A DNA stretch of 50,106 nucleotides from positions 1 to 50,106 of the IMG/VR virus record IMGVR_UViG_3300027754_000138. The stretch is one strand, 5' to 3'. Positions within the stretch are counted from its first letter, which is position 1. Every line of letters starts with the position of its first letter. The DNA comes from a virus. This document shows positions 1-50,106 of this stretch, in pieces. The notes under the pieces were generated by a model, which searched no databases, had not been told where the DNA came from, and saw nothing but the letters and a program-made list of their open reading frames with translations. Position numbers and translations under genes: made by a program.

Positions 1-1
1 T

Positions 2-1072
2 GTACTTAAATTTCTTGTAGTATTAATAGCAATATCTCTAGCAGGTTGTGCAGCTTTCTTTTCAATAGTAGGACTATCGAAATTATTTGCTGGCGCAGCT
101 ATCGCTGTAATGGTAATGGCGTCGACATTAGAAGCTTCTAAATTAGTTATAACTTCATTTTTATATCAAGCTTGGTCTACTATTAATAAAACTTTAAGAT
201 TGTATTTGTTAATTGCAATTTCAATTATTGCAATAATTACTTCAATTGGAATTTATGGATTTTTATCTAGCGCGTATAGTGAGACAAAATCTAAATATGA
301 TTTAACTCAAACTCAAACTGACAGCTTATCAACTCAAAAATCATATTATGAATCTTCAGTAGATAATTATAAATTGCAATTAACTACAAAAACTAGTCAA
401 TTAACTAATTTATCTAATATTAGAAATTCACAAGAAGTACGTGCAAGTCAATTGGTAACTAATAAAAGATCTTCTAAATCAGCAGATAGAAGCGCTAAAG
501 AAACAGACGCAGTAATTAAATTAATTAATTTAGATATTGATAATTTAAATAAAAATATAATTACATATTCTGACTCTGCAAAAAAAATTCAAGTTAAAAT
601 AACTCAATTAGGATTGAAAAATAATATTTCTTCTGAATTAGGATCTTTATCTTATGTAGCTCGACTATTAAACGTTTCAATGGATAGCGTAGTTAATGTG
701 TTAATTATACTTTTTATAATTGTATTTGATCCATTAGCTATTTGTATGGTGTTAGTATTTAATTCTATGTCTAAGACACCGGAAGATAATAAACCAAAAG
801 AAACTCCTCAAAAAGAAATTAATTTTCCAAAAGAAGAGTATATTCCATATGAACCTGATTTTTTCTTAAATCCTAACGAAATAATAGCAGATAATATAGT
901 CGATCTACCGTCGGAACAACCCCTAGAACAGTCTGAACCGAGTGCTATAATATCTAAGCCTAGGAACAATACTAAAGAAGAATATAAAGAATCTATACGA
1001 AAGGAAGAAGAGCGTAAAAGAAATAAAAAATTAGATGATTTATATAATGAATCAAATTCTAAAACGTACTAA
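2..1072 (+). CDS. Membrane protein with central coiled coil (5' partial)
   Basis: The reading frame is open to the left edge, so the true start lies outside the window; the first ATG inside is at 110 but coding sense continues upstream of it. At least 356 residues are present. Hydrophobic segments lie in the first ~45 residues (probably two helices), around residues 60-85 of the visible part and again near 230-255; between the third and fourth lies a ~130-residue polar, Gln/Ser/Lys-rich region with coiled-coil character. The C-terminal ~100 residues are charged, with Glu/Lys runs. The layout (paired membrane helices, extended coil, helix, charged tail) resembles uncharacterised membrane proteins of large myoviruses. 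Function unknown; it is followed after 12 bases by the next gene and is probably co-transcribed with it. Confidence 0.75.
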   Translation, partial: VLKFLVVLIAISLAGCAAFFSIVGLSKLFAGAAIAVMVMASTLEASKLVITSFLYQAWSTINKTLRLYLLIAISIIAIITSIGIYGFLSSAYSETKSKYDLTQTQTDSLSTQKSYYESSVDNYKLQLTTKTSQLTNLSNIRNSQEVRASQLVTNKRSSKSADRSAKETDAVIKLINLDIDNLNKNIITYSDSAKKIQVKITQLGLKNNISSELGSLSYVARLLNVSMDSVVNVLIILFIIVFDPLAICMVLVFNSMSKTPEDNKPKETPQKEINFPKEEYIPYEPDFFLNPNEIIADNIVDLPSEQPLEQSEPSAIISKPRNNTKEEYKESIRKEEERKRNKKLDDLYNESNSKTY

Positions 1073-1084
1073 TTAAATAAAGTT

Positions 1085-1618
1085 ATGAAAAATAAATCTA
1101 AAGAATCTACACCCGTTATCGAATCACATTACAAAACAAAAATTGATTCAATAGGCCGGAGATCAATGATTTGCCAAAATTCTGAACCTGGTGGCAAATA
1201 TTTTAAAGGTCAAATTTGTAATGAATGGTCTCGAGTTGGAAATGATGCTACTGCAGTAATTTGTTGGAAGTGTACTGCTGCAGTTACTGAAGGCCCATTA
1301 ATAAGAAGTGCTGTAGTAAAATCAGATAAACCTAAAGGCTGGACATTTATGAAAGAGTTTGTAGCTGTAGATGGTACCGTGTATCATAAAGGAATCGAGC
1401 AACCTACATTAAAAGGAACATTGCCAGTAACAGTTATTGAAGTTAAACAAGAAAAAATAAAATTATCTAAACAAGAAAAAGCAGATGCGTTTTTAGCTAC
1501 TGGCAAGGAAATAGAACAACTCAAAGCTAAATTATTTAATGAAACTAGAAAAGGTAAAAAAGCTGAAATAATTCGTTCATTATCTAAAGCTAATAAACAA
1601 CTTAAAAAATTAATGTAA
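1085..1618 (+). CDS. Cys-containing hypothetical protein, possible zinc ribbon
   Basis: A 177-residue protein not assigned to a named family. Four cysteines at residues 30, 45, 60 and 63 (the last two as C-W-K-C) could form one zinc site; this is inference. The C-terminal third (about 120-177) is Lys/Glu-rich and helical. The start ATG is preceded by AAAGTT, the same context as the starts at 23604, 32571 and 37896, and there is no Shine-Dalgarno sequence. It lies between the membrane protein and the ClpP-like protease on the same strand. Confidence 0.7.
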   Translation: MKNKSKESTPVIESHYKTKIDSIGRRSMICQNSEPGGKYFKGQICNEWSRVGNDATAVICWKCTAAVTEGPLIRSAVVKSDKPKGWTFMKEFVAVDGTVYHKGIEQPTLKGTLPVTVIEVKQEKIKLSKQEKADAFLATGKEIEQLKAKLFNETRKGKKAEIIRSLSKANKQLKKLM

Positions 1619-1671
1619 GATAAATTTTGATATTAACAATTAATTTCTTATATTAATTAAAATTATAAAAT

Positions 1672-2325
1672 ATGACTATACATAACAAAAGTAAAAGTGT
1701 GCCTTTTAAAAGTTTATATGATGATGAACCGGCAAATGCAAAAACAAAAAAAATAAACGACAAAGACGATACTTCTAAAAATGAAGTTTATAATGAAATT
1801 GATTATGGAGTTAGTATTAATGACTCTGTTATATATCTTCACGGAGACATACTTCTAGGTAATTTATTTGATTTTATTTCAAAAGTTAGATTAATTTTAG
1901 AACATCGCCCAGTAGAAGCTAAAGACAATCCAATTACATTATTAATTAATTCCAATGGAGGTGATGTATATGAAGCTTTAGGTATTATTGATTATATGGA
2001 AACTTTATCAATTCCAATCAATGTAATCGCTCGTGGCAGAGCAATGTCAGCAGCTGCAATGATTTTATGTTGTGGTACTGGAACTAGAGCTGCTTCGAAA
2101 AATACCACTATTATGGTGCATGAAGCTTCAGCTAATATATTTGGTAAGTCAGCAGACATCAAAGCTAATGCAGAGCATATTGATGAATTAGAAGAAGATT
2201 TTTATAAAATGATGGCTAAGAAAACTAAACAAGACGAAGATTTTTGGCGTAAAGCATGTAGAAAAGATTATTACATGACAGCAGACAAAGCAGCTGAACT
2301 AGGATTAATAGATCAAGTAATTTAA
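1672..2325 (+). CDS. clpP-like: ClpP-like serine protease
   Basis: A 217-residue ClpP/crotonase-fold protease. After a ~45-residue polar N-terminal extension the ClpP core follows: the strand-turn segment LLINSNGGDVYEALGI (90-105), the nucleophile region RAMSAAAM with Ser126, the His region IMVHEAS with His150, and Asp199 in the RKDYYMTAD segment. The Ser-His spacing (24) and His-Asp spacing (49) match those of E. coli ClpP (25 and 49), so the triad looks intact. Phage ClpP-like proteases often mature heads, but this phage also has a gp21-type protease at 43847, so its role may instead be proteolysis of host or early phage proteins. No ClpX/ClpA partner is seen here; it could use the host's. 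Confidence 0.9.
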   Translation: MTIHNKSKSVPFKSLYDDEPANAKTKKINDKDDTSKNEVYNEIDYGVSINDSVIYLHGDILLGNLFDFISKVRLILEHRPVEAKDNPITLLINSNGGDVYEALGIIDYMETLSIPINVIARGRAMSAAAMILCCGTGTRAASKNTTIMVHEASANIFGKSADIKANAEHIDELEEDFYKMMAKKTKQDEDFWRKACRKDYYMTADKAAELGLIDQVI

Positions 2326-2329
2326 ATTT

Positions 2330-3061
2330 ATGGGAAAACAAGACACTGAACTTCAATGGCAAACGTTTATTGAATATATTAATACATATATTTCTAATCC
2401 ACGTAAAGAATTATTAATTAAAATGTATGAATCTCTATCTGATAGAGTTTTAACTGCTCCGGCATCTTCACATTCAACTAGACATAACTGCTTTCCAGGA
2501 GGTTATATTGATCACGTTAATAGAGTTATTAAAACTGCTATTAAATTGTTTGAAGTATGGACTGAAGCAGGAGCTGGCACAACTAAATTTACTTTAGAAG
2601 AAGTAGTATTTGCAGCTATTAATCACGATTTAGGTAAAGTAGGATCTAGCTCTGAAGATTATTATATTCCAAACGATTCTAGATGGCACGTTGAAAGAGG
2701 TCAAATATATAAAATTAATCCAGCTCTTCAATTTATGAAAGTTCCAGATAGAAGTATTTTTCTATTGCAAGAATATGGAATAAAATTTTCAGAGAATGAA
2801 TATTTAGCAATTAAATTACATGATGGATTATATGGTAAAGGAAATGAATCTTATTTAATGGCAGGAATGCCTGAGTTTGCTTTGAAAACGGATTTGCCAA
2901 TACTATTACATCACGCAGATCATTTAGCTACTTTAATTGAAGGTAATATAGCACATTCAACAGACACAGCAGCGACAAAAATAAAATCAAAACTAACTAA
3001 CATAAACAATCCAATTGCAGACGAAAATTTAAAATCTGCATTTGATAAAATATTTGGATAA
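2330..3061 (+). CDS. HD-domain metal-dependent phosphohydrolase
   Basis: A 243-residue protein with the metal-binding pattern of HD-superfamily hydrolases: His62 in the PGGYIDHV segment, the His99-Asp100 doublet in AAINHDLGKVG, and a downstream HHADH cluster (194-198). HD proteins hydrolyse phosphomonoester or phosphodiester bonds, often of nucleotides; the substrate cannot be read from the sequence. It starts 4 bases after the clpP-like gene, and its stop codon overlaps the next ATG (TAATG), indicating a tight operon and translational coupling. Confidence 0.85.
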   Translation: MGKQDTELQWQTFIEYINTYISNPRKELLIKMYESLSDRVLTAPASSHSTRHNCFPGGYIDHVNRVIKTAIKLFEVWTEAGAGTTKFTLEEVVFAAINHDLGKVGSSSEDYYIPNDSRWHVERGQIYKINPALQFMKVPDRSIFLLQEYGIKFSENEYLAIKLHDGLYGKGNESYLMAGMPEFALKTDLPILLHHADHLATLIEGNIAHSTDTAATKIKSKLTNINNPIADENLKSAFDKIFG

Positions 3062-3351
3062 TGGCAATAACAATTATAATTTTATTACTCATAGCTAGCA
3101 TTGCAATGGGGTATAGCATTTGGAATTTAATTAAACAAAATGAAGATTTAGAAGAAACGGTAATTTATTATCAAACTAAATTATCAAGCCTTCGTGAGCA
3201 AGTATTAGATATGGAAATTCAATTAAAAGAAATTGACATTCGCGGATCATTTGCTTCAGATGATGAAGTAGGATTTGTATTTAAAGAAATTAAAGAAATG
3301 TCTTCGGACTTAACTAAAGCAATAGAATCAGTATATGAATTTAGAGACTAA
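3061..3351 (+). CDS. Small membrane-anchored coiled-coil protein
   Basis: A 96-residue protein with an N-terminal hydrophobic helix at residues 2-22 (rich in Ile/Leu, weakly positive on its cytoplasmic side) and then a continuous Glu/Lys/Leu-rich coil. No family recognised. The start overlaps the preceding stop by one base, and its 3' end overlaps the gp55 start by 17 bases, so it is translated within the same operon. Possible roles such as a membrane anchor or spanin-like factor are guesses only. Confidence 0.65.
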   Translation: MAITIIILLLIASIAMGYSIWNLIKQNEDLEETVIYYQTKLSSLREQVLDMEIQLKEIDIRGSFASDDEVGFVFKEIKEMSSDLTKAIESVYEFRD

Positions 3352-4129
3352 TACAAAAGAAATAGAGCCAGTTGTTGTAGTAACTCCTGAAGTAAAAACT
3401 CGAGGTCGTAAACCTAAAACAAAACAGTATTTTACAAAAGAAACTGAAAATGCTATTTTGCTTTACAATCTTTTAGAAGATGAAATAGAACGTAATAAAT
3501 TATACGACGCAGAAATTAAATATCCATTTGATAAGCTAGTTGAAAATATTATTCATACATTTAAGTTTTATCATTTTGACATTCCATATGAAGACGTTAA
3601 ACATGAAGTAATTGCTTTTTTAAATGAAAAAATTCATAAATATACAGATCCTTCTAAAGGAAAAGCATTTTCGTATTTTTCTATTATTGCAAAAAATTAT
3701 TTAATTATTCACAATAATGGAAATTATAATAAATTTAAAAATTCAACTCAACCAGAATCAATTGACGAAGATAGAAATATCATCAATGAAGTAATGCGTA
3801 GTGAAGAAGTTCAAGAAAAATTTGAATTTATGGATTTGTTTATAAAGTATATGGACATCAATTTAGCTTCAATATTTAAAAAGCATATAGACTTGTCAGT
3901 TGCAGATTCAGTATTAGAATTATTTCGTAATAGAGAAAACATAGAAAATTTTAATAAAAAAGCACTTTATATTTTAATTAGAGATCGTACCGGAGTTAAA
4001 ACTCAATATATTACTCGAGTAGTTAATATAATGAAATCTATATACATGGACATGTATCACAATTATAAACACACTGGCGCAGCCGTTTTATCACAATCTA
4101 TTTTTAAAAAGTCAGAATTTCTAGATTAA
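3335..4129 (+). CDS. 55: Late-transcription sigma factor, gp55-like
   Basis: A 264-residue protein related to T4 gp55, the small sigma-70-family factor that directs host RNA polymerase to late promoters. The conserved sigma region 2-like part spans about residues 60-125; its hallmark is the segment SKGKAFSYFSIIAKNYLI, equivalent to the region that contacts the polymerase clamp and melts the -10 element. The N-terminal 30 residues are basic (RGRKPKTK), and a helical C-terminal part follows. The presence of this factor supports reading the repeated ATATTTAT motif in this window as the cognate late promoter. The co-activator gp33 and clamp gp45 were not found here. Confidence 0.85.
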   Translation: MNLETNTKEIEPVVVVTPEVKTRGRKPKTKQYFTKETENAILLYNLLEDEIERNKLYDAEIKYPFDKLVENIIHTFKFYHFDIPYEDVKHEVIAFLNEKIHKYTDPSKGKAFSYFSIIAKNYLIIHNNGNYNKFKNSTQPESIDEDRNIINEVMRSEEVQEKFEFMDLFIKYMDINLASIFKKHIDLSVADSVLELFRNRENIENFNKKALYILIRDRTGVKTQYITRVVNIMKSIYMDMYHNYKHTGAAVLSQSIFKKSEFLD

Positions 4130-4139
4130 GATATTTATT
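4130..4139 (+). promoter_or_regulatory. Putative late promoter motif GATATTTATT
   Basis: GATATTTATT begins at the last base of the gp55 stop codon, 11 bases before the ATG at 4151. It is flanked directly by TTAA on both sides. It would drive the tail operon beginning with the 144-residue protein and gp5. Confidence 0.55.
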
Positions 4140-4150
4140 TTAAAGTAAAT

Positions 4151-4585
4151 ATGGAATTTGATATAGAAATTTTTAAAGGTAAATCATTTTCTGATTTAAT
4201 GAAAGACATTTATTCTAACAGTACTAAAAAAGATCGTCAAATAAATTTGTTAATTGGCGAGCTTCGTCCATTAATTAAAAACATTGGAGATGCTACAGTT
4301 ATTGTTCCATTAATAAAAGAGTATTTAGAAGTAGGAGTTAAAAATGACGAGCATTTAGTTAAGCTAGCTGCCGTTGTTCAACGTTTAGTTTCTACTAATA
4401 ACAGAGTTCAATCTGAAACTGGTAACTCTTGGATGTTAACAGAAGAAGAAAAAAAGCAATTAATAGGAGAGTTAGATGAAATTGCAGGAGCTAATAGCGA
4501 AGTCAATGCAAAAGTTGTTAATTTATCATCTAAGCAAACTCAAATAGAATCAGAGTTAAATGATATTCAAGACGGATTAGTTTAA
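4151..4585 (+). CDS. Hypothetical protein upstream of gp5
   Basis: A 144-residue, largely helical acidic protein with no recognised family. It is the first gene after a putative late promoter and is directly adjacent to the gp5-like hub gene (stop TAA at 4583-4585, next ATG at 4586, no gap), so it is probably made late and may act in baseplate assembly, for example as a chaperone or hub component. That role is inferred from position only. Residues 95-140 have coiled-coil character. Confidence 0.7.
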   Translation: MEFDIEIFKGKSFSDLMKDIYSNSTKKDRQINLLIGELRPLIKNIGDATVIVPLIKEYLEVGVKNDEHLVKLAAVVQRLVSTNNRVQSETGNSWMLTEEEKKQLIGELDEIAGANSEVNAKVVNLSSKQTQIESELNDIQDGLV

Positions 4586-5974
4586 ATGCAACAGTCAGTA
4601 ATAGAATTATTAGCAGGAGAGGTAGTAGAAGTAATATATACTGATTTAACTCCGCAATTAGTATATGGAATCAAAGTTAAAATATTAGATGGCCAACTAG
4701 TTGATCCTGAAATACCTGAAATATCACCTTCGATAATTACCGCCGTTCCATTAAATTTTAGTTACATTAGAGTTCCGATAATCGGAGAAATTGTTTTATT
4801 AATTGACGCACCCGATTCTTATTCAAATGGAATAACAGATTCTAGAACAATGTATTATCTAGACATAGTTAGTTTAAATTTTAGTATTCATAACAACGCA
4901 TTGCCAACAGTGTCTGCTAAAACTATTACTACGGAAGTTAGTGGAGATGATAAAAAATACAATGAATCTGCTGCAGGTGATACCAAGCAATCTAAGCCAC
5001 CAAAAGTAGACAACGATTTTTCAGAAAATATCGCAGTTAAATCACTTCAACCTTATGTAGGAGATGTTATTATTTCAGGGCGATATGGAAATTCTATTAG
5101 ATTTTCAACCACACCTAAATCTGGAAATTTTAAAATTCCACCAAATTTTTCAAAAGCAATTGGACAGCCTATTACTATATATAGAAATACAACTCAAAGT
5201 ACAGACACTAAAGAAATTAATGATTTTATTACAGAAGATTTTACCAATGAAGAAAATGTAATTGTACAAGCTTCTGGGCAAGAATTAAAATTTGAACAAG
5301 CTTCTGGAGTATTAACTGCTAATAAAAAATACAAAATAAATTCTTGGAAAGATGAAAAATGGGGTGTTACTCCACAAACTTTAATTTCTTCCGGACGAAT
5401 TATATTTAATAGCACTCAAAAAGAAATTATAGCTTTTGCAAAAAACGGTATAGGTCTTTCATCAGAAACGTCAATTACTATTGACGCTAAAGAAACTATA
5501 TCATTAAATGCAACTAAAATTGAATTAGGTACTGATTCTAAAGAAGCTTTAATATTAGGTAATGCATTTAAAACTTGGATGGAAAATTTAATTCAAATAT
5601 TAGGTACAATTACGCCTATATCACCAGTTGCTGGACCATGTATACCATTGTTGCTTACACCGCAATGGGCTGGTGTTGAGTCGCTTAAAGCTCAAATAGA
5701 GACGTTGTTATTAAGTGAAGTTTCTTTTACTAAAAAGAAAGCATCAGTTAGCTCAGAAGCTTCTAGTACAATTGAAACAAGACCAGCTCCAACACTTAAA
5801 GACTTTGAAATGACTCCGGAAGAAAAAGAAGAGGCTGAAAAAATTCAAGAATTTGCTAACGATGCTATTACAAAAGCTGTTGATTTAAATGACGATGAAA
5901 TTGCTGGACTCCATGATGCGTATAATAAAACTACGGATCAACTATTTAATGAAGAAAATTACGATATTAGTTAA
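4586..5974 (+). CDS. 5: Baseplate central spike/hub protein, gp5-like
   Basis: A 462-residue protein matching the gp5/VgrG type of tail spike protein. The N-terminal ~110 residues have the pattern of the gp5 OB-fold (VKILDGQ..., SYIRVPIIGEIVLLI). A second conserved part around 155-175 (VGDVIISGRYGNSIRFS) is found in gp5 proteins of marine T4-like phages. Residues 265-315 show short alternating strands (GRIIFNSTQKEIIAFAKNGI and following) typical of the spike beta-helix. There is no lysozyme domain between the OB fold and the helix, unlike T4 gp5; the next two genes may supply that activity. The C-terminus is an acidic helical tail. Confidence 0.8.
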   Translation: MQQSVIELLAGEVVEVIYTDLTPQLVYGIKVKILDGQLVDPEIPEISPSIITAVPLNFSYIRVPIIGEIVLLIDAPDSYSNGITDSRTMYYLDIVSLNFSIHNNALPTVSAKTITTEVSGDDKKYNESAAGDTKQSKPPKVDNDFSENIAVKSLQPYVGDVIISGRYGNSIRFSTTPKSGNFKIPPNFSKAIGQPITIYRNTTQSTDTKEINDFITEDFTNEENVIVQASGQELKFEQASGVLTANKKYKINSWKDEKWGVTPQTLISSGRIIFNSTQKEIIAFAKNGIGLSSETSITIDAKETISLNATKIELGTDSKEALILGNAFKTWMENLIQILGTITPISPVAGPCIPLLLTPQWAGVESLKAQIETLLLSEVSFTKKKASVSSEASSTIETRPAPTLKDFEMTPEEKEEAEKIQEFANDAITKAVDLNDDEIAGLHDAYNKTTDQLFNEENYDIS

Positions 5975-5980
5975 TATATT

Positions 5981-8050
5981 ATGCCTGAACCATTCCCAAC
6001 ATTATATAATGAGCCTGAAGAAGGAACCCAAGGAGCGTCAAGCTCCTACGGAGCCGCGTCTGAAAATACACTGCAAGCTGATTTAGAATCTCAAGCATTT
6101 AATTCAACAGCTTTTATAACATACTATGATAGTCATAATGAAGAAGATGAAGAGGAATTATATAAACAAGCGGCAATTAAAGAAGGTAGTGATGTAGCTG
6201 GTAGAGAAAATCCTACTGTCGATGCCGATTCCGATACACCAATGGCAGGATTGGTTATAACAACAGCGGAACAGGAGCAAGAGCTTATCAATGATATCAT
6301 CGCAGCCAACCCGGGTCAGTTCCCTGCCGGTGTTGAAATCCCGGATCATACTCGAGCTATTATAGCAGTTTCTGTACCTGTAAAAACTATACCTACAGAA
6401 AAAATATTTGTAGATAAAATTGATGAAAATGTAGAAGATGAAGAATTAAAAATACTTACAGCTAAAGATAAAGCTGTAATTGATCTAACAAAGCCTAAAG
6501 AGCCTAACGATAATGATCTGGTCGTAGCTTTAAATGCGCTAATAACTAGTGCACAAAAAACAAAATCAATTAAAGTAGCGAAATTAGCTTTAACAGATTT
6601 AAATAAACCTATTTTAGAAGATATTATTGTATCTCCTAATACAACTAGCTATAAAGGAGCTAGAGTTAATGAGTATTTAAGTACTGTTAACTGCAATCCT
6701 GGTAACGTACCATGGGGAACAGGAGCAGTAGCTACTTGGTGGAAAGAAGCCGGAGCAGAATTACCAAGTGGTCAATCTAAAGCTGGAAAAAAATTCTTAC
6801 TTAACGCAGCACCTAGTTGGTTAATTTGGGCTCAAGAAAGTAATCGATTTGCAGAAACTCCAGATATTGGTACAATTGCTGTATATGGAACAAAAACAAT
6901 TAATAAAAAGAAAAAAACTATAATGACAGCTACTGAGCTAGGCATAGTAGTTGGTCAAAAAGTTACAGACGCTAACACTGCTATAATAGAGGTAGTAAAA
7001 ACTAAAAATGTTATACTAAATAAATATCCAATTGATGCAGACCCAATTGCACCGACTGGTCCAGCTAAAGACCCAAGAATAGCGGAAAATATAGCTAAAA
7101 TAACAGCGAAATGGAAAGGTGCAAAGGCTGACCGATTTGGTATAATTAAAACTGAAAGTACAGCCTTTAATGATTTAACTAAAGGAATAGTCAAAATTGA
7201 AGGAGGTTATCTACATCCAGCACATTTTATAAAATTCCCTGCAGTTATTGGAAACTTCAACTCTAAAGCATGGTTATTAGATAAACCAGATTATACAATG
7301 TTTGATCAATCTGGCGAAACTTTATGGGGTCTCGATCGAAATGCTGGACAAACAGAAAACAGACCCGAAGGAAAAGAATTCTGGAGAATTGTAGATTTAC
7401 ATTCTGGATTTGGACAATGGGGTAAACAAGCTGGGTTTCAAGCTAAAAAGGGAGATTTGCAAGCAGATGGCAGATGTTGTAGATGGTTACACGCAAATAT
7501 TCCACCTAATGGAGTTAGATCTGATGGAAGTTGGAAATATCCCGGGACATGGAATCATTATCATGTACCTACAGCTGCTGAAGGATATGAAGAGTTATGG
7601 AAAGCTATGGGTGCATTACAGGAGAAAAATTATAAAGATAAGACTGCATATCACTTTGGACCTAAAGTAGACAATGGAAAATACAACGAACTACTTGCAT
7701 TGATTAATTCCGATGGGCGATTTATGTTTTGGTATTACAGATTGTTATGGAATGGATCTGGAATTTTAGCTAATGCCGCAAGAAATTTAAAAAGTATTTG
7801 GAATGCAGGAGAAAGAGATTTGGAATATCTTTTAACTGCGAATATGCTATATTTACATAATGCTTATTCAGATGATATAATTCGAAGCAGCTGTGCTGCT
7901 GTTAAACATTTAACAGGTTTAGGATCTTCTATAACAGGCAAAGCAGCTAATTCACCTCCTATATTAAATTCTTTACTATTAACTAAAGTAGAAGTTAATC
8001 CAACTTCAATACTAGGTTTTATATACACTGACCCATTAACTACAAAATAA
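5981..8050 (+). CDS. Tail-associated muramidase-like protein with degenerate CHAP/NlpC-like domain
   Basis: A 689-residue protein encoded 6 bases after gp5. The first ~200 residues are acidic and low in pattern. Residues ~225-303 resemble a CHAP/NlpC-type cysteine hydrolase module (VPWGTGAVATWWKEAG at 243-258, later DIGTIAVYG), but the usual catalytic Cys after PW is Gly246, so this module is probably inactive. Residues ~395-510 contain the segment KGIVKIEGGYLHP with Glu407, and then GETLWGLDRNAG, the order seen in GH108-type N-acetylmuramidases (EGGY followed by GG-T-x-GI). Its likely role is cutting peptidoglycan during DNA injection, in place of the lysozyme domain missing from gp5. The family assignment rests on short motifs only. 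Confidence 0.6.
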   Translation: MPEPFPTLYNEPEEGTQGASSSYGAASENTLQADLESQAFNSTAFITYYDSHNEEDEEELYKQAAIKEGSDVAGRENPTVDADSDTPMAGLVITTAEQEQELINDIIAANPGQFPAGVEIPDHTRAIIAVSVPVKTIPTEKIFVDKIDENVEDEELKILTAKDKAVIDLTKPKEPNDNDLVVALNALITSAQKTKSIKVAKLALTDLNKPILEDIIVSPNTTSYKGARVNEYLSTVNCNPGNVPWGTGAVATWWKEAGAELPSGQSKAGKKFLLNAAPSWLIWAQESNRFAETPDIGTIAVYGTKTINKKKKTIMTATELGIVVGQKVTDANTAIIEVVKTKNVILNKYPIDADPIAPTGPAKDPRIAENIAKITAKWKGAKADRFGIIKTESTAFNDLTKGIVKIEGGYLHPAHFIKFPAVIGNFNSKAWLLDKPDYTMFDQSGETLWGLDRNAGQTENRPEGKEFWRIVDLHSGFGQWGKQAGFQAKKGDLQADGRCCRWLHANIPPNGVRSDGSWKYPGTWNHYHVPTAAEGYEELWKAMGALQEKNYKDKTAYHFGPKVDNGKYNELLALINSDGRFMFWYYRLLWNGSGILANAARNLKSIWNAGERDLEYLLTANMLYLHNAYSDDIIRSSCAAVKHLTGLGSSITGKAANSPPILNSLLLTKVEVNPTSILGFIYTDPLTTK

Positions 8051-8052
8051 TT

Positions 8053-8787
8053 ATGAGCGATATTTTAAAAGAATCAATAGCCCAAAAAACTCAAAGAATA
8101 CAAGATACTTTGCTAGATAAAAATAAAACAGGAATGCATGTAATTGACAATCACATTATATTTCAGCAAATACCAGCTTTAGGTCAAAATCCGCCATGGT
8201 CTAAAACAATATATGGACCAAAAGATGCTAGTGGTAAACAAATACCTGGATACACTGACATTGCAGATTCCGGATGTGGGTTATGTGCACTAGCTGCTCC
8301 ATTGCGAATGTTAACTAAAAATAAATCTATTGATCCTGGAATGTTAGCTAGTAAATATGGAAAGTATCATGCAAAAGGTGTTGGCAGTAGTTGGACTTTA
8401 ATGACTGAAGTTCCTCCTCATTTTGATTGTGAAGGTAAACAAATACCAATATCATATGATAGATTTGTTCGCGAAATTCGGCTAGGTGGTTACATTGTAA
8501 TAGTTGGGCAAACAATACCGCCATTTTATGGACCAGGACATTTTGTTTATATAAGATCATGGGATCCTTTTACCGATTCATTTGATATAGGTCAATCTTA
8601 TCCTATAGGAATCGCAGCATTAGATTTTATAAAATCTTATACATGGGAAATGCTAACATCAAAACCGGGACTTTTAGGAGCTTGGGTTATTAAAAAAGCT
8701 AAACACTATTCTTCAACGATACCACCAGTCAATATTACTGGCTTCGATTTAAAAAAACCAGTTAAACCAGCATGGAATCCTTATTAA
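8053..8787 (+). CDS. C39-like papain-fold cysteine peptidase, tail-associated
   Basis: A 244-residue protein with the signature of the peptidase C39-like family: Cys75 in DSGCGLCALAAPLRML, His163 in GPGHFVYIRSW and an Asp in the following DPFTDSFDIG segment (Asp171 by alignment of the pattern). Members in phages usually cleave peptidoglycan cross-bridges. It starts 2 bases after the muramidase-like gene, making a consecutive hub-glycosidase-peptidase set that could open both glycan and peptide bonds of the host wall. No signal peptide, consistent with virion incorporation rather than export. Confidence 0.7.
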   Translation: MSDILKESIAQKTQRIQDTLLDKNKTGMHVIDNHIIFQQIPALGQNPPWSKTIYGPKDASGKQIPGYTDIADSGCGLCALAAPLRMLTKNKSIDPGMLASKYGKYHAKGVGSSWTLMTEVPPHFDCEGKQIPISYDRFVREIRLGGYIVIVGQTIPPFYGPGHFVYIRSWDPFTDSFDIGQSYPIGIAALDFIKSYTWEMLTSKPGLLGAWVIKKAKHYSSTIPPVNITGFDLKKPVKPAWNPY

Positions 8788-8830
8788 ATTTAAGATATAC
8801 AAATAATATACATAATAAAAATACAATAAA

Positions 8831-8840
8831 GATATTTATT
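8831..8840 (+). promoter_or_regulatory. Putative late promoter motif GATATTTATT
   Basis: GATATTTATT lies 14 bases upstream of the ATG at 8855 in a 67-base AT-rich intergenic gap, at the start of the gp25-gp6 operon. Confidence 0.55.
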
Positions 8841-8854
8841 AAAAATATAGTACA

Positions 8855-9340
8855 ATGAATTCAAAAGACTTTATACAAACACTTCGAAAAGTCATTCGAG
8901 AAGAAGTTCAATTAGCAGTTCGTACAGAATTAAATAAAATAACTCCTGTAATAAACGAAAATAAATCAGTGAGTAAATATACAGACTCGATTAGATCGAC
9001 AGTTAAACCAAAAGTATACAGCAGCAACACCACTAAAAAGCAATTTGCGTCAAACACAATGTTAAATGACATTTTAAATGACACAGCTGGTTTTAGAAAT
9101 GAAAATGCAGGAGCATATTTAGAAGAATCAATTGACTACAATGACATGACTGAATGGCCAACAATGAATCGCGCCACTGCAATGTCACCGAAATCAATAA
9201 TACCGTCTGTTGACACTGAAGGTAGAAAAATTGACGTAACTAAACTAGCTTCAACAGAAGCCGGTGCTGCAGTAGTTAATGCAATAACTAAAGATTATTC
9301 GGCTTTAATGAAAGCAATAGATAAGAAAAAAGGTAAATAA
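8855..9340 (+). CDS. Hypothetical protein before gp25
   Basis: A 161-residue protein with an N-terminal amphipathic helix ending LRKVIREEV, a leader also found in variant form at 44664 (LQKIIREEV) and 49427 (IRSIIKEEM). The rest is polar, with no recognised domain. It is the first gene behind a late promoter motif, and its stop overlaps the gp25 start (TAATG), so it is probably a structural or assembly protein of the baseplate. Confidence 0.7.
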   Translation: MNSKDFIQTLRKVIREEVQLAVRTELNKITPVINENKSVSKYTDSIRSTVKPKVYSSNTTKKQFASNTMLNDILNDTAGFRNENAGAYLEESIDYNDMTEWPTMNRATAMSPKSIIPSVDTEGRKIDVTKLASTEAGAAVVNAITKDYSALMKAIDKKKGK

Positions 9341-9789
9341 TGGCATACGAAATACAATCAAATACAATTAATTTAAATCCAAATGTAGCTATCGGAATTA
9401 AACTTCCTATGATTGGCAAATTAGGAAATTTATTTGATTTATCATATTCTACAGAAGAGCAAACTATTTCTAATTTAAAAAATTTATTATTTACTATACC
9501 AGGAGATCGAATAATGCAACCTTTATTTGGTACTGAATTACGTAGTGCATTATTTGAACCAAATGATGAATTATTAAAATCTCGTATTGAAGAAAGTATT
9601 TTAAGATCAGTTAATTTTTGGTTACCTTATGTTACAATAACTGAATTAACAATTACTCCAGTAGCTACAATAGACGGCGCCAAAGAAGAGCATGGTGTAA
9701 CAATCAGTTTAAAACTTTCAATTAACGGAATTAATGTAAATACGCCAATTACATTTTTAGTAACGCCTAGTTTAACTGAAGAAATTTAA
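9340..9789 (+). CDS. 25: Baseplate wedge subunit gp25-like
   Basis: A 149-residue protein of the gp25/GPW family. The core pattern is clear: IPGDRIMQPLFGTELRSALF, then the conserved acidic-proline turn (LFEPND) and the helix LKSRIEESILRSV followed by the terminal strands WLPYVTITELTI. In T4, gp25 forms a structural link of the inner baseplate and primes sheath assembly. It is directly followed by gp6, its partner in the wedge of contractile tails. Confidence 0.9.
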   Translation: MAYEIQSNTINLNPNVAIGIKLPMIGKLGNLFDLSYSTEEQTISNLKNLLFTIPGDRIMQPLFGTELRSALFEPNDELLKSRIEESILRSVNFWLPYVTITELTITPVATIDGAKEEHGVTISLKLSINGINVNTPITFLVTPSLTEEI

Positions 9790-9794
9790 AATAT

Positions 9795-11669
9795 ATGAAA
9801 CAACTTAAAAAAGACATAAAATATCTCAATAAAGATTTTTCTCAATTTCGTGAAAATTTAATTGAGTATGCAAAAAATTATTTTCCAAACACATACAATG
9901 ATTTTAATGAATCATCACCTGGAATGATGTTTATGGAAATGGCATCTTATGTAGGTGATGTGCTTTCATATTACACTGATAATCAATTAAAAGAATCTTT
10001 TTTGCAGTTTGCTGGCAGTAAAGGAAATGTATTAGCGTTAGCAGCTAATGTTGGATATAAACAAAAAAACAAAATACCGGCAACTGTCGATTTAGATGTA
10101 TTTCAATTAATACCCGCTAAATCAACAAAGTTTGGTAAAGTGCCAGATTGGAACTACGCTCTTACAGTACAAGAAGGTATGGTAGTAAAATCTGAAGACA
10201 CTGGAGTAGAATTTAGAACTTTGTCTTTAATTAACTTTCGAGTTTCTAGTAGTTTTGATCCAACAGATATTAGTATATATCAAATTAGTGATGAAGATAA
10301 CACGCCGGAATTTTATTTATTAAAAAAACATACAAAAGCTATTGCTGGGCAAATAAAAACAAATACATATACATTTGAATCTGCTAAGCGATTTGATAAA
10401 ATTTTAATTGAAGATTTAGATTGTATAGAAATAGTTTCTATAATAGACTCTGATTTAAATGAATGGACTGAAGTTCCTTATTTAGCTCAAGATACTGTAT
10501 ATGAAACTGTCGCCAATACTGTACAAAATGACCCGGAATTATCTGTATATGCTGACGTACCTTATTTAATTAAATTGAAAAAAACTGCTAGAAGATTTAT
10601 AACTAGATTTAGAGCAGATCAAAAATTAGAAATTCAATTTGGACCAGGCATCTCAAACGACAGCGATGAAGAAATTATACCAAACCCAGACAATGTAGGA
10701 TCAAGTTTAACTGGATTGCAAGCACAATTTGATTTTCCAATTGATCCTTCAAATTTTATGTATACTAAATCTTATGGTTTAGCGCCTTCTAATACAACAT
10801 TAACTGTTACATATACTACCGGCGGCGGAATAGAATCTAATGTTACGGCAAATACATTAAAAAATGTAATAGCTATTCAATATGAAATTGATTCACAAGA
10901 TTTAGATTTAGTACTTTTAAAACAAATTAAAGCTTCAATTGCATGCACAAATTCAACGCCGGCTATAGGTGGTAAATCTGAAGAATCTATAGAAGAAATT
11001 CGACAGAATGCTATGGCAAATTTTGCATCACAACAACGAATGGTCACTACACAAGATTATATAATTAGAGCATATTCAATGCCTCCTAGATTTGGATCTG
11101 TATCTAAAGCGTATGTTATACAAGATCAACAACAAAATCCAGATTATGGAATGAAGCCTATTCCAAATCCATTAGCTATTAATTTATATACTTTAGGATA
11201 TGATGCAAATGGAAAATTAACTCAACTAAATCCAGCTATTCAAGAAAATTTAAAAACTTATATATCTACGTATAGAATATTAACTGATGCTATAAATATA
11301 AAAACGGCATTTATAATTAATATTGGGATACAATTTGAAATAATTACTCAGCCAGAATATAATTCCAATGAAGTGTTAGTTAAATGTATTGCTAAACTTA
11401 AAGAAATGTTTAATACTAAAATTTGGCAAATTAATCAACCAATTATAATTTCAAAAATATACAATGAATTAGATAGAGTAGAAGGAGTTCAATCTGTAAC
11501 TTCAGTTAAAATTAATAATTTATACGATACAGTATCTGGATATTCTGGTAACGTATATGACATTGAAGCTGCTACAAAAGCCGGAGTAATATATCCTTCG
11601 CTAGACGCTAGTATTTTTGAAGTAAAATATCCTAACAATGATATTATTGGTAAAGTAATATCACTATAA
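9795..11669 (+). CDS. 6: Baseplate wedge subunit gp6-like (baseplate J family)
   Basis: A 624-residue protein with the N-terminal pattern of T4 gp6/baseplate J proteins: LNKDFSQFRENLIEYAKNYF, then ESSPGMMFMEMASYVGDVLSYYTDNQ. The C-terminal half has the J-type segment around ESIEEIRQNAMANFASQQRMVT and TTQDYIIRAYSMP. In contractile tails gp6 dimers form the ring that holds the baseplate together. The length is close to T4 gp6 (660 residues). It starts 5 bases after gp25. Confidence 0.9.
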   Translation: MKQLKKDIKYLNKDFSQFRENLIEYAKNYFPNTYNDFNESSPGMMFMEMASYVGDVLSYYTDNQLKESFLQFAGSKGNVLALAANVGYKQKNKIPATVDLDVFQLIPAKSTKFGKVPDWNYALTVQEGMVVKSEDTGVEFRTLSLINFRVSSSFDPTDISIYQISDEDNTPEFYLLKKHTKAIAGQIKTNTYTFESAKRFDKILIEDLDCIEIVSIIDSDLNEWTEVPYLAQDTVYETVANTVQNDPELSVYADVPYLIKLKKTARRFITRFRADQKLEIQFGPGISNDSDEEIIPNPDNVGSSLTGLQAQFDFPIDPSNFMYTKSYGLAPSNTTLTVTYTTGGGIESNVTANTLKNVIAIQYEIDSQDLDLVLLKQIKASIACTNSTPAIGGKSEESIEEIRQNAMANFASQQRMVTTQDYIIRAYSMPPRFGSVSKAYVIQDQQQNPDYGMKPIPNPLAINLYTLGYDANGKLTQLNPAIQENLKTYISTYRILTDAINIKTAFIINIGIQFEIITQPEYNSNEVLVKCIAKLKEMFNTKIWQINQPIIISKIYNELDRVEGVQSVTSVKINNLYDTVSGYSGNVYDIEAATKAGVIYPSLDASIFEVKYPNNDIIGKVISL

Positions 11670-11680
11670 AATAATTTAAT

Positions 11681-12793
11681 ATGATTTGGTCAACACCAGC
11701 ATTACAAGACACAACAATATTCGAATCTGATCCATACAGAAATGCCGGATTAGATCAAGTTCTAGAACTTCAAAAAAAAGGAGACGTAACTACAGCAGAT
11801 TTAACAGAATCAAGAATTTTAATAAAATTTGATTTAGCAAATATTTCAAATGTATTATCTACTAATGGTATTAATATTAATAATATATCTGCTAGTTTAA
11901 AATTATATACTGTACAAGAATTTGAAATACCAGAAACGTATGTGATTGAAGCTCGTACATTAGCTGTTAGTTGGAGTAATGGAGTTGGATACAACACAAC
12001 ACCAGTTGGATTAATTGCTAGCACAGCTGTTGTTAATGGAGCAAATTGGGTAACAACAAATGGTACTGTTAGTGCTAGCTGGAATGGGTCATTAACTGCA
12101 AGTAGACAAATAATTTACAATACTGTTGTAGGAGGTGGATTATGGCACACTTCTTCTATTGCAAGTCAATCATTTAATTATAAATCATTTGATTCTGTTG
12201 ATATTAATGTAACTGATTTTGTAAAAAATTGGTACAATAATGTATATACTAACAATGGAGTAGTAATTGCATTTAATAACACTGCAATATCTTCTAGTAA
12301 TTATCCAAACACAACAATACAATTTTATTCTTCAAATACAAATACCGTATTTGAACCTCAATTATACATTAGCTGGACAGGATCTATAACATACAACAGA
12401 GGATCAGTGCCTTTATTAACTTATGAAGACAGTCCAATTATTTACACTCGAGCATTTAAAGGAGAATATTTACAAGATAAAAAAATTCGAATTTTATTAG
12501 GAGCTAGAATAAAATATCCTAGACCAGCTTTTACACAAAATTCAACGTTTGCTACCATGAAAGCTTTGCCACAAAACTCTTATTATCAAATCAAAGACGC
12601 ACATAATGAAAATATAATTATACCATATAGTCAATTTACAAAAATTAATACAAATAATAGTGGAAGTTATTTTGATTTATACACTACAATGTTATATCCA
12701 GAAAGATATTATAAATTTGAAATTCAAGCTGAATTTAGTGATATAACCGAATATTTCAATTCCAATGATTTTATTTTTAAAATAGTTAAATAA
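11681..12793 (+). CDS. Virion structural protein with DNRLRE-like beta domain
   Basis: A 370-residue beta-rich protein. Residues ~40-240 follow the pattern of DNRLRE/CBM96-type domains: SRILIKFDL, a hydrophobic LKLYT strand, a Trp-Ser-Asn turn before the central strands, VDINVTDFVKNWY, NGVVIAF and a C-terminal PQLYISW. Residues ~245-370 form a second domain (PYSQFTK..., SGSYFDLY, LYPERYYKFEIQ) that recurs in structural proteins of marine T4-like phages. Lying between gp6 and other baseplate-type proteins, it is most likely an outer wedge or adhesin component. Surface carbohydrate binding is possible but not shown. Confidence 0.65.
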   Translation: MIWSTPALQDTTIFESDPYRNAGLDQVLELQKKGDVTTADLTESRILIKFDLANISNVLSTNGININNISASLKLYTVQEFEIPETYVIEARTLAVSWSNGVGYNTTPVGLIASTAVVNGANWVTTNGTVSASWNGSLTASRQIIYNTVVGGGLWHTSSIASQSFNYKSFDSVDINVTDFVKNWYNNVYTNNGVVIAFNNTAISSSNYPNTTIQFYSSNTNTVFEPQLYISWTGSITYNRGSVPLLTYEDSPIIYTRAFKGEYLQDKKIRILLGARIKYPRPAFTQNSTFATMKALPQNSYYQIKDAHNENIIIPYSQFTKINTNNSGSYFDLYTTMLYPERYYKFEIQAEFSDITEYFNSNDFIFKIVK

Positions 12794-12795
12794 CA

Positions 12796-14691
12796 ATGGC
12801 AATACAATCAAAAACAGTAGCTAAATTAAAATCTGAAGTTTTACAAACTAGCTCACGACCTTATGAATTAATAGAGTATAATCCAGATAAATTAAAAACC
12901 GGAGAAATAAATCCAGAATTAATTAATTCTAATATTACTACATATGAAAGAAGTAGAGCTGGCACTGTAATTATCGACAAAAATCTAGATAATTTAATTA
13001 ATCAAAAAATGTTAATTAGTTTAAATACTACTAAAATTTCAAATGCTAGATTTAATCAAATAATTGATACTGAATTTCAAGATTTCCCTCCATCTCCAGA
13101 TGCTTCATTAATGTTTTTAGAAGGTAAATTGGCATTGTTAGAATCGAAAATAATAAAAGGTGGCACTGAAAATTCTGCTTTAAAAGCTCAAATTGCAGAT
13201 TTAAAAAGCCAAATTGATAAATTAAAAGAAATTAATAAATTAATATCTCAACCAATAATTAATGAAATCCCAGATTCTATGCCATATGGTATAGAATTAA
13301 ATGCCGACGAATCAGGATTTGGAAGTATGTTATTATCTAAAAATAGAAAAGCTCTTGCAAAATTAAGCGTAAATAGTGTATATGATAATACTGGTACACA
13401 AATTGCAGGAGGGTTTAAAATTACTTTAGGAAATTACAATGAAGTAGGTACTTTAATTGACGGTGAAGAAAAAATTACATTTGCTCCGAAATTTTCTGGT
13501 AATATAACTAATAAAGAGTTGACAAACGGAGAGGCTATTCAATATTTAGCAAATCATTCAGATTTAGAAAGAGCTTTTAAAGAACCTACAGTTGCTGCTA
13601 CAGGCGCGCTAGCAACAATTAAAGCGGTAACTGAGTTGAGTCAAGCAGTACCTGCGATAATTCGCGATATATCAATGACAAAAATTGACAAAACCGTTAC
13701 TGTTGCTCAAAAAGGAACTGCACGAACTGCATTTAATAACAATTTAGCCCAAACGGTTACTCTACCTGCTTCTGACAATAGTGGTGTGGGTATACCGAAA
13801 CTAATTAAAGACTGGCTTAATCAAGATTTAGGCCTTGCAATTGTAAATGGAATTCCAGGCGATGGAGCATTGTCTTATACAAGACTATCAGCAAAAATTC
13901 AAGAACGCTACGGTTATTGGACCACTGAAAGAGACAATCCAGATCTAGGAATTAAAACTGTTAGAGACTTTTGGCGATTATCAGTATATGGATCAATGGT
14001 CACTACCATTAATAGCTTTAACTTACAATACCCGGAATGGCAAAATGATGGCGTAACTGAAATAAGATCGCCAGATGTAAACTCGGCAAATTATAAACTG
14101 GCACAAAAACAATTAAAAGTTGTACGTGATAAATTAGCTCAAGATATTGTTGATGACAAAGATATGACAGACTTTGCATCTGGACCAATTTATACAATTC
14201 CATATGCTCCAACAAAAGCAATACCTATAAATGATTTAATAAGTGAAGCTACTCGAAATGTATTAAAGCAAAAGCAAGGCTTAGATTTAATTGCAGCAGC
14301 TAAAGGTCATTGGATTTATGCGAGAACGAGACCAGAAGAGCTTGACCATAGATCTTATTTATCTGATGCTCAAGCACGTGCATATTTAAATAATTATGGT
14401 GATTTACGAGACGCGTTCGGCGATGATTTACTGCAAGCCAAACGACATTGGAATTTTAATGGATTAAATGAAGGTAGATCGGTATCTATGGGAACTTCAT
14501 TATTACGCATATGGAGAAATGAAGTGGAGAAAAAAGGCTATATAGAAATAGTAAAAACAAATCCATGGCACGTAAGATGGTCTTCTGAATATATACCTTT
14601 ATCAAAATCTTCTAGAATATTTTTAGATGACAATGGAATTTTATATTTATATGACAAAGATAAAATAGTTTGGCAATCTTTTAACGAATAA
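12796..14691 (+). CDS. Tail/baseplate structural protein with coiled coil and AYL-DL-AF repeats
   Basis: A 631-residue protein. Residues ~103-150 form a heptad-rich coiled coil. Two copies of a short repeat are visible: AIQYLANHSDLERAF (247-261) and ARAYLNNYGDLRDAFG (527-542), the second followed by AKRHWNFNGLNEGRS. This YL-x4-DL-x2-AF...H...G-x-x-EGR pattern is a known repeat of bacterial and phage surface proteins. The final ~60 residues contain short Trp/Tyr-rich strands. It starts 2 bases after the preceding gene. Probably part of the baseplate periphery or a fibre attachment protein; the exact role is unknown. Confidence 0.65.
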   Translation: MAIQSKTVAKLKSEVLQTSSRPYELIEYNPDKLKTGEINPELINSNITTYERSRAGTVIIDKNLDNLINQKMLISLNTTKISNARFNQIIDTEFQDFPPSPDASLMFLEGKLALLESKIIKGGTENSALKAQIADLKSQIDKLKEINKLISQPIINEIPDSMPYGIELNADESGFGSMLLSKNRKALAKLSVNSVYDNTGTQIAGGFKITLGNYNEVGTLIDGEEKITFAPKFSGNITNKELTNGEAIQYLANHSDLERAFKEPTVAATGALATIKAVTELSQAVPAIIRDISMTKIDKTVTVAQKGTARTAFNNNLAQTVTLPASDNSGVGIPKLIKDWLNQDLGLAIVNGIPGDGALSYTRLSAKIQERYGYWTTERDNPDLGIKTVRDFWRLSVYGSMVTTINSFNLQYPEWQNDGVTEIRSPDVNSANYKLAQKQLKVVRDKLAQDIVDDKDMTDFASGPIYTIPYAPTKAIPINDLISEATRNVLKQKQGLDLIAAAKGHWIYARTRPEELDHRSYLSDAQARAYLNNYGDLRDAFGDDLLQAKRHWNFNGLNEGRSVSMGTSLLRIWRNEVEKKGYIEIVKTNPWHVRWSSEYIPLSKSSRIFLDDNGILYLYDKDKIVWQSFNE

Positions 14692-14717
14692 TAAATCTAA
14701 CTAGAATATCTAATTAA

Positions 14718-14727
14718 GATATTTATA
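14718..14727 (+). promoter_or_regulatory. Putative late promoter motif GATATTTATA
   Basis: GATATTTATA lies only 7 bases upstream of the ATG at 14735, so a transcript started ~6 bases downstream would be almost leaderless. The left end of the motif forms the right arm of a 7-bp inverted repeat (AATATCT at 14705-14711, AGATATT at 14717-14723). Confidence 0.55.
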
Positions 14728-14734
14728 TTAAAGA

Positions 14735-17700
14735 ATGTTATCAGTTTACACTAATCAACAAAAATTACTAGCCGCTTCTGGCACTACTAAAGTATCTAGA
14801 ATAGAATCAGTTGATTCAGAACTTTTAGATACTAGAAAATTTTCATTAACGTTTAAACCTCAATCTCTTGCTAAACCTATAGATTTAGAATTGCATGTAT
14901 ACACTCCAGACGGAGCGTATTTAACTGGTAATCATAAAATTCCTTATAATATTGGCAATAATAAAACTAATAACATAGTTAATACTTATCAACATTTAAT
15001 TTTTGATGCAGTTGCTGAATTAGATAAATTAGGAGTAACTAGAGGGCAGTATAAATTAATATATAATTTATTTAGTAATATATTAGGATCATACTCTGGA
15101 CAAAAATTATGGATTAAAGAAATTTCTCCTTCTAGAAGAGAATTAAGAATTCAATTATCGGATACCAATCAAGGTACTTTAATTAATCAATATACATCTT
15201 TTAAAACTCATTGGGAAGAATTAGCGATTAATAATATATTTGATTCATTTGTATTAAATTTTGGATTTAACGAAACATTTCAAATAATTAACGCGCGATT
15301 TACTTATTCTGAAAATACGCCAGAATTAATAGTTAAATTATATAATCCGCTACCCGGCAAATACGGAGAAAAAGCTAAATTATGGATTTCTGAAGAGTTA
15401 ATTACTCCTATATTAGATACAATATCTATTATTCCAAAGTTTATTCCAAATCCTACAAATACATTAGCAGGACCTAATTTTGAATTAGAAGAATTTGATG
15501 GAGGCTCTGTAGCTACAAACTATAAAAATTGGAATGATTTATTATCTTCTAATTTACAAACTTCACAACAATTAATTGATGCACAATTTTCAGGATCATT
15601 AAGTGGAATTAAATTAAACACTAGCTTTAAAATATTTGATAATTTTGTACATTACAGCTCCGCTGTTGAAAGAGTTAAAAATTTCAAATATAAAATAGAA
15701 TTAATTGAACATTTTAATGAGCGTATTCAAGCCGTTTCTCAAGTTAATGGCGGAGATATTACTCAACTTAATTTAGCTGATTTTTATATAAAGCGAAATC
15801 GTGTAGTAAGTGGATTTGACGATTTTGAAAAGTATTTATTTTTTGAATCAACTGGTAGCATTTTATATACTCATGTAGGAGAAGCTTCTGGATCATTGAC
15901 AATTGATTTAATACAGCCATGGCCAAAAACAACTCCAATACCATTGCAATGGCAAGCTGCTTTTATGCAATGGAGTACTGCAGCGACTGAATGGAAAATA
16001 GGAGCTGCTCCTGATCCATATGGATATTTTTCCATACAAGAATCTTCAACTACCGATACAGCATCTAATTATTATTATAATTTGTTAGAAATTGCTGACA
16101 TTTACGATAAGCGAAATATTCATAAACTGCAAGATACTATACCATCACATATACAAGAATCTTCCGACGGAGAGCAATATTCTTTATTTATCAACATGGT
16201 AGGTCAGCATTTTGATATTATATGGAGGTATATAAAAGGGTTAACTGATATTCATAAACGTGAAGAACATCCTAAAGATGGAATGGCAGATGATATGTTG
16301 TATCAAGTAGCTACTTCATTAGGATTTACTTTATTAAACGGAAAATCAGGTTCTGAATTATGGAAATACTCTTTAGGAGTTGATGAAAATGGAGTAGCAT
16401 TAAAATCAGAGGTTAATAACATTGCATCACTTACAGATGAAAAAAATACAAAAGAAATTTGGAGAAGAATAGTTAATAATTTACCTTACATTTTAAAATC
16501 TAAAGGAACTTCTAGATCAATTAAAGCATTGCTTTCTTGCTTTGGAATTCCATCGACTGTATTAACTATTAAAGAATATGGAGGACCTAGCACATTTACA
16601 GATAATAATCATTATCCACAATATGTGCATGATAAATTTCATTATGCATGGTTTGCAAACACTGCTACCGGTAGTTTACAAATACCAAGTAAACAATATA
16701 TTAATGGATTAAAAACTTTAGTTGATCCAAATACTTTAGAATTTCGATTTAAAACGGATAATAATTATAAATACGGGCGAGATACTTTTTATAATTTACT
16801 TTCCGTTTCTAGCGGTTCAATAGGAGATAAATTTAATTTATCTTTAATTAAAGAAACTGACAATGATAAACAAGGAACTGTAGTATTATTTAATTCACAA
16901 ACAGGTACCGCAATATCAGCATCTAATTTAGAAATATTTGATAATAATTGGGTTACTGTTGCAATACAATCAATTAATAACACAGGCTCATTTAAAGTTG
17001 CAAAATCATTATATGGTAAACAAATATATATAGCATCTGCTAGCATTTACGGAGCATTGAATATATTTCCGGGAACTATAACATTTAGTTCAGGCTCTAG
17101 ACAAATAACTCCAGTTTCACTATCATATGGAAATAGTATAGTAAGTTCTCTAAATAAATTTAATGGCCATTATCAAGAAATACGTTTATGGTCTGGATCA
17201 CTAACTGACAATACACTTATAGAGCATGCTAGTTCTCCGGATACATACACATTCAATGTAGATCGAACTTTATTAACTACAGGAACTGAATCTGCTAAAC
17301 CATATGAACATTTATTACAAAGATTTTCGTTATCAAGTAAAGTAATATTAAGTGGATCGTTTTATCAGCCGTCAATACATCCTAATCAAACAATTAATAC
17401 AGGTTCAATATTTTTCACCGGATATTATACATCCGGTTCAATAACTTTTGAAGGATTTGAAGAAACTTATTACACTCCTTCTCCTTCGCTAGGAGCTAGC
17501 AGTTTATATTCAAATAAAGTAAGAATTGAATCTTCTAGTTTAGATGTTAATGCTAGATTGAATACTAAAACAAGAATTGAAAAATCTTCGTTTGATAGAT
17601 ATTCTCTAGATTCAAATCGTATAGGAGTTTATTTTTCTCCTCAAACTGCAATTAACGAAGACATATTTAATCAATTAGGTTATTTTGAAATTGATGATTA

Positions 17701-19333
17701 TATAGGAGATCCTTCAGATTTATTAAACGATACATATACTGTATTAAATAATTTTGCAATTAATTATTGGAAAAAATACGAAAATAGAAACGATTTCGAA
17801 GCTTACTTTCGTGCTTTACAAATATATGATTTTACACTATTTAAATACATTAAACGATTACTTCCACAAAGAGTTAATTCTATTGTAGGATTAGTAGTTG
17901 AACCTAACGTTTTAGAAAGAAATAGAGTTAAAATTTTAAATAAGCCAGTAATTGAAGATTTAACGTTAGGATTTTCATTGCCAGTAAAAAATGCGGCAAC
18001 AGCTTCTGGAGTGTATCAATTAATTACAGCTACAATTCCTCCTCCATTAAATGAATTAAATTCAACTCACATTGAAGTACCGCTTGGAATTATAACTTCA
18101 AATCCAGACCCTACATCAGAAAACATTTCAGTTGCAGCTGGATTTATAGAACGTCCACTATTATTACACTCAATAGCAATTAATAATATACCTGGATTAA
18201 TTAACTCTGATATAGATCAAGTAAATAAATTAGGAACTAATTGGATTGAAAATAAATATTTTGCAGTTAAATCTGAAGGTAAATATAAAAAAGCTGAAAC
18301 TGGCTCTTATAAACCAATTCAACTTGTAGTGCTTAATGAACGAGATTATACCAGAAAAGAATATAGTTATGTAACTAGCGCTTCATTGGAACCTTCATCT
18401 TCATTGATAATTAGCTCTTCATTTATAGTTAGCTCATCAATGGTAATTAGTTCATCACTTATACCTAGTTCATCAATGGTTCCGGCCGGCAACACTATTT
18501 ATTTCAGTACATCTTCTATATTGTTTTCTGCATCTTACAGCCCTCCTGATTTATTGTTAGTTTCTAGAAGTACAAACGTAACTGCTAGTATTACTCTTAC
18601 AATAACAGGATCAGGAAATTATATTGGATTAACTGGTTTGTTTGGAGCTCAATTGCGAGTTGTAGTAGAACAAGAAGACGTTGGCACGCCATTAGAATAT
18701 TATTATGTTAAAGGCGGAGTGGAATCTCAAATAACTAATTTATCACCAAACCCTAGCCCGGGTGTTTTTCCATACACACTTAGCTCCAGCTTTTTTTCGT
18801 TTATCAATCCAGCTACACCAACAAAACTAGAAATTAGAAATTCTAGCATGGGGATGACAGCTGAAATTAGTAATGTTAGTTTTGTAGAAATATTTTCCTA
18901 TAGCTCATCTATATCTAGTTCATTGGTACCTTCATCTTCATTGATACCTTCCTCTTCATTAATACCTTCATCATCATTGATATTTTCATCTTCATTGATA
19001 CCATCTTCTTCATTGATACCATCCTCTTCAATAACATCATCATCATTTGTAGTATATCAAATGGAACCTAAATTTCAAGGTACTGGATATAAAAATGGTA
19101 GATATGAAGGATCTAAATTAACAGGATTTGATATTAACATAAATTCCAGACAAACGGTAGATGGAGGACCAGTAGTTAAAGTAACTCAAGTCAATCCAAA
19201 TCAAATTGTATTTGCAAACAATCAATTAACTACTCTTGATCGAGCTAATACTAGCGATTTAATTTCATTATCTCCATTAACTTCAAATAACGCTGTATCT
19301 GCAAATGCTGCAATTAATAGAGGTGCTGGATAA
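14735..19333 (+). CDS. Very large tail structural protein with LamG fold and SSSLIP hexapeptide repeats
   Basis: A 1532-residue virion protein, the largest in the window. Residues ~500-620 contain a segment (RRIVNNLPYILKSKGTSRSI, then LLSCFGIPSTVLTIKEYGG) like tail-protein-I type baseplate modules. Residues ~640-850 have the strand order of a LamG/concanavalin-like jelly roll. A further conserved part lies at ~1030-1075 (FTLFKYIKRLLPQRVNSIVG). Residues 1216-1250 and 1390-1437 are hexapeptide repeats of the SSSLIP type flanking a ~140-residue beta insert. The C-terminus ends in a Gly/Asn-rich stretch. The protein probably belongs to the baseplate rim and carries a receptor-binding or decoration region; it has its own late promoter motif. 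Confidence 0.7.
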   Translation: MLSVYTNQQKLLAASGTTKVSRIESVDSELLDTRKFSLTFKPQSLAKPIDLELHVYTPDGAYLTGNHKIPYNIGNNKTNNIVNTYQHLIFDAVAELDKLGVTRGQYKLIYNLFSNILGSYSGQKLWIKEISPSRRELRIQLSDTNQGTLINQYTSFKTHWEELAINNIFDSFVLNFGFNETFQIINARFTYSENTPELIVKLYNPLPGKYGEKAKLWISEELITPILDTISIIPKFIPNPTNTLAGPNFELEEFDGGSVATNYKNWNDLLSSNLQTSQQLIDAQFSGSLSGIKLNTSFKIFDNFVHYSSAVERVKNFKYKIELIEHFNERIQAVSQVNGGDITQLNLADFYIKRNRVVSGFDDFEKYLFFESTGSILYTHVGEASGSLTIDLIQPWPKTTPIPLQWQAAFMQWSTAATEWKIGAAPDPYGYFSIQESSTTDTASNYYYNLLEIADIYDKRNIHKLQDTIPSHIQESSDGEQYSLFINMVGQHFDIIWRYIKGLTDIHKREEHPKDGMADDMLYQVATSLGFTLLNGKSGSELWKYSLGVDENGVALKSEVNNIASLTDEKNTKEIWRRIVNNLPYILKSKGTSRSIKALLSCFGIPSTVLTIKEYGGPSTFTDNNHYPQYVHDKFHYAWFANTATGSLQIPSKQYINGLKTLVDPNTLEFRFKTDNNYKYGRDTFYNLLSVSSGSIGDKFNLSLIKETDNDKQGTVVLFNSQTGTAISASNLEIFDNNWVTVAIQSINNTGSFKVAKSLYGKQIYIASASIYGALNIFPGTITFSSGSRQITPVSLSYGNSIVSSLNKFNGHYQEIRLWSGSLTDNTLIEHASSPDTYTFNVDRTLLTTGTESAKPYEHLLQRFSLSSKVILSGSFYQPSIHPNQTINTGSIFFTGYYTSGSITFEGFEETYYTPSPSLGASSLYSNKVRIESSSLDVNARLNTKTRIEKSSFDRYSLDSNRIGVYFSPQTAINEDIFNQLGYFEIDDYIGDPSDLLNDTYTVLNNFAINYWKKYENRNDFEAYFRALQIYDFTLFKYIKRLLPQRVNSIVGLVVEPNVLERNRVKILNKPVIEDLTLGFSLPVKNAATASGVYQLITATIPPPLNELNSTHIEVPLGIITSNPDPTSENISVAAGFIERPLLLHSIAINNIPGLINSDIDQVNKLGTNWIENKYFAVKSEGKYKKAETGSYKPIQLVVLNERDYTRKEYSYVTSASLEPSSSLIISSSFIVSSSMVISSSLIPSSSMVPAGNTIYFSTSSILFSASYSPPDLLLVSRSTNVTASITLTITGSGNYIGLTGLFGAQLRVVVEQEDVGTPLEYYYVKGGVESQITNLSPNPSPGVFPYTLSSSFFSFINPATPTKLEIRNSSMGMTAEISNVSFVEIFSYSSSISSSLVPSSSLIPSSSLIPSSSLIFSSSLIPSSSLIPSSSITSSSFVVYQMEPKFQGTGYKNGRYEGSKLTGFDININSRQTVDGGPVVKVTQVNPNQIVFANNQLTTLDRANTSDLISLSPLTSNNAVSANAAINRGAG
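18380..18484 (+). repeat. Hexapeptide-encoding repeat block 1 (SSSxxx)
   Basis: Imperfect 18-base repeats encoding Ser-Ser-Ser followed by three mostly hydrophobic residues (SSSLII, SSSFIV, SSSMVI, SSSLIP, SSSMVP). It is diverged relative to block 2. Confidence 0.85.
18902..19045 (+). repeat. Hexapeptide-encoding tandem repeat block 2 (SSSLIP)
   Basis: About eight 18-base units of the type TTCATCTTCATTGATACC encode SSSLVP/SSSLIP/SSSLIF units. The units are more alike than in block 1, and unit number could vary by slippage without a frame change. Confidence 0.9.
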
Positions 19334-19369
19334 TAAATTAATTAAAATACACAATAATTTTCAACATAC

Positions 19370-19379
19370 TATATTTATT
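19370..19379 (+). promoter_or_regulatory. Putative late promoter motif TATATTTATT
   Basis: TATATTTATT lies 17 bases upstream of the ATG at 19397. An 8-bp inverted repeat (TAATAAAT at 19331-19338, ATTTATTA at 19373-19380) pairs its right end with the preceding stop-codon region; being pure A/T this may be chance. Confidence 0.5.
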
Positions 19380-19396
19380 AAAAAGAATAAAGAACA

Positions 19397-20035
19397 ATGG
19401 GATATTTAAACAATAGCACAATTACCGTAGACGCAATTCTTACTAAAAAAGGAAGAGAATTACTAGCTCGCGGTCAAAACGATTTTCAAATTACTCAATT
19501 TGCAGTAGCAGACGATGAAATCGATTATGATTTATGGAATCCAGCTCACCCTTTAGGTACTGATTACTATGGAATTATAATTGAAAATATGCCGTTAATA
19601 GAAGCTTCCGCTGACGAAGCTAATATTATGCGTTATAAATTAGTATCATTACCAAAGTTAACAACAAGAATACCAGTAGTTACACTTTCTACGAATAGTG
19701 CAACATTAATAGGTGGGTTATTTGTTAATGTAATTCCGAATACAATAAACATTGAAAATGGAAATAGTAATTTAGGATACACTGCAATATTATCTGATTC
19801 GTCTGTTGCAACATTGCAAGTAACTAAACTAGCAACTAGTACTATATCACCGACAGTGCCTAGATTTATTGGAGATTCTGAATCGGCTACTTCGGTATCA
19901 GCAACTGGTATGGAGTTTAAATTAATTGCTAAAGTACAAACTCTAGCAGAAGCAAAAGCAACTCTTACTATAATTGGCAATGAAACTGGTGGAAGTGTAG
20001 TATTTAATTTAACTGTGCCAAAACAAACGCTTTAA
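19397..20035 (+). CDS. Virion structural protein with C-terminal Ig-like domain
   Basis: A 212-residue protein. The N-terminal ~80 residues (ILTKKGRELLARGQNDFQIT and the following EIDYDLWNPAHPLGTDYYG) form a conserved block that occurs in structural proteins of marine T4-like phages. Residues ~95-212 are Thr/Ser/Val-rich beta strands of an Ig-like domain. Lying within the tail block and behind a late promoter motif, it is probably a tail or baseplate component; the specific role is unknown. Confidence 0.7.
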   Translation: MGYLNNSTITVDAILTKKGRELLARGQNDFQITQFAVADDEIDYDLWNPAHPLGTDYYGIIIENMPLIEASADEANIMRYKLVSLPKLTTRIPVVTLSTNSATLIGGLFVNVIPNTINIENGNSNLGYTAILSDSSVATLQVTKLATSTISPTVPRFIGDSESATSVSATGMEFKLIAKVQTLAEAKATLTIIGNETGGSVVFNLTVPKQTL

Positions 20036-20066
20036 TTAATTAAAAATAATATAAAAATACGACAAT

Positions 20067-21272
20067 ATGGCATCACCATTTATATCTGATACCGGCGAAA
20101 CAAACAATGATTTAGTTTCAGAAGTTGAACTCAGAGCTCAAGAGCTAGCTAGACAAATTATTGCACAAAGAGATTTAAATGCAGAACTAGCAGCTAATGG
20201 AAGAATATTTACTTCATTTAATACCTTGCAAGATATTGTAACAAATCAAAAAACTTTAGTAACTTCTGGATTGTTTTCTGGAAATGCAGCTACAATGTCT
20301 GCAGCTTACACAGGATCTATTCAATCAGCAACTTCTAAAGGATATTATTATGATGTATGGAATGGTACCGGTGATACTGCCGAATCACAATTTTCAGTTA
20401 CTTACGGTCATAGAAAAGGATCTGGATCATCAGCTGCTGGAACACTAAATGACTCACCAACTCGTGCTATATATTCACAATATCGTTTATTGTTATTAAA
20501 TCCTGGCGACACTACATTTACTTTTGGCGACGGTGTATCTTCAGATTCAATTTACGTTTTAAATTTTAATCGTGCAAGAATTAAAGATAAATTAGATCCA
20601 GGAAATTGGCAATTGTCATTAGCTGCATTATCTGGTTCATTTGTTGCAAACCATAATCATACCGGTTCCGCTGTAAAGCCATTAAATACTAATTTTATTA
20701 CATTAATTGATGATTCGGGCCAAACACAACAAACAAATTTGTCTGCTGTGGGTAGAGCGTATAATATCGTATCCGGGTCAATACTCAACGGCATTTATAA
20801 TACTGCAGCTCCAAAATATTACGGTCTTGTTTATCCAGATATGGGTATTTTAGTTTTAAATGATTTAGCATTAAATGCATCTGCTTCATTTAATACTGTT
20901 AGTGGCTCAAATATTGCCGGAGACAATGCATGGAAATTATTTACTTCTATTTCTGGAGCTATGTCATATGGAAAATCAAATGCATTTCCAGAACTAGCAT
21001 TTGCGGCTAGAAATGAAGAAGCAGTAGTTTCAACTCATTTCTTTGTAAGAATTAAAAATGGAGAATATAATTTTTCAAACAATCCTAGTTACGTTACCGG
21101 ATCTTTAGGAGATTTAGCTCAAGCTACTTTTATTCGCGATTCAAAAACGTATATTACCACTATAGGTATGTATAATAATAGTCAAGAATTACTAGCTGTT
21201 GCAAAATTATCAAAACCAATATTAAAATCTTTTCAATCAGAAGCTTTAATTAAAGTTAAACTTGATTTTTAA
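20067..21272 (+). CDS. Tail structural protein sharing a C-terminal domain with the next gene
   Basis: A 401-residue beta-rich protein. Residues ~20-60 are helical (ELRAQELARQIIAQRDLNAE). The C-terminal ~75 residues (FVRIKNGEYNFSNNP ... TYITTIGMYNNSQELLAVAK ... LIKVKLDF) are clearly similar to the C-terminus of the protein at 21336, indicating a shared attachment or assembly domain. It is probably a baseplate or fibre protein. It ends just before the hairpin at 21293-21326. Confidence 0.7.
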   Translation: MASPFISDTGETNNDLVSEVELRAQELARQIIAQRDLNAELAANGRIFTSFNTLQDIVTNQKTLVTSGLFSGNAATMSAAYTGSIQSATSKGYYYDVWNGTGDTAESQFSVTYGHRKGSGSSAAGTLNDSPTRAIYSQYRLLLLNPGDTTFTFGDGVSSDSIYVLNFNRARIKDKLDPGNWQLSLAALSGSFVANHNHTGSAVKPLNTNFITLIDDSGQTQQTNLSAVGRAYNIVSGSILNGIYNTAAPKYYGLVYPDMGILVLNDLALNASASFNTVSGSNIAGDNAWKLFTSISGAMSYGKSNAFPELAFAARNEEAVVSTHFFVRIKNGEYNFSNNPSYVTGSLGDLAQATFIRDSKTYITTIGMYNNSQELLAVAKLSKPILKSFQSEALIKVKLDF

Positions 21273-21292
21273 AATTTAAAAACTACCAATAA

Positions 21293-21326
21293 ATAGGCTC
21301 TTTGATATTTATATTAAAGAGCCTAT
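21293..21326 (+). promoter_or_regulatory. 11-bp hairpin with late promoter motif in its loop
   Basis: Perfect inverted repeat ATAGGCTCTTT (21293-21303) and AAAGAGCCTAT (21316-21326) around a 12-base loop containing GATATTTATA (21304-21313). The stem has four G-C pairs in a very AT-rich region. It can act on read-through RNA as a terminator or translation block, while transcripts started from the loop would lack the left arm. The ATG of the next gene is at 21336. Confidence 0.75.
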
Positions 21327-21335
21327 CTACGATAT

Positions 21336-23588
21336 ATGGGAAAAGCAGGTGCATTTAAATCAATTAGCAATCAAGATAAATCTATTACTCCGTTTAAAGT
21401 TTATAAATCATGGAGATATGATGACACAGCTAGTATAGACTCGTCTAATATTGATCGTATAGTTGCGATAAAGCCAAATCCTAGAGTATTTTCTGGAGAC
21501 AAAGTTACTTTAGATACTTGGCAACGAGAAAAAGATTCCGGATCGCTGTTAGTTAATACAGCTGATGATAAAGAAGCTTCAATATATTGGTATAGCTTAA
21601 ATCATTTATATTATAAACGTGCCGGCCGGCCCTATGAAACTTTTGGATATTCTGATCCTGAAGCCATTGAAAGAACTTTATTTGACGAAGCGTCTATAAT
21701 TTCTATTCCACAAAGAAAGTTCGGAGAAGCAATTAAACCTAATTCAGTTAAACTTGAATTGCAAAATACTCAATTAAATTCAGTTTCAATGTCTTTAATT
21801 GACGACGGTCAAGGTAATTTAGTTGATACTGCATTAAGTGCTTCAATTTCCGGAGAACTTTTGTATTTAGGATTTAATTCATCTACATACACTAAAAATT
21901 ATTTTACCAATTTAATTTCGCTATCATCTTCAATTGTTAATGAATTAATTAATGTAGATGTTGATTTTAGTCGTAGTGTATTAGCAATTAGTGCTTCTAG
22001 TACAGGTTATTTATGGAACTCCAATTTATCAGTGTTATTTAGCGCTGAAAGTGGTAGTTTTCATTCATCACTGTCTGCTATTCAAGTAATTACCGCAAGT
22101 AACGCGTCTGCAAATCAATTAAATATTAAATTAGATTATATGCCAACTATTACAGGATCAACTCCTACTCATATTGGCGTTTATTTAAAAAATAACACGA
22201 CAAATACATGGTGGTATTCACCAATAAGTAAACCTATAATTACAGATCCTAATGGATATCCATTAGTATTAACTGGTATTACTTCTTCTAGTTTAGATAC
22301 AGATTTAATTAATAATGGATGGTCAAATATAACAGGTATGTTAACTGGACCTACTCCTACATTAAGTAGTAATTTTACATTTAATAATTTTTTCGCTTCA
22401 GCTTCATATGTAGCTAATGCAGTTAATACTCGCAATGTCATTGATAAAATTCATGTAGATACATTATATAATGATGTAATGGTAACTGGAAAAAATGTAC
22501 ATATTATACCAAATTCAGAAACTTACACAAACACTACAACATGGGGCAATGCTGCATTTTTAAGTAATAAAGGATATATTCGAATTCGAAATCGAGAAGA
22601 ATTTAATTTTAAACGCACTGACGATTATGCTATATCCTTTTGGATCAATCAATTTTCAACTTCTTTGTCAGAAACTTATATATTATCAAAGAAAAGCACA
22701 GGAATTGGAAATAAAATAGATAAAAATACTAAAGCAATTATTACTGATGATGTTGAATATAACATAACACAATTTCCATATGAAATTGTATATGCAAAAG
22801 GAACAAATAAATTAACTTGTAGAATATCAAACGGGTCTGAAATAGCAAAATTAGAATATTCTAATAACGTTACAGGATCTGTTAATCATATAGTATTTCA
22901 AAAAACCGGATCTTTAATTGAGTTGTATGTTAATAGCACAAAAATAGATTCAACTTCTATTCCTAAAGATGGAAATTTTCAAAACAATGCTGATATTTTT
23001 ATTGGGTCGTATGGAATTGATTCTAATAAAGATGGTAGGTCTGGTATTGAAGCGACTATTGATGAGTTTTTTATTTTTAATAAAGCATTAACTCAAAAAG
23101 AAATAACGCAATTAGCTTTTACTGGATCTGAAAATACTATGATTACCAATACTAATAATGTTGGAAATGTATTTTATGAACATGGAATAATTGTGTTATC
23201 AGATCCTAGGCCAAAATATGGAACTAAACAATATAAAATGTTTAATGATCGAGTATATAACTATATTTCCGGAAATACAGAACCAGGATTATTAAGTAAA
23301 TTTTATTTAGAATATAATTCTACAGTGACTTTATATGAACATGAATATGTTTGTAAATTAAAAGAAGATGAATTTAATTTTACTTCTAATCCAACAATTA
23401 GAAGAAATAACGATCTAAATTCGCCAATGCCAAAAGAGTTTGTATCTAATCCTAGCTTTAGTCCTTACATAACAACCGTAGGGTTGTATAATCGATATGG
23501 TCAACTGCTAGCAGTTGGAAAATTAGGTACGCCAATTAAAAAACGAGACAATGTAGATTTAGCTATTATAGTTAAATTTGATATGTAA
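21336..23588 (+). CDS. Tail structural protein with LamG domain
   Basis: A 750-residue protein. Residues ~413-595 have the strand pattern of a LamG/concanavalin A-like domain (YAISFWINQF, ISNGSEIAKLEYSNN, NHIVFQKTGSLIELYVNSTK, FIGSYGIDS, ATIDEFFIFNKALTQKEI), a fold used for glycan binding. The C-terminal ~80 residues (KEDEFNFTSNP, YITTVGLYNRYGQLLAVGKL, AIIVKFDM) are homologous to the end of the preceding protein. It is probably a fibre or baseplate adhesin. It is transcribed from the hairpin-embedded late promoter at 21304. Confidence 0.7.
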   Translation: MGKAGAFKSISNQDKSITPFKVYKSWRYDDTASIDSSNIDRIVAIKPNPRVFSGDKVTLDTWQREKDSGSLLVNTADDKEASIYWYSLNHLYYKRAGRPYETFGYSDPEAIERTLFDEASIISIPQRKFGEAIKPNSVKLELQNTQLNSVSMSLIDDGQGNLVDTALSASISGELLYLGFNSSTYTKNYFTNLISLSSSIVNELINVDVDFSRSVLAISASSTGYLWNSNLSVLFSAESGSFHSSLSAIQVITASNASANQLNIKLDYMPTITGSTPTHIGVYLKNNTTNTWWYSPISKPIITDPNGYPLVLTGITSSSLDTDLINNGWSNITGMLTGPTPTLSSNFTFNNFFASASYVANAVNTRNVIDKIHVDTLYNDVMVTGKNVHIIPNSETYTNTTTWGNAAFLSNKGYIRIRNREEFNFKRTDDYAISFWINQFSTSLSETYILSKKSTGIGNKIDKNTKAIITDDVEYNITQFPYEIVYAKGTNKLTCRISNGSEIAKLEYSNNVTGSVNHIVFQKTGSLIELYVNSTKIDSTSIPKDGNFQNNADIFIGSYGIDSNKDGRSGIEATIDEFFIFNKALTQKEITQLAFTGSENTMITNTNNVGNVFYEHGIIVLSDPRPKYGTKQYKMFNDRVYNYISGNTEPGLLSKFYLEYNSTVTLYEHEYVCKLKEDEFNFTSNPTIRRNNDLNSPMPKEFVSNPSFSPYITTVGLYNRYGQLLAVGKLGTPIKKRDNVDLAIIVKFDM

Positions 23589-23603
23589 ATTATAAATAAA
23601 GTT

Positions 23604-24008
23604 ATGGCAAGAAGAAATCCTTACAGTAAAAAAGCAGTAGCGGCCTTATATGGCTTTCGCAGTGGCTTAGAAATGCAAATTGACGAATCACTTAAAAATC
23701 AAGGCATAGACGGAGAATATGAAAAACATATTATTGATTATGTTAAACCAGAATCTAAACACAAATATCATCCTGACTTCAAATTACCTAATGGTATTTT
23801 TGTAGAAACTAAAGGAAGGTTTTTAACAGACGATCGAAAAAAGCATATTTTAATTAAAGCTCAATATCCCGAATTAGACATTCGCTTTTTATTTCAAAAT
23901 TCAAAAACAAAAATTAGTAAAACATCTAAAACAACTTATGCAGATTGGTGTGTTAAACATGGGTTTAAATTTGCAGATAAAACAATACCTACAGAATGGC
24001 TTAAATAA
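23604..24008 (+). CDS. T7-type endonuclease I (Holliday junction resolvase)
   Basis: A 134-residue PDDEXK nuclease. Candidate catalytic residues Glu23, Asp58, Glu68 and Lys70 (in SGLEMQ, YHPDFKL, FVETKGRF) have exactly the spacing of T7 endonuclease I (Glu20, Asp55, Glu65, Lys67). It resolves branched DNA, needed before packaging of replicated concatemers, and does the job that endonuclease VII (gp49) does in T4. It starts the replication/recombination island; the start is preceded by AAAGTT and there is no late promoter motif before it. Confidence 0.9.
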   Translation: MARRNPYSKKAVAALYGFRSGLEMQIDESLKNQGIDGEYEKHIIDYVKPESKHKYHPDFKLPNGIFVETKGRFLTDDRKKHILIKAQYPELDIRFLFQNSKTKISKTSKTTYADWCVKHGFKFADKTIPTEWLK

Positions 24009-24047
24009 TATTTGTTTTATTGAAATAAATATACTATATTAGTCTTA

Positions 24048-24995
24048 ATGATATCTACTAAACTAACTCAACTAATAGAATCTGTATTAGGTAGAGGCAA
24101 AACTACAAATAAAGGTAATATCGCTCACCATTGTCCATTTTGTCAATCTTCTAGAAAAAAACTAGAAGTTCAATCTAATACCAATGATAAAGGTGAAAAC
24201 CCATGGCACTGTTGGATTTGTAACAAATCAGGTAAAAAGTTAGCTACACTATTTAAAGCATTAAACGTAAGCCGTGATAAATTAACGGAGCTATACAGTA
24301 TACTTAACATCCAGCCTAAATATAACTCTAAACAGAACGGCAGTTTACATTTAAATACGACTGTACTCGACCTGCCTAAAGAGTTTATTGCACTATACAA
24401 TACTTCAGACTCTATAGAATATCGAAATGCTATACATTATTTACAAACTAAAAGAAAAGTATCACTTTCAGAAATAGTAAAATACAATATTGGATATTGT
24501 GAAACTGGAGAATACGCTAAAAAAATTATAATTCCTTCCTATGATGACTCTGGAAAATTAAATTATTTCGTAGGAAGAGCTTATTACAATGCAGAATCAT
24601 TTAAACATAAAAATCCAGATACATCTAAAAATTGTGTTGGATTTGAATTGTTTATTAATTGGAGTTTACCTATAGTATTAGTTGAAGGAGCTTTTGATGC
24701 AATTGCAGTTCGACGTAATTCTATTCCATTATTTGGAAAAACAATATCAGAAGATTTACGTAAAAAAATAATAGAAAATAAAGTTATTAAATTATATATT
24801 TGTCTAGATAAAGACGCACAAAAACAAGCTTTGGAACACGCAGAATACTTTATGAATAATGGAGTTGAAGTTTATTTTGTTGATTTACAAGAAAAAGATC
24901 CGGCAGAAATTGGATTTAAAAAAATGTGTCAATTAATTAAAGCAACAACTCCTTTAACGTTTTCAAAGTTTATGGAATACAAATTATTTGCATAA
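24048..24995 (+). CDS. 61-like: DNA primase (zinc finger plus TOPRIM)
   Basis: A 315-residue DnaG-type primase. The zinc-binding site is Cys29-x2-Cys32 and Cys55-x2-Cys58 (HHCPFC and HCWIC). The TOPRIM part has the invariant Glu213-Gly214 with Asp217 in VLVEGAFDAIA, and the metal-binding pair in CLDKDAQ (Asp254, Asp256). It makes RNA primers for lagging-strand synthesis. No helicase domain is attached and no replicative helicase lies in the window. Its stop overlaps the start of the recombination nuclease by one base (TAATG). Confidence 0.88.
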   Translation: MISTKLTQLIESVLGRGKTTNKGNIAHHCPFCQSSRKKLEVQSNTNDKGENPWHCWICNKSGKKLATLFKALNVSRDKLTELYSILNIQPKYNSKQNGSLHLNTTVLDLPKEFIALYNTSDSIEYRNAIHYLQTKRKVSLSEIVKYNIGYCETGEYAKKIIIPSYDDSGKLNYFVGRAYYNAESFKHKNPDTSKNCVGFELFINWSLPIVLVEGAFDAIAVRRNSIPLFGKTISEDLRKKIIENKVIKLYICLDKDAQKQALEHAEYFMNNGVEVYFVDLQEKDPAEIGFKKMCQLIKATTPLTFSKFMEYKLFA

Positions 24996-27900
24996 TGAAA
25001 AAAATAGAAATAGGATTAAATAAAATTGATAAAATATATCACATTGCTGATATACATATAAGAAATCTTAAGCGGCATCAAGAATATAAAACAGTATTTG
25101 AAAGAACTGCTGAAGTTGTTAAAAAAACTTTAGGTCCTAATGATATTATCTTTTTAGGTGGAGATATTGTGCATGCTAAAACTGATATGACTCCAGAGTT
25201 AATTCAATCAGTGCAAGAATTCTTTAAAATGTTTGCAGATATTGCACCTACAATTTTAATTACAGGTAATCACGACTGCAACTTAAACAACGTTTCTAGA
25301 TTAGACGCATTAACTCCTATTGTTAACGCACTTAATCATCCAAATCTTCATTATCTCAAAGAGTCCGGGGTATATCATATATCCGATAAACACTTTGTAG
25401 TTATGTCTGTTTTTGACAAACCTAAAGATTTCATCAAAGCAAATAGTTTCAAAGGAGATTTTAAAATTGCATTACATCACGGAGCTGTAAATAATGCAAT
25501 GACTGATATTGGATTTAGACTACAAAATGATCATGTAAACATTGATACGTTTGATGGTTATAAATTAACTTTATTAGGTGATATACATAAACCAGCACAA
25601 TATTTAAATCAGGAAAAGACAATAGCATATTGTGGTTCATTAGTGCAACAAAATTACGGAGAAGCATTAATTCATGGAATGTTAGTATGGGATACCAATA
25701 CCTGCACTTCAGAATTTATAGAAATACCTAATGACATTTGTTACTATACTTTGGAAATTGAAAATGGAAATTACAATCCAATATCTTCTATAATATCTAA
25801 TAAAACAATACGTCTTCGAGTTAAAGTTAAAAATACTGAATCTGCGGATTTAAAGAAAATTATAGCAGAAATAAAATCACAGCATAATATTGAAGAATAC
25901 ACTATTCAAAAAATTAATGACTTTACTCAAAACCAAGATAAGTCACAAAAAATTAACATTGGAGATGTTCGAGATGTTGAATATCAAAATGAGCTTATTT
26001 CAAAATATTTAGAAAATAAATTTGCGTTAGACGATGAAATGCTTGACGGTATTCGTCATGTTAATCGAACTGTAAATTCTGGATTACCGACATTGGAAAT
26101 TTCTCGTAATGTATCATGGACTCCTAAAAAGTTTGAGTTTTCAAATATGTTTAGTTATGGTATAGATAATGTAATTGACTTTTCAAATATGAAAGGAGTA
26201 TTTGGAATATTTGCTCCAAACGCTTCAGGTAAATCTACAATGTTAGATTCAATTACATATTGTATATTTGATAAATGTTCTAGAACATCAAAAGCATCTA
26301 GCGTATTAAATAATAAATCTAATTCATTTAAATGTAAATTTAATTTTGAATTGGATAATAAAAATTATTTCATTGAAAAAATAGGAACTAAAGGAAGAGG
26401 TGAGCATGTTCGTGTTGATGTAGATTTTTATTCCATAGATGATTTAGGAAATAAAGAATCATTAAATGGAAAAGAGCGTAGTGAAACTAATGATCACATT
26501 AGAAATTTAGTAGGCACGTATGAAGATTTTGTACTAACAGCATTGTCAGTGCAAAATAATAATACTGGATTTATTGACATGGCTCAAAAAGATCGTAAAG
26601 ATTTGTTAGCACAATTTTTAGATATTAATATATTTGAAGATTTATATAGCATTGCTGGAAATGATATTAAGGAAGTAGCTACGTTAGTTAAAGAATATCA
26701 AAAGCAAGATTTTGCAACACAACTGTCAGACGCGTTAATTGATATTGACACATATTCTAAACAACATAAAAGTTATTTAATAGATAAGGAAGAATTAAAT
26801 ACTAAAATTACAAATATTAATACAGAAATTTTAAAATTAACTTCAGACTTAGTTCCAGTTGATTCTTCAATTGAAAATATTTTTGAATTAGAAACTTTAG
26901 TAACTAAATGCAATGCTTTATTAAATCAAATTAATACTCAGTTAACCGAAAATAATGTTTCATTGACAAACGCTATTGATGTAATATTATTAATTGAAAT
27001 GTCATTAAACGATTATAACATTGTAGAGATAAAAGAACGTATAACTATTTACAATGAATTAAAAAATTCTGAATTGATATTTTATGGTCAAATAGAAAAA
27101 CAAAAGGCAGAAATTCGCATTAAAGAAGATAAAATGTCCAAGCTTAATGATCTTAAGTATGATGAGAATTGTTTATTTTGTATGGATAATATTTTTGTAA
27201 AAGATGCTATTACTACAAAATCTTTAATACAAAATGATAAAGAAAACTTAATATCTTTAAATACTAAACTGCAAGAAATAATTGATAAAATGACAAAGTT
27301 ATCAATAGCAGTTCATGAACAAGAAACATATTATGATTTTCAAAAGAAATTAACTCAAGCTAATACTAATAAAAATAGCATTGAATCTGTAATTAATGAT
27401 TTAAAAACTAAACGAGGTCTAGCAGAAACTAAATTACTAGAAACTCAAAGAAAAGTCAATGAGTATTATACTAAAGAAGCTGTAATTAAAAACAATAAAG
27501 AAATTAAAACTTCTATATTGCTATTAAATACTACAATGGATAATTTTAAAAATGAATTAAATGATGTAAATGATTTAATTTTAACTTGCTATTCTAATTT
27601 ATTAGTAGCACAAAAAGATAAAGAAAAAGCCGAAGATTCCATTGACAAATTAAAAAATTTAACAAAGCAATATAAATTTTATGAATATTATTTAATAGCA
27701 GTTAATCGAGATGGCATACCATATGATTTAATTACAATGGCAGTACCGCATATCGAACAAGAGATAAATAATATATTAACTCAATTAGTAGATTTTAGTA
27801 TAATGCTAGAAATGGATGGTAAAAACATTAATTGTTACATTGTATATGATCAAGATAATTTTTGGGCTATTGAATTAACTTCAGGTATGGAAAAATTCAT

Positions 27901-28153
27901 ATCGTCATTAGCTATTAGAACTGCTTTAATAAACATATCATCGCTGCCTAGACCTAATTTTCTAGCTATTGATGAAGGATTTGGAGTTTTAGATTCTAAT
28001 AATTTAAATTCCATGTTTAATTTATTTGAGTATCTTAAAACTCAATTTTCTTTTATGTTAGTAATATCACATATCGATTCCATGAAAGATGTAGTTGATA
28101 AATTAATTGAAATTACTAAAATCAATGGAAATTCTAAGATCTATTACATTTAG
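24995..28153 (+). CDS. 47-46: Fused Mre11-Rad50-type recombination nuclease (gp47-gp46 in one chain)
   Basis: A 1052-residue uninterrupted chain. Residues 1-~250 are a calcineurin-like phosphoesterase (gp47/SbcD): Asp19-x-His21, GGD at 55-57, GNHD at 91-94, His161-His162 and GDIH at 195-198. From ~375 a Rad50/SbcC ATPase (gp46) follows: Walker A GIFAPNASGKST (404-415), Q-loop region (LSVQNN), two coiled-coil arms with a zinc hook Cys726-x2-Cys729, signature SGMEKF (963-968) and Walker B FLAIDEG (989-995). T4 and most relatives encode these as two genes. The complex resects DNA ends for recombination-dependent replication. Confidence 0.92.
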   Translation: MKKIEIGLNKIDKIYHIADIHIRNLKRHQEYKTVFERTAEVVKKTLGPNDIIFLGGDIVHAKTDMTPELIQSVQEFFKMFADIAPTILITGNHDCNLNNVSRLDALTPIVNALNHPNLHYLKESGVYHISDKHFVVMSVFDKPKDFIKANSFKGDFKIALHHGAVNNAMTDIGFRLQNDHVNIDTFDGYKLTLLGDIHKPAQYLNQEKTIAYCGSLVQQNYGEALIHGMLVWDTNTCTSEFIEIPNDICYYTLEIENGNYNPISSIISNKTIRLRVKVKNTESADLKKIIAEIKSQHNIEEYTIQKINDFTQNQDKSQKINIGDVRDVEYQNELISKYLENKFALDDEMLDGIRHVNRTVNSGLPTLEISRNVSWTPKKFEFSNMFSYGIDNVIDFSNMKGVFGIFAPNASGKSTMLDSITYCIFDKCSRTSKASSVLNNKSNSFKCKFNFELDNKNYFIEKIGTKGRGEHVRVDVDFYSIDDLGNKESLNGKERSETNDHIRNLVGTYEDFVLTALSVQNNNTGFIDMAQKDRKDLLAQFLDINIFEDLYSIAGNDIKEVATLVKEYQKQDFATQLSDALIDIDTYSKQHKSYLIDKEELNTKITNINTEILKLTSDLVPVDSSIENIFELETLVTKCNALLNQINTQLTENNVSLTNAIDVILLIEMSLNDYNIVEIKERITIYNELKNSELIFYGQIEKQKAEIRIKEDKMSKLNDLKYDENCLFCMDNIFVKDAITTKSLIQNDKENLISLNTKLQEIIDKMTKLSIAVHEQETYYDFQKKLTQANTNKNSIESVINDLKTKRGLAETKLLETQRKVNEYYTKEAVIKNNKEIKTSILLLNTTMDNFKNELNDVNDLILTCYSNLLVAQKDKEKAEDSIDKLKNLTKQYKFYEYYLIAVNRDGIPYDLITMAVPHIEQEINNILTQLVDFSIMLEMDGKNINCYIVYDQDNFWAIELTSGMEKFISSLAIRTALINISSLPRPNFLAIDEGFGVLDSNNLNSMFNLFEYLKTQFSFMLVISHIDSMKDVVDKLIEITKINGNSKIYYI

Positions 28154-28186
28154 ATATTTATATTTATATAAGTATCCTAATGTAAT
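28143..28186 (+). promoter_or_regulatory. 8-bp inverted repeat framing a late promoter motif
   Basis: ATTACATT (28143-28150) and AATGTAAT (28179-28186) frame GATATTTATA (28153-28162). The left arm lies in the last codons of the nuclease gene, and the right arm ends 2 bases before the ATG at 28189, so read-through RNA could mask that start. Confidence 0.6.
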
Positions 28187-28188
28187 TT

Positions 28189-30432
28189 ATGGCTAAAAAA
28201 GAACCAATATATCGAGGGCTTGCTGAATTAACAGTACAAATTGAAGATGTTAGTAGTGCTTCTCCTAATTATTTTAAAATAGTTAATTTACCAACTGAAT
28301 TTACTGCTGGCCAAAATATATTTAAATTTCGAGGTAATCCTAGCTTATTTAACGAAAATTCAATAGTATATGTAGAAATTTTAGATTCTAATAACGAGCC
28401 TATATATCATGAAGTTGAATTAGATGAAGAGTCTGATCCTAAAGCTGCAGTAGTTGTCGTATACATTAATCAAGACACTGCTCCGGGGCCCGCAAAAATA
28501 ATTCTTTGTACCACTGCGTATAAAGACATTAATAACAATGCATTAGATACTTCAAAAATTAATGTACGATGGACTGGAGCTGTATATATAGATGTTTCAA
28601 GAATTAATCCTGCAGAAATTGTTTTTAGTAAATTACCAACTATTAACATTACTAATTCAACAGGGTCGTATGTTAATTATGGATACGCTTTAGGAGAAAG
28701 AGTAGTATCACAATCAGTAACTGGGTTGCGATATATATTTAGTGGAAAAACACCAGTACTTATTACTGGTTCAAATTGCACAATTGGATTTACTACTAGC
28801 TCTTTATATGCCAGTGTCGATATACCATTTACTTCAGGATCAAGCTATTATCCAAGTATACCTGGAACTGTAGCTACTTTATTTCCATCTCAATCCACTC
28901 AAATATATAAATCAAATATAGTTGGATTCAATGGCAAAGGCATAGCGTATTTACAAACGCCTATGACATTTGAATTGGTTAATGACAATACTTTATATAG
29001 ACCTAGCTCTGTAAATATAATCACTGCATCAATTAATTATACACAACAAAATTCTTCAGGAGCCGCAACTGAAAATACATATAATTTTGCTACTGTATTT
29101 TTTTCAGGACTGACACCACAAATTGGCATTGTTGCTAAAATACGATCATATTATAAATCTACAGGTATAGGCGAATATATACTTTCAAATGAAACTGACA
29201 TATTAGATCAGTCTACAGAATTAGGATTTACTGTAGATGTAGTAACAGCTTCTTTTGCACTTCCAACAATACAAAGAAATGATCGAATAGATTTCAAATT
29301 TGAATTTGTTAATCCTATAGGACTTGTTTCAAAGCAGTATGTAGAATCTTTAAATAATTTATATTTAGGTGGAAATACATACATTGGAGGAGATGATAAT
29401 TTACTAACAGGTTCGTTATTTGTAGCAGGAGCAACTGGTACTGGAGTTGAAATAACTGGTAAAGGATCTTCTGCTATGGTTAGATCTATAGGATATCAAG
29501 GATTTCAAAATGCAATTACATATGGAGGTCAATATTCTGGATTTGTAATTTATTCTGGATCTGTGCAAGCTATTTTAGGAGCGGCAGAATCATATTCAGG
29601 AGTAGGTTTAGAGCTAGTAGCTAATTCTTCTTCATATTTCAAATACGCCACTGCTAATGGCGGAGTGCTTGATGTTAAAACAAACTCATTCTTTTTAGGA
29701 AATTCGTCTTCATATATAGCGTCATTAAACGCATCAATGTCAATATATTCAAGCAATTTTACCTTAACACCTAAAGGTGATGTAACTGCATCTGCTATTT
29801 TAGTAACAAAAAATCCTGTTGGGTCCAATCCACAAATAATGATTGACACTAATAATGGTATTTTAGACGCTACAAATTTAGGTAGAACTATATATAGCAG
29901 TGCAACAGAATATGTATATGGACCTGATGCGACTGCTCGAGCAAATACATATTACTGGAGTGGGTCAAACATTGAAATTCCATTTCAAGGATTGAAAAAT
30001 GAATTTCGATATACAATTTACTTTCAACAACAATTAACGACTGATACTAGTGACAGTGATTTTGCTCGATCTGGGCTGCGCGCAAGATTGTATGCTATAA
30101 ATTCCGGATCTAATGCATATGACACTTGGTCTTTAATTAGCACTAAAGCTGTAACACCTTTAGAAATAAATTCTGTAGCAACATCTTCAAATGCTATACA
30201 TTCTGAAGATTATTTAGAATCTACTAGAAGAATTGACGTGTCAGGATCTTTAAATGCATATAACGGTAAAATGTTAAAATTCGTAATTGATTTTTCATTG
30301 TTTAATTTTAGCGCCGGTACCTACTCAGCAGTAACAGCTAAATATAAACACATTAATATAATCGGGTCTCGTGGTTTAATAGCAGCGCGAGCTGGATTTG
30401 ATACAGTAATTAATAGCCCACCAACAGCATAA
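28189..30432 (+). CDS. Fibre-like virion structural protein
   Basis: A 747-residue beta-rich protein. The N-terminal ~150 residues (YRGLAELTVQIEDVSSASPN, VYVEILDSNNEPIYHEVE) form a conserved head domain seen in structural proteins of T4-like marine phages, probably for attachment to the virion. The rest is Gly/Ser/Thr/Asn-rich with repeated short strands. It contains no recognised enzymatic motif. It lies apart from the main tail block, after the recombination nuclease, and has its own promoter motif. A long tail fibre part or whisker-like role is likely but unproven. Confidence 0.65.
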   Translation: MAKKEPIYRGLAELTVQIEDVSSASPNYFKIVNLPTEFTAGQNIFKFRGNPSLFNENSIVYVEILDSNNEPIYHEVELDEESDPKAAVVVVYINQDTAPGPAKIILCTTAYKDINNNALDTSKINVRWTGAVYIDVSRINPAEIVFSKLPTINITNSTGSYVNYGYALGERVVSQSVTGLRYIFSGKTPVLITGSNCTIGFTTSSLYASVDIPFTSGSSYYPSIPGTVATLFPSQSTQIYKSNIVGFNGKGIAYLQTPMTFELVNDNTLYRPSSVNIITASINYTQQNSSGAATENTYNFATVFFSGLTPQIGIVAKIRSYYKSTGIGEYILSNETDILDQSTELGFTVDVVTASFALPTIQRNDRIDFKFEFVNPIGLVSKQYVESLNNLYLGGNTYIGGDDNLLTGSLFVAGATGTGVEITGKGSSAMVRSIGYQGFQNAITYGGQYSGFVIYSGSVQAILGAAESYSGVGLELVANSSSYFKYATANGGVLDVKTNSFFLGNSSSYIASLNASMSIYSSNFTLTPKGDVTASAILVTKNPVGSNPQIMIDTNNGILDATNLGRTIYSSATEYVYGPDATARANTYYWSGSNIEIPFQGLKNEFRYTIYFQQQLTTDTSDSDFARSGLRARLYAINSGSNAYDTWSLISTKAVTPLEINSVATSSNAIHSEDYLESTRRIDVSGSLNAYNGKMLKFVIDFSLFNFSAGTYSAVTAKYKHINIIGSRGLIAARAGFDTVINSPPTA

Positions 30433-30457
30433 TAATATATTAATTAATTAAAATATA

Positions 30458-30467
30458 GATATTTATT
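30458..30467 (+). promoter_or_regulatory. Putative late promoter motif GATATTTATT
   Basis: GATATTTATT lies 13 bases upstream of the ATG at 30481. Confidence 0.55.
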
Positions 30468-30480
30468 ACAAAAGATAGAA

Positions 30481-30753
30481 ATGGCAATTTCAAATTTAAC
30501 AACTCAGTATATATCCGCATCGTTTCAAAGCTTAATGCAAGTCTCAAGTTCCGGGCTGATATATAATGGCATAGGAACACAAATAACTACTTTAACTGGA
30601 TTTAATTTAATTGGAAGTGTTACTGGGTCTGCTACTACAGTTACAACTAACGTTCCTACTACACCAGTTTCCGGATCGATATATTTTAATACTAGCACAG
30701 GATATTTGTATATTTACAATGGCACTAGTTATAAATCAAGTTCGTTTAGTTAA
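30481..30753 (+). CDS. Small fibre-tip-like protein
   Basis: A 90-residue Ser/Thr/Gly-rich protein. The C-terminal part (GSIYFNTSTGYLYIYNGTSY) is the beta-strand pattern common at the ends of phage tail fibres and capsid decorations. It lies directly after the fibre-like protein, so it may be a fibre tip or a decoration protein. Only one base separates its stop from the next start at 30755. Confidence 0.6.
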   Translation: MAISNLTTQYISASFQSLMQVSSSGLIYNGIGTQITTLTGFNLIGSVTGSATTVTTNVPTTPVSGSIYFNTSTGYLYIYNGTSYKSSSFS

Positions 30754-30754
30754 C

Positions 30755-32551
30755 ATGATAAAAAATATAATAGCGATATATCCTGGTCGGTTTCAGCCTT
30801 TTGGTCAACATCACGCTACGGCATTTAAATGGTTTCAAAAAGAGTTTGGAGCTGCCAATGCTTACATTGTAACTTCAAATGTCGTGCAACCCCCAAAGAG
30901 CCCTTTTTCTTTCAAAGATAAGCAAGATATAATAAGACAATATGGTTTCGACGATCGACTTGTACAGGTAAAGAATCCATATAAATCGGAGGAAATTTTA
31001 AAGCAACTCAATCCTAAAGACACTGCAGTTGTGTTTATGGTAGGAGCAAAAGATATGACTGAAGATCCTAGATTTAAAATAGGAAAAAAAGTAAGTGGAG
31101 GTGATTCATATTTTCAAGATTATAAAAAAAACAAATCCAATTTAAAAGGATTTGATAAACATGGTTATTTAATAGTAGCTCCACACGTTCAAATAAATAT
31201 TCCTGGATATGGAGAAATGTCAGGTACTACATTAAGAAAAGTTTTAGGAGCTAAAAAACCTAGATCACAAAAAATAGAACAATTCAAAGCTATATTTGGT
31301 TGGTATGATAAAAAAACTTCAGATATGGTATTTAATAAATTAGAATCAATGAGCGAATCAACTTTATTTTCCAAACAATGGTGGGAAACTTCTTTAGATT
31401 TAAATGAAGATAAAAAAGATCCATGTTGGACAGGATATCATCAAGTCGGAATGAAAAAGAAAGGAGCTAAAAAAGTTCCAAATTGCGTTCCAGAACAAAT
31501 TGAAACTGAATCTATTTTAAAAGAAGGAGGCGCTGGAGGGCATATGGCTCATCCATTTAATATTGATTGGGTAAACACAGGAAAAGATTTAGTAACTGTA
31601 TTTCAGCAATCTATAAATTATTTAAAAAAAGGGCCTGCATCTGTTAAAATAGACGGAGTCAATGCTTCTATTCGATTAATTACATTAGACAATAAAAAAG
31701 TTTATGTAATGGATAGAGGTTCTAATAAACCATTAGATGTTAAAGGTATTACCAAAGCAGAATTAACAGATCGATTCGGAGCTGGACATGGAATGATTAC
31801 TGTAGGTGGTAAAGTATTAGATATTTTCAATGATTCCATACCAGCTTGCACTCCTGCATTGAAAAAGTTAGGATTATGGGACAATCCAAATATTCTATTT
31901 AATATAGAGTATGTAGCAGGATCAACAAATGTTCTAGCTTATGATAAGAATTTCCTAGCAGTGCATGGCTTATTAGAAATAGAGCAAGTAACTCCAACTA
32001 AAAGAGCTACTAAAGAAAAATCATATAATAAAGCTGCAATGCAAGATTTGCTAAATAATTTAGCTCCTGTAGCAAATAAAAATGGATATGAAATTTTAGG
32101 ATCTATACCAACTACATTAGATGGAGCTCCAGATTTACAATCAGAATTAAATACAAAATATACTGTTGTTTACACAGCTGCTGATAAAGAAACTAAAACT
32201 CTTTCTCAATGGTTAGCTAAAGCAAAAGTACCAACTTCAAGTATTAAAACTATTGACGGTAAAACAATATCTGCTTTATCTAAAGAAGTTTTAATTAAAA
32301 TATCAGATAGCATACCATTAGATGAATTCATAGAAAATCCTGAAGATAATCAAGATGCCGTAGATGGATATATTATTTATTTAGCTACTATGAAATTAGG
32401 AGATGCTATATTAGATAAATTATCTTCTCCGCTAGGCCCTGTTAGTGAGCATGAAGGAATTGTAATTAGAGATAAAACAATTTATTCTAAACCTTTTAAA
32501 ATAACCGGTAAATTTATTTTAGGTGGATTGGCCAGTACTTTTAGAAAATAG
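30755..32551 (+). CDS. Adenylyltransferase (NMNAT-like) fused to an ATP-grasp-independent ligase-type nucleotidyltransferase
   Basis: The ATG at 30755 was chosen because it gives MIKNIIAIYPGRFQPFGQHH directly, the start of the fold; the frame stays open upstream but that part overlaps the previous gene. Of 598 residues, ~1-195 form a HIGH-type nucleotidyltransferase (GRFQPFGQHHATAF at 11-24, SGTTLRK at 156-162), as in NadM/NMNAT or cytidylyltransferases. Residues ~260-598 carry ligase motifs: KIDG with Lys298 as the likely adenylated residue, FNIEYVAGS (382-390), EGIVIR (567-572) and Lys-rich PFKITGKF. A Cys-Trp linker (PCWTGYHQVGMKKKG, 223-237) joins them. This combination could link NAD or nucleotide metabolism to nucleic-acid ligation or repair; the substrates are unknown. 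Confidence 0.75.
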   Translation: MIKNIIAIYPGRFQPFGQHHATAFKWFQKEFGAANAYIVTSNVVQPPKSPFSFKDKQDIIRQYGFDDRLVQVKNPYKSEEILKQLNPKDTAVVFMVGAKDMTEDPRFKIGKKVSGGDSYFQDYKKNKSNLKGFDKHGYLIVAPHVQINIPGYGEMSGTTLRKVLGAKKPRSQKIEQFKAIFGWYDKKTSDMVFNKLESMSESTLFSKQWWETSLDLNEDKKDPCWTGYHQVGMKKKGAKKVPNCVPEQIETESILKEGGAGGHMAHPFNIDWVNTGKDLVTVFQQSINYLKKGPASVKIDGVNASIRLITLDNKKVYVMDRGSNKPLDVKGITKAELTDRFGAGHGMITVGGKVLDIFNDSIPACTPALKKLGLWDNPNILFNIEYVAGSTNVLAYDKNFLAVHGLLEIEQVTPTKRATKEKSYNKAAMQDLLNNLAPVANKNGYEILGSIPTTLDGAPDLQSELNTKYTVVYTAADKETKTLSQWLAKAKVPTSSIKTIDGKTISALSKEVLIKISDSIPLDEFIENPEDNQDAVDGYIIYLATMKLGDAILDKLSSPLGPVSEHEGIVIRDKTIYSKPFKITGKFILGGLASTFRK

Positions 32552-32561
32552 TATATTTATT
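32552..32561 (+). promoter_or_regulatory. Putative late promoter motif TATATTTATT
   Basis: TATATTTATT directly follows the stop codon of the ligase fusion and lies 9 bases before the ATG at 32571. A 5-bp inverted repeat (ACTTT at 32537-32541, AAAGT at 32565-32569) frames it. Confidence 0.5.
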
Positions 32562-32570
32562 AATAAAGTT

Positions 32571-33203
32571 ATGACAAAGTTACAAAATATAAAAGCCATT
32601 CGACAAATGTTAGATGGTACCCATAAGTCGCAGACTAAAAAAAATATTGGGTTTAATAGTAATAAGGTTGAACAAAAACGTGAAGTTGGAGAAACGTGGA
32701 AAGACGTTCATGGAGTTGAGTGGGAACAAAGAAATGGATTTAAAATTCAAAAAGGTAAACTTGATGAATTACGTGAAATGCTAGCAAAAACAAGAATGCC
32801 AGCAGAATGTCCTAAATGTAACCAACCAATGACAAAACGATTAGATAAAAAGTTTTGGGCATTGGAAAAACATTGTTTTGATTGTCAAATAGATTTTGAA
32901 CATAAACTTCATATTGAAAAAAAATACGAAGTGTATGAAAAACAAAAAATGTTAGCTAATGCTGAAGCTTGGTTAAAAGAAGCAGAAGCAGAAGCAATGG
33001 AAATAGTAGAAGCATTTCGAAATCCATTGACGTATGTTAATTCAGACGGAACTACTGAAGTTTGGACTGGAGCTGTAAGTAAAGAAGAAATGGCAGATAA
33101 AATTGAAAATGAATTTAAACTATTTAAAGAAAATTTTATAAATAAATTGAAGCAAGATAATTATGAACCCGAAAGTATCGAAAGAGTTAAAGAAAGCAAC
33201 TGA
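32571..33203 (+). CDS. Zinc-ribbon-containing hypothetical protein
   Basis: A 210-residue protein. The ATG at 32571 is preferred over an in-frame ATG at 32523 that would overlap the previous gene, because it follows the promoter motif and the usual AAAGTT context. Two CxxC knuckles (CPKC and CFDC, about 20 residues apart near residue 85) form a probable zinc ribbon, with flanking parts GETWKDVHGVEWEQRNGFK and a Glu/Ala-rich helix. Similar uncharacterised proteins occur in marine T4-like phages. No function can be named. Confidence 0.7.
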   Translation: MTKLQNIKAIRQMLDGTHKSQTKKNIGFNSNKVEQKREVGETWKDVHGVEWEQRNGFKIQKGKLDELREMLAKTRMPAECPKCNQPMTKRLDKKFWALEKHCFDCQIDFEHKLHIEKKYEVYEKQKMLANAEAWLKEAEAEAMEIVEAFRNPLTYVNSDGTTEVWTGAVSKEEMADKIENEFKLFKENFINKLKQDNYEPESIERVKESN

Positions 33204-33519
33204 AGACCTTCAAGCTAAAATGCTTGAAATGCAAACTGAAGAAGCTAAAATGCTTAAACTTAAAACTGCATTTGTTAACGAGTCTGATCCTGTAAAGCGT
33301 GAGAAGTTGAAAAAAGCTTTGATCGTACAACACAAAATACTTAAAGCTGTAGAAGCCGCTGCTGATAAAGCAGATGTTAATTTCCACAGTATTTTATCTT
33401 CAGAGCCTGAAGAAGATGTTCAAGATTTACTTGATCATAAACTTCAAGAGCATGTAGTTAGAATGAGAGTTCGTAAAATAGTTAAAGAATCTATCAAATC
33501 ACTTAAAAGAAAAAAATAA
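33163..33519 (+). CDS. Helical hypothetical protein
   Basis: A 118-residue, Lys/Glu-rich, almost wholly helical protein. The ATG overlaps the end of the preceding gene by 41 bases; a shorter start inside (Met19 or Met22) is possible. The C-terminus, VRKIVKESIKSLKRKK, resembles the (L/I)xE-containing leaders of neighbouring genes. Its stop overlaps the next start (TAATG). Function unknown. Confidence 0.6.
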   Translation: MNPKVSKELKKATEDLQAKMLEMQTEEAKMLKLKTAFVNESDPVKREKLKKALIVQHKILKAVEAAADKADVNFHSILSSEPEEDVQDLLDHKLQEHVVRMRVRKIVKESIKSLKRKK

Positions 33520-34178
33520 TGATTAAATTAAAAGATCTTTTAAATTTAAAAGAAGCTGTTGAAAAAGTTAAACCAGAATACACTCAAGAAGCTGTGTTTA
33601 AATTCTTTGATAAAAATAAAAAGAAATTAAAAACTCTTGCTGATAAAGATGAGTGGGATGAGTTTTATGAACTAGCTTTTATGGAATTTGCCGAAGGCGA
33701 TCAAGATATGATTGCAACGGCTATGAACAATGCAGCTTTACAAGCTGGATGGTTTGAAAACAATGTAGAAGATTATCGTCAAAGTGAAGCTGAATTAGAT
33801 ATGATGGCAAATGGCACCAAGCAACAACAAAAAGGTGTTGACACTGCTGCGTATGATAAAAAAGCAAAAACTCCTAAAAATACAAAAGAAGATTTAGTTC
33901 AACCACTTAAAGAACTAAAAAAAAAGATAGAAGAAGCTGAGTATCAAGGCAGAAAAGTAAATTTAGGAAAACCATTTTATACACCCGGCGGTCCTAGAAA
34001 GCGAGCTGTTTATGTTAAAAATGAAAAAGGAAATGTAGTTAAAGTAGGCTTTGGCGAACCAGGAATGAAAATTAAAAAAGACAATCCTGCACGAAGAAAA
34101 TCGTTTAGAGCTAGACATAACTGTGAAAACCCAGGACCTAGATGGAAAGCTAGATATTGGTCATGTAGAGCTTGGTAA
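33519..34178 (+). CDS. Putative internal head protein with repeat module and conserved C-terminal basic domain
   Basis: A 219-residue protein with the leader MIKLKDLLNLKEA. Residues ~22-79 form a ~57-residue module also present twice in the protein at 36564. The C-terminal ~75 residues (GKPFYTPGGPRKRAVYV, then KSFRARHNCENPGPRWKARY) form a very basic, Cys-containing domain that recurs, to my recollection, in many marine T4-like phages and some eukaryotic viruses, with unknown function; the basic character suggests DNA contact. The leader suggests packaging into the prohead and cleavage by gp21. The assignment is inference from leader and context. Confidence 0.65.
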   Translation: MIKLKDLLNLKEAVEKVKPEYTQEAVFKFFDKNKKKLKTLADKDEWDEFYELAFMEFAEGDQDMIATAMNNAALQAGWFENNVEDYRQSEAELDMMANGTKQQQKGVDTAAYDKKAKTPKNTKEDLVQPLKELKKKIEEAEYQGRKVNLGKPFYTPGGPRKRAVYVKNEKGNVVKVGFGEPGMKIKKDNPARRKSFRARHNCENPGPRWKARYWSCRAW

Positions 34179-34190
34179 TATTATAATAAA

Positions 34191-34214
34191 ATGATAAAAT
34201 GATAAAATGATAAA
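34191..34214 (+). repeat. Triple ATGATAAA octanucleotide at a gene start
   Basis: Three tandem copies of ATGATAAA. The first two ATGs open 3-codon frames (Met-Ile-Lys-stop), each stop overlapping the next ATG as ATGA; only the third (34207) continues into the gene. Confidence 0.9.
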
Positions 34215-36561
34215 ATTAAAAACGTTAATACTTGAAGCTGATACTGCAACTATTGCAGCAAATCTTAAAAAAGCTTATATGGCCGGACCAGCAGCAATGC
34301 GTGCATATTTAGACGGGCCAGAAGGTTCTTCTGAAGAAGCTAGAGCTTTATTACAAAAGCAAGCTGCTGATAATGACGGAGATGCTGCAGATGATAAAAT
34401 CACTATAGGTAAAGGCAGTGGCGCTGCAATGGGCTTTCAGCCAACTCAAAATCAAATTGATTTAATGCAGTCAATGTCTTATCCATTAGGTTCAACCAAA
34501 ACATTTTTACAAGCTATAGACAACCCAACAGCTGCAGGTATTGTTACTTCAGGTAAATTAATTATTGATGGTCATCATCGATGGTCTGGAATGATAGGCA
34601 TTGGCGGAGACGCTGCTCAAGTAGATAGTACGGACATTCAATGGCCAGGAAAAAATACCAATCAAATTCTTGCAGCAGCTCAATTAACAATAGCAGCTAA
34701 ATTAGGTGGTACTCAAAAAACTCCATCTCAAAGTGCAGAATTTAATACAAATATTTTAGGGGAGCCCGCAGATAAAATTACTAAAATGATAATGGCTAAT
34801 CTAGGAAAACGAACAGACAAAAACGCTCCTGGTCCATTGCTTAACAGACGAATGTGTTATGAGATTCTTAAAGATGCAAGTATACTTGCAAAAATTAATA
34901 AATGGTCTGGAGGCTCTGTGCAACCACTAAAAGAAATTAGTTTAAAACAAAAAAAAGCTGGTGAGAAAGCAGTAGATGAATTAAGATTATCAATTGCACA
35001 AAAAGTAGCAGAAAATTTAGCAGCACTACCAAAAAATGACAATGCTCCCGCTCGCGCAGATATGCCTCAATTTGATGATAAAGTCGGTGGGCCGAAACCA
35101 GATACAGTCAAAAGTCCTTTAGAAGCTGGAGAATTTAATGTAACTCCACCTTTTGCAAAAGAATCTATTCAAAATAAAAAAACAATATTAACTAAAAATA
35201 CAATGAAACAAAAATTAAAAATTTCAATTGCGGATCAAATAGCAACATTAAAAATGAAGCGTACTGCAAGAATTATTTCAGAATCGGAATATCAAAAACA
35301 AATTTATTTATTAGAAGCGGGTCCTAATACATTATCTACTTCTGAACCAATGGGTTTAGCAATTCTAGGAGCGCCGGCTGGCGGAAAAAGTTATACAATG
35401 AATAAAATAGCTGATTTAGCAGATGACCCTAGAATTTCATCAACTACAAAAAGCGGGCAAGATCTTACCGTAGATAAATTGCGAGCTGAATTTCAAAGTA
35501 AAACTGCTAAAGATCAATTAACAGGATTTGTACACGCATTTTATTTATTTAAAGAAAAAGCTAAACAAAATCCAGAACAATTTGCAAAATGGTTTGAAGA
35601 TATTAGCAAAATGTGGACCACTACATTAGCAAAATCATTACCAGAGCTTAAAATTACTGTTAGTAATGATAAATTAATGTTTGACGGCAAAGATTCTATA
35701 GATAATTTAGATATGTTAGATAAATTAGACGCTGAAGCTACGATTTCAAAATTAGATTCATATAATGATTATAAGCGTGTTGTAAGATATTTTCAATCTG
35801 TAAAACAAGCAGATGCTATTGATAAACAATTAAATATGTCTTATGACGAAGCTGGAGATGATCCAGGAAAAATTGTTGCTAATATGGATACATTACATAA
35901 AAAACAATATGTTACAGATGTTTTTTTAATTCATCCAACAAATATAGCTACTAATTTAATACAAAATTTTTATAGAGTTGTAATGGGAAATGACGGAGGT
36001 CGAGATTCTAGTGGCGCTATTATAACAGCATTTAATGATATTGAAAAATCAAAAAACATATATGCTGATAATGCTGAGGAAGTTATAGATGTAACTTCCA
36101 AGAATTTAAGTTCGGTTTCTAAAACATTAAAAAATGCAACAGTTGTTGATGATGCTGAAAATGGTGATAAACCTATAGATGTATTTGTAACTGTAGCTCC
36201 AATGGAGCCAGAAGAAGCATTTACGACATTTATAGGTAAATTAGATGATGAACAAAAAATAGTATTTAAAGCTTTATTAAAATATAGTGTTAAAGCATTG
36301 CAAGGTGTTCCAGCAAATGCTGTTAGTGTTATAAATAATTTAACTAGCAATCTTAAAGATTCTGAAGCTTTAGATATTTTAAAAAAAGCGGCTGCTGGTG
36401 AATTAAAAAACGTTTACCAACATGCACATGGAGGCGTTACAGACAAATTAGTTGCAAAAGCTACTACATTATTTAAAGAATCTAAAAATCGTATATTGAA
36501 TGATTTAGAAACAATACTTCAAGAATCTATTGCAACTTGGAAAAAGAATCGTCGTAAGTAA
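34207..36561 (+). CDS. ParB-like / P-loop kinase fusion, putative internal head protein
   Basis: A 784-residue protein with the leader MIKLKTLILEA. The N-terminal half holds a ParB/sulfiredoxin-type motif (IIDGHHRW, residues 119-126, with flanking GKL strand), and the C-terminal half a P-loop (GAPAGGKSYT, 388-397) of the zeta-toxin/polynucleotide-kinase type. Between them lies YLLEAG (366-372), matching the (L/I)xE|A form of gp21 cleavage sites, so the chain could be cut into two enzymes in the prohead. Its neighbours with the same leader support packaging with the DNA. Possible targets include host nucleotides, peptidoglycan precursors or proteins; none can be read from the sequence. It starts in the unusual octamer repeat. 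Confidence 0.65.
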   Translation: MIKLKTLILEADTATIAANLKKAYMAGPAAMRAYLDGPEGSSEEARALLQKQAADNDGDAADDKITIGKGSGAAMGFQPTQNQIDLMQSMSYPLGSTKTFLQAIDNPTAAGIVTSGKLIIDGHHRWSGMIGIGGDAAQVDSTDIQWPGKNTNQILAAAQLTIAAKLGGTQKTPSQSAEFNTNILGEPADKITKMIMANLGKRTDKNAPGPLLNRRMCYEILKDASILAKINKWSGGSVQPLKEISLKQKKAGEKAVDELRLSIAQKVAENLAALPKNDNAPARADMPQFDDKVGGPKPDTVKSPLEAGEFNVTPPFAKESIQNKKTILTKNTMKQKLKISIADQIATLKMKRTARIISESEYQKQIYLLEAGPNTLSTSEPMGLAILGAPAGGKSYTMNKIADLADDPRISSTTKSGQDLTVDKLRAEFQSKTAKDQLTGFVHAFYLFKEKAKQNPEQFAKWFEDISKMWTTTLAKSLPELKITVSNDKLMFDGKDSIDNLDMLDKLDAEATISKLDSYNDYKRVVRYFQSVKQADAIDKQLNMSYDEAGDDPGKIVANMDTLHKKQYVTDVFLIHPTNIATNLIQNFYRVVMGNDGGRDSSGAIITAFNDIEKSKNIYADNAEEVIDVTSKNLSSVSKTLKNATVVDDAENGDKPIDVFVTVAPMEPEEAFTTFIGKLDDEQKIVFKALLKYSVKALQGVPANAVSVINNLTSNLKDSEALDILKKAAAGELKNVYQHAHGGVTDKLVAKATTLFKESKNRILNDLETILQESIATWKKNRRK

Positions 36562-36563
36562 CA

Positions 36564-37097
36564 ATGATTAAGCTAGTAGATTTATTAAAAGAAATATCTG
36601 AAGATTCCTATCGCTTAAGTAATGAAATAATTGAAGTGCGTACTGCAATTCAAAAATTCTTTAATGATAATAAAATTACTTTAAAAGCGTTTGTAGATGA
36701 AAATAATTGGAATAATTACTATAATATGGCTATAAAAGATTTTCCAAATTTTAAATCTAGTGATATTGTTCAAGCAATGGGTAATCAAGCGCAAGGAGAA
36801 AATTGGTATATTAAATTACCAATTCCAGTATTAAATATGAATACAGGCCCTGCAAATAAACCATTTTTAAACATTGACATTAACAGTGATGTTTTAGAAA
36901 TTAACGCTGCTGTAGACGATTGGGTTAAAAAAAATAAAAAGCAATTAACTAAATTAGCTGACGAAAATAACTATAAAATGTTTTATCAATTAGCAAAAGA
37001 TAAATTTCCAAAAGCACAAGAAGATAAATTAGTATATGCAGTTAATATAGCCGCAATTACTTACGATATACATTATGAAATTTCAACCGAAAATTAA
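36564..37097 (+). CDS. Putative internal head protein with two repeat modules
   Basis: A 177-residue protein with leader MIKLVDLLKEISE. It consists mainly of two copies of a ~57-residue helical module (about 24-82 and 112-168), with the shared pattern NK-x2-L-x2-L-AD-x2-x-W/Y-x-x-F/Y-Y-x-LA and A-x-x-N-x-A near the end; a third copy is in the protein at 33519. The gene lies 2 bases after the ParB/kinase gene, and its TAA stop is followed directly by the next ATG. Function unknown; packaging into the head is inferred from the leader. Confidence 0.65.
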   Translation: MIKLVDLLKEISEDSYRLSNEIIEVRTAIQKFFNDNKITLKAFVDENNWNNYYNMAIKDFPNFKSSDIVQAMGNQAQGENWYIKLPIPVLNMNTGPANKPFLNIDINSDVLEINAAVDDWVKKNKKQLTKLADENNYKMFYQLAKDKFPKAQEDKLVYAVNIAAITYDIHYEISTEN

Positions 37098-37883
37098 ATG
37101 ATTAAGTTAGTAGATTTATTAAAAGAAGCGGAAGGAGAAACTCCTAAATGTCCAATAGCGACTCAAAATATCGAAGTCAATCTTGAACATCGTCAAAAAG
37201 CAATTGACGAATATGGATATGGTCCTTTAAATCCTAACAATCCAAATATTAAATTTTGGAAAGCAAAAGCGTCTGAGTGGCAATTAGATTCCATGGAAGA
37301 AGCTAAGTCATCTAGATGTAATAATTGCGCCGCTTTTAATATAACTTCTAGAATGCTTAATTGTATTGAAAAAGGAATTACATCAGGAGAAGTTGAAGTT
37401 CCAATAGCTAAAAAATCAGTTTCTACCGAAAACACATCTATTAATGAATTTCTTACTAAAGATTTAAACAATTTAAAATCAGCAATAAAAAAATTCAAAA
37501 TTAAAGTTACCGATTCGAAAATAATTAAAAATATAGAATCTATCATAGCAGCTCAGGTAATAGATCCATATGCTAATATTAAAACTGTTGTAGATCAAAT
37601 ACGTGATTATTTTAAAACTATTAATGGCCCAAAAAGCTATGATGAATATTTACAACAAACATTTGATCAAGCTCTTTATAATAGCAATTTAAAAAAATTA
37701 GCTGAAGGTGATGACGTAATTGTAGAACCAGAAACAGATGATACGGAAGGAGCTGCAAAAGACGCTTGGGATACTATTGAAGCTGGAAAATTAGGATATT
37801 GCACATTTCTTAAATTTAAATGTGCCGGATCTAGAACTTGCAATTCATGGGTAGTAGGCGGTCCTATTAAAGATAAAAAATAA
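37098..37883 (+). CDS. Cys-rich putative internal head protein, HiPIP-like pattern
   Basis: A 261-residue protein with leader MIKLVDLLKEAEG, almost identical to that of the preceding gene. Seven cysteines lie at 18, 74, 77, 89, 235, 242 and 248. The segments SRCNNCAAF (72-80) and GYCTFLKFKCAGSRTCNSWV (233-252) resemble the cluster-binding order of high-potential iron-sulfur proteins (CxxCxxF ... C ... CxxW), here split by a ~125-residue polar insert. The N-terminal segment QKAIDEYGYGPLNP is also conserved in marine phage proteins as far as I recall. Metal binding is plausible, not demonstrated. Confidence 0.65.
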   Translation: MIKLVDLLKEAEGETPKCPIATQNIEVNLEHRQKAIDEYGYGPLNPNNPNIKFWKAKASEWQLDSMEEAKSSRCNNCAAFNITSRMLNCIEKGITSGEVEVPIAKKSVSTENTSINEFLTKDLNNLKSAIKKFKIKVTDSKIIKNIESIIAAQVIDPYANIKTVVDQIRDYFKTINGPKSYDEYLQQTFDQALYNSNLKKLAEGDDVIVEPETDDTEGAAKDAWDTIEAGKLGYCTFLKFKCAGSRTCNSWVVGGPIKDKK

Positions 37884-37895
37884 AATGTAAAAGTT

Positions 37896-38141
37896 ATGCC
37901 ATTAGTAAAAACATTATTAGAAGCAAAAATATTATTAGCATTTCAAACAGCACAGACAGCAGTAGATGCTAGTTCTGCTCAAAGAAATCTAGCAAATGAT
38001 TTAGCTACTGCAATTGATGAATATATTAAAACTGCAACTATTATAACTCCTCCGGGACAAGCAATTTCAGGAGCAGGAGGCGGACCGGCGCCAGTAGTTG
38101 GATCGACAGTAACCCCTTCGAGCCCAGCTATTATTACTTAA
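37896..38141 (+). CDS. Small hypothetical protein with Gly/Pro-rich tail
   Basis: An 81-residue protein. The N-terminus MPLVKTLLEAK again has an LLE-A sequence. Residues ~15-50 are helical (LANDLATAIDEYIKTATI), and the last ~30 residues are Gly/Pro/Ala-rich. The start is in the AAAGTT-ATG context. Its stop codon lies in the left arm of the hairpin at 38139. No family is recognised; it is not an obvious small terminase. Confidence 0.6.
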   Translation: MPLVKTLLEAKILLAFQTAQTAVDASSAQRNLANDLATAIDEYIKTATIITPPGQAISGAGGGPAPVVGSTVTPSSPAIIT

Positions 38142-38182
38142 CATTACTAGCTTTATATTTATATAATATAAAAGTAATGTTA
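38139..38182 (+). promoter_or_regulatory. Long hairpin holding a late promoter motif and the next start codon
   Basis: TAACATTACT (38139-38148) pairs perfectly with AGTAATGTTA (38173-38182); inside, TTTATATT (38152-38159) pairs with AATATAAA (38165-38172). The promoter-like TATATTTATA (38154-38163) sits in the inner part. The right arm contains the ATG of the next gene (38177-38179), and the left arm contains the stop of the previous gene. In read-through RNA the start would be buried; RNA started inside would lack the left arm. Confidence 0.75.
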
Positions 38183-38524
38183 CAAATAAATAAACTTTCA
38201 AGTATATTATTAATCGTAATTGCAGTTTTAATTGCAATCATAATTATTACTTCAAATAATTCAAATGAAATAGATAAATATGCAGTACAAAAAATTAAAA
38301 TTGACAGTTTATCAAAAATTATCAATGTATTAGAACAAGATCAACTTAAATACGATAATACCATTGCAGTTTATAGAGATAGTTTATCTTTAATGGATTC
38401 ACAAATTGACTCAACAAAAAACAAAATAAAAAAAATACAAAATGATTACGGTAAAAAAATTAAAATTATTAGTAGTGCTAATCACGATGAGCTTAGCGAC
38501 TTTTTCACAAACAGGTACAAATAA
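38177..38524 (+). CDS. Membrane-anchored coiled-coil protein, possible inner-membrane spanin
   Basis: A 115-residue protein with one N-terminal membrane helix (residues ~7-27, Leu/Ile-rich) and then a periplasmic-type coiled coil ending LSDFFTNRYK. This is the layout of Rz-type i-spanins, which link to an outer-membrane partner to fuse the membranes at lysis. The last 83 bases overlap the start of the next gene in a different frame, as Rz and Rz1 do. Its start codon is inside the hairpin at 38139-38182, which would delay translation to late times. The spanin call is inference from architecture. Confidence 0.6.
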   Translation: MLQINKLSSILLIVIAVLIAIIIITSNNSNEIDKYAVQKIKIDSLSKIINVLEQDQLKYDNTIAVYRDSLSLMDSQIDSTKNKIKKIQNDYGKKIKIISSANHDELSDFFTNRYK

Positions 38525-38861
38525 AAAAGTTCATTGTTTTCCAGACAGCGTTGCAAAACAAATTGCAATTGATTTAATAAAAGGCGATTCTGCAAAAGTA
38601 GAATTAGCTAAGACTAACATACTAGTAAATCAATTAGAAGAAAAAACTAAAACAAACGATAGATTGGTTACAATGTACGTTAACAAAGTATCTAACTATG
38701 CATCGCAAATTGAGTTGTATAGAAAAAAAGAAACTGAGTATCATACCATAGTATTTGGTTTGGAAAAAGATGTTGTTAAAGCAAAAAAAGCAAACAAGTA
38801 TTTTAGAATAGCAGTATCAGGATTAATCGTAACTACTGTACTAGGATTTACAATACGTTAA
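38442..38861 (+). CDS. Signal-peptide protein overlapping the spanin-like gene
   Basis: A 139-residue protein. Residues 1-22 form a signal peptide (VKKLKLLVVLITMSLATFSQ), with the FSQ ending typical of Bacteroidota. A helical coil follows (about 45-118), and then a C-terminal hydrophobic helix (FRIAVSGLIVTTVLGF, ~121-136). It begins inside the preceding gene in another frame (83-base overlap). Together they may form a lysis pair, but the C-terminal membrane helix and lack of a lipobox Cys differ from a classical o-spanin lipoprotein. It lies 11 bases before the terminase gene. Confidence 0.6.
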   Translation: MITVKKLKLLVVLITMSLATFSQTGTNKKVHCFPDSVAKQIAIDLIKGDSAKVELAKTNILVNQLEEKTKTNDRLVTMYVNKVSNYASQIELYRKKETEYHTIVFGLEKDVVKAKKANKYFRIAVSGLIVTTVLGFTIR

Positions 38862-38872
38862 TAGTTTAGGTT

Positions 38873-40480
38873 ATGGAAGCAAAGTCATTAAAAGAAATAA
38901 TCAAAGAAGAGTACAAGAAATGTTTAATAGATCCTGTCCACTTCATGAAAAGATTTTGTCAAATTCAACATCCACAAAAAGGAAAAATTCCATTTCATTT
39001 ATATCCGTTTCAAGAGGAGGCCTTAAGAGACCTACGAGATCATGATTATAACGTCATATTAAAATCAAGGCAATTAGGTATATCGACTCTAAGCGCCGGC
39101 TATGCTCTTTGGCTTATGACGTTTTTTGGGGATAAAAATATTCTAGTTATCGCTACTAAACAAGAAGTAGCAAAAAATTTAGTTTTAAAGGTAAAAGTCA
39201 TGTATGAAAATTTACCATCATGGCTAAAACTACCAGCATCAGAAGATAATAAATTATCATTACGTCTTAATAACGGTTCTCAAATTAAAGCAACTTCATC
39301 GTCAGGAGACTCTGGACGTTCAGAAGCATTGTCTTTGCTAATAATAGATGAAGCTGCGTTTATTTCCAATGTAGAAGAAATTTGGATATCATCACAACAA
39401 ACTTTAGCAACAGGAGGAGGAGCAATTATATTATCAACTCCTAATGGCACCGGTAACTTTTTTCATAAAACTTGGGCAAATGCTGAAAATGGTGTTATTA
39501 ATGAAAGTACTAAATCAGTTAAATTTAATCCAATTAAACTTCGTTGGGATGTACATCCTGACAGAGATCAAAATTGGAGAGATAGACAAGATGAATTGTT
39601 AGGAGCAAAAGGCGCTGCACAAGAATGTGATTGTGACTTTATCACTTCAGGTCATTCCGTAATTGAAGGACCACTTTTAAAATGGTATGAAGAAACTCAC
39701 GTTAAACCTCCTATAGAAACTCGTGGTCCAGAATCTGGATTATGGATTTGGGAATTACCTGATTATACTAAAAACTACATTGTAGTAGCTGACGTGGCTC
39801 GTGGAGATGGAGCTGACTACTCAGCATTTCATGTTATTGACGTTGAATCCATTTCACAAATAGCAGAATTCAAAGGACATATATCTACTAAAGATTATGG
39901 AAACATGTTAGTAAACATTGCTACAGAATACAATGACGCTTTGTTAGTAATTGAAAATGCTAATGTTGGTTGGGCATCTATTCAAGTAGCAATAGACAGA
40001 GGCTATAAAAATTTATATTATTCTCCTAAAGACAATTCTGTATCAGACGTATCACAGCAATTAGCTAGATATGTTGATTTAAAAGATACTTCACAAATGA
40101 CTCCTGGATTTACTACATCATCTCGAACTCGTCCTTTAGTAATTTCAAAATTAGACACTTACATGAGAGAGCGACTTCCTATAATACGCAGTAAACGATT
40201 AATAGAAGAACTGCAAGTATTTATTTGGAACGGCTCGCGACCAGAAGCACAACGTGGTTATAACGATGATTTAGTAATGGCATTTTCTATTGCATTATGG
40301 ATGCGAGATACCGCATTGAAACTTCGTCAACAAGGAATGGATTTAAACAGAAAAACTTTAGATTATTTTGGTATGGGAAGAGGTGCATATAATAATACAG
40401 CTGGCAATTTAAAAAATGCTGGATGGTCTATGACTACTGGAAAACCGGGAGAAGACCAAGATTTAACATGGTTATTGTAA
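38873..40480 (+). CDS. 17: Terminase large subunit, gp17-like
   Basis: A 535-residue packaging motor protein. The ATPase half has a deviant Walker A (LKSRQLGIST, 63-72: Ile replaces the usual Lys before Ser-Thr, and Lys64 probably takes its role) and Walker B LLIIDE (155-160). The nuclease half has the RNase H-type acidic residues: Asp307 in VADVARGDGADYS, Glu361 in VIENANVGW and Asp465/466 in GYNDDLVMAF. It cuts and pumps concatemeric DNA into the prohead. The small terminase is not identified in the window. In T4 sheath and tube follow; here the portal follows directly. Confidence 0.92.
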   Translation: MEAKSLKEIIKEEYKKCLIDPVHFMKRFCQIQHPQKGKIPFHLYPFQEEALRDLRDHDYNVILKSRQLGISTLSAGYALWLMTFFGDKNILVIATKQEVAKNLVLKVKVMYENLPSWLKLPASEDNKLSLRLNNGSQIKATSSSGDSGRSEALSLLIIDEAAFISNVEEIWISSQQTLATGGGAIILSTPNGTGNFFHKTWANAENGVINESTKSVKFNPIKLRWDVHPDRDQNWRDRQDELLGAKGAAQECDCDFITSGHSVIEGPLLKWYEETHVKPPIETRGPESGLWIWELPDYTKNYIVVADVARGDGADYSAFHVIDVESISQIAEFKGHISTKDYGNMLVNIATEYNDALLVIENANVGWASIQVAIDRGYKNLYYSPKDNSVSDVSQQLARYVDLKDTSQMTPGFTTSSRTRPLVISKLDTYMRERLPIIRSKRLIEELQVFIWNGSRPEAQRGYNDDLVMAFSIALWMRDTALKLRQQGMDLNRKTLDYFGMGRGAYNNTAGNLKNAGWSMTTGKPGEDQDLTWLL

Positions 40481-40493
40481 AATAGTCTTGGTT

Positions 40494-40528
40494 ATTAGGG
40501 TTTTAGATATTTATTTAAAATAGCTAAT
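40494..40528 (+). promoter_or_regulatory. Inverted repeat whose loop is a late promoter motif
   Basis: TTTTA (40501-40505) and TAAAA (40516-40520) enclose exactly GATATTTATT (40506-40515); an outer pair ATTAG (40494-40498) / CTAAT (40524-40528) extends the stem past a small internal loop. The ATG of the portal gene is at 40534. Confidence 0.55.
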
Positions 40529-40533
40529 TAAAT

Positions 40534-42405
40534 ATGGCAGATAAAACATTATACGGACGATTAAAACGTTTATTCAATAACAATGTTATAGTTCGTAAAG
40601 TTGGTAAAAACCAACTAAAAGTAGTTGATAGTGATCATTTACAATCTTTAGGAAATCCACACAACTCTAAATTTATTGATCGATATACTCGACTTCACGG
40701 AGTTCGACCTAATTCAGCAAATACTTACAATCCAAATTACAATTATTTTTCTTCAAAAGTTGAATTATATACAGATTATGAAGTAATGGATCAAGATTCT
40801 ATTATTGCATCTGCATTGGATATTTACGCAGACGAAACTGTTATGAAAGACGATTTCGGTGATGTATTAAGAATTACCAGTGATAATGATAATGTTAAGA
40901 AAATTCTTTATAATTTATTTTATGATGTTTTAAATATAGAATTTAATCTTTGGCCATGGGTTAGAAATATGTGTAAATATGGAGATTTCTATTTACACTT
41001 AGATATTCAAGAAGAAATTGGAATTGTAAACGTTACTCCATTATCAGCTTATGAAATTATTCGTGAAGAAGGAATGTCAATAGAAAATCCATATCACGTT
41101 GAGTTTAAACAATTAGGTGGAGGAAATATATCATATCAAAATTTTGAAGTAGCTCATTTTCGTTTATTAAATGATTCTAATTTTTTACCATATGGAAAAT
41201 CAATGGTTGAAGGAGGTAGAAAAGTTTGGAAACAATTAACGTTAATGGAAGACGCGATGTTAATTCATCGTATAATGAGAGCACCTGAAAAACGTATATT
41301 TAAAATAGACGTAGGAAATATTCCTCCTAATGAAGTTGATAATTACATGCAACGTATTATTAACCAAATGAAAAAAACTCCTTATGTTGATCCACAAACT
41401 GGTGACTATAATTTAAAATTTAATATGCAAAACATGTTAGAAGATTATTTTTTACCTGTAAGGGGTGGTCAATCAGGAACTGAAATTGACACGCTGTCTG
41501 GTATGGAATTTACCGGTATAGAAGATATTGAATATCTTCGTAATAAAATGATGGCCGCATTAAAAGTTCCTAAAGCATTTTTAGGATACGACGAAGCTAT
41601 TACAGGCAAAGCTACGCTAGCAGCTGAAGATGTACGATTTGCTAGAACCATTGAAAGAATTCAAAGGATTGTAATTTCAGAACTTCATAAAATAGCAATA
41701 GTACATTTATTCGCGCAAGGATTTACCAATGAAGATTTAGTTAGTTTTGAATTATCAATGACATCGCCTTCGACAATTTATGAACAAGAAAAATTAACTT
41801 TATATGCTAGTAAAGTTGATTTAGCAGGATCAATGATAGAAAAGAAATTAATTTCCAGAGAATGGATTTATAAAAATATATTTAATTTTACTGAAGATGA
41901 ATCTAAAGATATTACTAAAGAGCTTGTTAAAAATCATCAAGAAGCATTTAGATTTAAGAAAATTGAAGAAGAAGGCAAAGACCCGGCTGATCCTAAAAAT
42001 CAAGAGCCAGAGAAAAAAGAAGGAGAAGGAGAAGAAGGCGGAGAAGAAGCTGCTGCAAACCCATTTGGAGAAAGTAAAGATCCAAATTTAGAAGAATCTG
42101 AAATAAATTTAGACCTTCAAAAAAAATACGATAAAGAAGCGGATAGTAAAGCTAAATCAGAACGCACACCGAAAGGTGGGTGGCCTGGAGCTGGTCGTCC
42201 TAAAGAAGGAATAAAATATAATACTCACGAACATCCTAGAGGATATGATCCTATAGGTAAAGTAGCTTGGAAAAATTCTAGAAATGAATCAGCTATGGAT
42301 ACTATTAAAAAATACGGATTAAGTAAATTAATAGTCAAATCGCCGAAAATATTAACAGAATCAAATTCTAGTATGCTAAACGAATCAAATATTATACCAG
42401 AATAA
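40534..42405 (+). CDS. 20: Portal vertex protein, gp20-like
   Basis: A 623-residue portal. The conserved N-terminal part includes FIDRYTRLHGVRP, YTDYEVMDQDSIIASALDIY and DDFGDVLRI, and the middle part includes PLSAYEIIREEG, GGQSGTEIDTLSGMEFTGIE and KAFLGYDEA, all typical of T4-type gp20. The portal forms the dodecameric ring through which DNA is packaged. After residue ~470 a long tail follows, with an acidic Glu-rich stretch, a WPGAGRPKEG segment and an end containing ILTES and MLNES, which look like gp21 cleavage sites. This tail may be trimmed at maturation. Confidence 0.92.
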   Translation: MADKTLYGRLKRLFNNNVIVRKVGKNQLKVVDSDHLQSLGNPHNSKFIDRYTRLHGVRPNSANTYNPNYNYFSSKVELYTDYEVMDQDSIIASALDIYADETVMKDDFGDVLRITSDNDNVKKILYNLFYDVLNIEFNLWPWVRNMCKYGDFYLHLDIQEEIGIVNVTPLSAYEIIREEGMSIENPYHVEFKQLGGGNISYQNFEVAHFRLLNDSNFLPYGKSMVEGGRKVWKQLTLMEDAMLIHRIMRAPEKRIFKIDVGNIPPNEVDNYMQRIINQMKKTPYVDPQTGDYNLKFNMQNMLEDYFLPVRGGQSGTEIDTLSGMEFTGIEDIEYLRNKMMAALKVPKAFLGYDEAITGKATLAAEDVRFARTIERIQRIVISELHKIAIVHLFAQGFTNEDLVSFELSMTSPSTIYEQEKLTLYASKVDLAGSMIEKKLISREWIYKNIFNFTEDESKDITKELVKNHQEAFRFKKIEEEGKDPADPKNQEPEKKEGEGEEGGEEAAANPFGESKDPNLEESEINLDLQKKYDKEADSKAKSERTPKGGWPGAGRPKEGIKYNTHEHPRGYDPIGKVAWKNSRNESAMDTIKKYGLSKLIVKSPKILTESNSSMLNESNIIPE

Positions 42406-42415
42406 AATTAAAAGA

Positions 42416-42440
42416 TTACTATCTCCATATTTATTAGTAA
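42416..42440 (+). promoter_or_regulatory. Short inverted repeat around late promoter motif CATATTTATT
   Basis: TTACTA (42416-42421) and TAGTAA (42435-42440) flank CATATTTATT (42426-42435). It lies 22-26 bases upstream of the ATG at 42462, at the start of the prohead core gene cluster. Confidence 0.5.
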
Positions 42441-42461
42441 AGAAAATAAAAGCCTTTCTGA

Positions 42462-43307
42462 ATGAAAAATTTAAAGCACTCAAAATTTAAAAACACCGGA
42501 GTATTATTCGAATTACTTGTACGTCAAGTAACGTCAGATACTTTAAACAATAGCGATTCAAAGGCAATACCACTTATTAAAAAGTATTTTGCTAAGTCTA
42601 CAGAATTAGCTAAAGAATTTAATTTGTATCAAACTTTAATTAAAGAAAAATTTACAAAGGAAGAAAAAGCTAATCACTTAATTGAAGCTGTATTACTAGC
42701 TAAATCTCAATTAAATCAAGCCGCTCTTAACAGACAGAAATATAATTTAATTAAAGAAATTAAAAATAATTACGTATTAGAAGATTTTTTTAAATCTAAA
42801 GTTAATAATTACAAGGCATTAGCTGCAATTTATAAAATGTTTGAATATACCATTGCAGATCATCCAACAGAATCAGTTAATAATAGATATACAATTGTTG
42901 AGCATATAATTCGTAAAGACGTTGCTAAATCTGCTGTTAAGAATGAAATGTCTGAATTTATAAAACAAGACAAAGACGTTCGTTTATTGTCTTATAAAAT
43001 TTTAGTTGATAAATTCAATGAAAAATATTACGATTTAAATGAAGGACAGAAATCTATATTAAGAAATTATATCAATGCCGTTTCAGAAGGAACAGAATTA
43101 AAATCTTTTATTGTTAATGAAGTTAATAAACTTCAAACTTCTTTAAAAACATTAACTTCTAAAGTTGATGATAAAGTTGTTAAAATTAAATTAACAGAAG
43201 TAACTAATTTATTAAATGAAATTTCAGTAGCTAAATCAATTAAAGATACTCATATATTAAGTTTATTACGTTACCACGAATTAATTAAAGAACTTAAAAA
43301 AGTATAA
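42462..43307 (+). CDS. Helical protein between portal and protease, probable prohead core protein
   Basis: A 281-residue, Lys/Glu-rich helical protein beginning with the conserved-looking segment FKNTGVLFELLVRQVTSDTL, which I recall from marine T4-like phages at the same place. T4 has the prohead core genes 67 and 68 here, between 20 and 21, but sequence similarity to those is not evident. Its position behind a late promoter motif and within the head block supports a core or scaffold role. Confidence 0.65.
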   Translation: MKNLKHSKFKNTGVLFELLVRQVTSDTLNNSDSKAIPLIKKYFAKSTELAKEFNLYQTLIKEKFTKEEKANHLIEAVLLAKSQLNQAALNRQKYNLIKEIKNNYVLEDFFKSKVNNYKALAAIYKMFEYTIADHPTESVNNRYTIVEHIIRKDVAKSAVKNEMSEFIKQDKDVRLLSYKILVDKFNEKYYDLNEGQKSILRNYINAVSEGTELKSFIVNEVNKLQTSLKTLTSKVDDKVVKIKLTEVTNLLNEISVAKSIKDTHILSLLRYHELIKELKKV

Positions 43308-43320
43308 TTACTATTAATTT

Positions 43321-43845
43321 ATGTTATATATAAATACATTTAAAAAAATTCTTAAAGAGTCTGGAGAACCTGAAGATAATTCTCGTTTAATAGATGATGA
43401 AGAAGATGACTTTCAAATAGACGACATTGAAGAAATATCAACTTCAGCAGGCGCCGGCGGGTATGAAACTCCTAATGCTTTTGGAGAGTTAGGTGATGAT
43501 ACTATAGAAATGCTAGGATATAAAAAAGTTAAGAAAGTTAAAAAGAACGAAGTTAAAGAATCGGATTTTATGAAATTTTCTAAGGAACTTTATCTTAATG
43601 AAATTTCATATAATGAATATAGAAAAGATCCAATAGCTTCTCCAAAGTCAAAAATTAATAATTCAATTAATTTTATTAATAGAGGATTGAAAGAAATTGA
43701 AAAAGTAGTTAATCAAAATGTACGTTTAAAACAAGAAATAGGAGTTGATAACGGTATATATTGGAAATCATCTCGAGAAAATCTTACTAAAATTAGTGAG
43801 CGTTTATTAAGGGTTTCAAAACAATTAAAAGAATTAGCATCTTAA
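43321..43845 (+). CDS. Acidic prohead core-like protein
   Basis: A 174-residue protein. The leader INTFKKILKESGE has an (L/I)xE-S site. An acidic patch (IDDEEDDFQIDDIEE) follows, then the segment STSAGAGGYETPNAFG, which I recall as conserved in the head cluster of marine T4-like phages, and a helical C-terminal half. It lies directly before the gp21 protease (1-base gap), as prohead core genes do in T4. Its likely fate is packaging in the core and digestion by gp21. Confidence 0.65.
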   Translation: MLYINTFKKILKESGEPEDNSRLIDDEEDDFQIDDIEEISTSAGAGGYETPNAFGELGDDTIEMLGYKKVKKVKKNEVKESDFMKFSKELYLNEISYNEYRKDPIASPKSKINNSINFINRGLKEIEKVVNQNVRLKQEIGVDNGIYWKSSRENLTKISERLLRVSKQLKELAS

Positions 43846-43846
43846 T

Positions 43847-44452
43847 ATGGAAAAAAAATTAATAGTAGACTATATTACATTTAACGTTACTCCGGAACAA
43901 ATAAATGAGTCTATGGAAAAAAACAATGGACGATTAATGGTTAAAGGCGTATTACAACGTGCAGAAGCTAAAAATCAAAACGGGAGAGTATATCCTAGAA
44001 ATGTATTAATGCGTGAAGCAAAAAAATATTCTGATATTAATATAAAAGAAAGAAGAGCTTTAGGAGAATTAGATCATCCAGATTCTTCAGTAGTAAATTT
44101 AAATAACGTGTCTCATAACATTACAGAAATGCATTGGCAAGAGAATGATTTAGTTGGAACTGTAGAAGTGCTTTCAACTCCTTCAGGTAATATTTTAAAA
44201 GAGTTATTTAAGTGTGGTATTAAATTAGGAATTTCTTCTAGAGGTTTAGGATCTGTAAAAGAATTAGGAGAAGGCAAAGTAGAAGTGCAAGATGATTTTG
44301 AATTAATTGCTTTTGACTTTGTATCTAATCCATCTACTCAAGGAGCTTTTCTAGCTCCAGTTAATGAATCAATGCAACATGGTTTAATTAAACCATCTAA
44401 ATATGCAAAAGTTAATCGATTAATTACCGATATATTATCAGACATTAAATAA
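43847..44452 (+). CDS. 21: Prohead core protease, gp21-like
   Basis: A 201-residue protease of the T4 gp21/S80 type. Catalytic His77 lies in RALGELDHPDSS, and the nucleophile is Ser130 or Ser131 in LGISSRGLGS; FELIAFDFVSNPS (151-163) closes the fold, with Asp157 a possible triad member. T4 gp21 cuts scaffold, core, internal and capsid proteins after (I/L)xE. The length is close to T4 gp21 (212 residues). Its upstream core and downstream scaffold and capsid genes complete the expected assembly module. Confidence 0.9.
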   Translation: MEKKLIVDYITFNVTPEQINESMEKNNGRLMVKGVLQRAEAKNQNGRVYPRNVLMREAKKYSDINIKERRALGELDHPDSSVVNLNNVSHNITEMHWQENDLVGTVEVLSTPSGNILKELFKCGIKLGISSRGLGSVKELGEGKVEVQDDFELIAFDFVSNPSTQGAFLAPVNESMQHGLIKPSKYAKVNRLITDILSDIK

Positions 44453-44460
44453 TTATTAAT

Positions 44461-44664
44461 ATGAAATTAGAAGATTTATATAAATCAAGTAAAGCTAATC
44501 TTAAACCTTCCATATATTCTAGTCAAAGTGCTCAACTAGTTGATCACTCAAAATTAAATATAGATAAGGTTCCTAGTAAATACAATTTAGCTGGTAAAAT
44601 AGTAAAAATAAAAGATCCTTCAAAATATAACGTCGACGGAAACCCTGCAAAATATAAAGGATAA
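44461..44664 (+). CDS. Small protein with SKYN repeats
   Basis: A 67-residue basic protein with leader MKLEDLYKSSK. Short near-repeats PSKYNLAGK, PSKYNVDGN and PAKYKG fill the C-terminal half. No family recognised. Its stop overlaps the next ATG (TAATG). Position in the head block suggests a minor head or core component. Confidence 0.55.
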   Translation: MKLEDLYKSSKANLKPSIYSSQSAQLVDHSKLNIDKVPSKYNLAGKIVKIKDPSKYNVDGNPAKYKG

Positions 44665-45065
44665 TGAAACGATTAGATTTACAAAAAATAATACGAGAAG
44701 AAGTTAAATCAGTATTGGAATTTACTCAACCAGTTTCAAATACTGAAGCTCCTAGCGAAGCAGTAATTAAAGGAGTGCAAAAAGAACTTAAACTTAAAAC
44801 TGGCATTATAGCTTCATTAGGGTTGAATAAAACGACTCGTAATGGATTTTATTATACCTATGATTTATCTAAAGAAATTCGTACACCAGTACTTAATTCT
44901 TTATTTTCTTCAATGACACTTGACATAACTGCAGTACCTTCAGGACAAATTGGAGGATATACTTTTTCAGTGTCAATTAATTACACTCATCCTGATGGAG
45001 GGTCTAATGGAAAAAATATTGGAACTATATTTTATATAAATAATGTATTTAAATCTAGATTTTAA
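44664..45065 (+). CDS. Hypothetical head-cluster protein
   Basis: A 133-residue protein with leader LQKIIREEVKSVLEF, like those at 8855 and 49427. The rest (~45-133) is a beta-rich domain (GFYYTYDLS, MTLDITAVPSGQIGGYTFSV) with no recognised family. It is translationally coupled to the preceding gene. A minor virion role is possible. Confidence 0.6.
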   Translation: MKRLDLQKIIREEVKSVLEFTQPVSNTEAPSEAVIKGVQKELKLKTGIIASLGLNKTTRNGFYYTYDLSKEIRTPVLNSLFSSMTLDITAVPSGQIGGYTFSVSINYTHPDGGSNGKNIGTIFYINNVFKSRF

Positions 45066-45124
45066 AATGTTATTTATGTATAAAAAAAGCAATTAAATTA
45101 GAAAATATGAAATTAAATAAATAA

Positions 45125-45691
45125 ATTAAATTAGCAGATTTGCTTAAAGAAGGTGAAGACGCTACTGCTGGTATGTCTACAGAACAGAAAAAAGCTTTTT
45201 TAGAAGCTGTGTATCAATTTGCAGAACATTCAAATTCAATTTATAGAAAACATTCTTTAAAAGAAACTTCTCAATATTTAGGAGAGCTTATTGAAGCTGC
45301 TCATCATTTAACTTTGTCTGAAACTGAAGATTGGTTTGACGCTAATACCGTTAATCGTCATATGAAACATTTAGGTGAATCATTTAAAATATTTGAAAAG
45401 ACAGCTCAAGAAATGTCGACATTGCAACAGCGTTTAGAATCTGCTTATGAAGATATCGGAGGTACTTTAAATAAGTATTATGATGTAGGTGGTATGGTTA
45501 CAGAAGCGACTTCAGGAGATGACTATCAAAAGTTCTTTTCAAAAGCAATGAAAAAGTTTAAAATTCAAGAGCCTTCAGATTTAGAAGCTCCTAGAGATAA
45601 AAAGAGATTTTTTAACTGGGTGGATAAAAATTATGTAGCTAAGGAAGAGCCTAGCAAAGACAAAGGAGTTAAACCTGCTCCTAAGAAATAA
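45125..45691 (+). CDS. Putative internal head/core protein with anomalous start
   Basis: A helical acidic protein. The frame from 45125 reads IKLADLLKEGED, matching the leader MIKLVDLLKE of the genes at 36564 and 37098, but the first codon is ATT. Upstream in the same frame an ATG (45107) is followed after four codons by TAA (45122-45124). Translation may start at ATT (45125) or TTG (45140, giving 183 residues and losing most of the leader); I favour ATT because the leader is otherwise intact. The C-terminal part ends FKIQEPSDLEAPRDKKRFFN and a Lys/Pro tail. Function unknown. Confidence 0.55.
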   Translation: MKLADLLKEGEDATAGMSTEQKKAFLEAVYQFAEHSNSIYRKHSLKETSQYLGELIEAAHHLTLSETEDWFDANTVNRHMKHLGESFKIFEKTAQEMSTLQQRLESAYEDIGGTLNKYYDVGGMVTEATSGDDYQKFFSKAMKKFKIQEPSDLEAPRDKKRFFNWVDKNYVAKEEPSKDKGVKPAPKK

Positions 45692-45695
45692 TAAT

Positions 45696-46499
45696 ATGAA
45701 ATTAGCTCCTATAGCACAAAATGTTATAACGACAAATCTTATAAAACTTTTAACAGAATCCGCAACTGGAGATGCAGAGTCAGTGCAAGCACAAATGTCT
45801 GCTTTAAGTACTGAACTTAAAAAAGACGGAGAAGATATTACAGACGATGAAGTTCAAGCAGCTATGCTTTCTGCATTAATAGATGCAGACGGTAAAGTTG
45901 ATGATATTAACGTATCTGATGTTGATGCTATAAAAAAAGAAATTAAAGAATCTAGGTCTTATTTAAATGAAGTCGATGGTATATTACATTCTATTGAAGC
46001 TGTTGGTACTGTATTAGGTAATTCCGCATTTATACACATTTTAACTGAAGGATTAAATAAAATAGGATTTACCGGCGTTGATGAAAATAAATTAAAAGCT
46101 AGAATTGAAAAAGTAGTTTCTGCAATTAAAAGTGTAACAGGCTTTCCAGCTAAAATAATGGATAAAGCTTTTTCTTGGTTTGCTAAAAAATTAGGAGTTG
46201 GAGAACTAGGACAAAAAATAGCTGGTATAGCAGGAGTATTATTAGTTACAATTGTTTTATTAGCTCTTGCAGCTTATTTATTTCCTTCAATTACATCAGG
46301 AATATTAATTGTATTTGCTATTTCAGGAATGGTCGGAAAAAGTTTAGAAATTTTTAAATTAATTAAAAAATTAATAGCACATATCAAAGAACATCAAGCT
46401 GAAATTAACTCTGACTCTAAAGAAGATAATACTAAATCAACTACTAAACCTAGCGCCGCTCGACAGCGATACTTAAATAGAAAAACTAAGCCACAGTAG
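45696..46499 (+). CDS. Membrane-associated head-cluster protein
   Basis: A 267-residue protein. The N-terminal ~25 residues contain LIKLLTESATG, similar to the leader sites of its neighbours. Residues ~30-165 are acidic and helical. Two hydrophobic helices follow at about 174-196 and 201-217, then a basic helix and a polar tail. A two-helix membrane protein next to scaffold genes may serve as a prohead initiation or membrane-anchoring factor, comparable in role to T4 gp31/gp40-dependent assembly, but this is speculation. Confidence 0.55.
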   Translation: MKLAPIAQNVITTNLIKLLTESATGDAESVQAQMSALSTELKKDGEDITDDEVQAAMLSALIDADGKVDDINVSDVDAIKKEIKESRSYLNEVDGILHSIEAVGTVLGNSAFIHILTEGLNKIGFTGVDENKLKARIEKVVSAIKSVTGFPAKIMDKAFSWFAKKLGVGELGQKIAGIAGVLLVTIVLLALAAYLFPSITSGILIVFAISGMVGKSLEIFKLIKKLIAHIKEHQAEINSDSKEDNTKSTTKPSAARQRYLNRKTKPQ

Positions 46500-46579
46500 T
46501 TAGTACTCTATTATAGATACTTAACTTAAAATTTCTTAAAAATATTTCATACAAATGGATAGGTTTTTCTGTCTATGTA

Positions 46580-46589
46580 CATATTTATT
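46580..46589 (+). promoter_or_regulatory. Putative late promoter motif CATATTTATT
   Basis: CATATTTATT lies 103 bases upstream of the scaffold ATG, the only site in the window with a long predicted leader. The 192-base gap 46500-46692 is the largest intergenic region. Confidence 0.55.
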
Positions 46590-46604
46590 ATCGTAACGCA
46601 CAAT

Positions 46605-46665
46605 ACCTTATTTCTATATAAGGTGCAATAAAATAACTATTTTATTAAGATTTCCAATAATCTTA
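46605..46665 (+). promoter_or_regulatory. Three consecutive stem-loops in the scaffold gene leader
   Basis: Hairpin 1: ACCTTAT/ATAAGGT (46605-46624, loop 6). Hairpin 2: AATAAAAT/ATTTTATT (46627-46646, loop 4). Hairpin 3: TAAGATT/AATCTTA (46646-46665, loop 6). All lie between the promoter motif and the ATG at 46693, which has an AGGA sequence 5 bases before it. They may control stability or translation of the scaffold-capsid mRNA. Confidence 0.6.
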
Positions 46666-46692
46666 TTTCCAATTAAAAACAATAAAAGGACA

Positions 46693-47616
46693 ATGAAAGA
46701 CCTATTAAAAGAAGCTATTGCTGATGCAAAAGCGGTGAGACAAACTGCGCTAGCAAATGCGAAGATGGCTCTAGAAGAAGCTTTCACTCCAAGACTTCAA
46801 TCTATGTTGTCTGCTAAATTAGCTGAAGACTTGTCTGACGAAGACGAGACTGACGAAAATGATGCAATACCAACAGAAGAAGAAGAAACGGAAATGAAAG
46901 AAAAACCAGAAATGGAAGAAGGCGACGAAATGCCAGAAGAAGGCGACGAAGTGCCAGAAGAAGGCGACGAAGTGCCAGAAGAAGAACCGACTATGGAAGG
47001 TGAAGAAGATGATTTAGATTTAGAAGAAATTATCAGAGAATTAGAAGGCGACGAAAACCCAGCAATGGAAGAGCCGTCTATGGAAGAAGAAAAGAAGCGA
47101 AGTGATATGACTCAGTCTGAAAAAGATGAGTATGATGCAGAAAGCAGACGTTTGACATCCGAAGAAGATGAAGAAATCAACATTGAAGAAATCATTAGAT
47201 CTTTACGTGAAGAAGATGAGGAACAAGAATTACCAGAAGAAGAAAAAACAGAAGAAGTACCTGCAGAAGAGCTTGAAGAAGCTTATAATGTAATACGATT
47301 CTTAAAAGGCAAAATTAATGAAGTAAATTTATTAAATGCTAAACTTTTGTATTCTAATAAATTATTCCGTAATTTTTCTTTAAATGAAGGACAAAAAATG
47401 AAAGTGATCGAAAATTTCGATAGAGCTTTTACTTTGCGTGAAGTAAAATTAGTATATTCAACTTTAGCTGAAGGCTTTAAAATGCCATCAACTAGAAAAG
47501 TAGTTAAAGAATCGTTTGCCTCGAAGCCTATTGCTTCAACAAAACCTGCAAGGCAAATAATTTCTGAAAGTACTGAATTAGCTAATCGTTTCAAAAAACT
47601 AGCAGGATTAAAATAA
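46693..47616 (+). CDS. 22: Prohead scaffold protein, gp22-like
   Basis: A 307-residue, very acidic protein directly upstream of the major capsid gene. The leader MKDLLKEAIADAKAVRQTAL resembles the start of T4 gp22. Residues ~45-195 are Glu/Asp-rich and low in complexity, with three 7-residue repeats EEGDE(M/V)P at 75-95. The helical C-terminal part (FLKGKINEVNLLNAKLLYSN, LREVKLVYSTLAEGF) is the conserved scaffold region. Scaffold assembles with gp23 and is degraded by gp21 before packaging. Sites such as IISES near the end fit that protease. Confidence 0.85.
   Translation: MKDLLKEAIADAKAVRQTALANAKMALEEAFTPRLQSMLSAKLAEDLSDEDETDENDAIPTEEEETEMKEKPEMEEGDEMPEEGDEVPEEGDEVPEEEPTMEGEEDDLDLEEIIRELEGDENPAMEEPSMEEEKKRSDMTQSEKDEYDAESRRLTSEEDEEINIEEIIRSLREEDEEQELPEEEKTEEVPAEELEEAYNVIRFLKGKINEVNLLNAKLLYSNKLFRNFSLNEGQKMKVIENFDRAFTLREVKLVYSTLAEGFKMPSTRKVVKESFASKPIASTKPARQIISESTELANRFKKLAGLK
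46915..46977 (+). repeat. Three 21-base repeats in the scaffold gene
   Basis: Tandem units encoding EEGDEMP, EEGDEVP and EEGDEVP; the last two are nearly identical at the base level (GAAGAAGGCGACGAAGTGCC). They lie in the acidic linker. Confidence 0.85.
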
Positions 47617-47642
47617 TTAATTAACTTAAAACAAAATTTAAA

Positions 47643-49328
47643 ATGTCATTACATTCAATTTTAAACGAAAGCACATCTGCTGTTCGTAAACAAATGGACG
47701 AGACCAAAGGCTTAGTAGGCAAATGGTCAAAAACCGGTTTGTTAGAAGGAATCGATACCGAGTACGATAGACACGGTATGGCGATTATGCTTGAAAATCA
47801 AGCAAAACAATTAGTAACAGAAGCTAATGCAACTGGTACTGCATCAAACTCAGAACAATGGTCAGGTGTTGCTTTACCATTAGTACGTCGTGTGTTTGCA
47901 GAAATTGCAGCTAAAGACTTCGTATCTGTTCAACCAATGAATTTACCATCAGGTCTTGTATTTTACATGGACTTCAAATATGGTTCATCTCAACCTGGAT
48001 TTAGCACAACTAACACTAGTACTACACCTAGCGCTGCTGGTTATCAAAATAACTCAGTATTTGGTGTAACTTCTGATACTGCAAATGCTTCTCAAGGTCT
48101 TTATGGAGCTGGTCGTTTCGGATATTCAATGAATAAATCAGTTGCTTCTATTAGCGCTTCTGGATCTTTTACTCCAGATGCAACTAAAATTAAAATTAGC
48201 ACTGCATTAACAATGGCATCTGATGCTGACTTAGATGAATTTAACTACGATAGTAATTTTACTACTGCGTTTTCTGCTTCAATTGCTGCAGGTCACTTTA
48301 AGAAACTTACTGTATCTGTTGATTCATTAACTAGTCCAGATTTAGAAGGTGTTCGTGCTTATTCATTATCAGGTTCTAGCACAGGTCATATTAATACTGT
48401 ATTTCCACAATTTACTAAAAATGTTAATGACACAACTTTAACGTTTGTTGTATCTGGATCTATTTTATCTACCGCTGCTGCTGCTAATGTTAATGTTCAA
48501 TATCAAAAACAACCGGCTGCGAGTACTCGTGGTGATTTTGAAGATACTACAGGTAACGGAACTGACATCAATATTCCAGAAATCAATGTTGAATTGAAAT
48601 CTGAAGCTATTGTTGCTAAAACTCGTAAGTTAAAAGCAGTTTGGTCTCCAGAATTTGCTCAAGATTTAAATGCTTATCATTCAATTGATGCTGAAGCTGA
48701 ATTAACTTCTATGTTATCTGAATATATTTCTCAAGAAATTGATTTAGAAATTTTAGATATGTTGATTCAAAATGCAGTGACTACTGAAAATTGGTCAGCA
48801 GCTTTAGGATATGAGTACTCTGCCGCTTCTGATACTTTTGCTAGTATTGGTAATGCTGCTGCAGCTGCTTATACTCAACAAACTTGGTTCCAAACTTTAG
48901 GAACTAAGATTCAAAAAGTATCTAATAAAATTCACCAAAAGACAATGCGTGGTGGTGCAAACTTCTTAGTTTGTTCTCCTGACGTTGCTACTATATTAGA
49001 GTCTATCCCAGGATATGCTGCTGATACTAATGGCGACAAAATGCAGTTTGCAATGGGTGTTCAGAAAGTTGGTATGTTAAATAGCCGCTACACTGTATAC
49101 AAAAACCCATATATGACTGACAACGTAGTGTTATTAGGTTACCGTGGTGCTCAGTTCCTAGAAACAGGAGCTGTGTATGCTCCATACATTCCATTAATTA
49201 TGACTCCATTAGTTTATGATCCTACCAACTTTACTCCACGTAAAGGTGTTATGACTCGTTATGCTAAGAAAATGGTTCGTCCAGAATTTTATGGTACTGT
49301 TAAGATTCATGGTTTACACTTAGTATAA
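47643..49328 (+). CDS. 23: Major capsid protein, gp23-like
   Basis: A 561-residue precursor of the HK97-fold capsid protein. The N-terminal prodomain (1-60) ends QLVTE|ANATG, matching T4 gp23, which is cut by gp21 after Glu65. Then the conserved core begins: LPLVRRVFAEIAAKDFVSVQPMN (in part) with LVFYMDFKYGSS. Later parts MRGGANFLVCSPDVATILE, and the end APYIPLIMTPLVYDP and RYAKKMVRPEFYG are gp23 hallmarks. A Ser/Ala/Thr-rich insert lies at about 110-310. Codon use is visibly richer in C and G-ending codons than neighbours, as expected for the most expressed gene. Confidence 0.93.
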   Translation: MSLHSILNESTSAVRKQMDETKGLVGKWSKTGLLEGIDTEYDRHGMAIMLENQAKQLVTEANATGTASNSEQWSGVALPLVRRVFAEIAAKDFVSVQPMNLPSGLVFYMDFKYGSSQPGFSTTNTSTTPSAAGYQNNSVFGVTSDTANASQGLYGAGRFGYSMNKSVASISASGSFTPDATKIKISTALTMASDADLDEFNYDSNFTTAFSASIAAGHFKKLTVSVDSLTSPDLEGVRAYSLSGSSTGHINTVFPQFTKNVNDTTLTFVVSGSILSTAAAANVNVQYQKQPAASTRGDFEDTTGNGTDINIPEINVELKSEAIVAKTRKLKAVWSPEFAQDLNAYHSIDAEAELTSMLSEYISQEIDLEILDMLIQNAVTTENWSAALGYEYSAASDTFASIGNAAAAAYTQQTWFQTLGTKIQKVSNKIHQKTMRGGANFLVCSPDVATILESIPGYAADTNGDKMQFAMGVQKVGMLNSRYTVYKNPYMTDNVVLLGYRGAQFLETGAVYAPYIPLIMTPLVYDPTNFTPRKGVMTRYAKKMVRPEFYGTVKIHGLHLV

Positions 49329-49351
49329 TCTGAGTAATATTTTATAAGTTT

Positions 49352-49379
49352 GAAAAGGAGTTAGTAATAGCTCCTTTTC
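49352..49379 (+). terminator. Hairpin terminator after the major capsid gene
   Basis: GAAAAGGAG (49352-49360) pairs with CTCCTTTTC (49371-49379), 9 bp plus an optional T-G and T-A pair, loop of 6-10 bases. The T-rich right arm is followed by TACTG, so the U tract is short. It separates capsid from the downstream genes. Confidence 0.65.
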
Positions 49380-49384
49380 TACTG

Positions 49385-49426
49385 ATTAAAATAAAAAGTA
49401 GATATTTATTAGAAATATATTTTAAT
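49385..49426 (+). promoter_or_regulatory. 9-bp inverted repeat around a late promoter motif, ending at a start codon
   Basis: ATTAAAATA (49385-49393) and TATTTTAAT (49418-49426) enclose GATATTTATT (49401-49410). The right arm abuts the ATG at 49427. Read-through RNA from the capsid gene could therefore hide this start, while RNA begun at ~49416 could not form the stem. Confidence 0.65.
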
Positions 49427-49684
49427 ATGGAAAAGAAAATTAAAAGTGTTATTCGTTCAATAATTAAAGAAGAAATGACTAACATGATTCCTACTAAAAA
49501 ACATGATCATGAAGCTTCCATGGCTAAAGCCGAATTGCGTGCTATGATTACTAACGGGGCTGAATTATACAAAATGATACAAGAAGGACATGAATTATCA
49601 GGATGGGTATCAGCATATATTACATTGTCTGCAGATTATATTAATAGTGTACATGAATACATGGTAGAAGAGCAAAATAAATAA
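49427..49684 (+). CDS. Small hypothetical protein
   Basis: An 85-residue helical protein. Its start, KKIKSVIRSIIKEEMTNM, resembles the amphipathic leaders at 8855 and 44664. Residues 35-85 form further helices (AELRAMITNGAELYKMIQEG, SAYITLSADYINSVHEYM). No family recognised. It lies between gp23 and phoH and has its own promoter motif. Confidence 0.6.
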   Translation: MEKKIKSVIRSIIKEEMTNMIPTKKHDHEASMAKAELRAMITNGAELYKMIQEGHELSGWVSAYITLSADYINSVHEYMVEEQNK

Positions 49685-49707
49685 ATTTTATTTTAAAAGG
49701 TTATATT

Positions 49708-50106
49708 ATGGAAGTAAATAATAAATTAAATAATACAGAAAAAAGAAAACCTAAAGGCCCTGTAAAATTTCATTTAACTTTAAATGAAGAGCAAAAGCTT
49801 GCAAAAGCAGATATATTAACTAATACAGTTACTTTATTAAAAGGTCAAGCAGGTTCTGGAAAAACGTTATTGGCGTGTCAAATAGCATTGGATATGTTTT
49901 TTACTCGTCAAGTTGAAAGGATTATTATAACTCGACCTGTTGTTGCAGCGGCTGATGATATTGGATATTTACCGGGAGGGTTAAAAGAAAAAATGGACCC
50001 ATGGTTAGCTCCAATTTACGCCAACTTATACATGTTGTACAATAAAGAGACAATCGATAAGATGGTTGAAAGCCAAGACATTGAAATTTTACCGTTCGCG
50101 TTTGTA
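49708..50106 (+). CDS. phoH: PhoH-like ATPase (3' partial)
   Basis: 133 codons are present and the frame runs off the right edge. After a polar N-terminus, FHLTLNEEQKLAKADIL precedes the Walker A motif LLKGQAGSGKT, and then IIITRPVVAAADDIGYLPGG, the hallmark of the PhoH family, followed by KEKMDPWLAPIY. PhoH-like proteins are common in marine T4-like phages; the biochemical role is uncertain (a P-loop ATPase, possibly in RNA metabolism). The start ATG has an AAAAGG sequence 9 bases upstream. Confidence 0.9.
   Translation, partial: MEVNNKLNNTEKRKPKGPVKFHLTLNEEQKLAKADILTNTVTLLKGQAGSGKTLLACQIALDMFFTRQVERIIITRPVVAAADDIGYLPGGLKEKMDPWLAPIYANLYMLYNKETIDKMVESQDIEILPFAFV

Follow-up and report, generated by a model that had tools for sequence, protein, structure and literature searches.

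A lone GATATTTATT box most likely marks where the reading of virion genes begins in a T4-related virus

Where does the reading of virion genes start in this T4-related virus, and what starts it? The IMG/VR record IMGVR_UViG_3300027754_000138 is a virus fragment of 50,106 bases and 70% AT, considered here over its whole length (the window), whose genes are nearly all rightward, those for baseplate, terminase, portal, prohead protease and major head proteins among them. The original prediction held that a ten-base motif recurring before these genes is a diverged late promoter, and that a diverged gp55 encoded in the window is its likely reader. Based on the work described here, we believe that GATATTTATT most likely marks where virion-gene reading starts. 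Megablast of the window against known phages matched nothing. By similarity of head and portal proteins, the records closest to the window are those of Microcystis phage Mel-JY01, Flavobacterium phage immuto and a 484-kb phage, with Rhodothermus phage RM378 next, before other T4-like phages; clade membership was judged on similarity alone. For comparison we assembled 80 loci each for the portal and the sigma, and the long relatives compared were G001 (181.6 kb), G002 (132 kb), immuto, Mel-JY01 and RM378. The division of these genomes into late and early blocks is our own, made by homology to virion genes and not by timing.

All 13 positions listed in the original prediction carry [GTC]ATATTTAT[TA] on the + strand. 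The form GATATTTATT is found at 4130..4139, directly 3' of the sigma gene and before gene 4151; at 8831..8840, before gene 8855 in the baseplate region; at 30458..30467, before gene 30481; at 40506..40515, before portal gene 40534, where the immuto counterpart is CTATTTAT; and at 49401..49410, before gene 49427. The site at 4130 has an orthologous site in G001, G002 and immuto, and the sigma gene of Mel-JY01 also has a copy at its end. GATATTTATA occupies 14718..14727, before gene 14735 (1532 aa), and 21304..21313, before gene 21336 and within an inverted repeat, while TATATTTATT is found at 19370..19379, before gene 19397, and at 32552..32561, before gene 32571. The former of these has an orthologous site in 4/4 relatives compared, despite protein identity of 42-43% in the two distant ones, and the latter is kept in G002 and Mel-JY01 but not in G001 or immuto. 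TATATTTATA lies at 38154..38163, before gene 38177, and CATATTTATT at 42426..42435, before gene 42462, and again at 46580..46589, beginning 112 bases upstream of gene 46693, which itself lies ahead of the major head gene. Finally, the site before gene 28189 is a double box, GATATTTATATTTATA, at 28153..28168, with an extra overlapping copy at 28159, and the double site is kept in G001.

The short spacing claimed for most sites between box and start codon is borne out at 12 of them, where 7-26 bases separate the end of the box from an ATG; at 46580 the box ends approximately 103 bases before its gene. Those at 4130 and 32552 adjoin the preceding stop codon, and the one at 28153 shares the last base of such a codon. 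The copy said to lie in a coding region, at 14642-14651, exists, and three 10-mers are found on the reverse strand, at 7019, 11291 and 24024. As the window is 70% AT, whole-window counts are unpersuasive: the two strands together hold 18 copies of the 10-mer, a weak enrichment over the shuffle mean of 7.75 (sd 2.99) and a count reached by 1/100 shuffles, while the 8-mer core shows no enrichment (22 vs 19.0). It is placement and strand, not count, that carry the signal, and placement is decisive. Forward copies of ATATTTAT fall in the gaps between genes in 14/15 cases, although these gaps amount to 1,262 bases or 2.5% (binomial P 6e-22), as against 1/7 reverse copies; a Markov-1 model of the gaps leads one to expect 1.1, and 0/5000 runs reach 14. 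In fact, 13 of the 20 inter-gene gaps of at least 15 bases contain the box. The enrichment before genes over a matched control, which the original prediction had asked to see, is thus present by place and strand in the window, and also in the related genomes.

There, the non-coding share of box copies is 42/49 forward and 4/17 reverse in G001, 31/38 and 0/6 in G002, and 23/31 and 1/4 in immuto, and within 50 bases upstream of Mel-JY01 genes there are 18 sense vs 2 antisense boxes. The late gaps of the window, G001 and G002 together hold 52 sense vs 3 antisense boxes, and single-base variants are nearly absent from them, save eight with A at the sixth position. In RM378 the element is TTATTTAA, which differs from the box of the window and often lies 13-24 bases 5' of the start codon; RM378 has genes on both strands, and the element is sense to each gene. 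Conservation follows the same genes. Orthologues of window genes that have a site keep it in 11/12 cases in G001, 10/11 in G002 and 5/9 in Mel-JY01, whereas orthologues of window genes that lack one have it in 0/30, 0/29 and 1/19 cases, respectively; for immuto the figures are 3/9, or 6/9 counting CTATTTAT, against 1/14, or 2/14 counting CTATTTAT. Since G001 and G002 are close relatives, the retention figures for Mel-JY01 (P 0.007) and immuto (P 0.02 with CTATTTAT, not significant at 0.26 without it) provide the more independent evidence. A logo built from 68 close-relative sites shows G ATATTTAT T w w A A A, such that the DNA just below the box is AT-rich and ends in AAA. The distance from box to start codon is mostly 15-35 bases in close relatives and reaches 36-50 in distant ones.

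Is the box then tied to virion genes? It was found in 58/118 late gaps vs 38/243 early gaps (P 6e-11), and CTATTTAT of immuto in 13/35 late gaps and 4/61 early gaps. As the box is present in 16% of early-block gaps it is not exclusive to late blocks, and its designation as late rests on gene content. The early blocks have a promoter of a different kind, in two parts: ATTTGGTA with a box near TTATATTAA in G001, ATTTGG with TTATCTTTAT in G002, and AGTTGC with TATATTTAGGTAT, also written GTTG-N20-TATATTTAGG, in immuto. In all three genomes approximately 20 bases separate the TTG-type element from the TAnnTT box. The window itself has two candidate promoters of this early type on the + strand, namely TTTG-N19-TATATT at 1626..1654, before the ClpP-like gene 1672, and TTTG-N20-TATATT at 24011..24040, before the primase gene 24048, a replication gene which lies inside the virion block without a late box; the matching region of G001 has ATTTGGTA. 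This contrast between early and late promoters within the same genomes is the strongest argument for the lone box as a separate late class.

The early promoters also bear on the best of the rival explanations, that the late box is simply a promoter of the primary sigma factor of a Bacteroidota host, or of another host sigma, without any phage protein. The Bacteroidota primary-sigma promoter consists of -33 TTTG and -7 TAHHTTTG (PMC6847099), and its layout is that of the early promoters of these phages (TTTG/TTG-like, approximately N20, TAnnTT), which resemble the host layout TTTG/TAnnTTTG. The late box does share the A at -11 and the TTT of the -7 element, and the -33 element is reported to be weak in F. 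johnsoniae (PMC6847099). However, given that the -33 element is missing from every late site set, with no strongly conserved -33/-35 element in the logos of 68 and 176 sites, that the G at -5, nearly invariant in the -7 box, has given way to A almost without exception, that -12 is often G or C, and that a separate early class with TTTG/TTG-type elements exists in the same phages, we consider recognition by a host sigma improbable.

It is considerably harder to believe that the box is a signal for translation initiation or mRNA processing, or AT-rich background, and not a promoter at all. Such a reading would fit its location near start codons and an AT-rich genome in which whole-window counts are near chance, but the box stands at operon heads and is missing before tightly packed genes, its distance from the start codon varies too widely (15-35 bases, up to 36-50, and 88-128 at gene 46693), and chance is excluded by the composition controls.

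We therefore return to a phage late promoter, and to the best-known example. The T4 late promoter is a lone TATA box approximately one turn before the start, with AT-rich DNA below it and no -35 element (PMC2988020). The promoter TATAAATA that is used with gp55 by Straboviridae and marine cyanophages is like the present one in being a lone box with AT-rich DNA downstream and no -35, in lying before virion genes, and in being accompanied by a phage-encoded protein with, here by prediction, a sigma-2 domain. When put through the same pipeline, T4 had TATAAATA in sense in 8/11 late gaps with one antisense, and cyanophage S-SM2 had 4 sense vs 0 antisense. In contrast, sense TATAAATA is absent or rare in the gaps of the window, G001 and G002, where ATATTTAT dominates. 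The two boxes can be aligned as GA-TATTTA(-T) here and TA-TAAATA in T4, with a common TA--TA skeleton; the middle AA of T4 has become TT, and the first base is more often G than T. Variation at the outer position has a precedent in Aeromonas phage Aeh1, in whose late promoter a/gC replaces TA at -13/-12 (PMC2988020), and immuto has C for A at this position in half of its late boxes, although Aeh1 retains a TAAATA core and the present box does not. The description of the element as a diverged late promoter is well supported by its single -10-type box, its lack of a -35 and its position at the heads of virion operons. Because the box departs from the exact consensus and the sigma is not recognised by the gp55 family model, we regard the pair as a variant that functions as the T4 system does, and not as a member of it. 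That the box is instead a T4 late box reversed, driving antisense transcripts, is the least credible reading, for while TATTTATA is the exact reverse complement of TATAAATA and T4's own ATATTTAT is mainly the antisense image of its box, the sites here lie just 5' of rightward genes with almost none in the opposite orientation in gaps, their conserved flanks (G before, AAA after) are on the sense side, and the RM378 element is sense to genes on either strand.

If the box is a phage late promoter, the candidate for its reader is the protein of 264 aa encoded at 3335..4129 on the + strand, with a predicted sigma domain 2 at approximately residues 28-138, an HTH-like region at approximately 180-249 and the tail KKSEFLD. 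Searches of Pfam, PHROG and PDB sequences with this protein gave nothing useful, and it lies outside all gp55 family models; PHROG 234 found no match in it or in four of the relatives' close kin, and only a weak match (E 0.008) in the immuto homologue. Its AlphaFold model (pLDDT 76) matched mostly sigma factors in Foldseek, with PDB E-values above 0.07, and structural realignment of this predicted model superposed residues 28-138 on sigma domain 2, with 92-101 residues aligned at 2.4-3.6 A. A comparison with gp55 by hhalign from a narrow alignment was not significant. When the alignment had been widened with the immuto, Mel-JY01 and RM378 homologues, hhalign aligned 93 columns with gp55, including the N-terminal segment, at E 0.0005-0.0013, with a score of 31.8 vs a maximum of 21.3 in 120 shuffles. 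The sequence profiles thus suggest a modest match to gp55, remote but above the control. Of the name diverged gp55, then, the predicted sigma-2 fold and a profile match exceeding 120 shuffles speak in favour, while no Pfam or PHROG model recognises the protein. A homologue is encoded by 7/7 relatives searched, including RM378, where it is the unannotated gene Rm378p020 (E 4e-11), and immuto, where it occupies 78174-78872 of the record.

The protein is longer than T4 gp55 (185 aa) and has an added C-terminal domain that T4 gp55 lacks. Modelled alone (pLDDT 85), this domain looks HTH-like without a clear family; its assignment as sigma-4 was unjustified, as the matches were weak and of a generic HTH kind (Z at most 5.5). 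The KKSEFLD tail is reminiscent of the tail with which gp55 binds the clamp (SLDFLYEAND in T4). KKSEFL[DE] is found in the close relatives of the window, with no obvious tail of this kind in the homologues from immuto, Mel-JY01 and G004. In G001, a pattern for clamp-binding tails was matched by the sigma and the family-B polymerase only. PolB and clamp-loader homologues are present in G001 and Mel-JY01, and none were found in immuto. A strict link between the sigma tail and a family-B polymerase does not hold, as Mel-JY01 and G004 have the polymerase without an obvious sigma tail. No sliding clamp was found in the relatives with Pfam DNA_PPF, a model which is sub-threshold in S-SM2 too, and a candidate clamp in G001, picked because it neighbours the clamp loader, found no confirmation.

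Based on our observations of the element, its strand, placement and conservation, its association with virion genes and its lack of a -33 box, we propose the following model, and are confident, short of certainty, that a T4-like late promoter read by a phage gp55-like sigma is the correct explanation. [G/T/C]ATATTTAT[T/A], together with the AT-rich DNA ending in AAA, would be the late promoter of the phage, and the same promoter would serve a broad clade of T4-related phages, among them immuto and, more distantly, RM378. It would act as a lone -10-type box, without a -35, approximately one helical turn before the transcript start, which probably lies close to the conserved AAA, 11-13 bases downstream of the first A of ATATTTAT. 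The gp55-like sigma factor encoded at 3335-4129 would pair with this box on the host RNA polymerase, and its recognition of the box would switch on the virion operons, presumably late and from transcripts with short leaders. The site at 46580 offers a supporting hint. Its long spacing is kept, with 88-128 bases between the box and the orthologue of gene 46693 in the genomes compared, and the leader below it contains a hairpin with covariation (both sides changed in 25 cells, 0/500 shuffles), so that the box looks to be just outside the 5' edge of a seemingly transcribed, structured RNA. More speculatively, and on balance doubtfully, the late box may track the host -10 across T4-related phages, with AA where hosts use TATAAT-type boxes and TT where they use TAnnTTTG, and the late sigma of this lineage may have gained a C-terminal HTH-like domain that fills the role of T4 gp33, making it a single, unsplit late sigma for a re-tuned box.

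In the literature searched, we found no description of the late promoters of Bacteroidota or Far-T4 phages. The study of the Far-T4 contigs reported neither a late promoter nor a gp55, and its authors found none of the T4 core transcription-regulation genes in the clade and suggested that its transcription might differ (PMC4360716). The promoter and candidate sigma proposed here are both pieces missing from that account and, as both are proposed in relatives that include the sequenced isolates immuto and RM378, bench work could put the idea to the test. Furthermore, the work yields operon maps and early and late gene classes for phages that have not been cultured, and the layout of the early promoters hints at a Bacteroidota host for this record. 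In conclusion, the late switch of these viruses would be a reworked T4 late switch with a distant relative of gp55, in a virus group for which we had found no such switch described.

The sigma homologue of Rhodothermus phage RM378 is Rm378p020, an unannotated protein encoded at 17032-17826 of the RM378 piece L260, and many RM378 genes are immediately preceded by a clear TTATTTAA element. Directly 3' of the sigma gene in the window lies a gene for a 144-aa protein (4151-4585), which, together with its promoter, is kept in G001, G002 and immuto. A family search with its product returned no match; this protein is possibly a co-activator. At another late box, that at 21304, the flanks form a perfect inverted repeat, AGGCTCTTT / AAAGAGCCT (21295-21324), and the box would occupy the loop between the repeat arms.

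Candidate early-type promoters with two elements were found at 1626-1654 and 24011-24040 in the window and on pieces L263-L279 and L169-L172 of the relatives, with an element spacing of approximately 20 bases throughout. Their sequence differs from phage to phage, each having its own version, and they resemble Bacteroidota promoters. The window also encodes two ClpP-like proteases, at 1672-2325 and 43847-44452. The former, for which an early-type promoter candidate is present, matches both head-maturation and ATP-dependent protease families. The latter is orthologous to the prohead protease that immuto encodes.

The family-B polymerases of the relatives (L265 from G001, L174 from Mel-JY01, L283 and L284) terminate in an FF motif (FNKFF, KFFSF, DFFSFS, KFFNFK), which is likely a clamp-binding tail. 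No homologue of these polymerases was found in immuto, whose annotation lists family-A polymerases.

Finally, gene 46693, which precedes the major head gene, has a structured 5' leader (46591-46692) with a stable fold (z -3.1). Across 15 relatives its hairpin at approximately 46645-46668 shows covariation, with 98.9% of cells paired and both sides changed in 25 cells (0 of 500 shuffles), and a second hairpin lies upstream of it. No Rfam family matched the leader, and it may represent a new cis-acting RNA of head genes.

Follow-up and report, generated by a model that had tools for sequence, protein, structure and literature searches.

A shared N-terminal leader of probable T4 capsid-targeting type on a block of candidate cargo genes in an uncultured phage

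Four neighboring genes in the window, the stretch of 50,106 nucleotides of viral DNA (IMG/VR record IMGVR_UViG_3300027754_000138) analyzed here, start with nearly the same short peptide. The question is whether this peptide is a signal that brings proteins into the phage head, as a preliminary description of the window had proposed when it read the 33–38 kb region as a "cargo island" near a gp21-type protease.

Leader genes of the window

The MIKLxxLL(x)E start was common to four consecutive genes, 33519, 34207, 36564, and 37098 (named by their first positions), all of which have ATG starts in the ORF list. The ORFs and the profile scores confirmed the near-identical leader in all four genes, and a register pattern matched three of them. 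The genes and their leaders are as follows, with a slash marking each predicted cut.

33519..34178 (+), cargo candidate 33519: leader, helical domain of ~60 aa, and C-terminal phrog_7595 module
33519..33554 (+), leader MIKLKDLLNLKE, with the cut predicted at LKE12/A13; orthologues have MIKLKTLLKE and MIKLKDLLKE
34207..36561 (+), cargo candidate 34207, 784 aa: ParB/sulfiredoxin-like part, then P-loop part
34207..34236 (+), leader MIKLKTLILE, 10 aa: predicted cut E10/A11; orthologues have MKQELITEAARLQKLAGILKE/A at the same place
35305..35319 (+), internal YLLE/A of 34207, between the ParB-like and P-loop parts: predicted internal cut
36564..37097 (+), cargo candidate 36564, 177 aa: helical domain in two copies
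36564..36593 (+), leader MIKLVDLLKE: predicted cut E10/I11
37098..37883 (+), cargo candidate 37098: Cys-rich family CPxATQN...GYCxxxxFKCAGSRTC
37098..37127 (+), leader MIKLVDLLKE: predicted cut E10/A11

When decamers were scored with a leader profile trained on other genomes only, each of the four leaders ranked above every one of the window's 14,867 internal decamers (the empirical p of 6.7e-5 is the floor), and the adjacency of the leader genes gave p = 0.002. As judged from sequence, the genes at 33.5–37.9 kb are one block of candidate cargo. The proposed island was borne out as a block. In relatives, another and larger island, with up to nine consecutive leader genes, lies in a different part of the genome.

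The helical domain of the 33519 protein was also found in the 36564 protein, for which a fold search returned no significant match (model mean pLDDT 66.6). In 34207, residues 1–336 form the ParB/sulfiredoxin-like DGHHR part, which is conserved in relatives, while the P-loop part, with GAPAGGKS at residues 388–395, was not found in the relatives' versions; the internal YLLE/A lies beyond the region common to the shorter orthologues. A fold search with the predicted model of 34207 placed ParB/sulfiredoxin-type folds among the top PDB matches, none of which was significant, and this likeness is only suggestive. The 37098 family has 14 members with the leader in relatives. The Pfam search of the four cargo genes gave no assignment, and a defence-system library searched against the window proteins gave no defence assignment, with only a weak match of 37098 (18.5 bits). 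The effector-type signs in the four genes were only the 34207 motifs DGHHR and GAPAGGKS and weak fold matches.

Register and spread of the leader

In the T4 IPIII leader, residues 4 and 7 target the protein and residues 8 and 10 permit processing, and T4 gp21 cleaves after L/I-x-E (PMC9026906). The leaders here have hydrophobic residues 4, 7, and 8 and Glu10 in an L/I-x-E motif, and their length and register are those of T4 IPII, IPIII, and gp24. A register-only pattern, M..φ..φφ.E, which keeps only the T4 register, matched exactly IPII, IPIII, and gp24 among the 66 genes of the T4 head region (0.12 expected), and all three are gp21 substrates. The same pattern matched 3 genes in the window and 10, 10, and 6 genes in genomes G001, G002, and G009, respectively; the chance expectation was 0.09 in the window and 0.09–0.39 across all four. 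The 33519 gene was missed because two extra residues precede its Glu.

The preliminary description had suggested searching related genomes for this leader joined to unrelated C-terminal sequences, and this search was strongly positive. In viral contigs, MIKLKD(φ)L, a pattern in which the Glu was not imposed, starts at least 115 distinct genes of 74 unrelated families (28 families in a smaller set), and a permuted-leader control produced 14 chance matches and zero genes. Glu10 was present in 104 of the 115 genes, and residue 11 was free; an unconstrained P1' residue is consistent with gp21 but adds no further proof. Among genes starting with M(I/L)KL in protease-bearing contigs, 55 of 65 had Glu10, against a background of 7% (p about 3e-53). 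Of the 22 longer leader contigs, 11 encode the S77 protease; among the remainder, 10 lack both the protease and the T4 portal, and one ends just past the portal. In related genomes, leader genes occur in runs of 8–9, with about 20 per genome. The cultured Flavobacterium phage vB_FspM_immuto_2-6A (immuto; host Flavobacterium sp. LMO8) also encodes leader proteins, among them gp082 (record positions 112261–112575), which starts MRLLELLRE/A and is orthologous to a cargo gene. However, two diverged relatives, G003 and G005, have very few such leaders, which counts against the targeting reading. The tblastn search of the leaders against cultured phages gave no match, as expected with 20-residue queries, and these leader peptides were found printed in no paper in a literature search.

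A second leader class (type B) comprises 20 residues and has Glu20 in 50 of 57 cases, over 43 families. A third class, described by the pattern RRMQKLAGIITE, is a lead: most matches are internal in unrelated proteins and only 23 are N-terminal, with the Glu in 16 of these. Orthologues exchange leaders yet retain φφxE. Moreover, internal leaders occur at fusion points (L016 and G002 10392), and both 34207 and G002 10392 are two-part proteins with a predicted cut site between the parts. The leader peptide MIKLKDLLKEAEG and the 20-residue leader are candidate substrates of the S77 protease.

Protease and structural-gene region

The following features lie in the structural-gene region.

43321..43359 (+), leader-like start MLYINTFKKILKE/S; the protein has 174 aa and is encoded upstream of the protease
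43847..44452 (+), prohead protease, Peptidase_S77 (T4 gp21 family): Pfam 3.5e-29, phrog_207 3.8e-56
44664..44720 (+), type-B-like leader MKRLDLQKIIREEVKSVLE; the protein has 133 aa
45107..45151 (+), core-protein family leader MKLNK-TAA-IKLADLLKE: in-frame stop at the relatives' Ser
45696..45758 (+), N-terminus of the 45696 protein, 21 residues, ending LLTE/S
46693..47616 (+), scaffold protein: start MKDLLKEAIADAK
47811..47822 (+), probable maturation site LVTE60/A61 of the major capsid protein (MCP)

The protease proved to be a genuine Peptidase_S77, both by its profile match and by the alignment of its His, Ser, and Asp with the catalytic residues of T4 gp21. The related sites earlier proposed at 43321 and 45696 also held, as φ-x-E/S is conserved in most relatives: those of 43321 keep FKKFLKE/S, KKKLLNE/T, and SKLLVE/S, and the 45696 orthologues conserve φ-x-E, then S or N, and GDA. 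LVTE60/A61 was assigned from sequence, and almost every MCP recovered from relatives retains its LxE.

Other proposed sites fared less well. At 45125, IKLADLLKE is present, but an ordinary start codon before it is absent. The relatives read MKTNKSIKLADLLKE, with Ser where the window ORF from ATG 45107 has TAA; an ATT start at 45125 was rejected, as relatives show the upstream ATG and a Ser codon at this TAA. The scaffold start MKDLLKEA is mostly conserved, but the case for a modular leader there is weak, since it lies inside a long conserved N-terminus and the Glu is not conserved in immuto (LLKQ). Two further sites were rejected: the LLE-A-type site of 37896, whose Glu is not conserved in orthologues (MPLIKPVLELQ or MPLVSPLLAAQ), and the capsid prodomain site ILNES, which relatives replace with ILNDS or ILGDS. 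The terminase start SLKEIIKEE was also rejected as a leader, being conserved as part of the terminase. The 44664 leader was absent from the preliminary description; in its orthologues, the same mature part follows either a type B leader (MKELRNLIAREVKKALKE/D) or a type-A-like one (MKLKDLLEFKKGRLNE/E).

Function of the leaders and comparison with known systems

The leaders are very probably capsid-targeting propeptides of the T4 kind, which the adjacent S77 protease would remove, and this earlier interpretation is supported by the leader on unrelated families, the protease, and the T4 register. Late in infection, the short amphipathic N-terminus, with hydrophobic residues 4, 7, and 8, would dock unrelated proteins onto the prohead scaffold core. 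After shell completion, the protease would cut behind Glu10 (Leu-x-Glu/x) and release the mature proteins inside the head, which would later be filled with DNA. These proteins probably enter the host along with the DNA and exert an immediate effect on defence and metabolism. As the leader is placed like the T4 head-loading tag, probable packaged and injected proteins would be readable from the genome. The literature searched yielded no virion proteomics for phages that bear this leader.

It is improbable that the leader is an uncut helix by which proteins dock at the scaffold or core, with the Glu belonging to the helix. The leader is predicted with low confidence to be helical, and the MCP N-termini ILNDS or ILGDS may be such a case. 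In T4 IPIII, Asp at position 10 blocks processing and still allows targeting, and the two are therefore separable (PMC9026906). However, Glu10 is almost as fixed as the hydrophobic residues despite ending the motif, φφxE is retained when the remaining leader is swapped, and the MCP maturation site has the same φφxE. Equally little probability was given to another destination, such as the tail or baseplate, the membrane, or an intracellular compartment. L190 (M23 and Phage_lysozyme2), a likely tail lysozyme, carries a leader and is among a few leader proteins that resemble tail lysins and not obviously head cargo; proteins encoded close to tail genes (8855) likewise have type-B-like starts. Nevertheless, the register is identical to that of the T4 head propeptides, the short leader has a prohead-protease site at its end, and a conserved core-protein family between the protease and capsid gene bears the leader (45125 and L166 families).

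A DNA-level signal (translation start or recombination site) or a trace of recent gene duplication is highly improbable. The leader genes do lie in tandem runs, as duplicates would, but their mature parts are unrelated and the contig scan found no consensus upstream of them. Moreover, Leu4 is encoded by all six Leu codons and the codons of Asp6 and Leu8 are mixed; as codons vary freely, selection acts on the peptide. The leader was also phage-specific: in 148 genomes of the order of the Flavobacteriales MAG, the sole match was on a phage contig, and the other 147 had none.

Taken as capsid-targeting propeptides, the leaders are like the T4 signal of IPII, IPIII, and gp24 in their 10 residues with hydrophobic positions 4, 7, and 8 and Glu10, in being one leader on unrelated mature proteins, and in having an S77 protease gene in the phage's own genome. 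They differ in their residues (MIKLKDLLxE versus MKTYQEFIAE), in at least 74 cargo families versus few, and in the tandem runs of leader genes (~20 genes in each genome), the parallel 20-residue class, and fused cargo with internal sites. In phiKZ and SPN3US, a T4-type prohead protease removes head propeptides after x-x-Glu, as is predicted here, but those propeptides mostly exceed 100 residues, have the motif A/S-x-E, and are shared between paralogues; two SPN3US paralogues have an identical 15-residue start (PMC5694885). P1 DarB has an N-terminal signal of under 30 residues that is sufficient for packaging (PMC9024508), and the leader here may play a similar part; unlike the leader proteins, P1 Dar proteins have no consensus. 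Polyvalent proteins are long polypeptides with several effector domains and often a processing peptidase. They are predicted to be packaged and injected and include ART and ParB-like domains (PMC5512222), as may also be the case here, but the present proteins are mostly separate and small, with a common leader and no metallopeptidase domain seen; ART-PolyVal reached only E = 0.018, below the cut-off.

There is about an even chance that a modular delivery system, built on a small set of N-terminal tags that can replace one another (classes of 10 and 20 residues, plus variants specific to lineages), operates in a large group of T4-like phages that are uncultured and probably have Bacteroidota hosts. 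A gene would become virion cargo by gaining a tag, and therefore ~20 pre-made effectors per phage are predicted, in exchangeable cassettes and with some polyproteins cut inside the head. If true, the packaged effectors of this group could be listed from sequence alone. This would yield many testable candidates for counter-defence and host takeover, most of them without an assigned fold, and a delivery tag with relatives in an already cultured Flavobacterium phage.

The leader-bearing proteins include ADP-ribosyltransferases, as among T4 Alt and the internal proteins, which are injected host-takeover factors; unlike those, the candidate set is broader, with zeta-type kinases, NUDIX, HAD-like, exonuclease, and papain-like proteins, some assigned by motif only. 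Most of the candidate cargo carries no functional assignment, a point against the targeting reading. In relatives, the matches were AAA_33 (2.5e-10) or Zeta_toxin (8.6e-10), NUDIX (4.9e-16), RNase_T (7.1e-11), and Tox-ART-HYD1 (2e-5, over the cut-off). The Tox-ART-HYD1, zeta kinase, NUDIX, and exonuclease proteins correspond to kinds of effector that are known or predicted to be injected (PMC9503650, PMC5512222).

Short leader in the window and in T4

The short leader MIKLxxLL(x)E starts four consecutive window genes, as the preliminary description had claimed for near-identical leaders on clustered genes, and each of these leaders outscored all 14,867 internal window decamers in a profile trained on leaders from two other genomes. 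The proposed clustering at 33-38 kb was likewise borne out by this longest run of four (permutation p = 0.002). In two related genomes, G001 and G002, the longest runs were 8 and 9 genes (p = 5e-5 in both), and each genome has a leader block upstream of the terminase gene plus another, larger one at a distant location. Since the window is a fragment, an equivalent second block would fall outside it.

In T4 IPIII, leader residues 4 and 7 function in targeting and residues 8 and 10 in processing, and the gp21 motif is L/I-x-E (PMC9026906); propeptides are also treated in PMC5694885. A T4-register pattern was defined that kept only hydrophobic residues (φ) at 4, 7 and 8 and Glu at 10. In the T4 head region (66 genes), this pattern matched exactly IPII, IPIII and gp24 (0.12 expected); as all are known gp21 substrates, T4 served as a positive control. 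The window matches were 34207, 36564 and 37098 (genes named by start position; 0.09 expected), and ten genes in G001, ten in G002 and six in G009, another relative, also matched. On contigs found via the protease, Glu occupied position 10 in 55 of 65 genes starting M(I/L)KL, versus a 7% background.

Head block, protease and likely host

The window, a 50-kb virus record, carries a T4-like phage head block, in which terminase, portal and scaffold were named from sequence and position:

38873, terminase
40534, portal
43847, S77 protease (T4 gp21 family)
46693, scaffold
47643, capsid

The predicted capsid maturation site, LVTE60↓A (arrow, predicted cut), was assigned by alignment of position and motif; it has the φφxE form of the leaders and is conserved in nearly all capsid proteins recovered. 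S77 was encoded by 11/22 longer leader contigs. Ten of the eleven S77-negative contigs also missed the T4 portal, so to judge by these searches the head block lies outside them; the remaining contig breaks off shortly after the portal.

Cultured capsid relatives were Microcystis phage Mel-JY01 (59%), Flavobacterium phage immuto (55%) and Rhodothermus phage RM378 (37%). As the sole protease relative in the GTDB collection lies on a contig binned as Flavobacteriales, the host is likely Bacteroidota. The tail-side region holds a ClpP-like serine protease gene (1672-2325; NGGDVYEALGI...SAAAMIL), and a large structural protein contains a low-complexity SSSLIPSSSLIPSSS repeat stretch (14735-19333). 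Among the tail genes, the 8053-8787 protein starts MSDILKES and resembles a papain-like peptidase in its Cys-Gly-Leu-Cys...GHFVY pattern; a single weak relative was found.

One leader on unrelated proteins

Viral contigs were scanned with MIKLKD(φ)L, leaving Glu unimposed. At least 115 distinct genes start with it, and their proteins fall into at least 74 unrelated families by BLASTP, a split that may count some distant homologues separately; the predicted sharing of the leader by unrelated C-terminal parts was thus found. Among the matches listed, Glu10 occurred in 104/115, residue 11 onward was unconstrained, and 112/115 had an upstream stop within 60 codons, gene starts being called by simple rules. 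The permuted-residue control gave 14 matches, none of which lay in an open frame of more than 35 codons. Across 148 genomes of the Flavobacteriales MAG's order, the only match lay on a phage contig inside that MAG itself. As codons vary freely within the leader (Leu4 as TTA, CTA, CTT, CTC and others; Asp6, among the matches listed, as GAC 61 and GAT 54 times), the sequences indicate that selection is on the leader peptide, not the DNA.

A second, long leader of 20 residues, MKx(S/T)EFRKLIREEVRKφφxE, was found at the start of 57 distinct genes, which represent 43 families; position 20 is Glu in 50/57. Both leaders share the φφxE end and the same gene runs; in G002, seven short-leader genes are followed, after one other gene, by six long-leader genes. 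Three immuto proteins bear a separate variant, M.NFDLKKFLVENKLT; a further leader class is only a lead.

Leaders were also exchanged between orthologues. In those of 34207, MKQELITEAARLQKLAGILKE↓A replaces MIKLKTLILE↓A with predicted cut sites aligned; in those of 44664, either leader type precedes an identical EPSEQ start of the predicted mature part; and members of one candidate cargo family begin with MIKLKNILNE↓A (G002) or MRLLELLRE↓A (immuto). Fusions of two candidate cargo genes have either a full leader or a φxE site at the junction (contigs L016 and L013, 33163-33519 fusions, G002 10392). In window 34207, YLLE↓A separates the ParB-like part from an extra P-loop part. The leader formerly placed at 45125 was retained only in part: the locus is leader-related, but within 45107-45151 the Ser codon of relatives (in MKTNKSIKLADLLKE) is replaced by an in-frame TAA, and the window lacks the ~45-residue MPYTYKKEGDKYVVYKK module that relatives carry fused upstream. 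Possible explanations are genuine loss, an atypical start or misassembly. The MPYKVKKQGDKYVVYKKDTG module is also fused ahead of a 34207-like protein (L070:1785-2795) and may thus constitute an independent, mobile N-terminal module.

Functions of the candidate cargo

Leader proteins of relatives gave profile matches to NUDIX (4.9e-16), phage lysozyme (4.9e-14), RNase_T (7.1e-11), AAA_33/Zeta_toxin (2.5e-10/8.6e-10) and Tox-ART-HYD1 (2e-5, over the cut-off). Packaging of ARTs and NUDIX proteins in contractile-tailed phages has been argued independently (PMC9503650). None of the four window leader proteins received a functional assignment. Window 34207 has DGHHR and P-loop motifs, and its fold search returned ParB/sulfiredoxin domain matches, none significant. 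An apparent exception to head cargo is a leader-bearing Peptidase_M23 and Phage_lysozyme2 (tail lysozyme) protein (L190:1725-2972).

The fused protein at 30710-32551 combines a nucleotidyltransferase domain (CTP_transf_like, 9.4e-6) with an DPCWTGYHQVGMKKKGAKKVPNCVP module; it also has a KxDG motif and, internally, ILKE↓G. As its G009 homologue follows an ART-like part in a single polypeptide, NAD supply beside NAD use is suggested there. The 33519 protein ends in a phrog_7595 module (33927-34178; SFRARHNCxxPGPRxKARYWSC), which recurs in Pelagibacter, Roseobacter and Methylophilales phages.

Follow-up and report, generated by a model that had tools for sequence, protein, structure and literature searches.

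Introduction

Which proteins phages eject into their hosts is an old question, and a simple sequence rule makes it testable. Capsid-targeting leaders have been worked out in phages T4 and P1, and the same logic flags candidate packaged proteins in uncultured phages. In the T4 capsid-targeting sequence, an Asp at position 10 allows targeting but prevents processing (PMC9026906). In P1, DarB has an N-terminal packaging signal (PMC9024508), and DdrB is processed before packaging (PMC5512222). We here describe a phage gene in which two proteins, each with a leader of its own, appear to have been joined. A previous sequence-only reading of the locus knew no characterised system of this form, overlooking the polyvalent phage proteins (PMC5512222) and the capsid-targeting sequences of T4 and P1 (PMC9026906, PMC9024508).

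A fused gene in a T4-type lake phage

The window, as we call the whole stretch of DNA analyzed, comprises 50,106 bases of a virus record, and its source is a lake phage of the T4 group. The gene of interest and its terminal features are as follows (the arrow marks a predicted cut throughout).

34207..36561, +, fused gene for a 784-aa protein comprising, in order, a leader, a ParB/sulfiredoxin-fold protein, a linker that contains a second leader, a zeta-type P-loop kinase and a C-tail; identical ORF in contigs L001 and L002
34207..34236, +, leader MIKLKTLILE, residues 1-10, predicted cut E10↓A11; 10-residue form as in the neighbours and the T4 capsid-targeting sequence (PMC9026906)
36523..36525, +, Glu773 in LQES, close to the C-terminus, where processing may also occur; C-terminal L/I-x-E enrichment in the ParB family

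The ORF opens with an ATG, contains no internal stop and encodes a protein with the N-terminus MIKLKTLILEA. IIDGHHRW (residues 119-126), YLLEAG (367-372, with Glu370 as the predicted P1) and GAPAGGKS (388-395) lie where the sequence-only reading had placed them. Three tandem copies of ATGATAAA were found at the gene start (window 34191-34214), and only the last ATG opens the long frame. The protein contains four sites of the form L/I-x-E-[A/G/S/N], namely E10, E359, E370 and E773, all of which are in the leader, linker or C-tail and none in the two folded domains.

The identical ORF was detected in L001 (8081 b) and L002 (13295 b), contigs of other metagenomes that differ from the window outside the ORF by 21 and 16 substitutions, respectively. 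Thus, we regard the fusion as real and reject an assembly artefact as its origin. No match to the full 784-aa protein or to two stand-alone kinases was found in 50,697 phage records (low-scoring kinase matches, with E of 3 or worse, were disregarded). PADLOC gave no match to the fused protein, and no Pfam domain in it scored above the cut-off.

The first half: a ParB/sulfiredoxin-fold protein

Two features define the first half (residues 1-331).

34402..34746, +, ParB/Srx-fold core, residues 66-180, with the invariant DGHHRW (121-126); family alignment and structure model
35053..35070, +, RxxMPQ motif of the family, residues 283-288, outside the ParB core and all but invariant among the stand-alone members; alignment

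Counterparts of the first half were found in viral contigs at more than 150 loci. Most are proteins in their own right, with about 260-390 residues, and the cultured Microcystis phage Mel-JY01 carries a family member (WWT39393.1) beginning with MGILKQLLKEIED. Genes bearing DGHHRW were also seen in side-by-side pairs (L015, L017 and L025). Across 65 aligned members, Q81 and DGHHRW are invariant and P79, T80, N182, N270 and RxxMPQ nearly so; the invariance of DGHHRW in these relatives puts the motif beyond chance.

The structure model of this half was predicted with a pLDDT of 94.0 and a pTM of 0.90. All 15 PDB entries listed as matching it with a Z of at least 2 share the ParB/Srx fold: a free serine kinase led the matches, followed by an Agrobacterium protein, SbnI, ParB, Noc and sulfiredoxin. 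The best Z was only 4.0, the scores being low because about two thirds of the protein is outside the ParB core. The top match in a viral library was a protein named ParB/Sulfiredoxin (E of 5e-14). Pfam PF08857 (ParBc_2) weakly matched 26 of the 65 family members, with a best E of 4e-4 and all individual matches displayed below the cut-off; the window member was unmatched. Altogether, the assignment to the ParB/sulfiredoxin fold is a good one. Of the "ParB-like nuclease" proposed previously, the fold is supported and the activity is not. Free serine kinases and NTP-binding ParB proteins are the closest among solved structures, and "nuclease" is unearned, since serine kinases and CTP/ATP switches also adopt this fold (PMC12704722).

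The second half: a zeta-type kinase

The features assigned to the second half are listed below.

35317..36558, +, zeta-type P-loop kinase, residues 371-784; model, structural match and Pfam
35368..35391, +, Walker A GAPAGGKS, residues 388-395; conserved in the kinase relatives
35473..35475, +, Asp423 of [VI]DxxR, invariant; proposed counterpart of zeta Asp67
35848..35850, +, Glu548 of [ST]YDExGD, invariant; proposed counterpart of zeta Glu116, in the same register in a non-significant hhalign alignment
35974..36003, +, Arg590 and Arg599 (QNFYRV...GGRDSS), invariant; proposed counterparts of zeta Arg158 and Arg171

Residues 332-784 were modelled with a pLDDT of 83.4. Among the PDB structures compared by VIA-align, the zeta toxin 1gvn_B ranked at the top (Z of 11.3, rmsd of 4.0, 202 aligned residues), followed by 3q8x_D (11.2); the polynucleotide kinase 4gp6 (10.7) and PezT 2p5t_B (10.6) were practically level with the zeta toxin, and AvrRxo1 and tRNA-Sec kinase ranked lower. 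Pfam PF06414 (Zeta_toxin) matched five of the eight kinase relatives, with a best E of 1.5e-5 and scores below the curated cut-off wherever the latter was displayed (two relatives, whole-genome search). It left the window protein itself unmatched and was the sole Pfam family matched by several relatives. TetR_C_46 and similar weak Pfam matches were dismissed as single-member noise, and the NCBIfam and PHROGs matches, being scattered and inconsistent, were not accepted as identities. Prediction thus shows a zeta-type P-loop kinase fold in the second half, and both folds named in the sequence-only reading were recovered in the models.

The P-loop is conserved in every full-length kinase relative. 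The invariant K394, D423, E548, R590 and R599 fit in order Lys46, Asp67, Glu116, Arg158 and Arg171 of zeta, five residues at which alanine variants lose toxicity (PMC6356619). The register agreed in part in a profile alignment of the kinase family with two PF06414 proteins, which was non-significant. As for the substrate, a UDP-sugar is the default by analogy to zeta toxins, and the 5' end of a nucleic acid would be nearly as compatible with the modelled fold; a PNK-like substrate stays in consideration because the Z of 4gp6 ties with that of the zeta toxin. The patterns used detected no kinase relatives in the bacterial genome contigs searched.

Stand-alone kinases and the origin of the fusion

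The stretch between the two halves was compared with the kinases encoded by separate genes.

35203..35316, +, linker, the former kinase leader, residues 333-370, with Met333 as the old start codon and candidate cuts after E359 and E370; L093 alignment and start context
35314..35316, +, Glu370, predicted P1 of the linker cut YLLE↓AG, preceding a low-confidence segment (residues 373-378); kinase model

Stand-alone kinases of about 400-440 residues were identified in seven distinct phages outside the fusion lineage (L093, L089, L091, L092, L097/L098, L099 and L100), with partial copies in L088, L090 and L101. Both halves hence occur as separate genes, for which the sequence-only reading had proposed to search, and in L093 they are adjacent, the kinase first, among relatives of the window neighbours. 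The L093 kinase starts with MNKKLKLHWQLKAGVITEAQYQKKLTLLEAE, and its 30-residue leader ends in TLLEA. Window residues 333-372, MKQKLKISIADQIATLKMKRTARIISESEYQKQIYLLEAG, align with this start, Met333 falling on the L093 start and the linker ending in YLLEA. The linker site is therefore where the leader of the kinase gene ends, and a cut after the linker would restore the unfused products. In the kinase model, the Glu370 site closes a helix directly before the sole segment with a pLDDT below 50.

At the corresponding position in L003, the kinase is missing, and the next gene comes directly after ParB. A simple loss of the stop codon between L093-like neighbours is rejected because the order in L093 is reversed, with the kinase before ParB. 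Judging from the gene orders, the window fusion needs a rearrangement or the insertion of a kinase gene behind ParB.

Leaders, candidate cut sites and genome context

The window genome is of the T4 type: it encodes a portal, a terminase, a prohead protease of the gp21 type and a gp23-type major capsid protein, the last being most similar to its counterparts in Microcystis phage Mel-JY01 (59%) and Flavobacterium immuto phages (55%). The genes relevant to packaging are listed below.

33519..34178, +, neighbouring gene starting with the leader MIKLKDLLNLKE, its product having a basic C-terminal module behind a conserved internal [I/V/L]xE↓(A/G)EYxG site; family comparison
36564..37097, +, neighbouring gene starting with the leader MIKLVDLLKE
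37098..37883, +, neighbouring gene for a cysteine-rich protein, starting with the leader MIKLVDLLKE
37896..38141, +, neighbouring gene starting with the leader MPLVKTLLE
43847..44452, +, T4-type prohead protease (gp21), Peptidase_S77 (PF03420), E of 3.5e-29; predicted cutting enzyme
47643..49328, +, gp23, the major capsid protein; its own probable cut, LVTE60↓A, is placed by the T4 gp23 precedent and gives the local cut-site pattern

Four consecutive genes start with MIKLxxL(L/I) with Glu at position 10-12, and a fifth starts with MPLVKTLLE. The gp21-type site that the sequence-only reading saw in the linker, YLLE370↓A, has its predicted protease encoded in the same genome. Any single site of this type could be idle, since the gp21 motif is short. 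Separately, window 30755-32551 encodes a cytidylyltransferase-like domain and, behind it, a half that may be ligase-like (KIDGVNASIRL; RNA_ligase matched weakly, with E of 0.16), with an L/I-x-E linker, ILKEGG, between the halves, and is perhaps a third fused cargo. Shine-Dalgarno sequences were found at 3 of 42 window gene starts, as often as at internal ATGs, and A-rich stretches lie upstream instead, as expected for Bacteroidota phages.

In a permutation test that ignores relatedness among loci, the first 25 residues encoded by the ParB genes resembled those of unrelated neighbours at the same locus more than those from other loci (24.4 versus 21.6, sd 0.44; 0 of 2000 permutations). The same test gave no signal for internal segments and a weaker one for C-termini (2 of 2000). 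In 67 ParB-family proteins, [LI]xE occurs at 38.4 per 1000 residues in the first 40 residues, 18 in the last 40 and 5.3 in the middle, and near the N-terminus in 65 of the 67; [LI]xD before a small residue showed no enrichment in the same proteins. Together with the leaders shared in the window and those of the stand-alone kinases (below), these make four tests on the sequences that point to the leader being a signal for both packaging and cutting. At the other end of the ParB-family proteins, the C-tails of two members resemble their own leaders, in L008 1643-2614 (FKLKSLLLE / IIKLKSLLGK) and L062 2240-3220 (FESTFEKHKKL / FESTFNKFKNL), hinting at a C-terminal core-binding signal.

The leaders of the stand-alone kinases are genome-specific, MKLLFENWRKYLKE in L100 and MLKFDEFEKVYEA (a T4-like pattern) in L099, each being common to unrelated neighbours. 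About eight neighbouring genes in L100 2281-13001 bear the leader (M)KLLFENWRKYLxE and are candidates for packaged proteins. No clear cut site was seen at the starts of the kinases of L089, L091, L092 and L097 ('ILCESLxEF' or 'ILYETLEEF'), and packaging may thus not extend to the whole kinase family.

Other fusions with internal sites

An independent fusion of a ParB-family protein to an unassigned domain in L040 (5878-7155) has, at its junction, a near-identical second copy of its own leader (alignment score of 81 versus a shuffled mean of 22.7). In the family of the neighbour at 33519-34178, with relatives in L003, L013, L032, L036, L037, L077, L082 and L093, the N-terminal parts vary, and the [I/V/L]xE↓(A/G)EYxG junction precedes the Cys/Trp-rich basic module in all nine examples in which the junction is present. 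Relatives of this module were found in roseophages, pelagiphages and Flavobacterium phages. The neighbour is probably another packaged and cut protein, and the second fusion with a retained site. The internal leader and site copies of the two cases suggest a recurrent way of adding cargo.

Proposed mechanism and alternatives

We favour, by a modest lean, the reading that two genes for capsid-internal proteins merged and that their product is packaged as a precursor, cut into two proteins, ejected as both and active early in infection. The MIKLKTLILE leader would carry the 784-residue precursor into the prohead core. After closure of the shell, the gp21-type protease would cut after E10 and E370, and perhaps after E359 and E773, freeing within the head a protein of the predicted ParB/sulfiredoxin fold and a kinase of the predicted zeta type. 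Both would leave the head along with the DNA and act as infection begins. The kinase would possibly phosphorylate a molecule of the host, for example a UDP-sugar or some other metabolite linked to a nucleotide, and the ParB-like half would perhaps serve as a nucleotide-dependent enzyme or switch. The join keeps the packaging tag and cut site of the kinase, and therefore the long protein is probably packed and cut in two before infection. The injected two-part effector of the sequence-only reading is in line with this course of events, which we infer. We add that the linker site is the retained leader of the kinase gene and that Met333 is a credible second start. A more specific form of the proposal, to which we give slightly less than an even chance, is a true head polyprotein: one leader packages both enzymes, the head-maturation protease cuts at the retained leader of the second, and the dose is fixed at 1:1. 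In a head polyprotein, cutting may switch the kinase on.

The role of the linker could be otherwise. An internal start at Met333 would make the kinase separately with its own leader, the long form being a by-product or minor. Met333 is the alignment counterpart of the stand-alone L093 kinase start, and the score of its A-rich context is one that true starts also reach (26% of them score lower, and 8% of internal ATGs score as high). The phage shows no use of Shine-Dalgarno sequences, and in T4 an internal start within gene 21 is essential (PMC9026906). However, three contigs lack a stop between the halves and keep the frame, neither of which internal initiation alone needs, and internal ATGs with a context like that of Met333 are not rare. 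We consider this start unlikely to be the main source of the kinase; even so, packaging and leader removal would still follow and yield the same mature kinase. That the linker stays uncut, leaving a permanently fused two-domain packaged protein, has precedents in polyvalent-type phage proteins packaged whole, such as the N4 virion RNA polymerase (PMC5512222), but the linker retains the kinase's own leader and two L/I-x-E sites, one of them aligned with the leader end of the unfused kinase, and we judge this outcome decidedly improbable.

The least probable reading, to which we give little credence, denies the leaders a role in packaging and has the protein act late in the infected cell, for example against superinfection or on the cell wall at lysis. 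Zeta kinases do act intracellularly on cell-wall precursors (PMC6356619). Against late action stand the sharing of leaders across unrelated genes, the enrichment of [LI]xE without that of [LI]xD, and the position of the fused gene between other leader genes and those for the terminase, portal and gp21.

Continuing from the merged, packaged and cut precursor that we favour, the fusions seem to keep their internal cut sites, so one gene could deliver two enzymes. The locus also leads to a family of zeta-type kinases that we did not find in PHROGs.

Comparison with known systems

The ParB-like half resembles SerK/SbnI, ParB and Srx in its DGHHRW core, which reads VDGHHRW in SerK, and differs from them by a Z of only 4, long helical additions and the family motif RxxMPQ. 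The kinase has its best structural match in the zeta/PezT kinases (PDB 1gvn, 3q8x and 2p5t), with the invariant K, D, E, R and R in proposed matching places. Unlike these, it shares only about 10% identity with them, bears an additional helical stretch inserted between DxxR and the YDE strand, and has no antitoxin gene that we could see.

In the arrangement of leader and site, the closest counterparts are the T4 internal proteins (IPI-III and Alt; PMC9026906), with which the window protein shares a 10-residue N-terminal leader ending in Glu10, the L/I-x-E cut rule, a leader common to unrelated proteins and an encoded gp21-type protease. Each T4 protein has one leader and one mature domain, unrelated to those of the window protein, whereas the window chain has two domains, each with a leader site. 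In the open-licence literature searched, we found no description of two leader-bearing cargo proteins in one chain with a head-protease site between them. The polyvalent phage proteins (PMC5512222) are likewise multidomain, join conflict-type enzymes, include DdrB-like ParB and zeta-kinase-like domains and are linked to delivery by the virion, a delivery that we infer for the window protein. The proposal for these proteins is that a peptidase of their own cuts them or that they are packaged whole. In contrast, the window protein has no peptidase domain, is predicted to be cut by the head protease at retained leader sites and comprises different ParB and kinase families.

Follow-up and report, generated by a model that had tools for sequence, protein, structure and literature searches.

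The window, the whole stretch of 50,106 bases that was analysed, is an uncultured phage record whose terminase is nearest, among named phages, to those of Flavobacterium phage immuto (57%) and Microcystis phage Mel-JY01 (55%). It carries a T4-like gene set, including portal, prohead protease, major head protein and baseplate genes, and none of 32 gene starts examined in it has a Shine-Dalgarno (SD)-like motif, which together with the immuto match suggests a host in the Bacteroidota. Two distinct genes of this one phage (1672-2325 and 43847-44452) match head maturation protease profiles (phrog_94 and phrog_207), and three adjacent proteins encoded at 34207-37883 begin with MIKL..L[IL].E, a start which we take to be similar to the capsid-targeting leader of T4 internal proteins. 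The locus under study follows directly and contains these features:

37896-38141, plus strand: gene for an 81-aa protein of the MPL[IV]K family, with homologs at 76 IMG/VR loci; its stop codon TAA (38139-38141) is inside the left arm of a hairpin
38139-38148, plus strand: outer left arm, TAACATTACT, containing the upstream stop codon (fold and arm-swap test)
38152-38159, plus strand: inner left arm, TTTATATT, overlapping the promoter-like sequence (fold)
38154-38163, plus strand: late-promoter-like TATATTTATA, with the core TATTTAT at 38156-38162 (motif enriched and strand-biased upstream of genes)
38165-38172, plus strand: inner right arm, AATATAAA (fold), with a transcription start predicted from motif spacing at about 38168-38171
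38173-38182, plus strand: outer right arm, AGTAATGTTA, containing the ATG at 38177-38179 (fold)
38177-38524, plus strand: putatively controlled gene, 115 aa, spanin-like, with an N-terminal membrane segment and a likely coiled coil, both read by eye
38442-38861, plus strand: overlapping out-of-frame gene, 139 aa, with a signal peptide-like start, possibly the second member of a lysis pair

Folding of 38100-38220 gives a 10-bp outer stem, a 3-nt bulge, an 8-bp inner stem and a 5-nt loop, which matches to the base the initial annotation, where the promoter was placed in the inner part of a 10-bp plus 8-bp stem, the preceding TAA in the left arm and the next ATG in the right arm. The energy of this hairpin corresponds to z = -2.44, and an equally good fold arose in 1 of 200 dinucleotide shuffles. 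In the predicted folds of read-through RNA the start-codon region is paired, while in several relatives the ATG is unpaired and lies beside the stem, not within it.

The product of 38177-38524 is provisionally identified as spanin-like, an assignment that is plausible but weak. Its frame overlaps that of 38442-38861 by 83 nt and it has an N-terminal membrane anchor, as in two-component spanins, and the signal-like segment of 38442-38861 is not directly followed by a lipobox cysteine, the mark of an Rz1-like outer-membrane lipoprotein. Among 15 aligned downstream proteins, Rz-like PHROGs rank with the most frequent matches (phrog_739 in nine, phrog_13 in eight and phrog_214 in five of the 15; best E 0.009). 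The lysis function suggested in the initial annotation for the controlled gene is tentative, its basis being these weak profile matches and the overlapping-frame pair. In the record G001, an 88-aa protein with a single membrane segment (L250:3968-4234, minus strand) has a weak Rz-like match (E 0.04) and a late promoter wrapped in a hairpin of -13 kcal/mol.

Across six phage contigs, the 70-nt regions preceding 228 genes that follow a gap contain TATTTAT 104 times, mostly 10-29 nt from the ATG, and its reverse complement 23 times; the logo of the motif is (G)ATATTTATWWNAAAR (n = 90 sites). The sequence GATATTTAT is biased to the strand of the genes (8:1 in the window, 16:1 in G003 and 7:0 in G004), and in G001, whose genes are on the other strand, the ratio is 2:21. 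The 10-mer TATATTTATA alone is unremarkable, with four copies in the window against 1.9 expected; it is the longer motif that is special. The motif (G)ATATTTATWWNAAA is regarded as a candidate late promoter, because structural genes, among them the portal gene at 40534, lie behind it, and the TATAAATA box of T4 late promoters is absent on the coding strand. Assuming the spacing and geometry of T4 late promoters, transcription would presumably start near 38168-38171, and the position of the motif at 38154-38163 is compatible with a late RNA that, with this predicted start, would lack the left arm. A search with the sigma factor profile PF04542 gave no recognisable late sigma factor in G001, G003 and two named relatives, and one match in G016.

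A profile of the upstream 81-aa protein retrieved 76 IMG/VR loci, in 41 of which (25 distinct sequences) TATTTAT lies between the 81-aa gene and the next ORF; the remaining 35 loci lack the promoter, often with no gap or with another next gene, or have no next ORF. The layout recurs at this same place, as an enclosing stem of -7 kcal/mol or better is present in 20 of the 25 distinct promoter-bearing sequences, the promoter standing without a strong stem in the other five (L129, L141, L142, L146 and L147), while tested singly the stem is significant in just 14 of the 25 (matched by at most 25 of 500 shuffles). In all 23 stem-bearing leaders the stem has its 3' edge between positions -5 and +9 relative to the ATG, and for 22 of the 23 the ATG region is predicted to be more open in the late than in the read-through RNA, with means over the 23 of 0.60 and 0.39.

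The arm sequences vary among relatives, while their pairing is kept. Arm-swap permutations were used for this comparison because a MAFFT alignment of the 23 leaders misplaced the right arms. Among 28 distinct leaders, a set that takes in the five stemless ones and three from other loci, arms paired with their own partners gave -10.74 kcal/mol versus -6.99 for crossed arms, and none of 20,000 permutations was as good. For 15 representatives none of 200,000 was as good, and four of 200,000 once the promoter core had been taken out along with 4 nt on either side, while a negative control with the right arm taken from downstream gave 10,186 of 20,000. Two pairs are changed on both sides among five closely related leaders of the spanin site, one of them via U-G, giving a compensatory series U-A/U-G/C-G. 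The arms thus co-evolve and the hairpin at 38139-38182 is not a chance fold; the compensating changes in relatives that the initial annotation had proposed to look for are present, in the permutations and as compensatory pairs at three sites, two of which are described below.

The gene behind the hairpin varies, encoding proteins of 114-115, about 206 or 119-120 aa with an N-terminal membrane segment, or a terminase. A hairpin bound to the spanin gene was considered and rejected, as L007-type homologs situated in another operon have neither promoter nor stem, and the stem persists where the terminase large subunit (TerL) follows (L009, L127 and L130). An exact scan of IMG/VR for TACTACC..TATTTAT..GGTAGTA returned 19 stretches, seven at the locus of the 81-aa gene and 12 elsewhere, and only one of those 12 has an ORF directly behind it, so this string also arises by chance. 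A hairpin of the form TACTACC..TATTTAT..GGTAGTATG precedes a 90-aa ORF at L090:2338-2372, in a 223-kb contig outside the terminase set compared here.

The same layout is found at other late genes. Over the six phage contigs, an enclosing stem matched by no more than two of 200 shuffles surrounds 12 of 90 promoter sites, where 1.1 would be expected, while the control gave one of 102 promoterless starts. Two further cases are located in the window:

21290-21329, plus strand: late promoter GGCTCTTTGATATTTATATTAAAGAGCC, the second one wrapped in a hairpin, ahead of the LamG-domain gene 21336-23588 (PF13385)
28143-28186, plus strand: third hairpin-wrapped late promoter, ATTACATT..AATGTAAT, before the gene 28189-30432

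Orthologs of the LamG gene have the hairpin in G001, G003 and G004, with the same stem in L346, and two pairs are changed on both sides among five sequences of this site. The hairpin of gene 28189 is also present in G003 and weaker in G001, G004, G005 and G013, while a scan with the 28189 protein returned only two near-identical fragments, neither containing the gene start. A further G001 gene with a hairpin-wrapped promoter matches homing endonuclease and Vsr profiles; 12 loci of this Vsr-like homing endonuclease were found, and in all 11 that were inspected, several of them near-copies (the twelfth is G001 again), the promoter is inside a stem of -17 to -25 kcal/mol. Two pairs are changed on both sides within one group of these loci, while another group (L355-L358) has an unrelated stem that covers the ATG.

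An enclosing stem as a property of all late promoters was rejected, as the mean score over 257 sites in an earlier set of relatives is 13.9 versus 13.7 for shuffles; hairpin-wrapping concerns a minority of genes. In Immutovirus (surveyed over 1-100000 and 103973-160366) and Mel-JY01 (surveyed over 771-32363), none of 34 sites reaches the level of two in 200 shuffles, and these named relatives, Immutovirus being cultured, seem to be without the hairpin there. At 49338-49393 in the window, an inverted repeat resembling a terminator lies directly ahead of the promoter of gene 49427 without wrapping this late promoter.

With a probability of about 0.7, we interpret the hairpin at 38139-38182 as a translational lock with its own bypass, of the type known from T4 e, soc and I-TevI, but SD-free and built around a different late promoter, (G)ATATTTATWWNAAA. 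RNA entering from upstream would fold the hairpin, which would pair the ATG of the spanin-like gene and block the start of translation, while RNA from the internal late promoter would start about 6-9 nt before the ATG, lack the left arm and remain open. Expression of the spanin-like gene would then depend on its own late promoter alone, regardless of transcription from upstream, and early or excess lysis protein may thereby be avoided. Such a lock would be more effective here because the starts in the window have no SD-like motif, as in Bacteroidetes. In the accessible part of a Prevotella study, a structure of -5.2 kcal/mol at the start region lowered expression to about one fifth, whereas a hairpin at -21, some 20 nt upstream, caused no such drop (PMC3155529); reduced structure in the region -20 to +20 is described for F. 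johnsoniae in the part of PMC6847099 available.

Within this translational lock, the purpose might be to separate the gene from an upstream operon that is itself late, adjusting dose and not the early/late switch, a sub-case to which we give somewhat less than an even chance. The nearest upstream candidate late promoter lies before gene 30481, and likewise in G001 (74407), so the upstream unit may itself be late and the amount of protein made may be under the control of the lock no less than its timing. Read-through from early or middle transcription is plausible too, as replication-type genes (endonuclease I, primase and SbcCD-like, 23604-28153) are located upstream of the hairpin and 240 of 246 genes of G001 are on one strand.

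Three explanations without a translational lock are much less probable. It is unlikely that the hairpin terminates or pauses upstream transcription beside an unrelated promoter: although a T run follows the stem in one homing endonuclease group, none follows it at 38183 or 21330, the stems are AT-rich, a scan of 37000-43000 gave a terminator-like site only at 39812 and no intrinsic terminator (G+C-rich stem plus T run) at 38139-38182, and the constant position beside the ATG would be left unexplained. Slightly more doubtful is a palindrome acting at the DNA level, as a site for a dimeric regulator or a cruciform controlling the late promoter. It would agree with the half-site TACTACC common to several relatives and with the ratio of G-U to A-C mismatches in the stems (25 vs 17), by which G-U is not clearly favoured and which does not prove RNA pairing on this strand, but the arm sequences differ between sites of one genome as well as among relatives while pairing is kept, lengths and bulges are variable, and most promoters have no palindrome. 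Least probable is an RNA-stability or processing element that protects the 3' end of the upstream RNA or is cleaved, for which it speaks that the first base of the hairpin in the window is that of the preceding TAA; the stems of relatives, however, start at variable distances after the stop, yet end near the ATG, and the promoter is inside the stem.

The translational lock resembles known cases in T4. In T4 e, soc and 49, an inhibitory stem covers the start region in read-through RNA, the late promoter is contained in the DNA of the 5' arm and the short late RNA is open, as far as the accessible text of PMC3014915 goes; this agrees with the layout that the initial annotation had ascribed to these three genes. 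The lock of T4 lysozyme is the textbook case, described in that text only from T4 and close relatives, and some T4-type phages carry gene e without such a structure (PMC3014915). The likeness to the T4 e leader consists of the start-region stem, the candidate late promoter in the 5' arm and a probable lysis gene behind it, while the present leader differs from those of T4 e, soc and 49 in its promoter, (G)ATATTTATWWNAAA instead of TATAAATA, and in having no SD sequence to hide, and its controlled gene is spanin-like where that of T4 e is a lysozyme; homology of the leaders is not claimed. For T4 I-TevI and segB and for Aeh1 mobE, all of them homing endonuclease genes, a late promoter combined with a hairpin that sequesters the ribosome-binding site is reported (PMC2988022). 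The Vsr-like homing endonuclease described above shares this promoter-in-hairpin arrangement, but belongs to another nuclease family and uses another promoter, and some of its stems are followed by a U run. A partial survey of papers open without subscription (PMC3014915, PMC2988022 and PMC2988021, as far as accessible) yielded for this layout the T4 and Aeh1 cases only.

The suggestion that the T4 strategy has been conserved in a distant relative is supported as regards the different promoter and weaker as regards conservation from T4. An origin independent of the T4 leaders is at least as likely as conservation, since T4-type phages bearing e without the structure exist, Immutovirus and Mel-JY01 lack the hairpin in the parts surveyed, and promoter and genes differ.

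An endonuclease VII homolog is encoded in G001 (L250:1754-2188, minus strand; PF02945, E 5e-20), with TATTTAT and a weak ATG-covering stem of -7.8 kcal/mol. Endonuclease VII is the family of T4 gene 49, the same gene that bears such a leader in T4, and G001 is a single case: PF02945 was not found in the other 18 records, and the promoter-in-stem layout was not seen at the other endonuclease VII loci among the 11 inspected of 80, two of these 11 being without an ATG, so that the case is given little weight.

A wider proposal is put forward tentatively, with rather less confidence than the lock itself: uncultured T4-like phages of one clade, with nearly all their genes in one direction, may have independently made the T4 trick into a general SD-free switch, in which hairpin-embedded late promoters protect lysis, homing endonuclease, adhesin-like and further genes from read-through, while at the spanin site the lock would follow the genomic place and not the gene family, being kept when the gene behind it is replaced. 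The occurrence of co-varying arms in distant phages with another late promoter and no SD sites suggests that early/late gating by a promoter in a hairpin is a recurrent solution in phages with early and late genes of the same orientation. The finding may also provide a search pattern, TATTTAT enclosed by an inverted repeat that ends at an ATG, by which genes costly when expressed prematurely could be found in uncultured phages.

The terminase gene of G001 (G001:97627-99668, minus strand) is seemingly interrupted, with a 282-aa TerL start followed by a 392-aa ORF, which, judged by eye, resembles an intein or an intein endonuclease.
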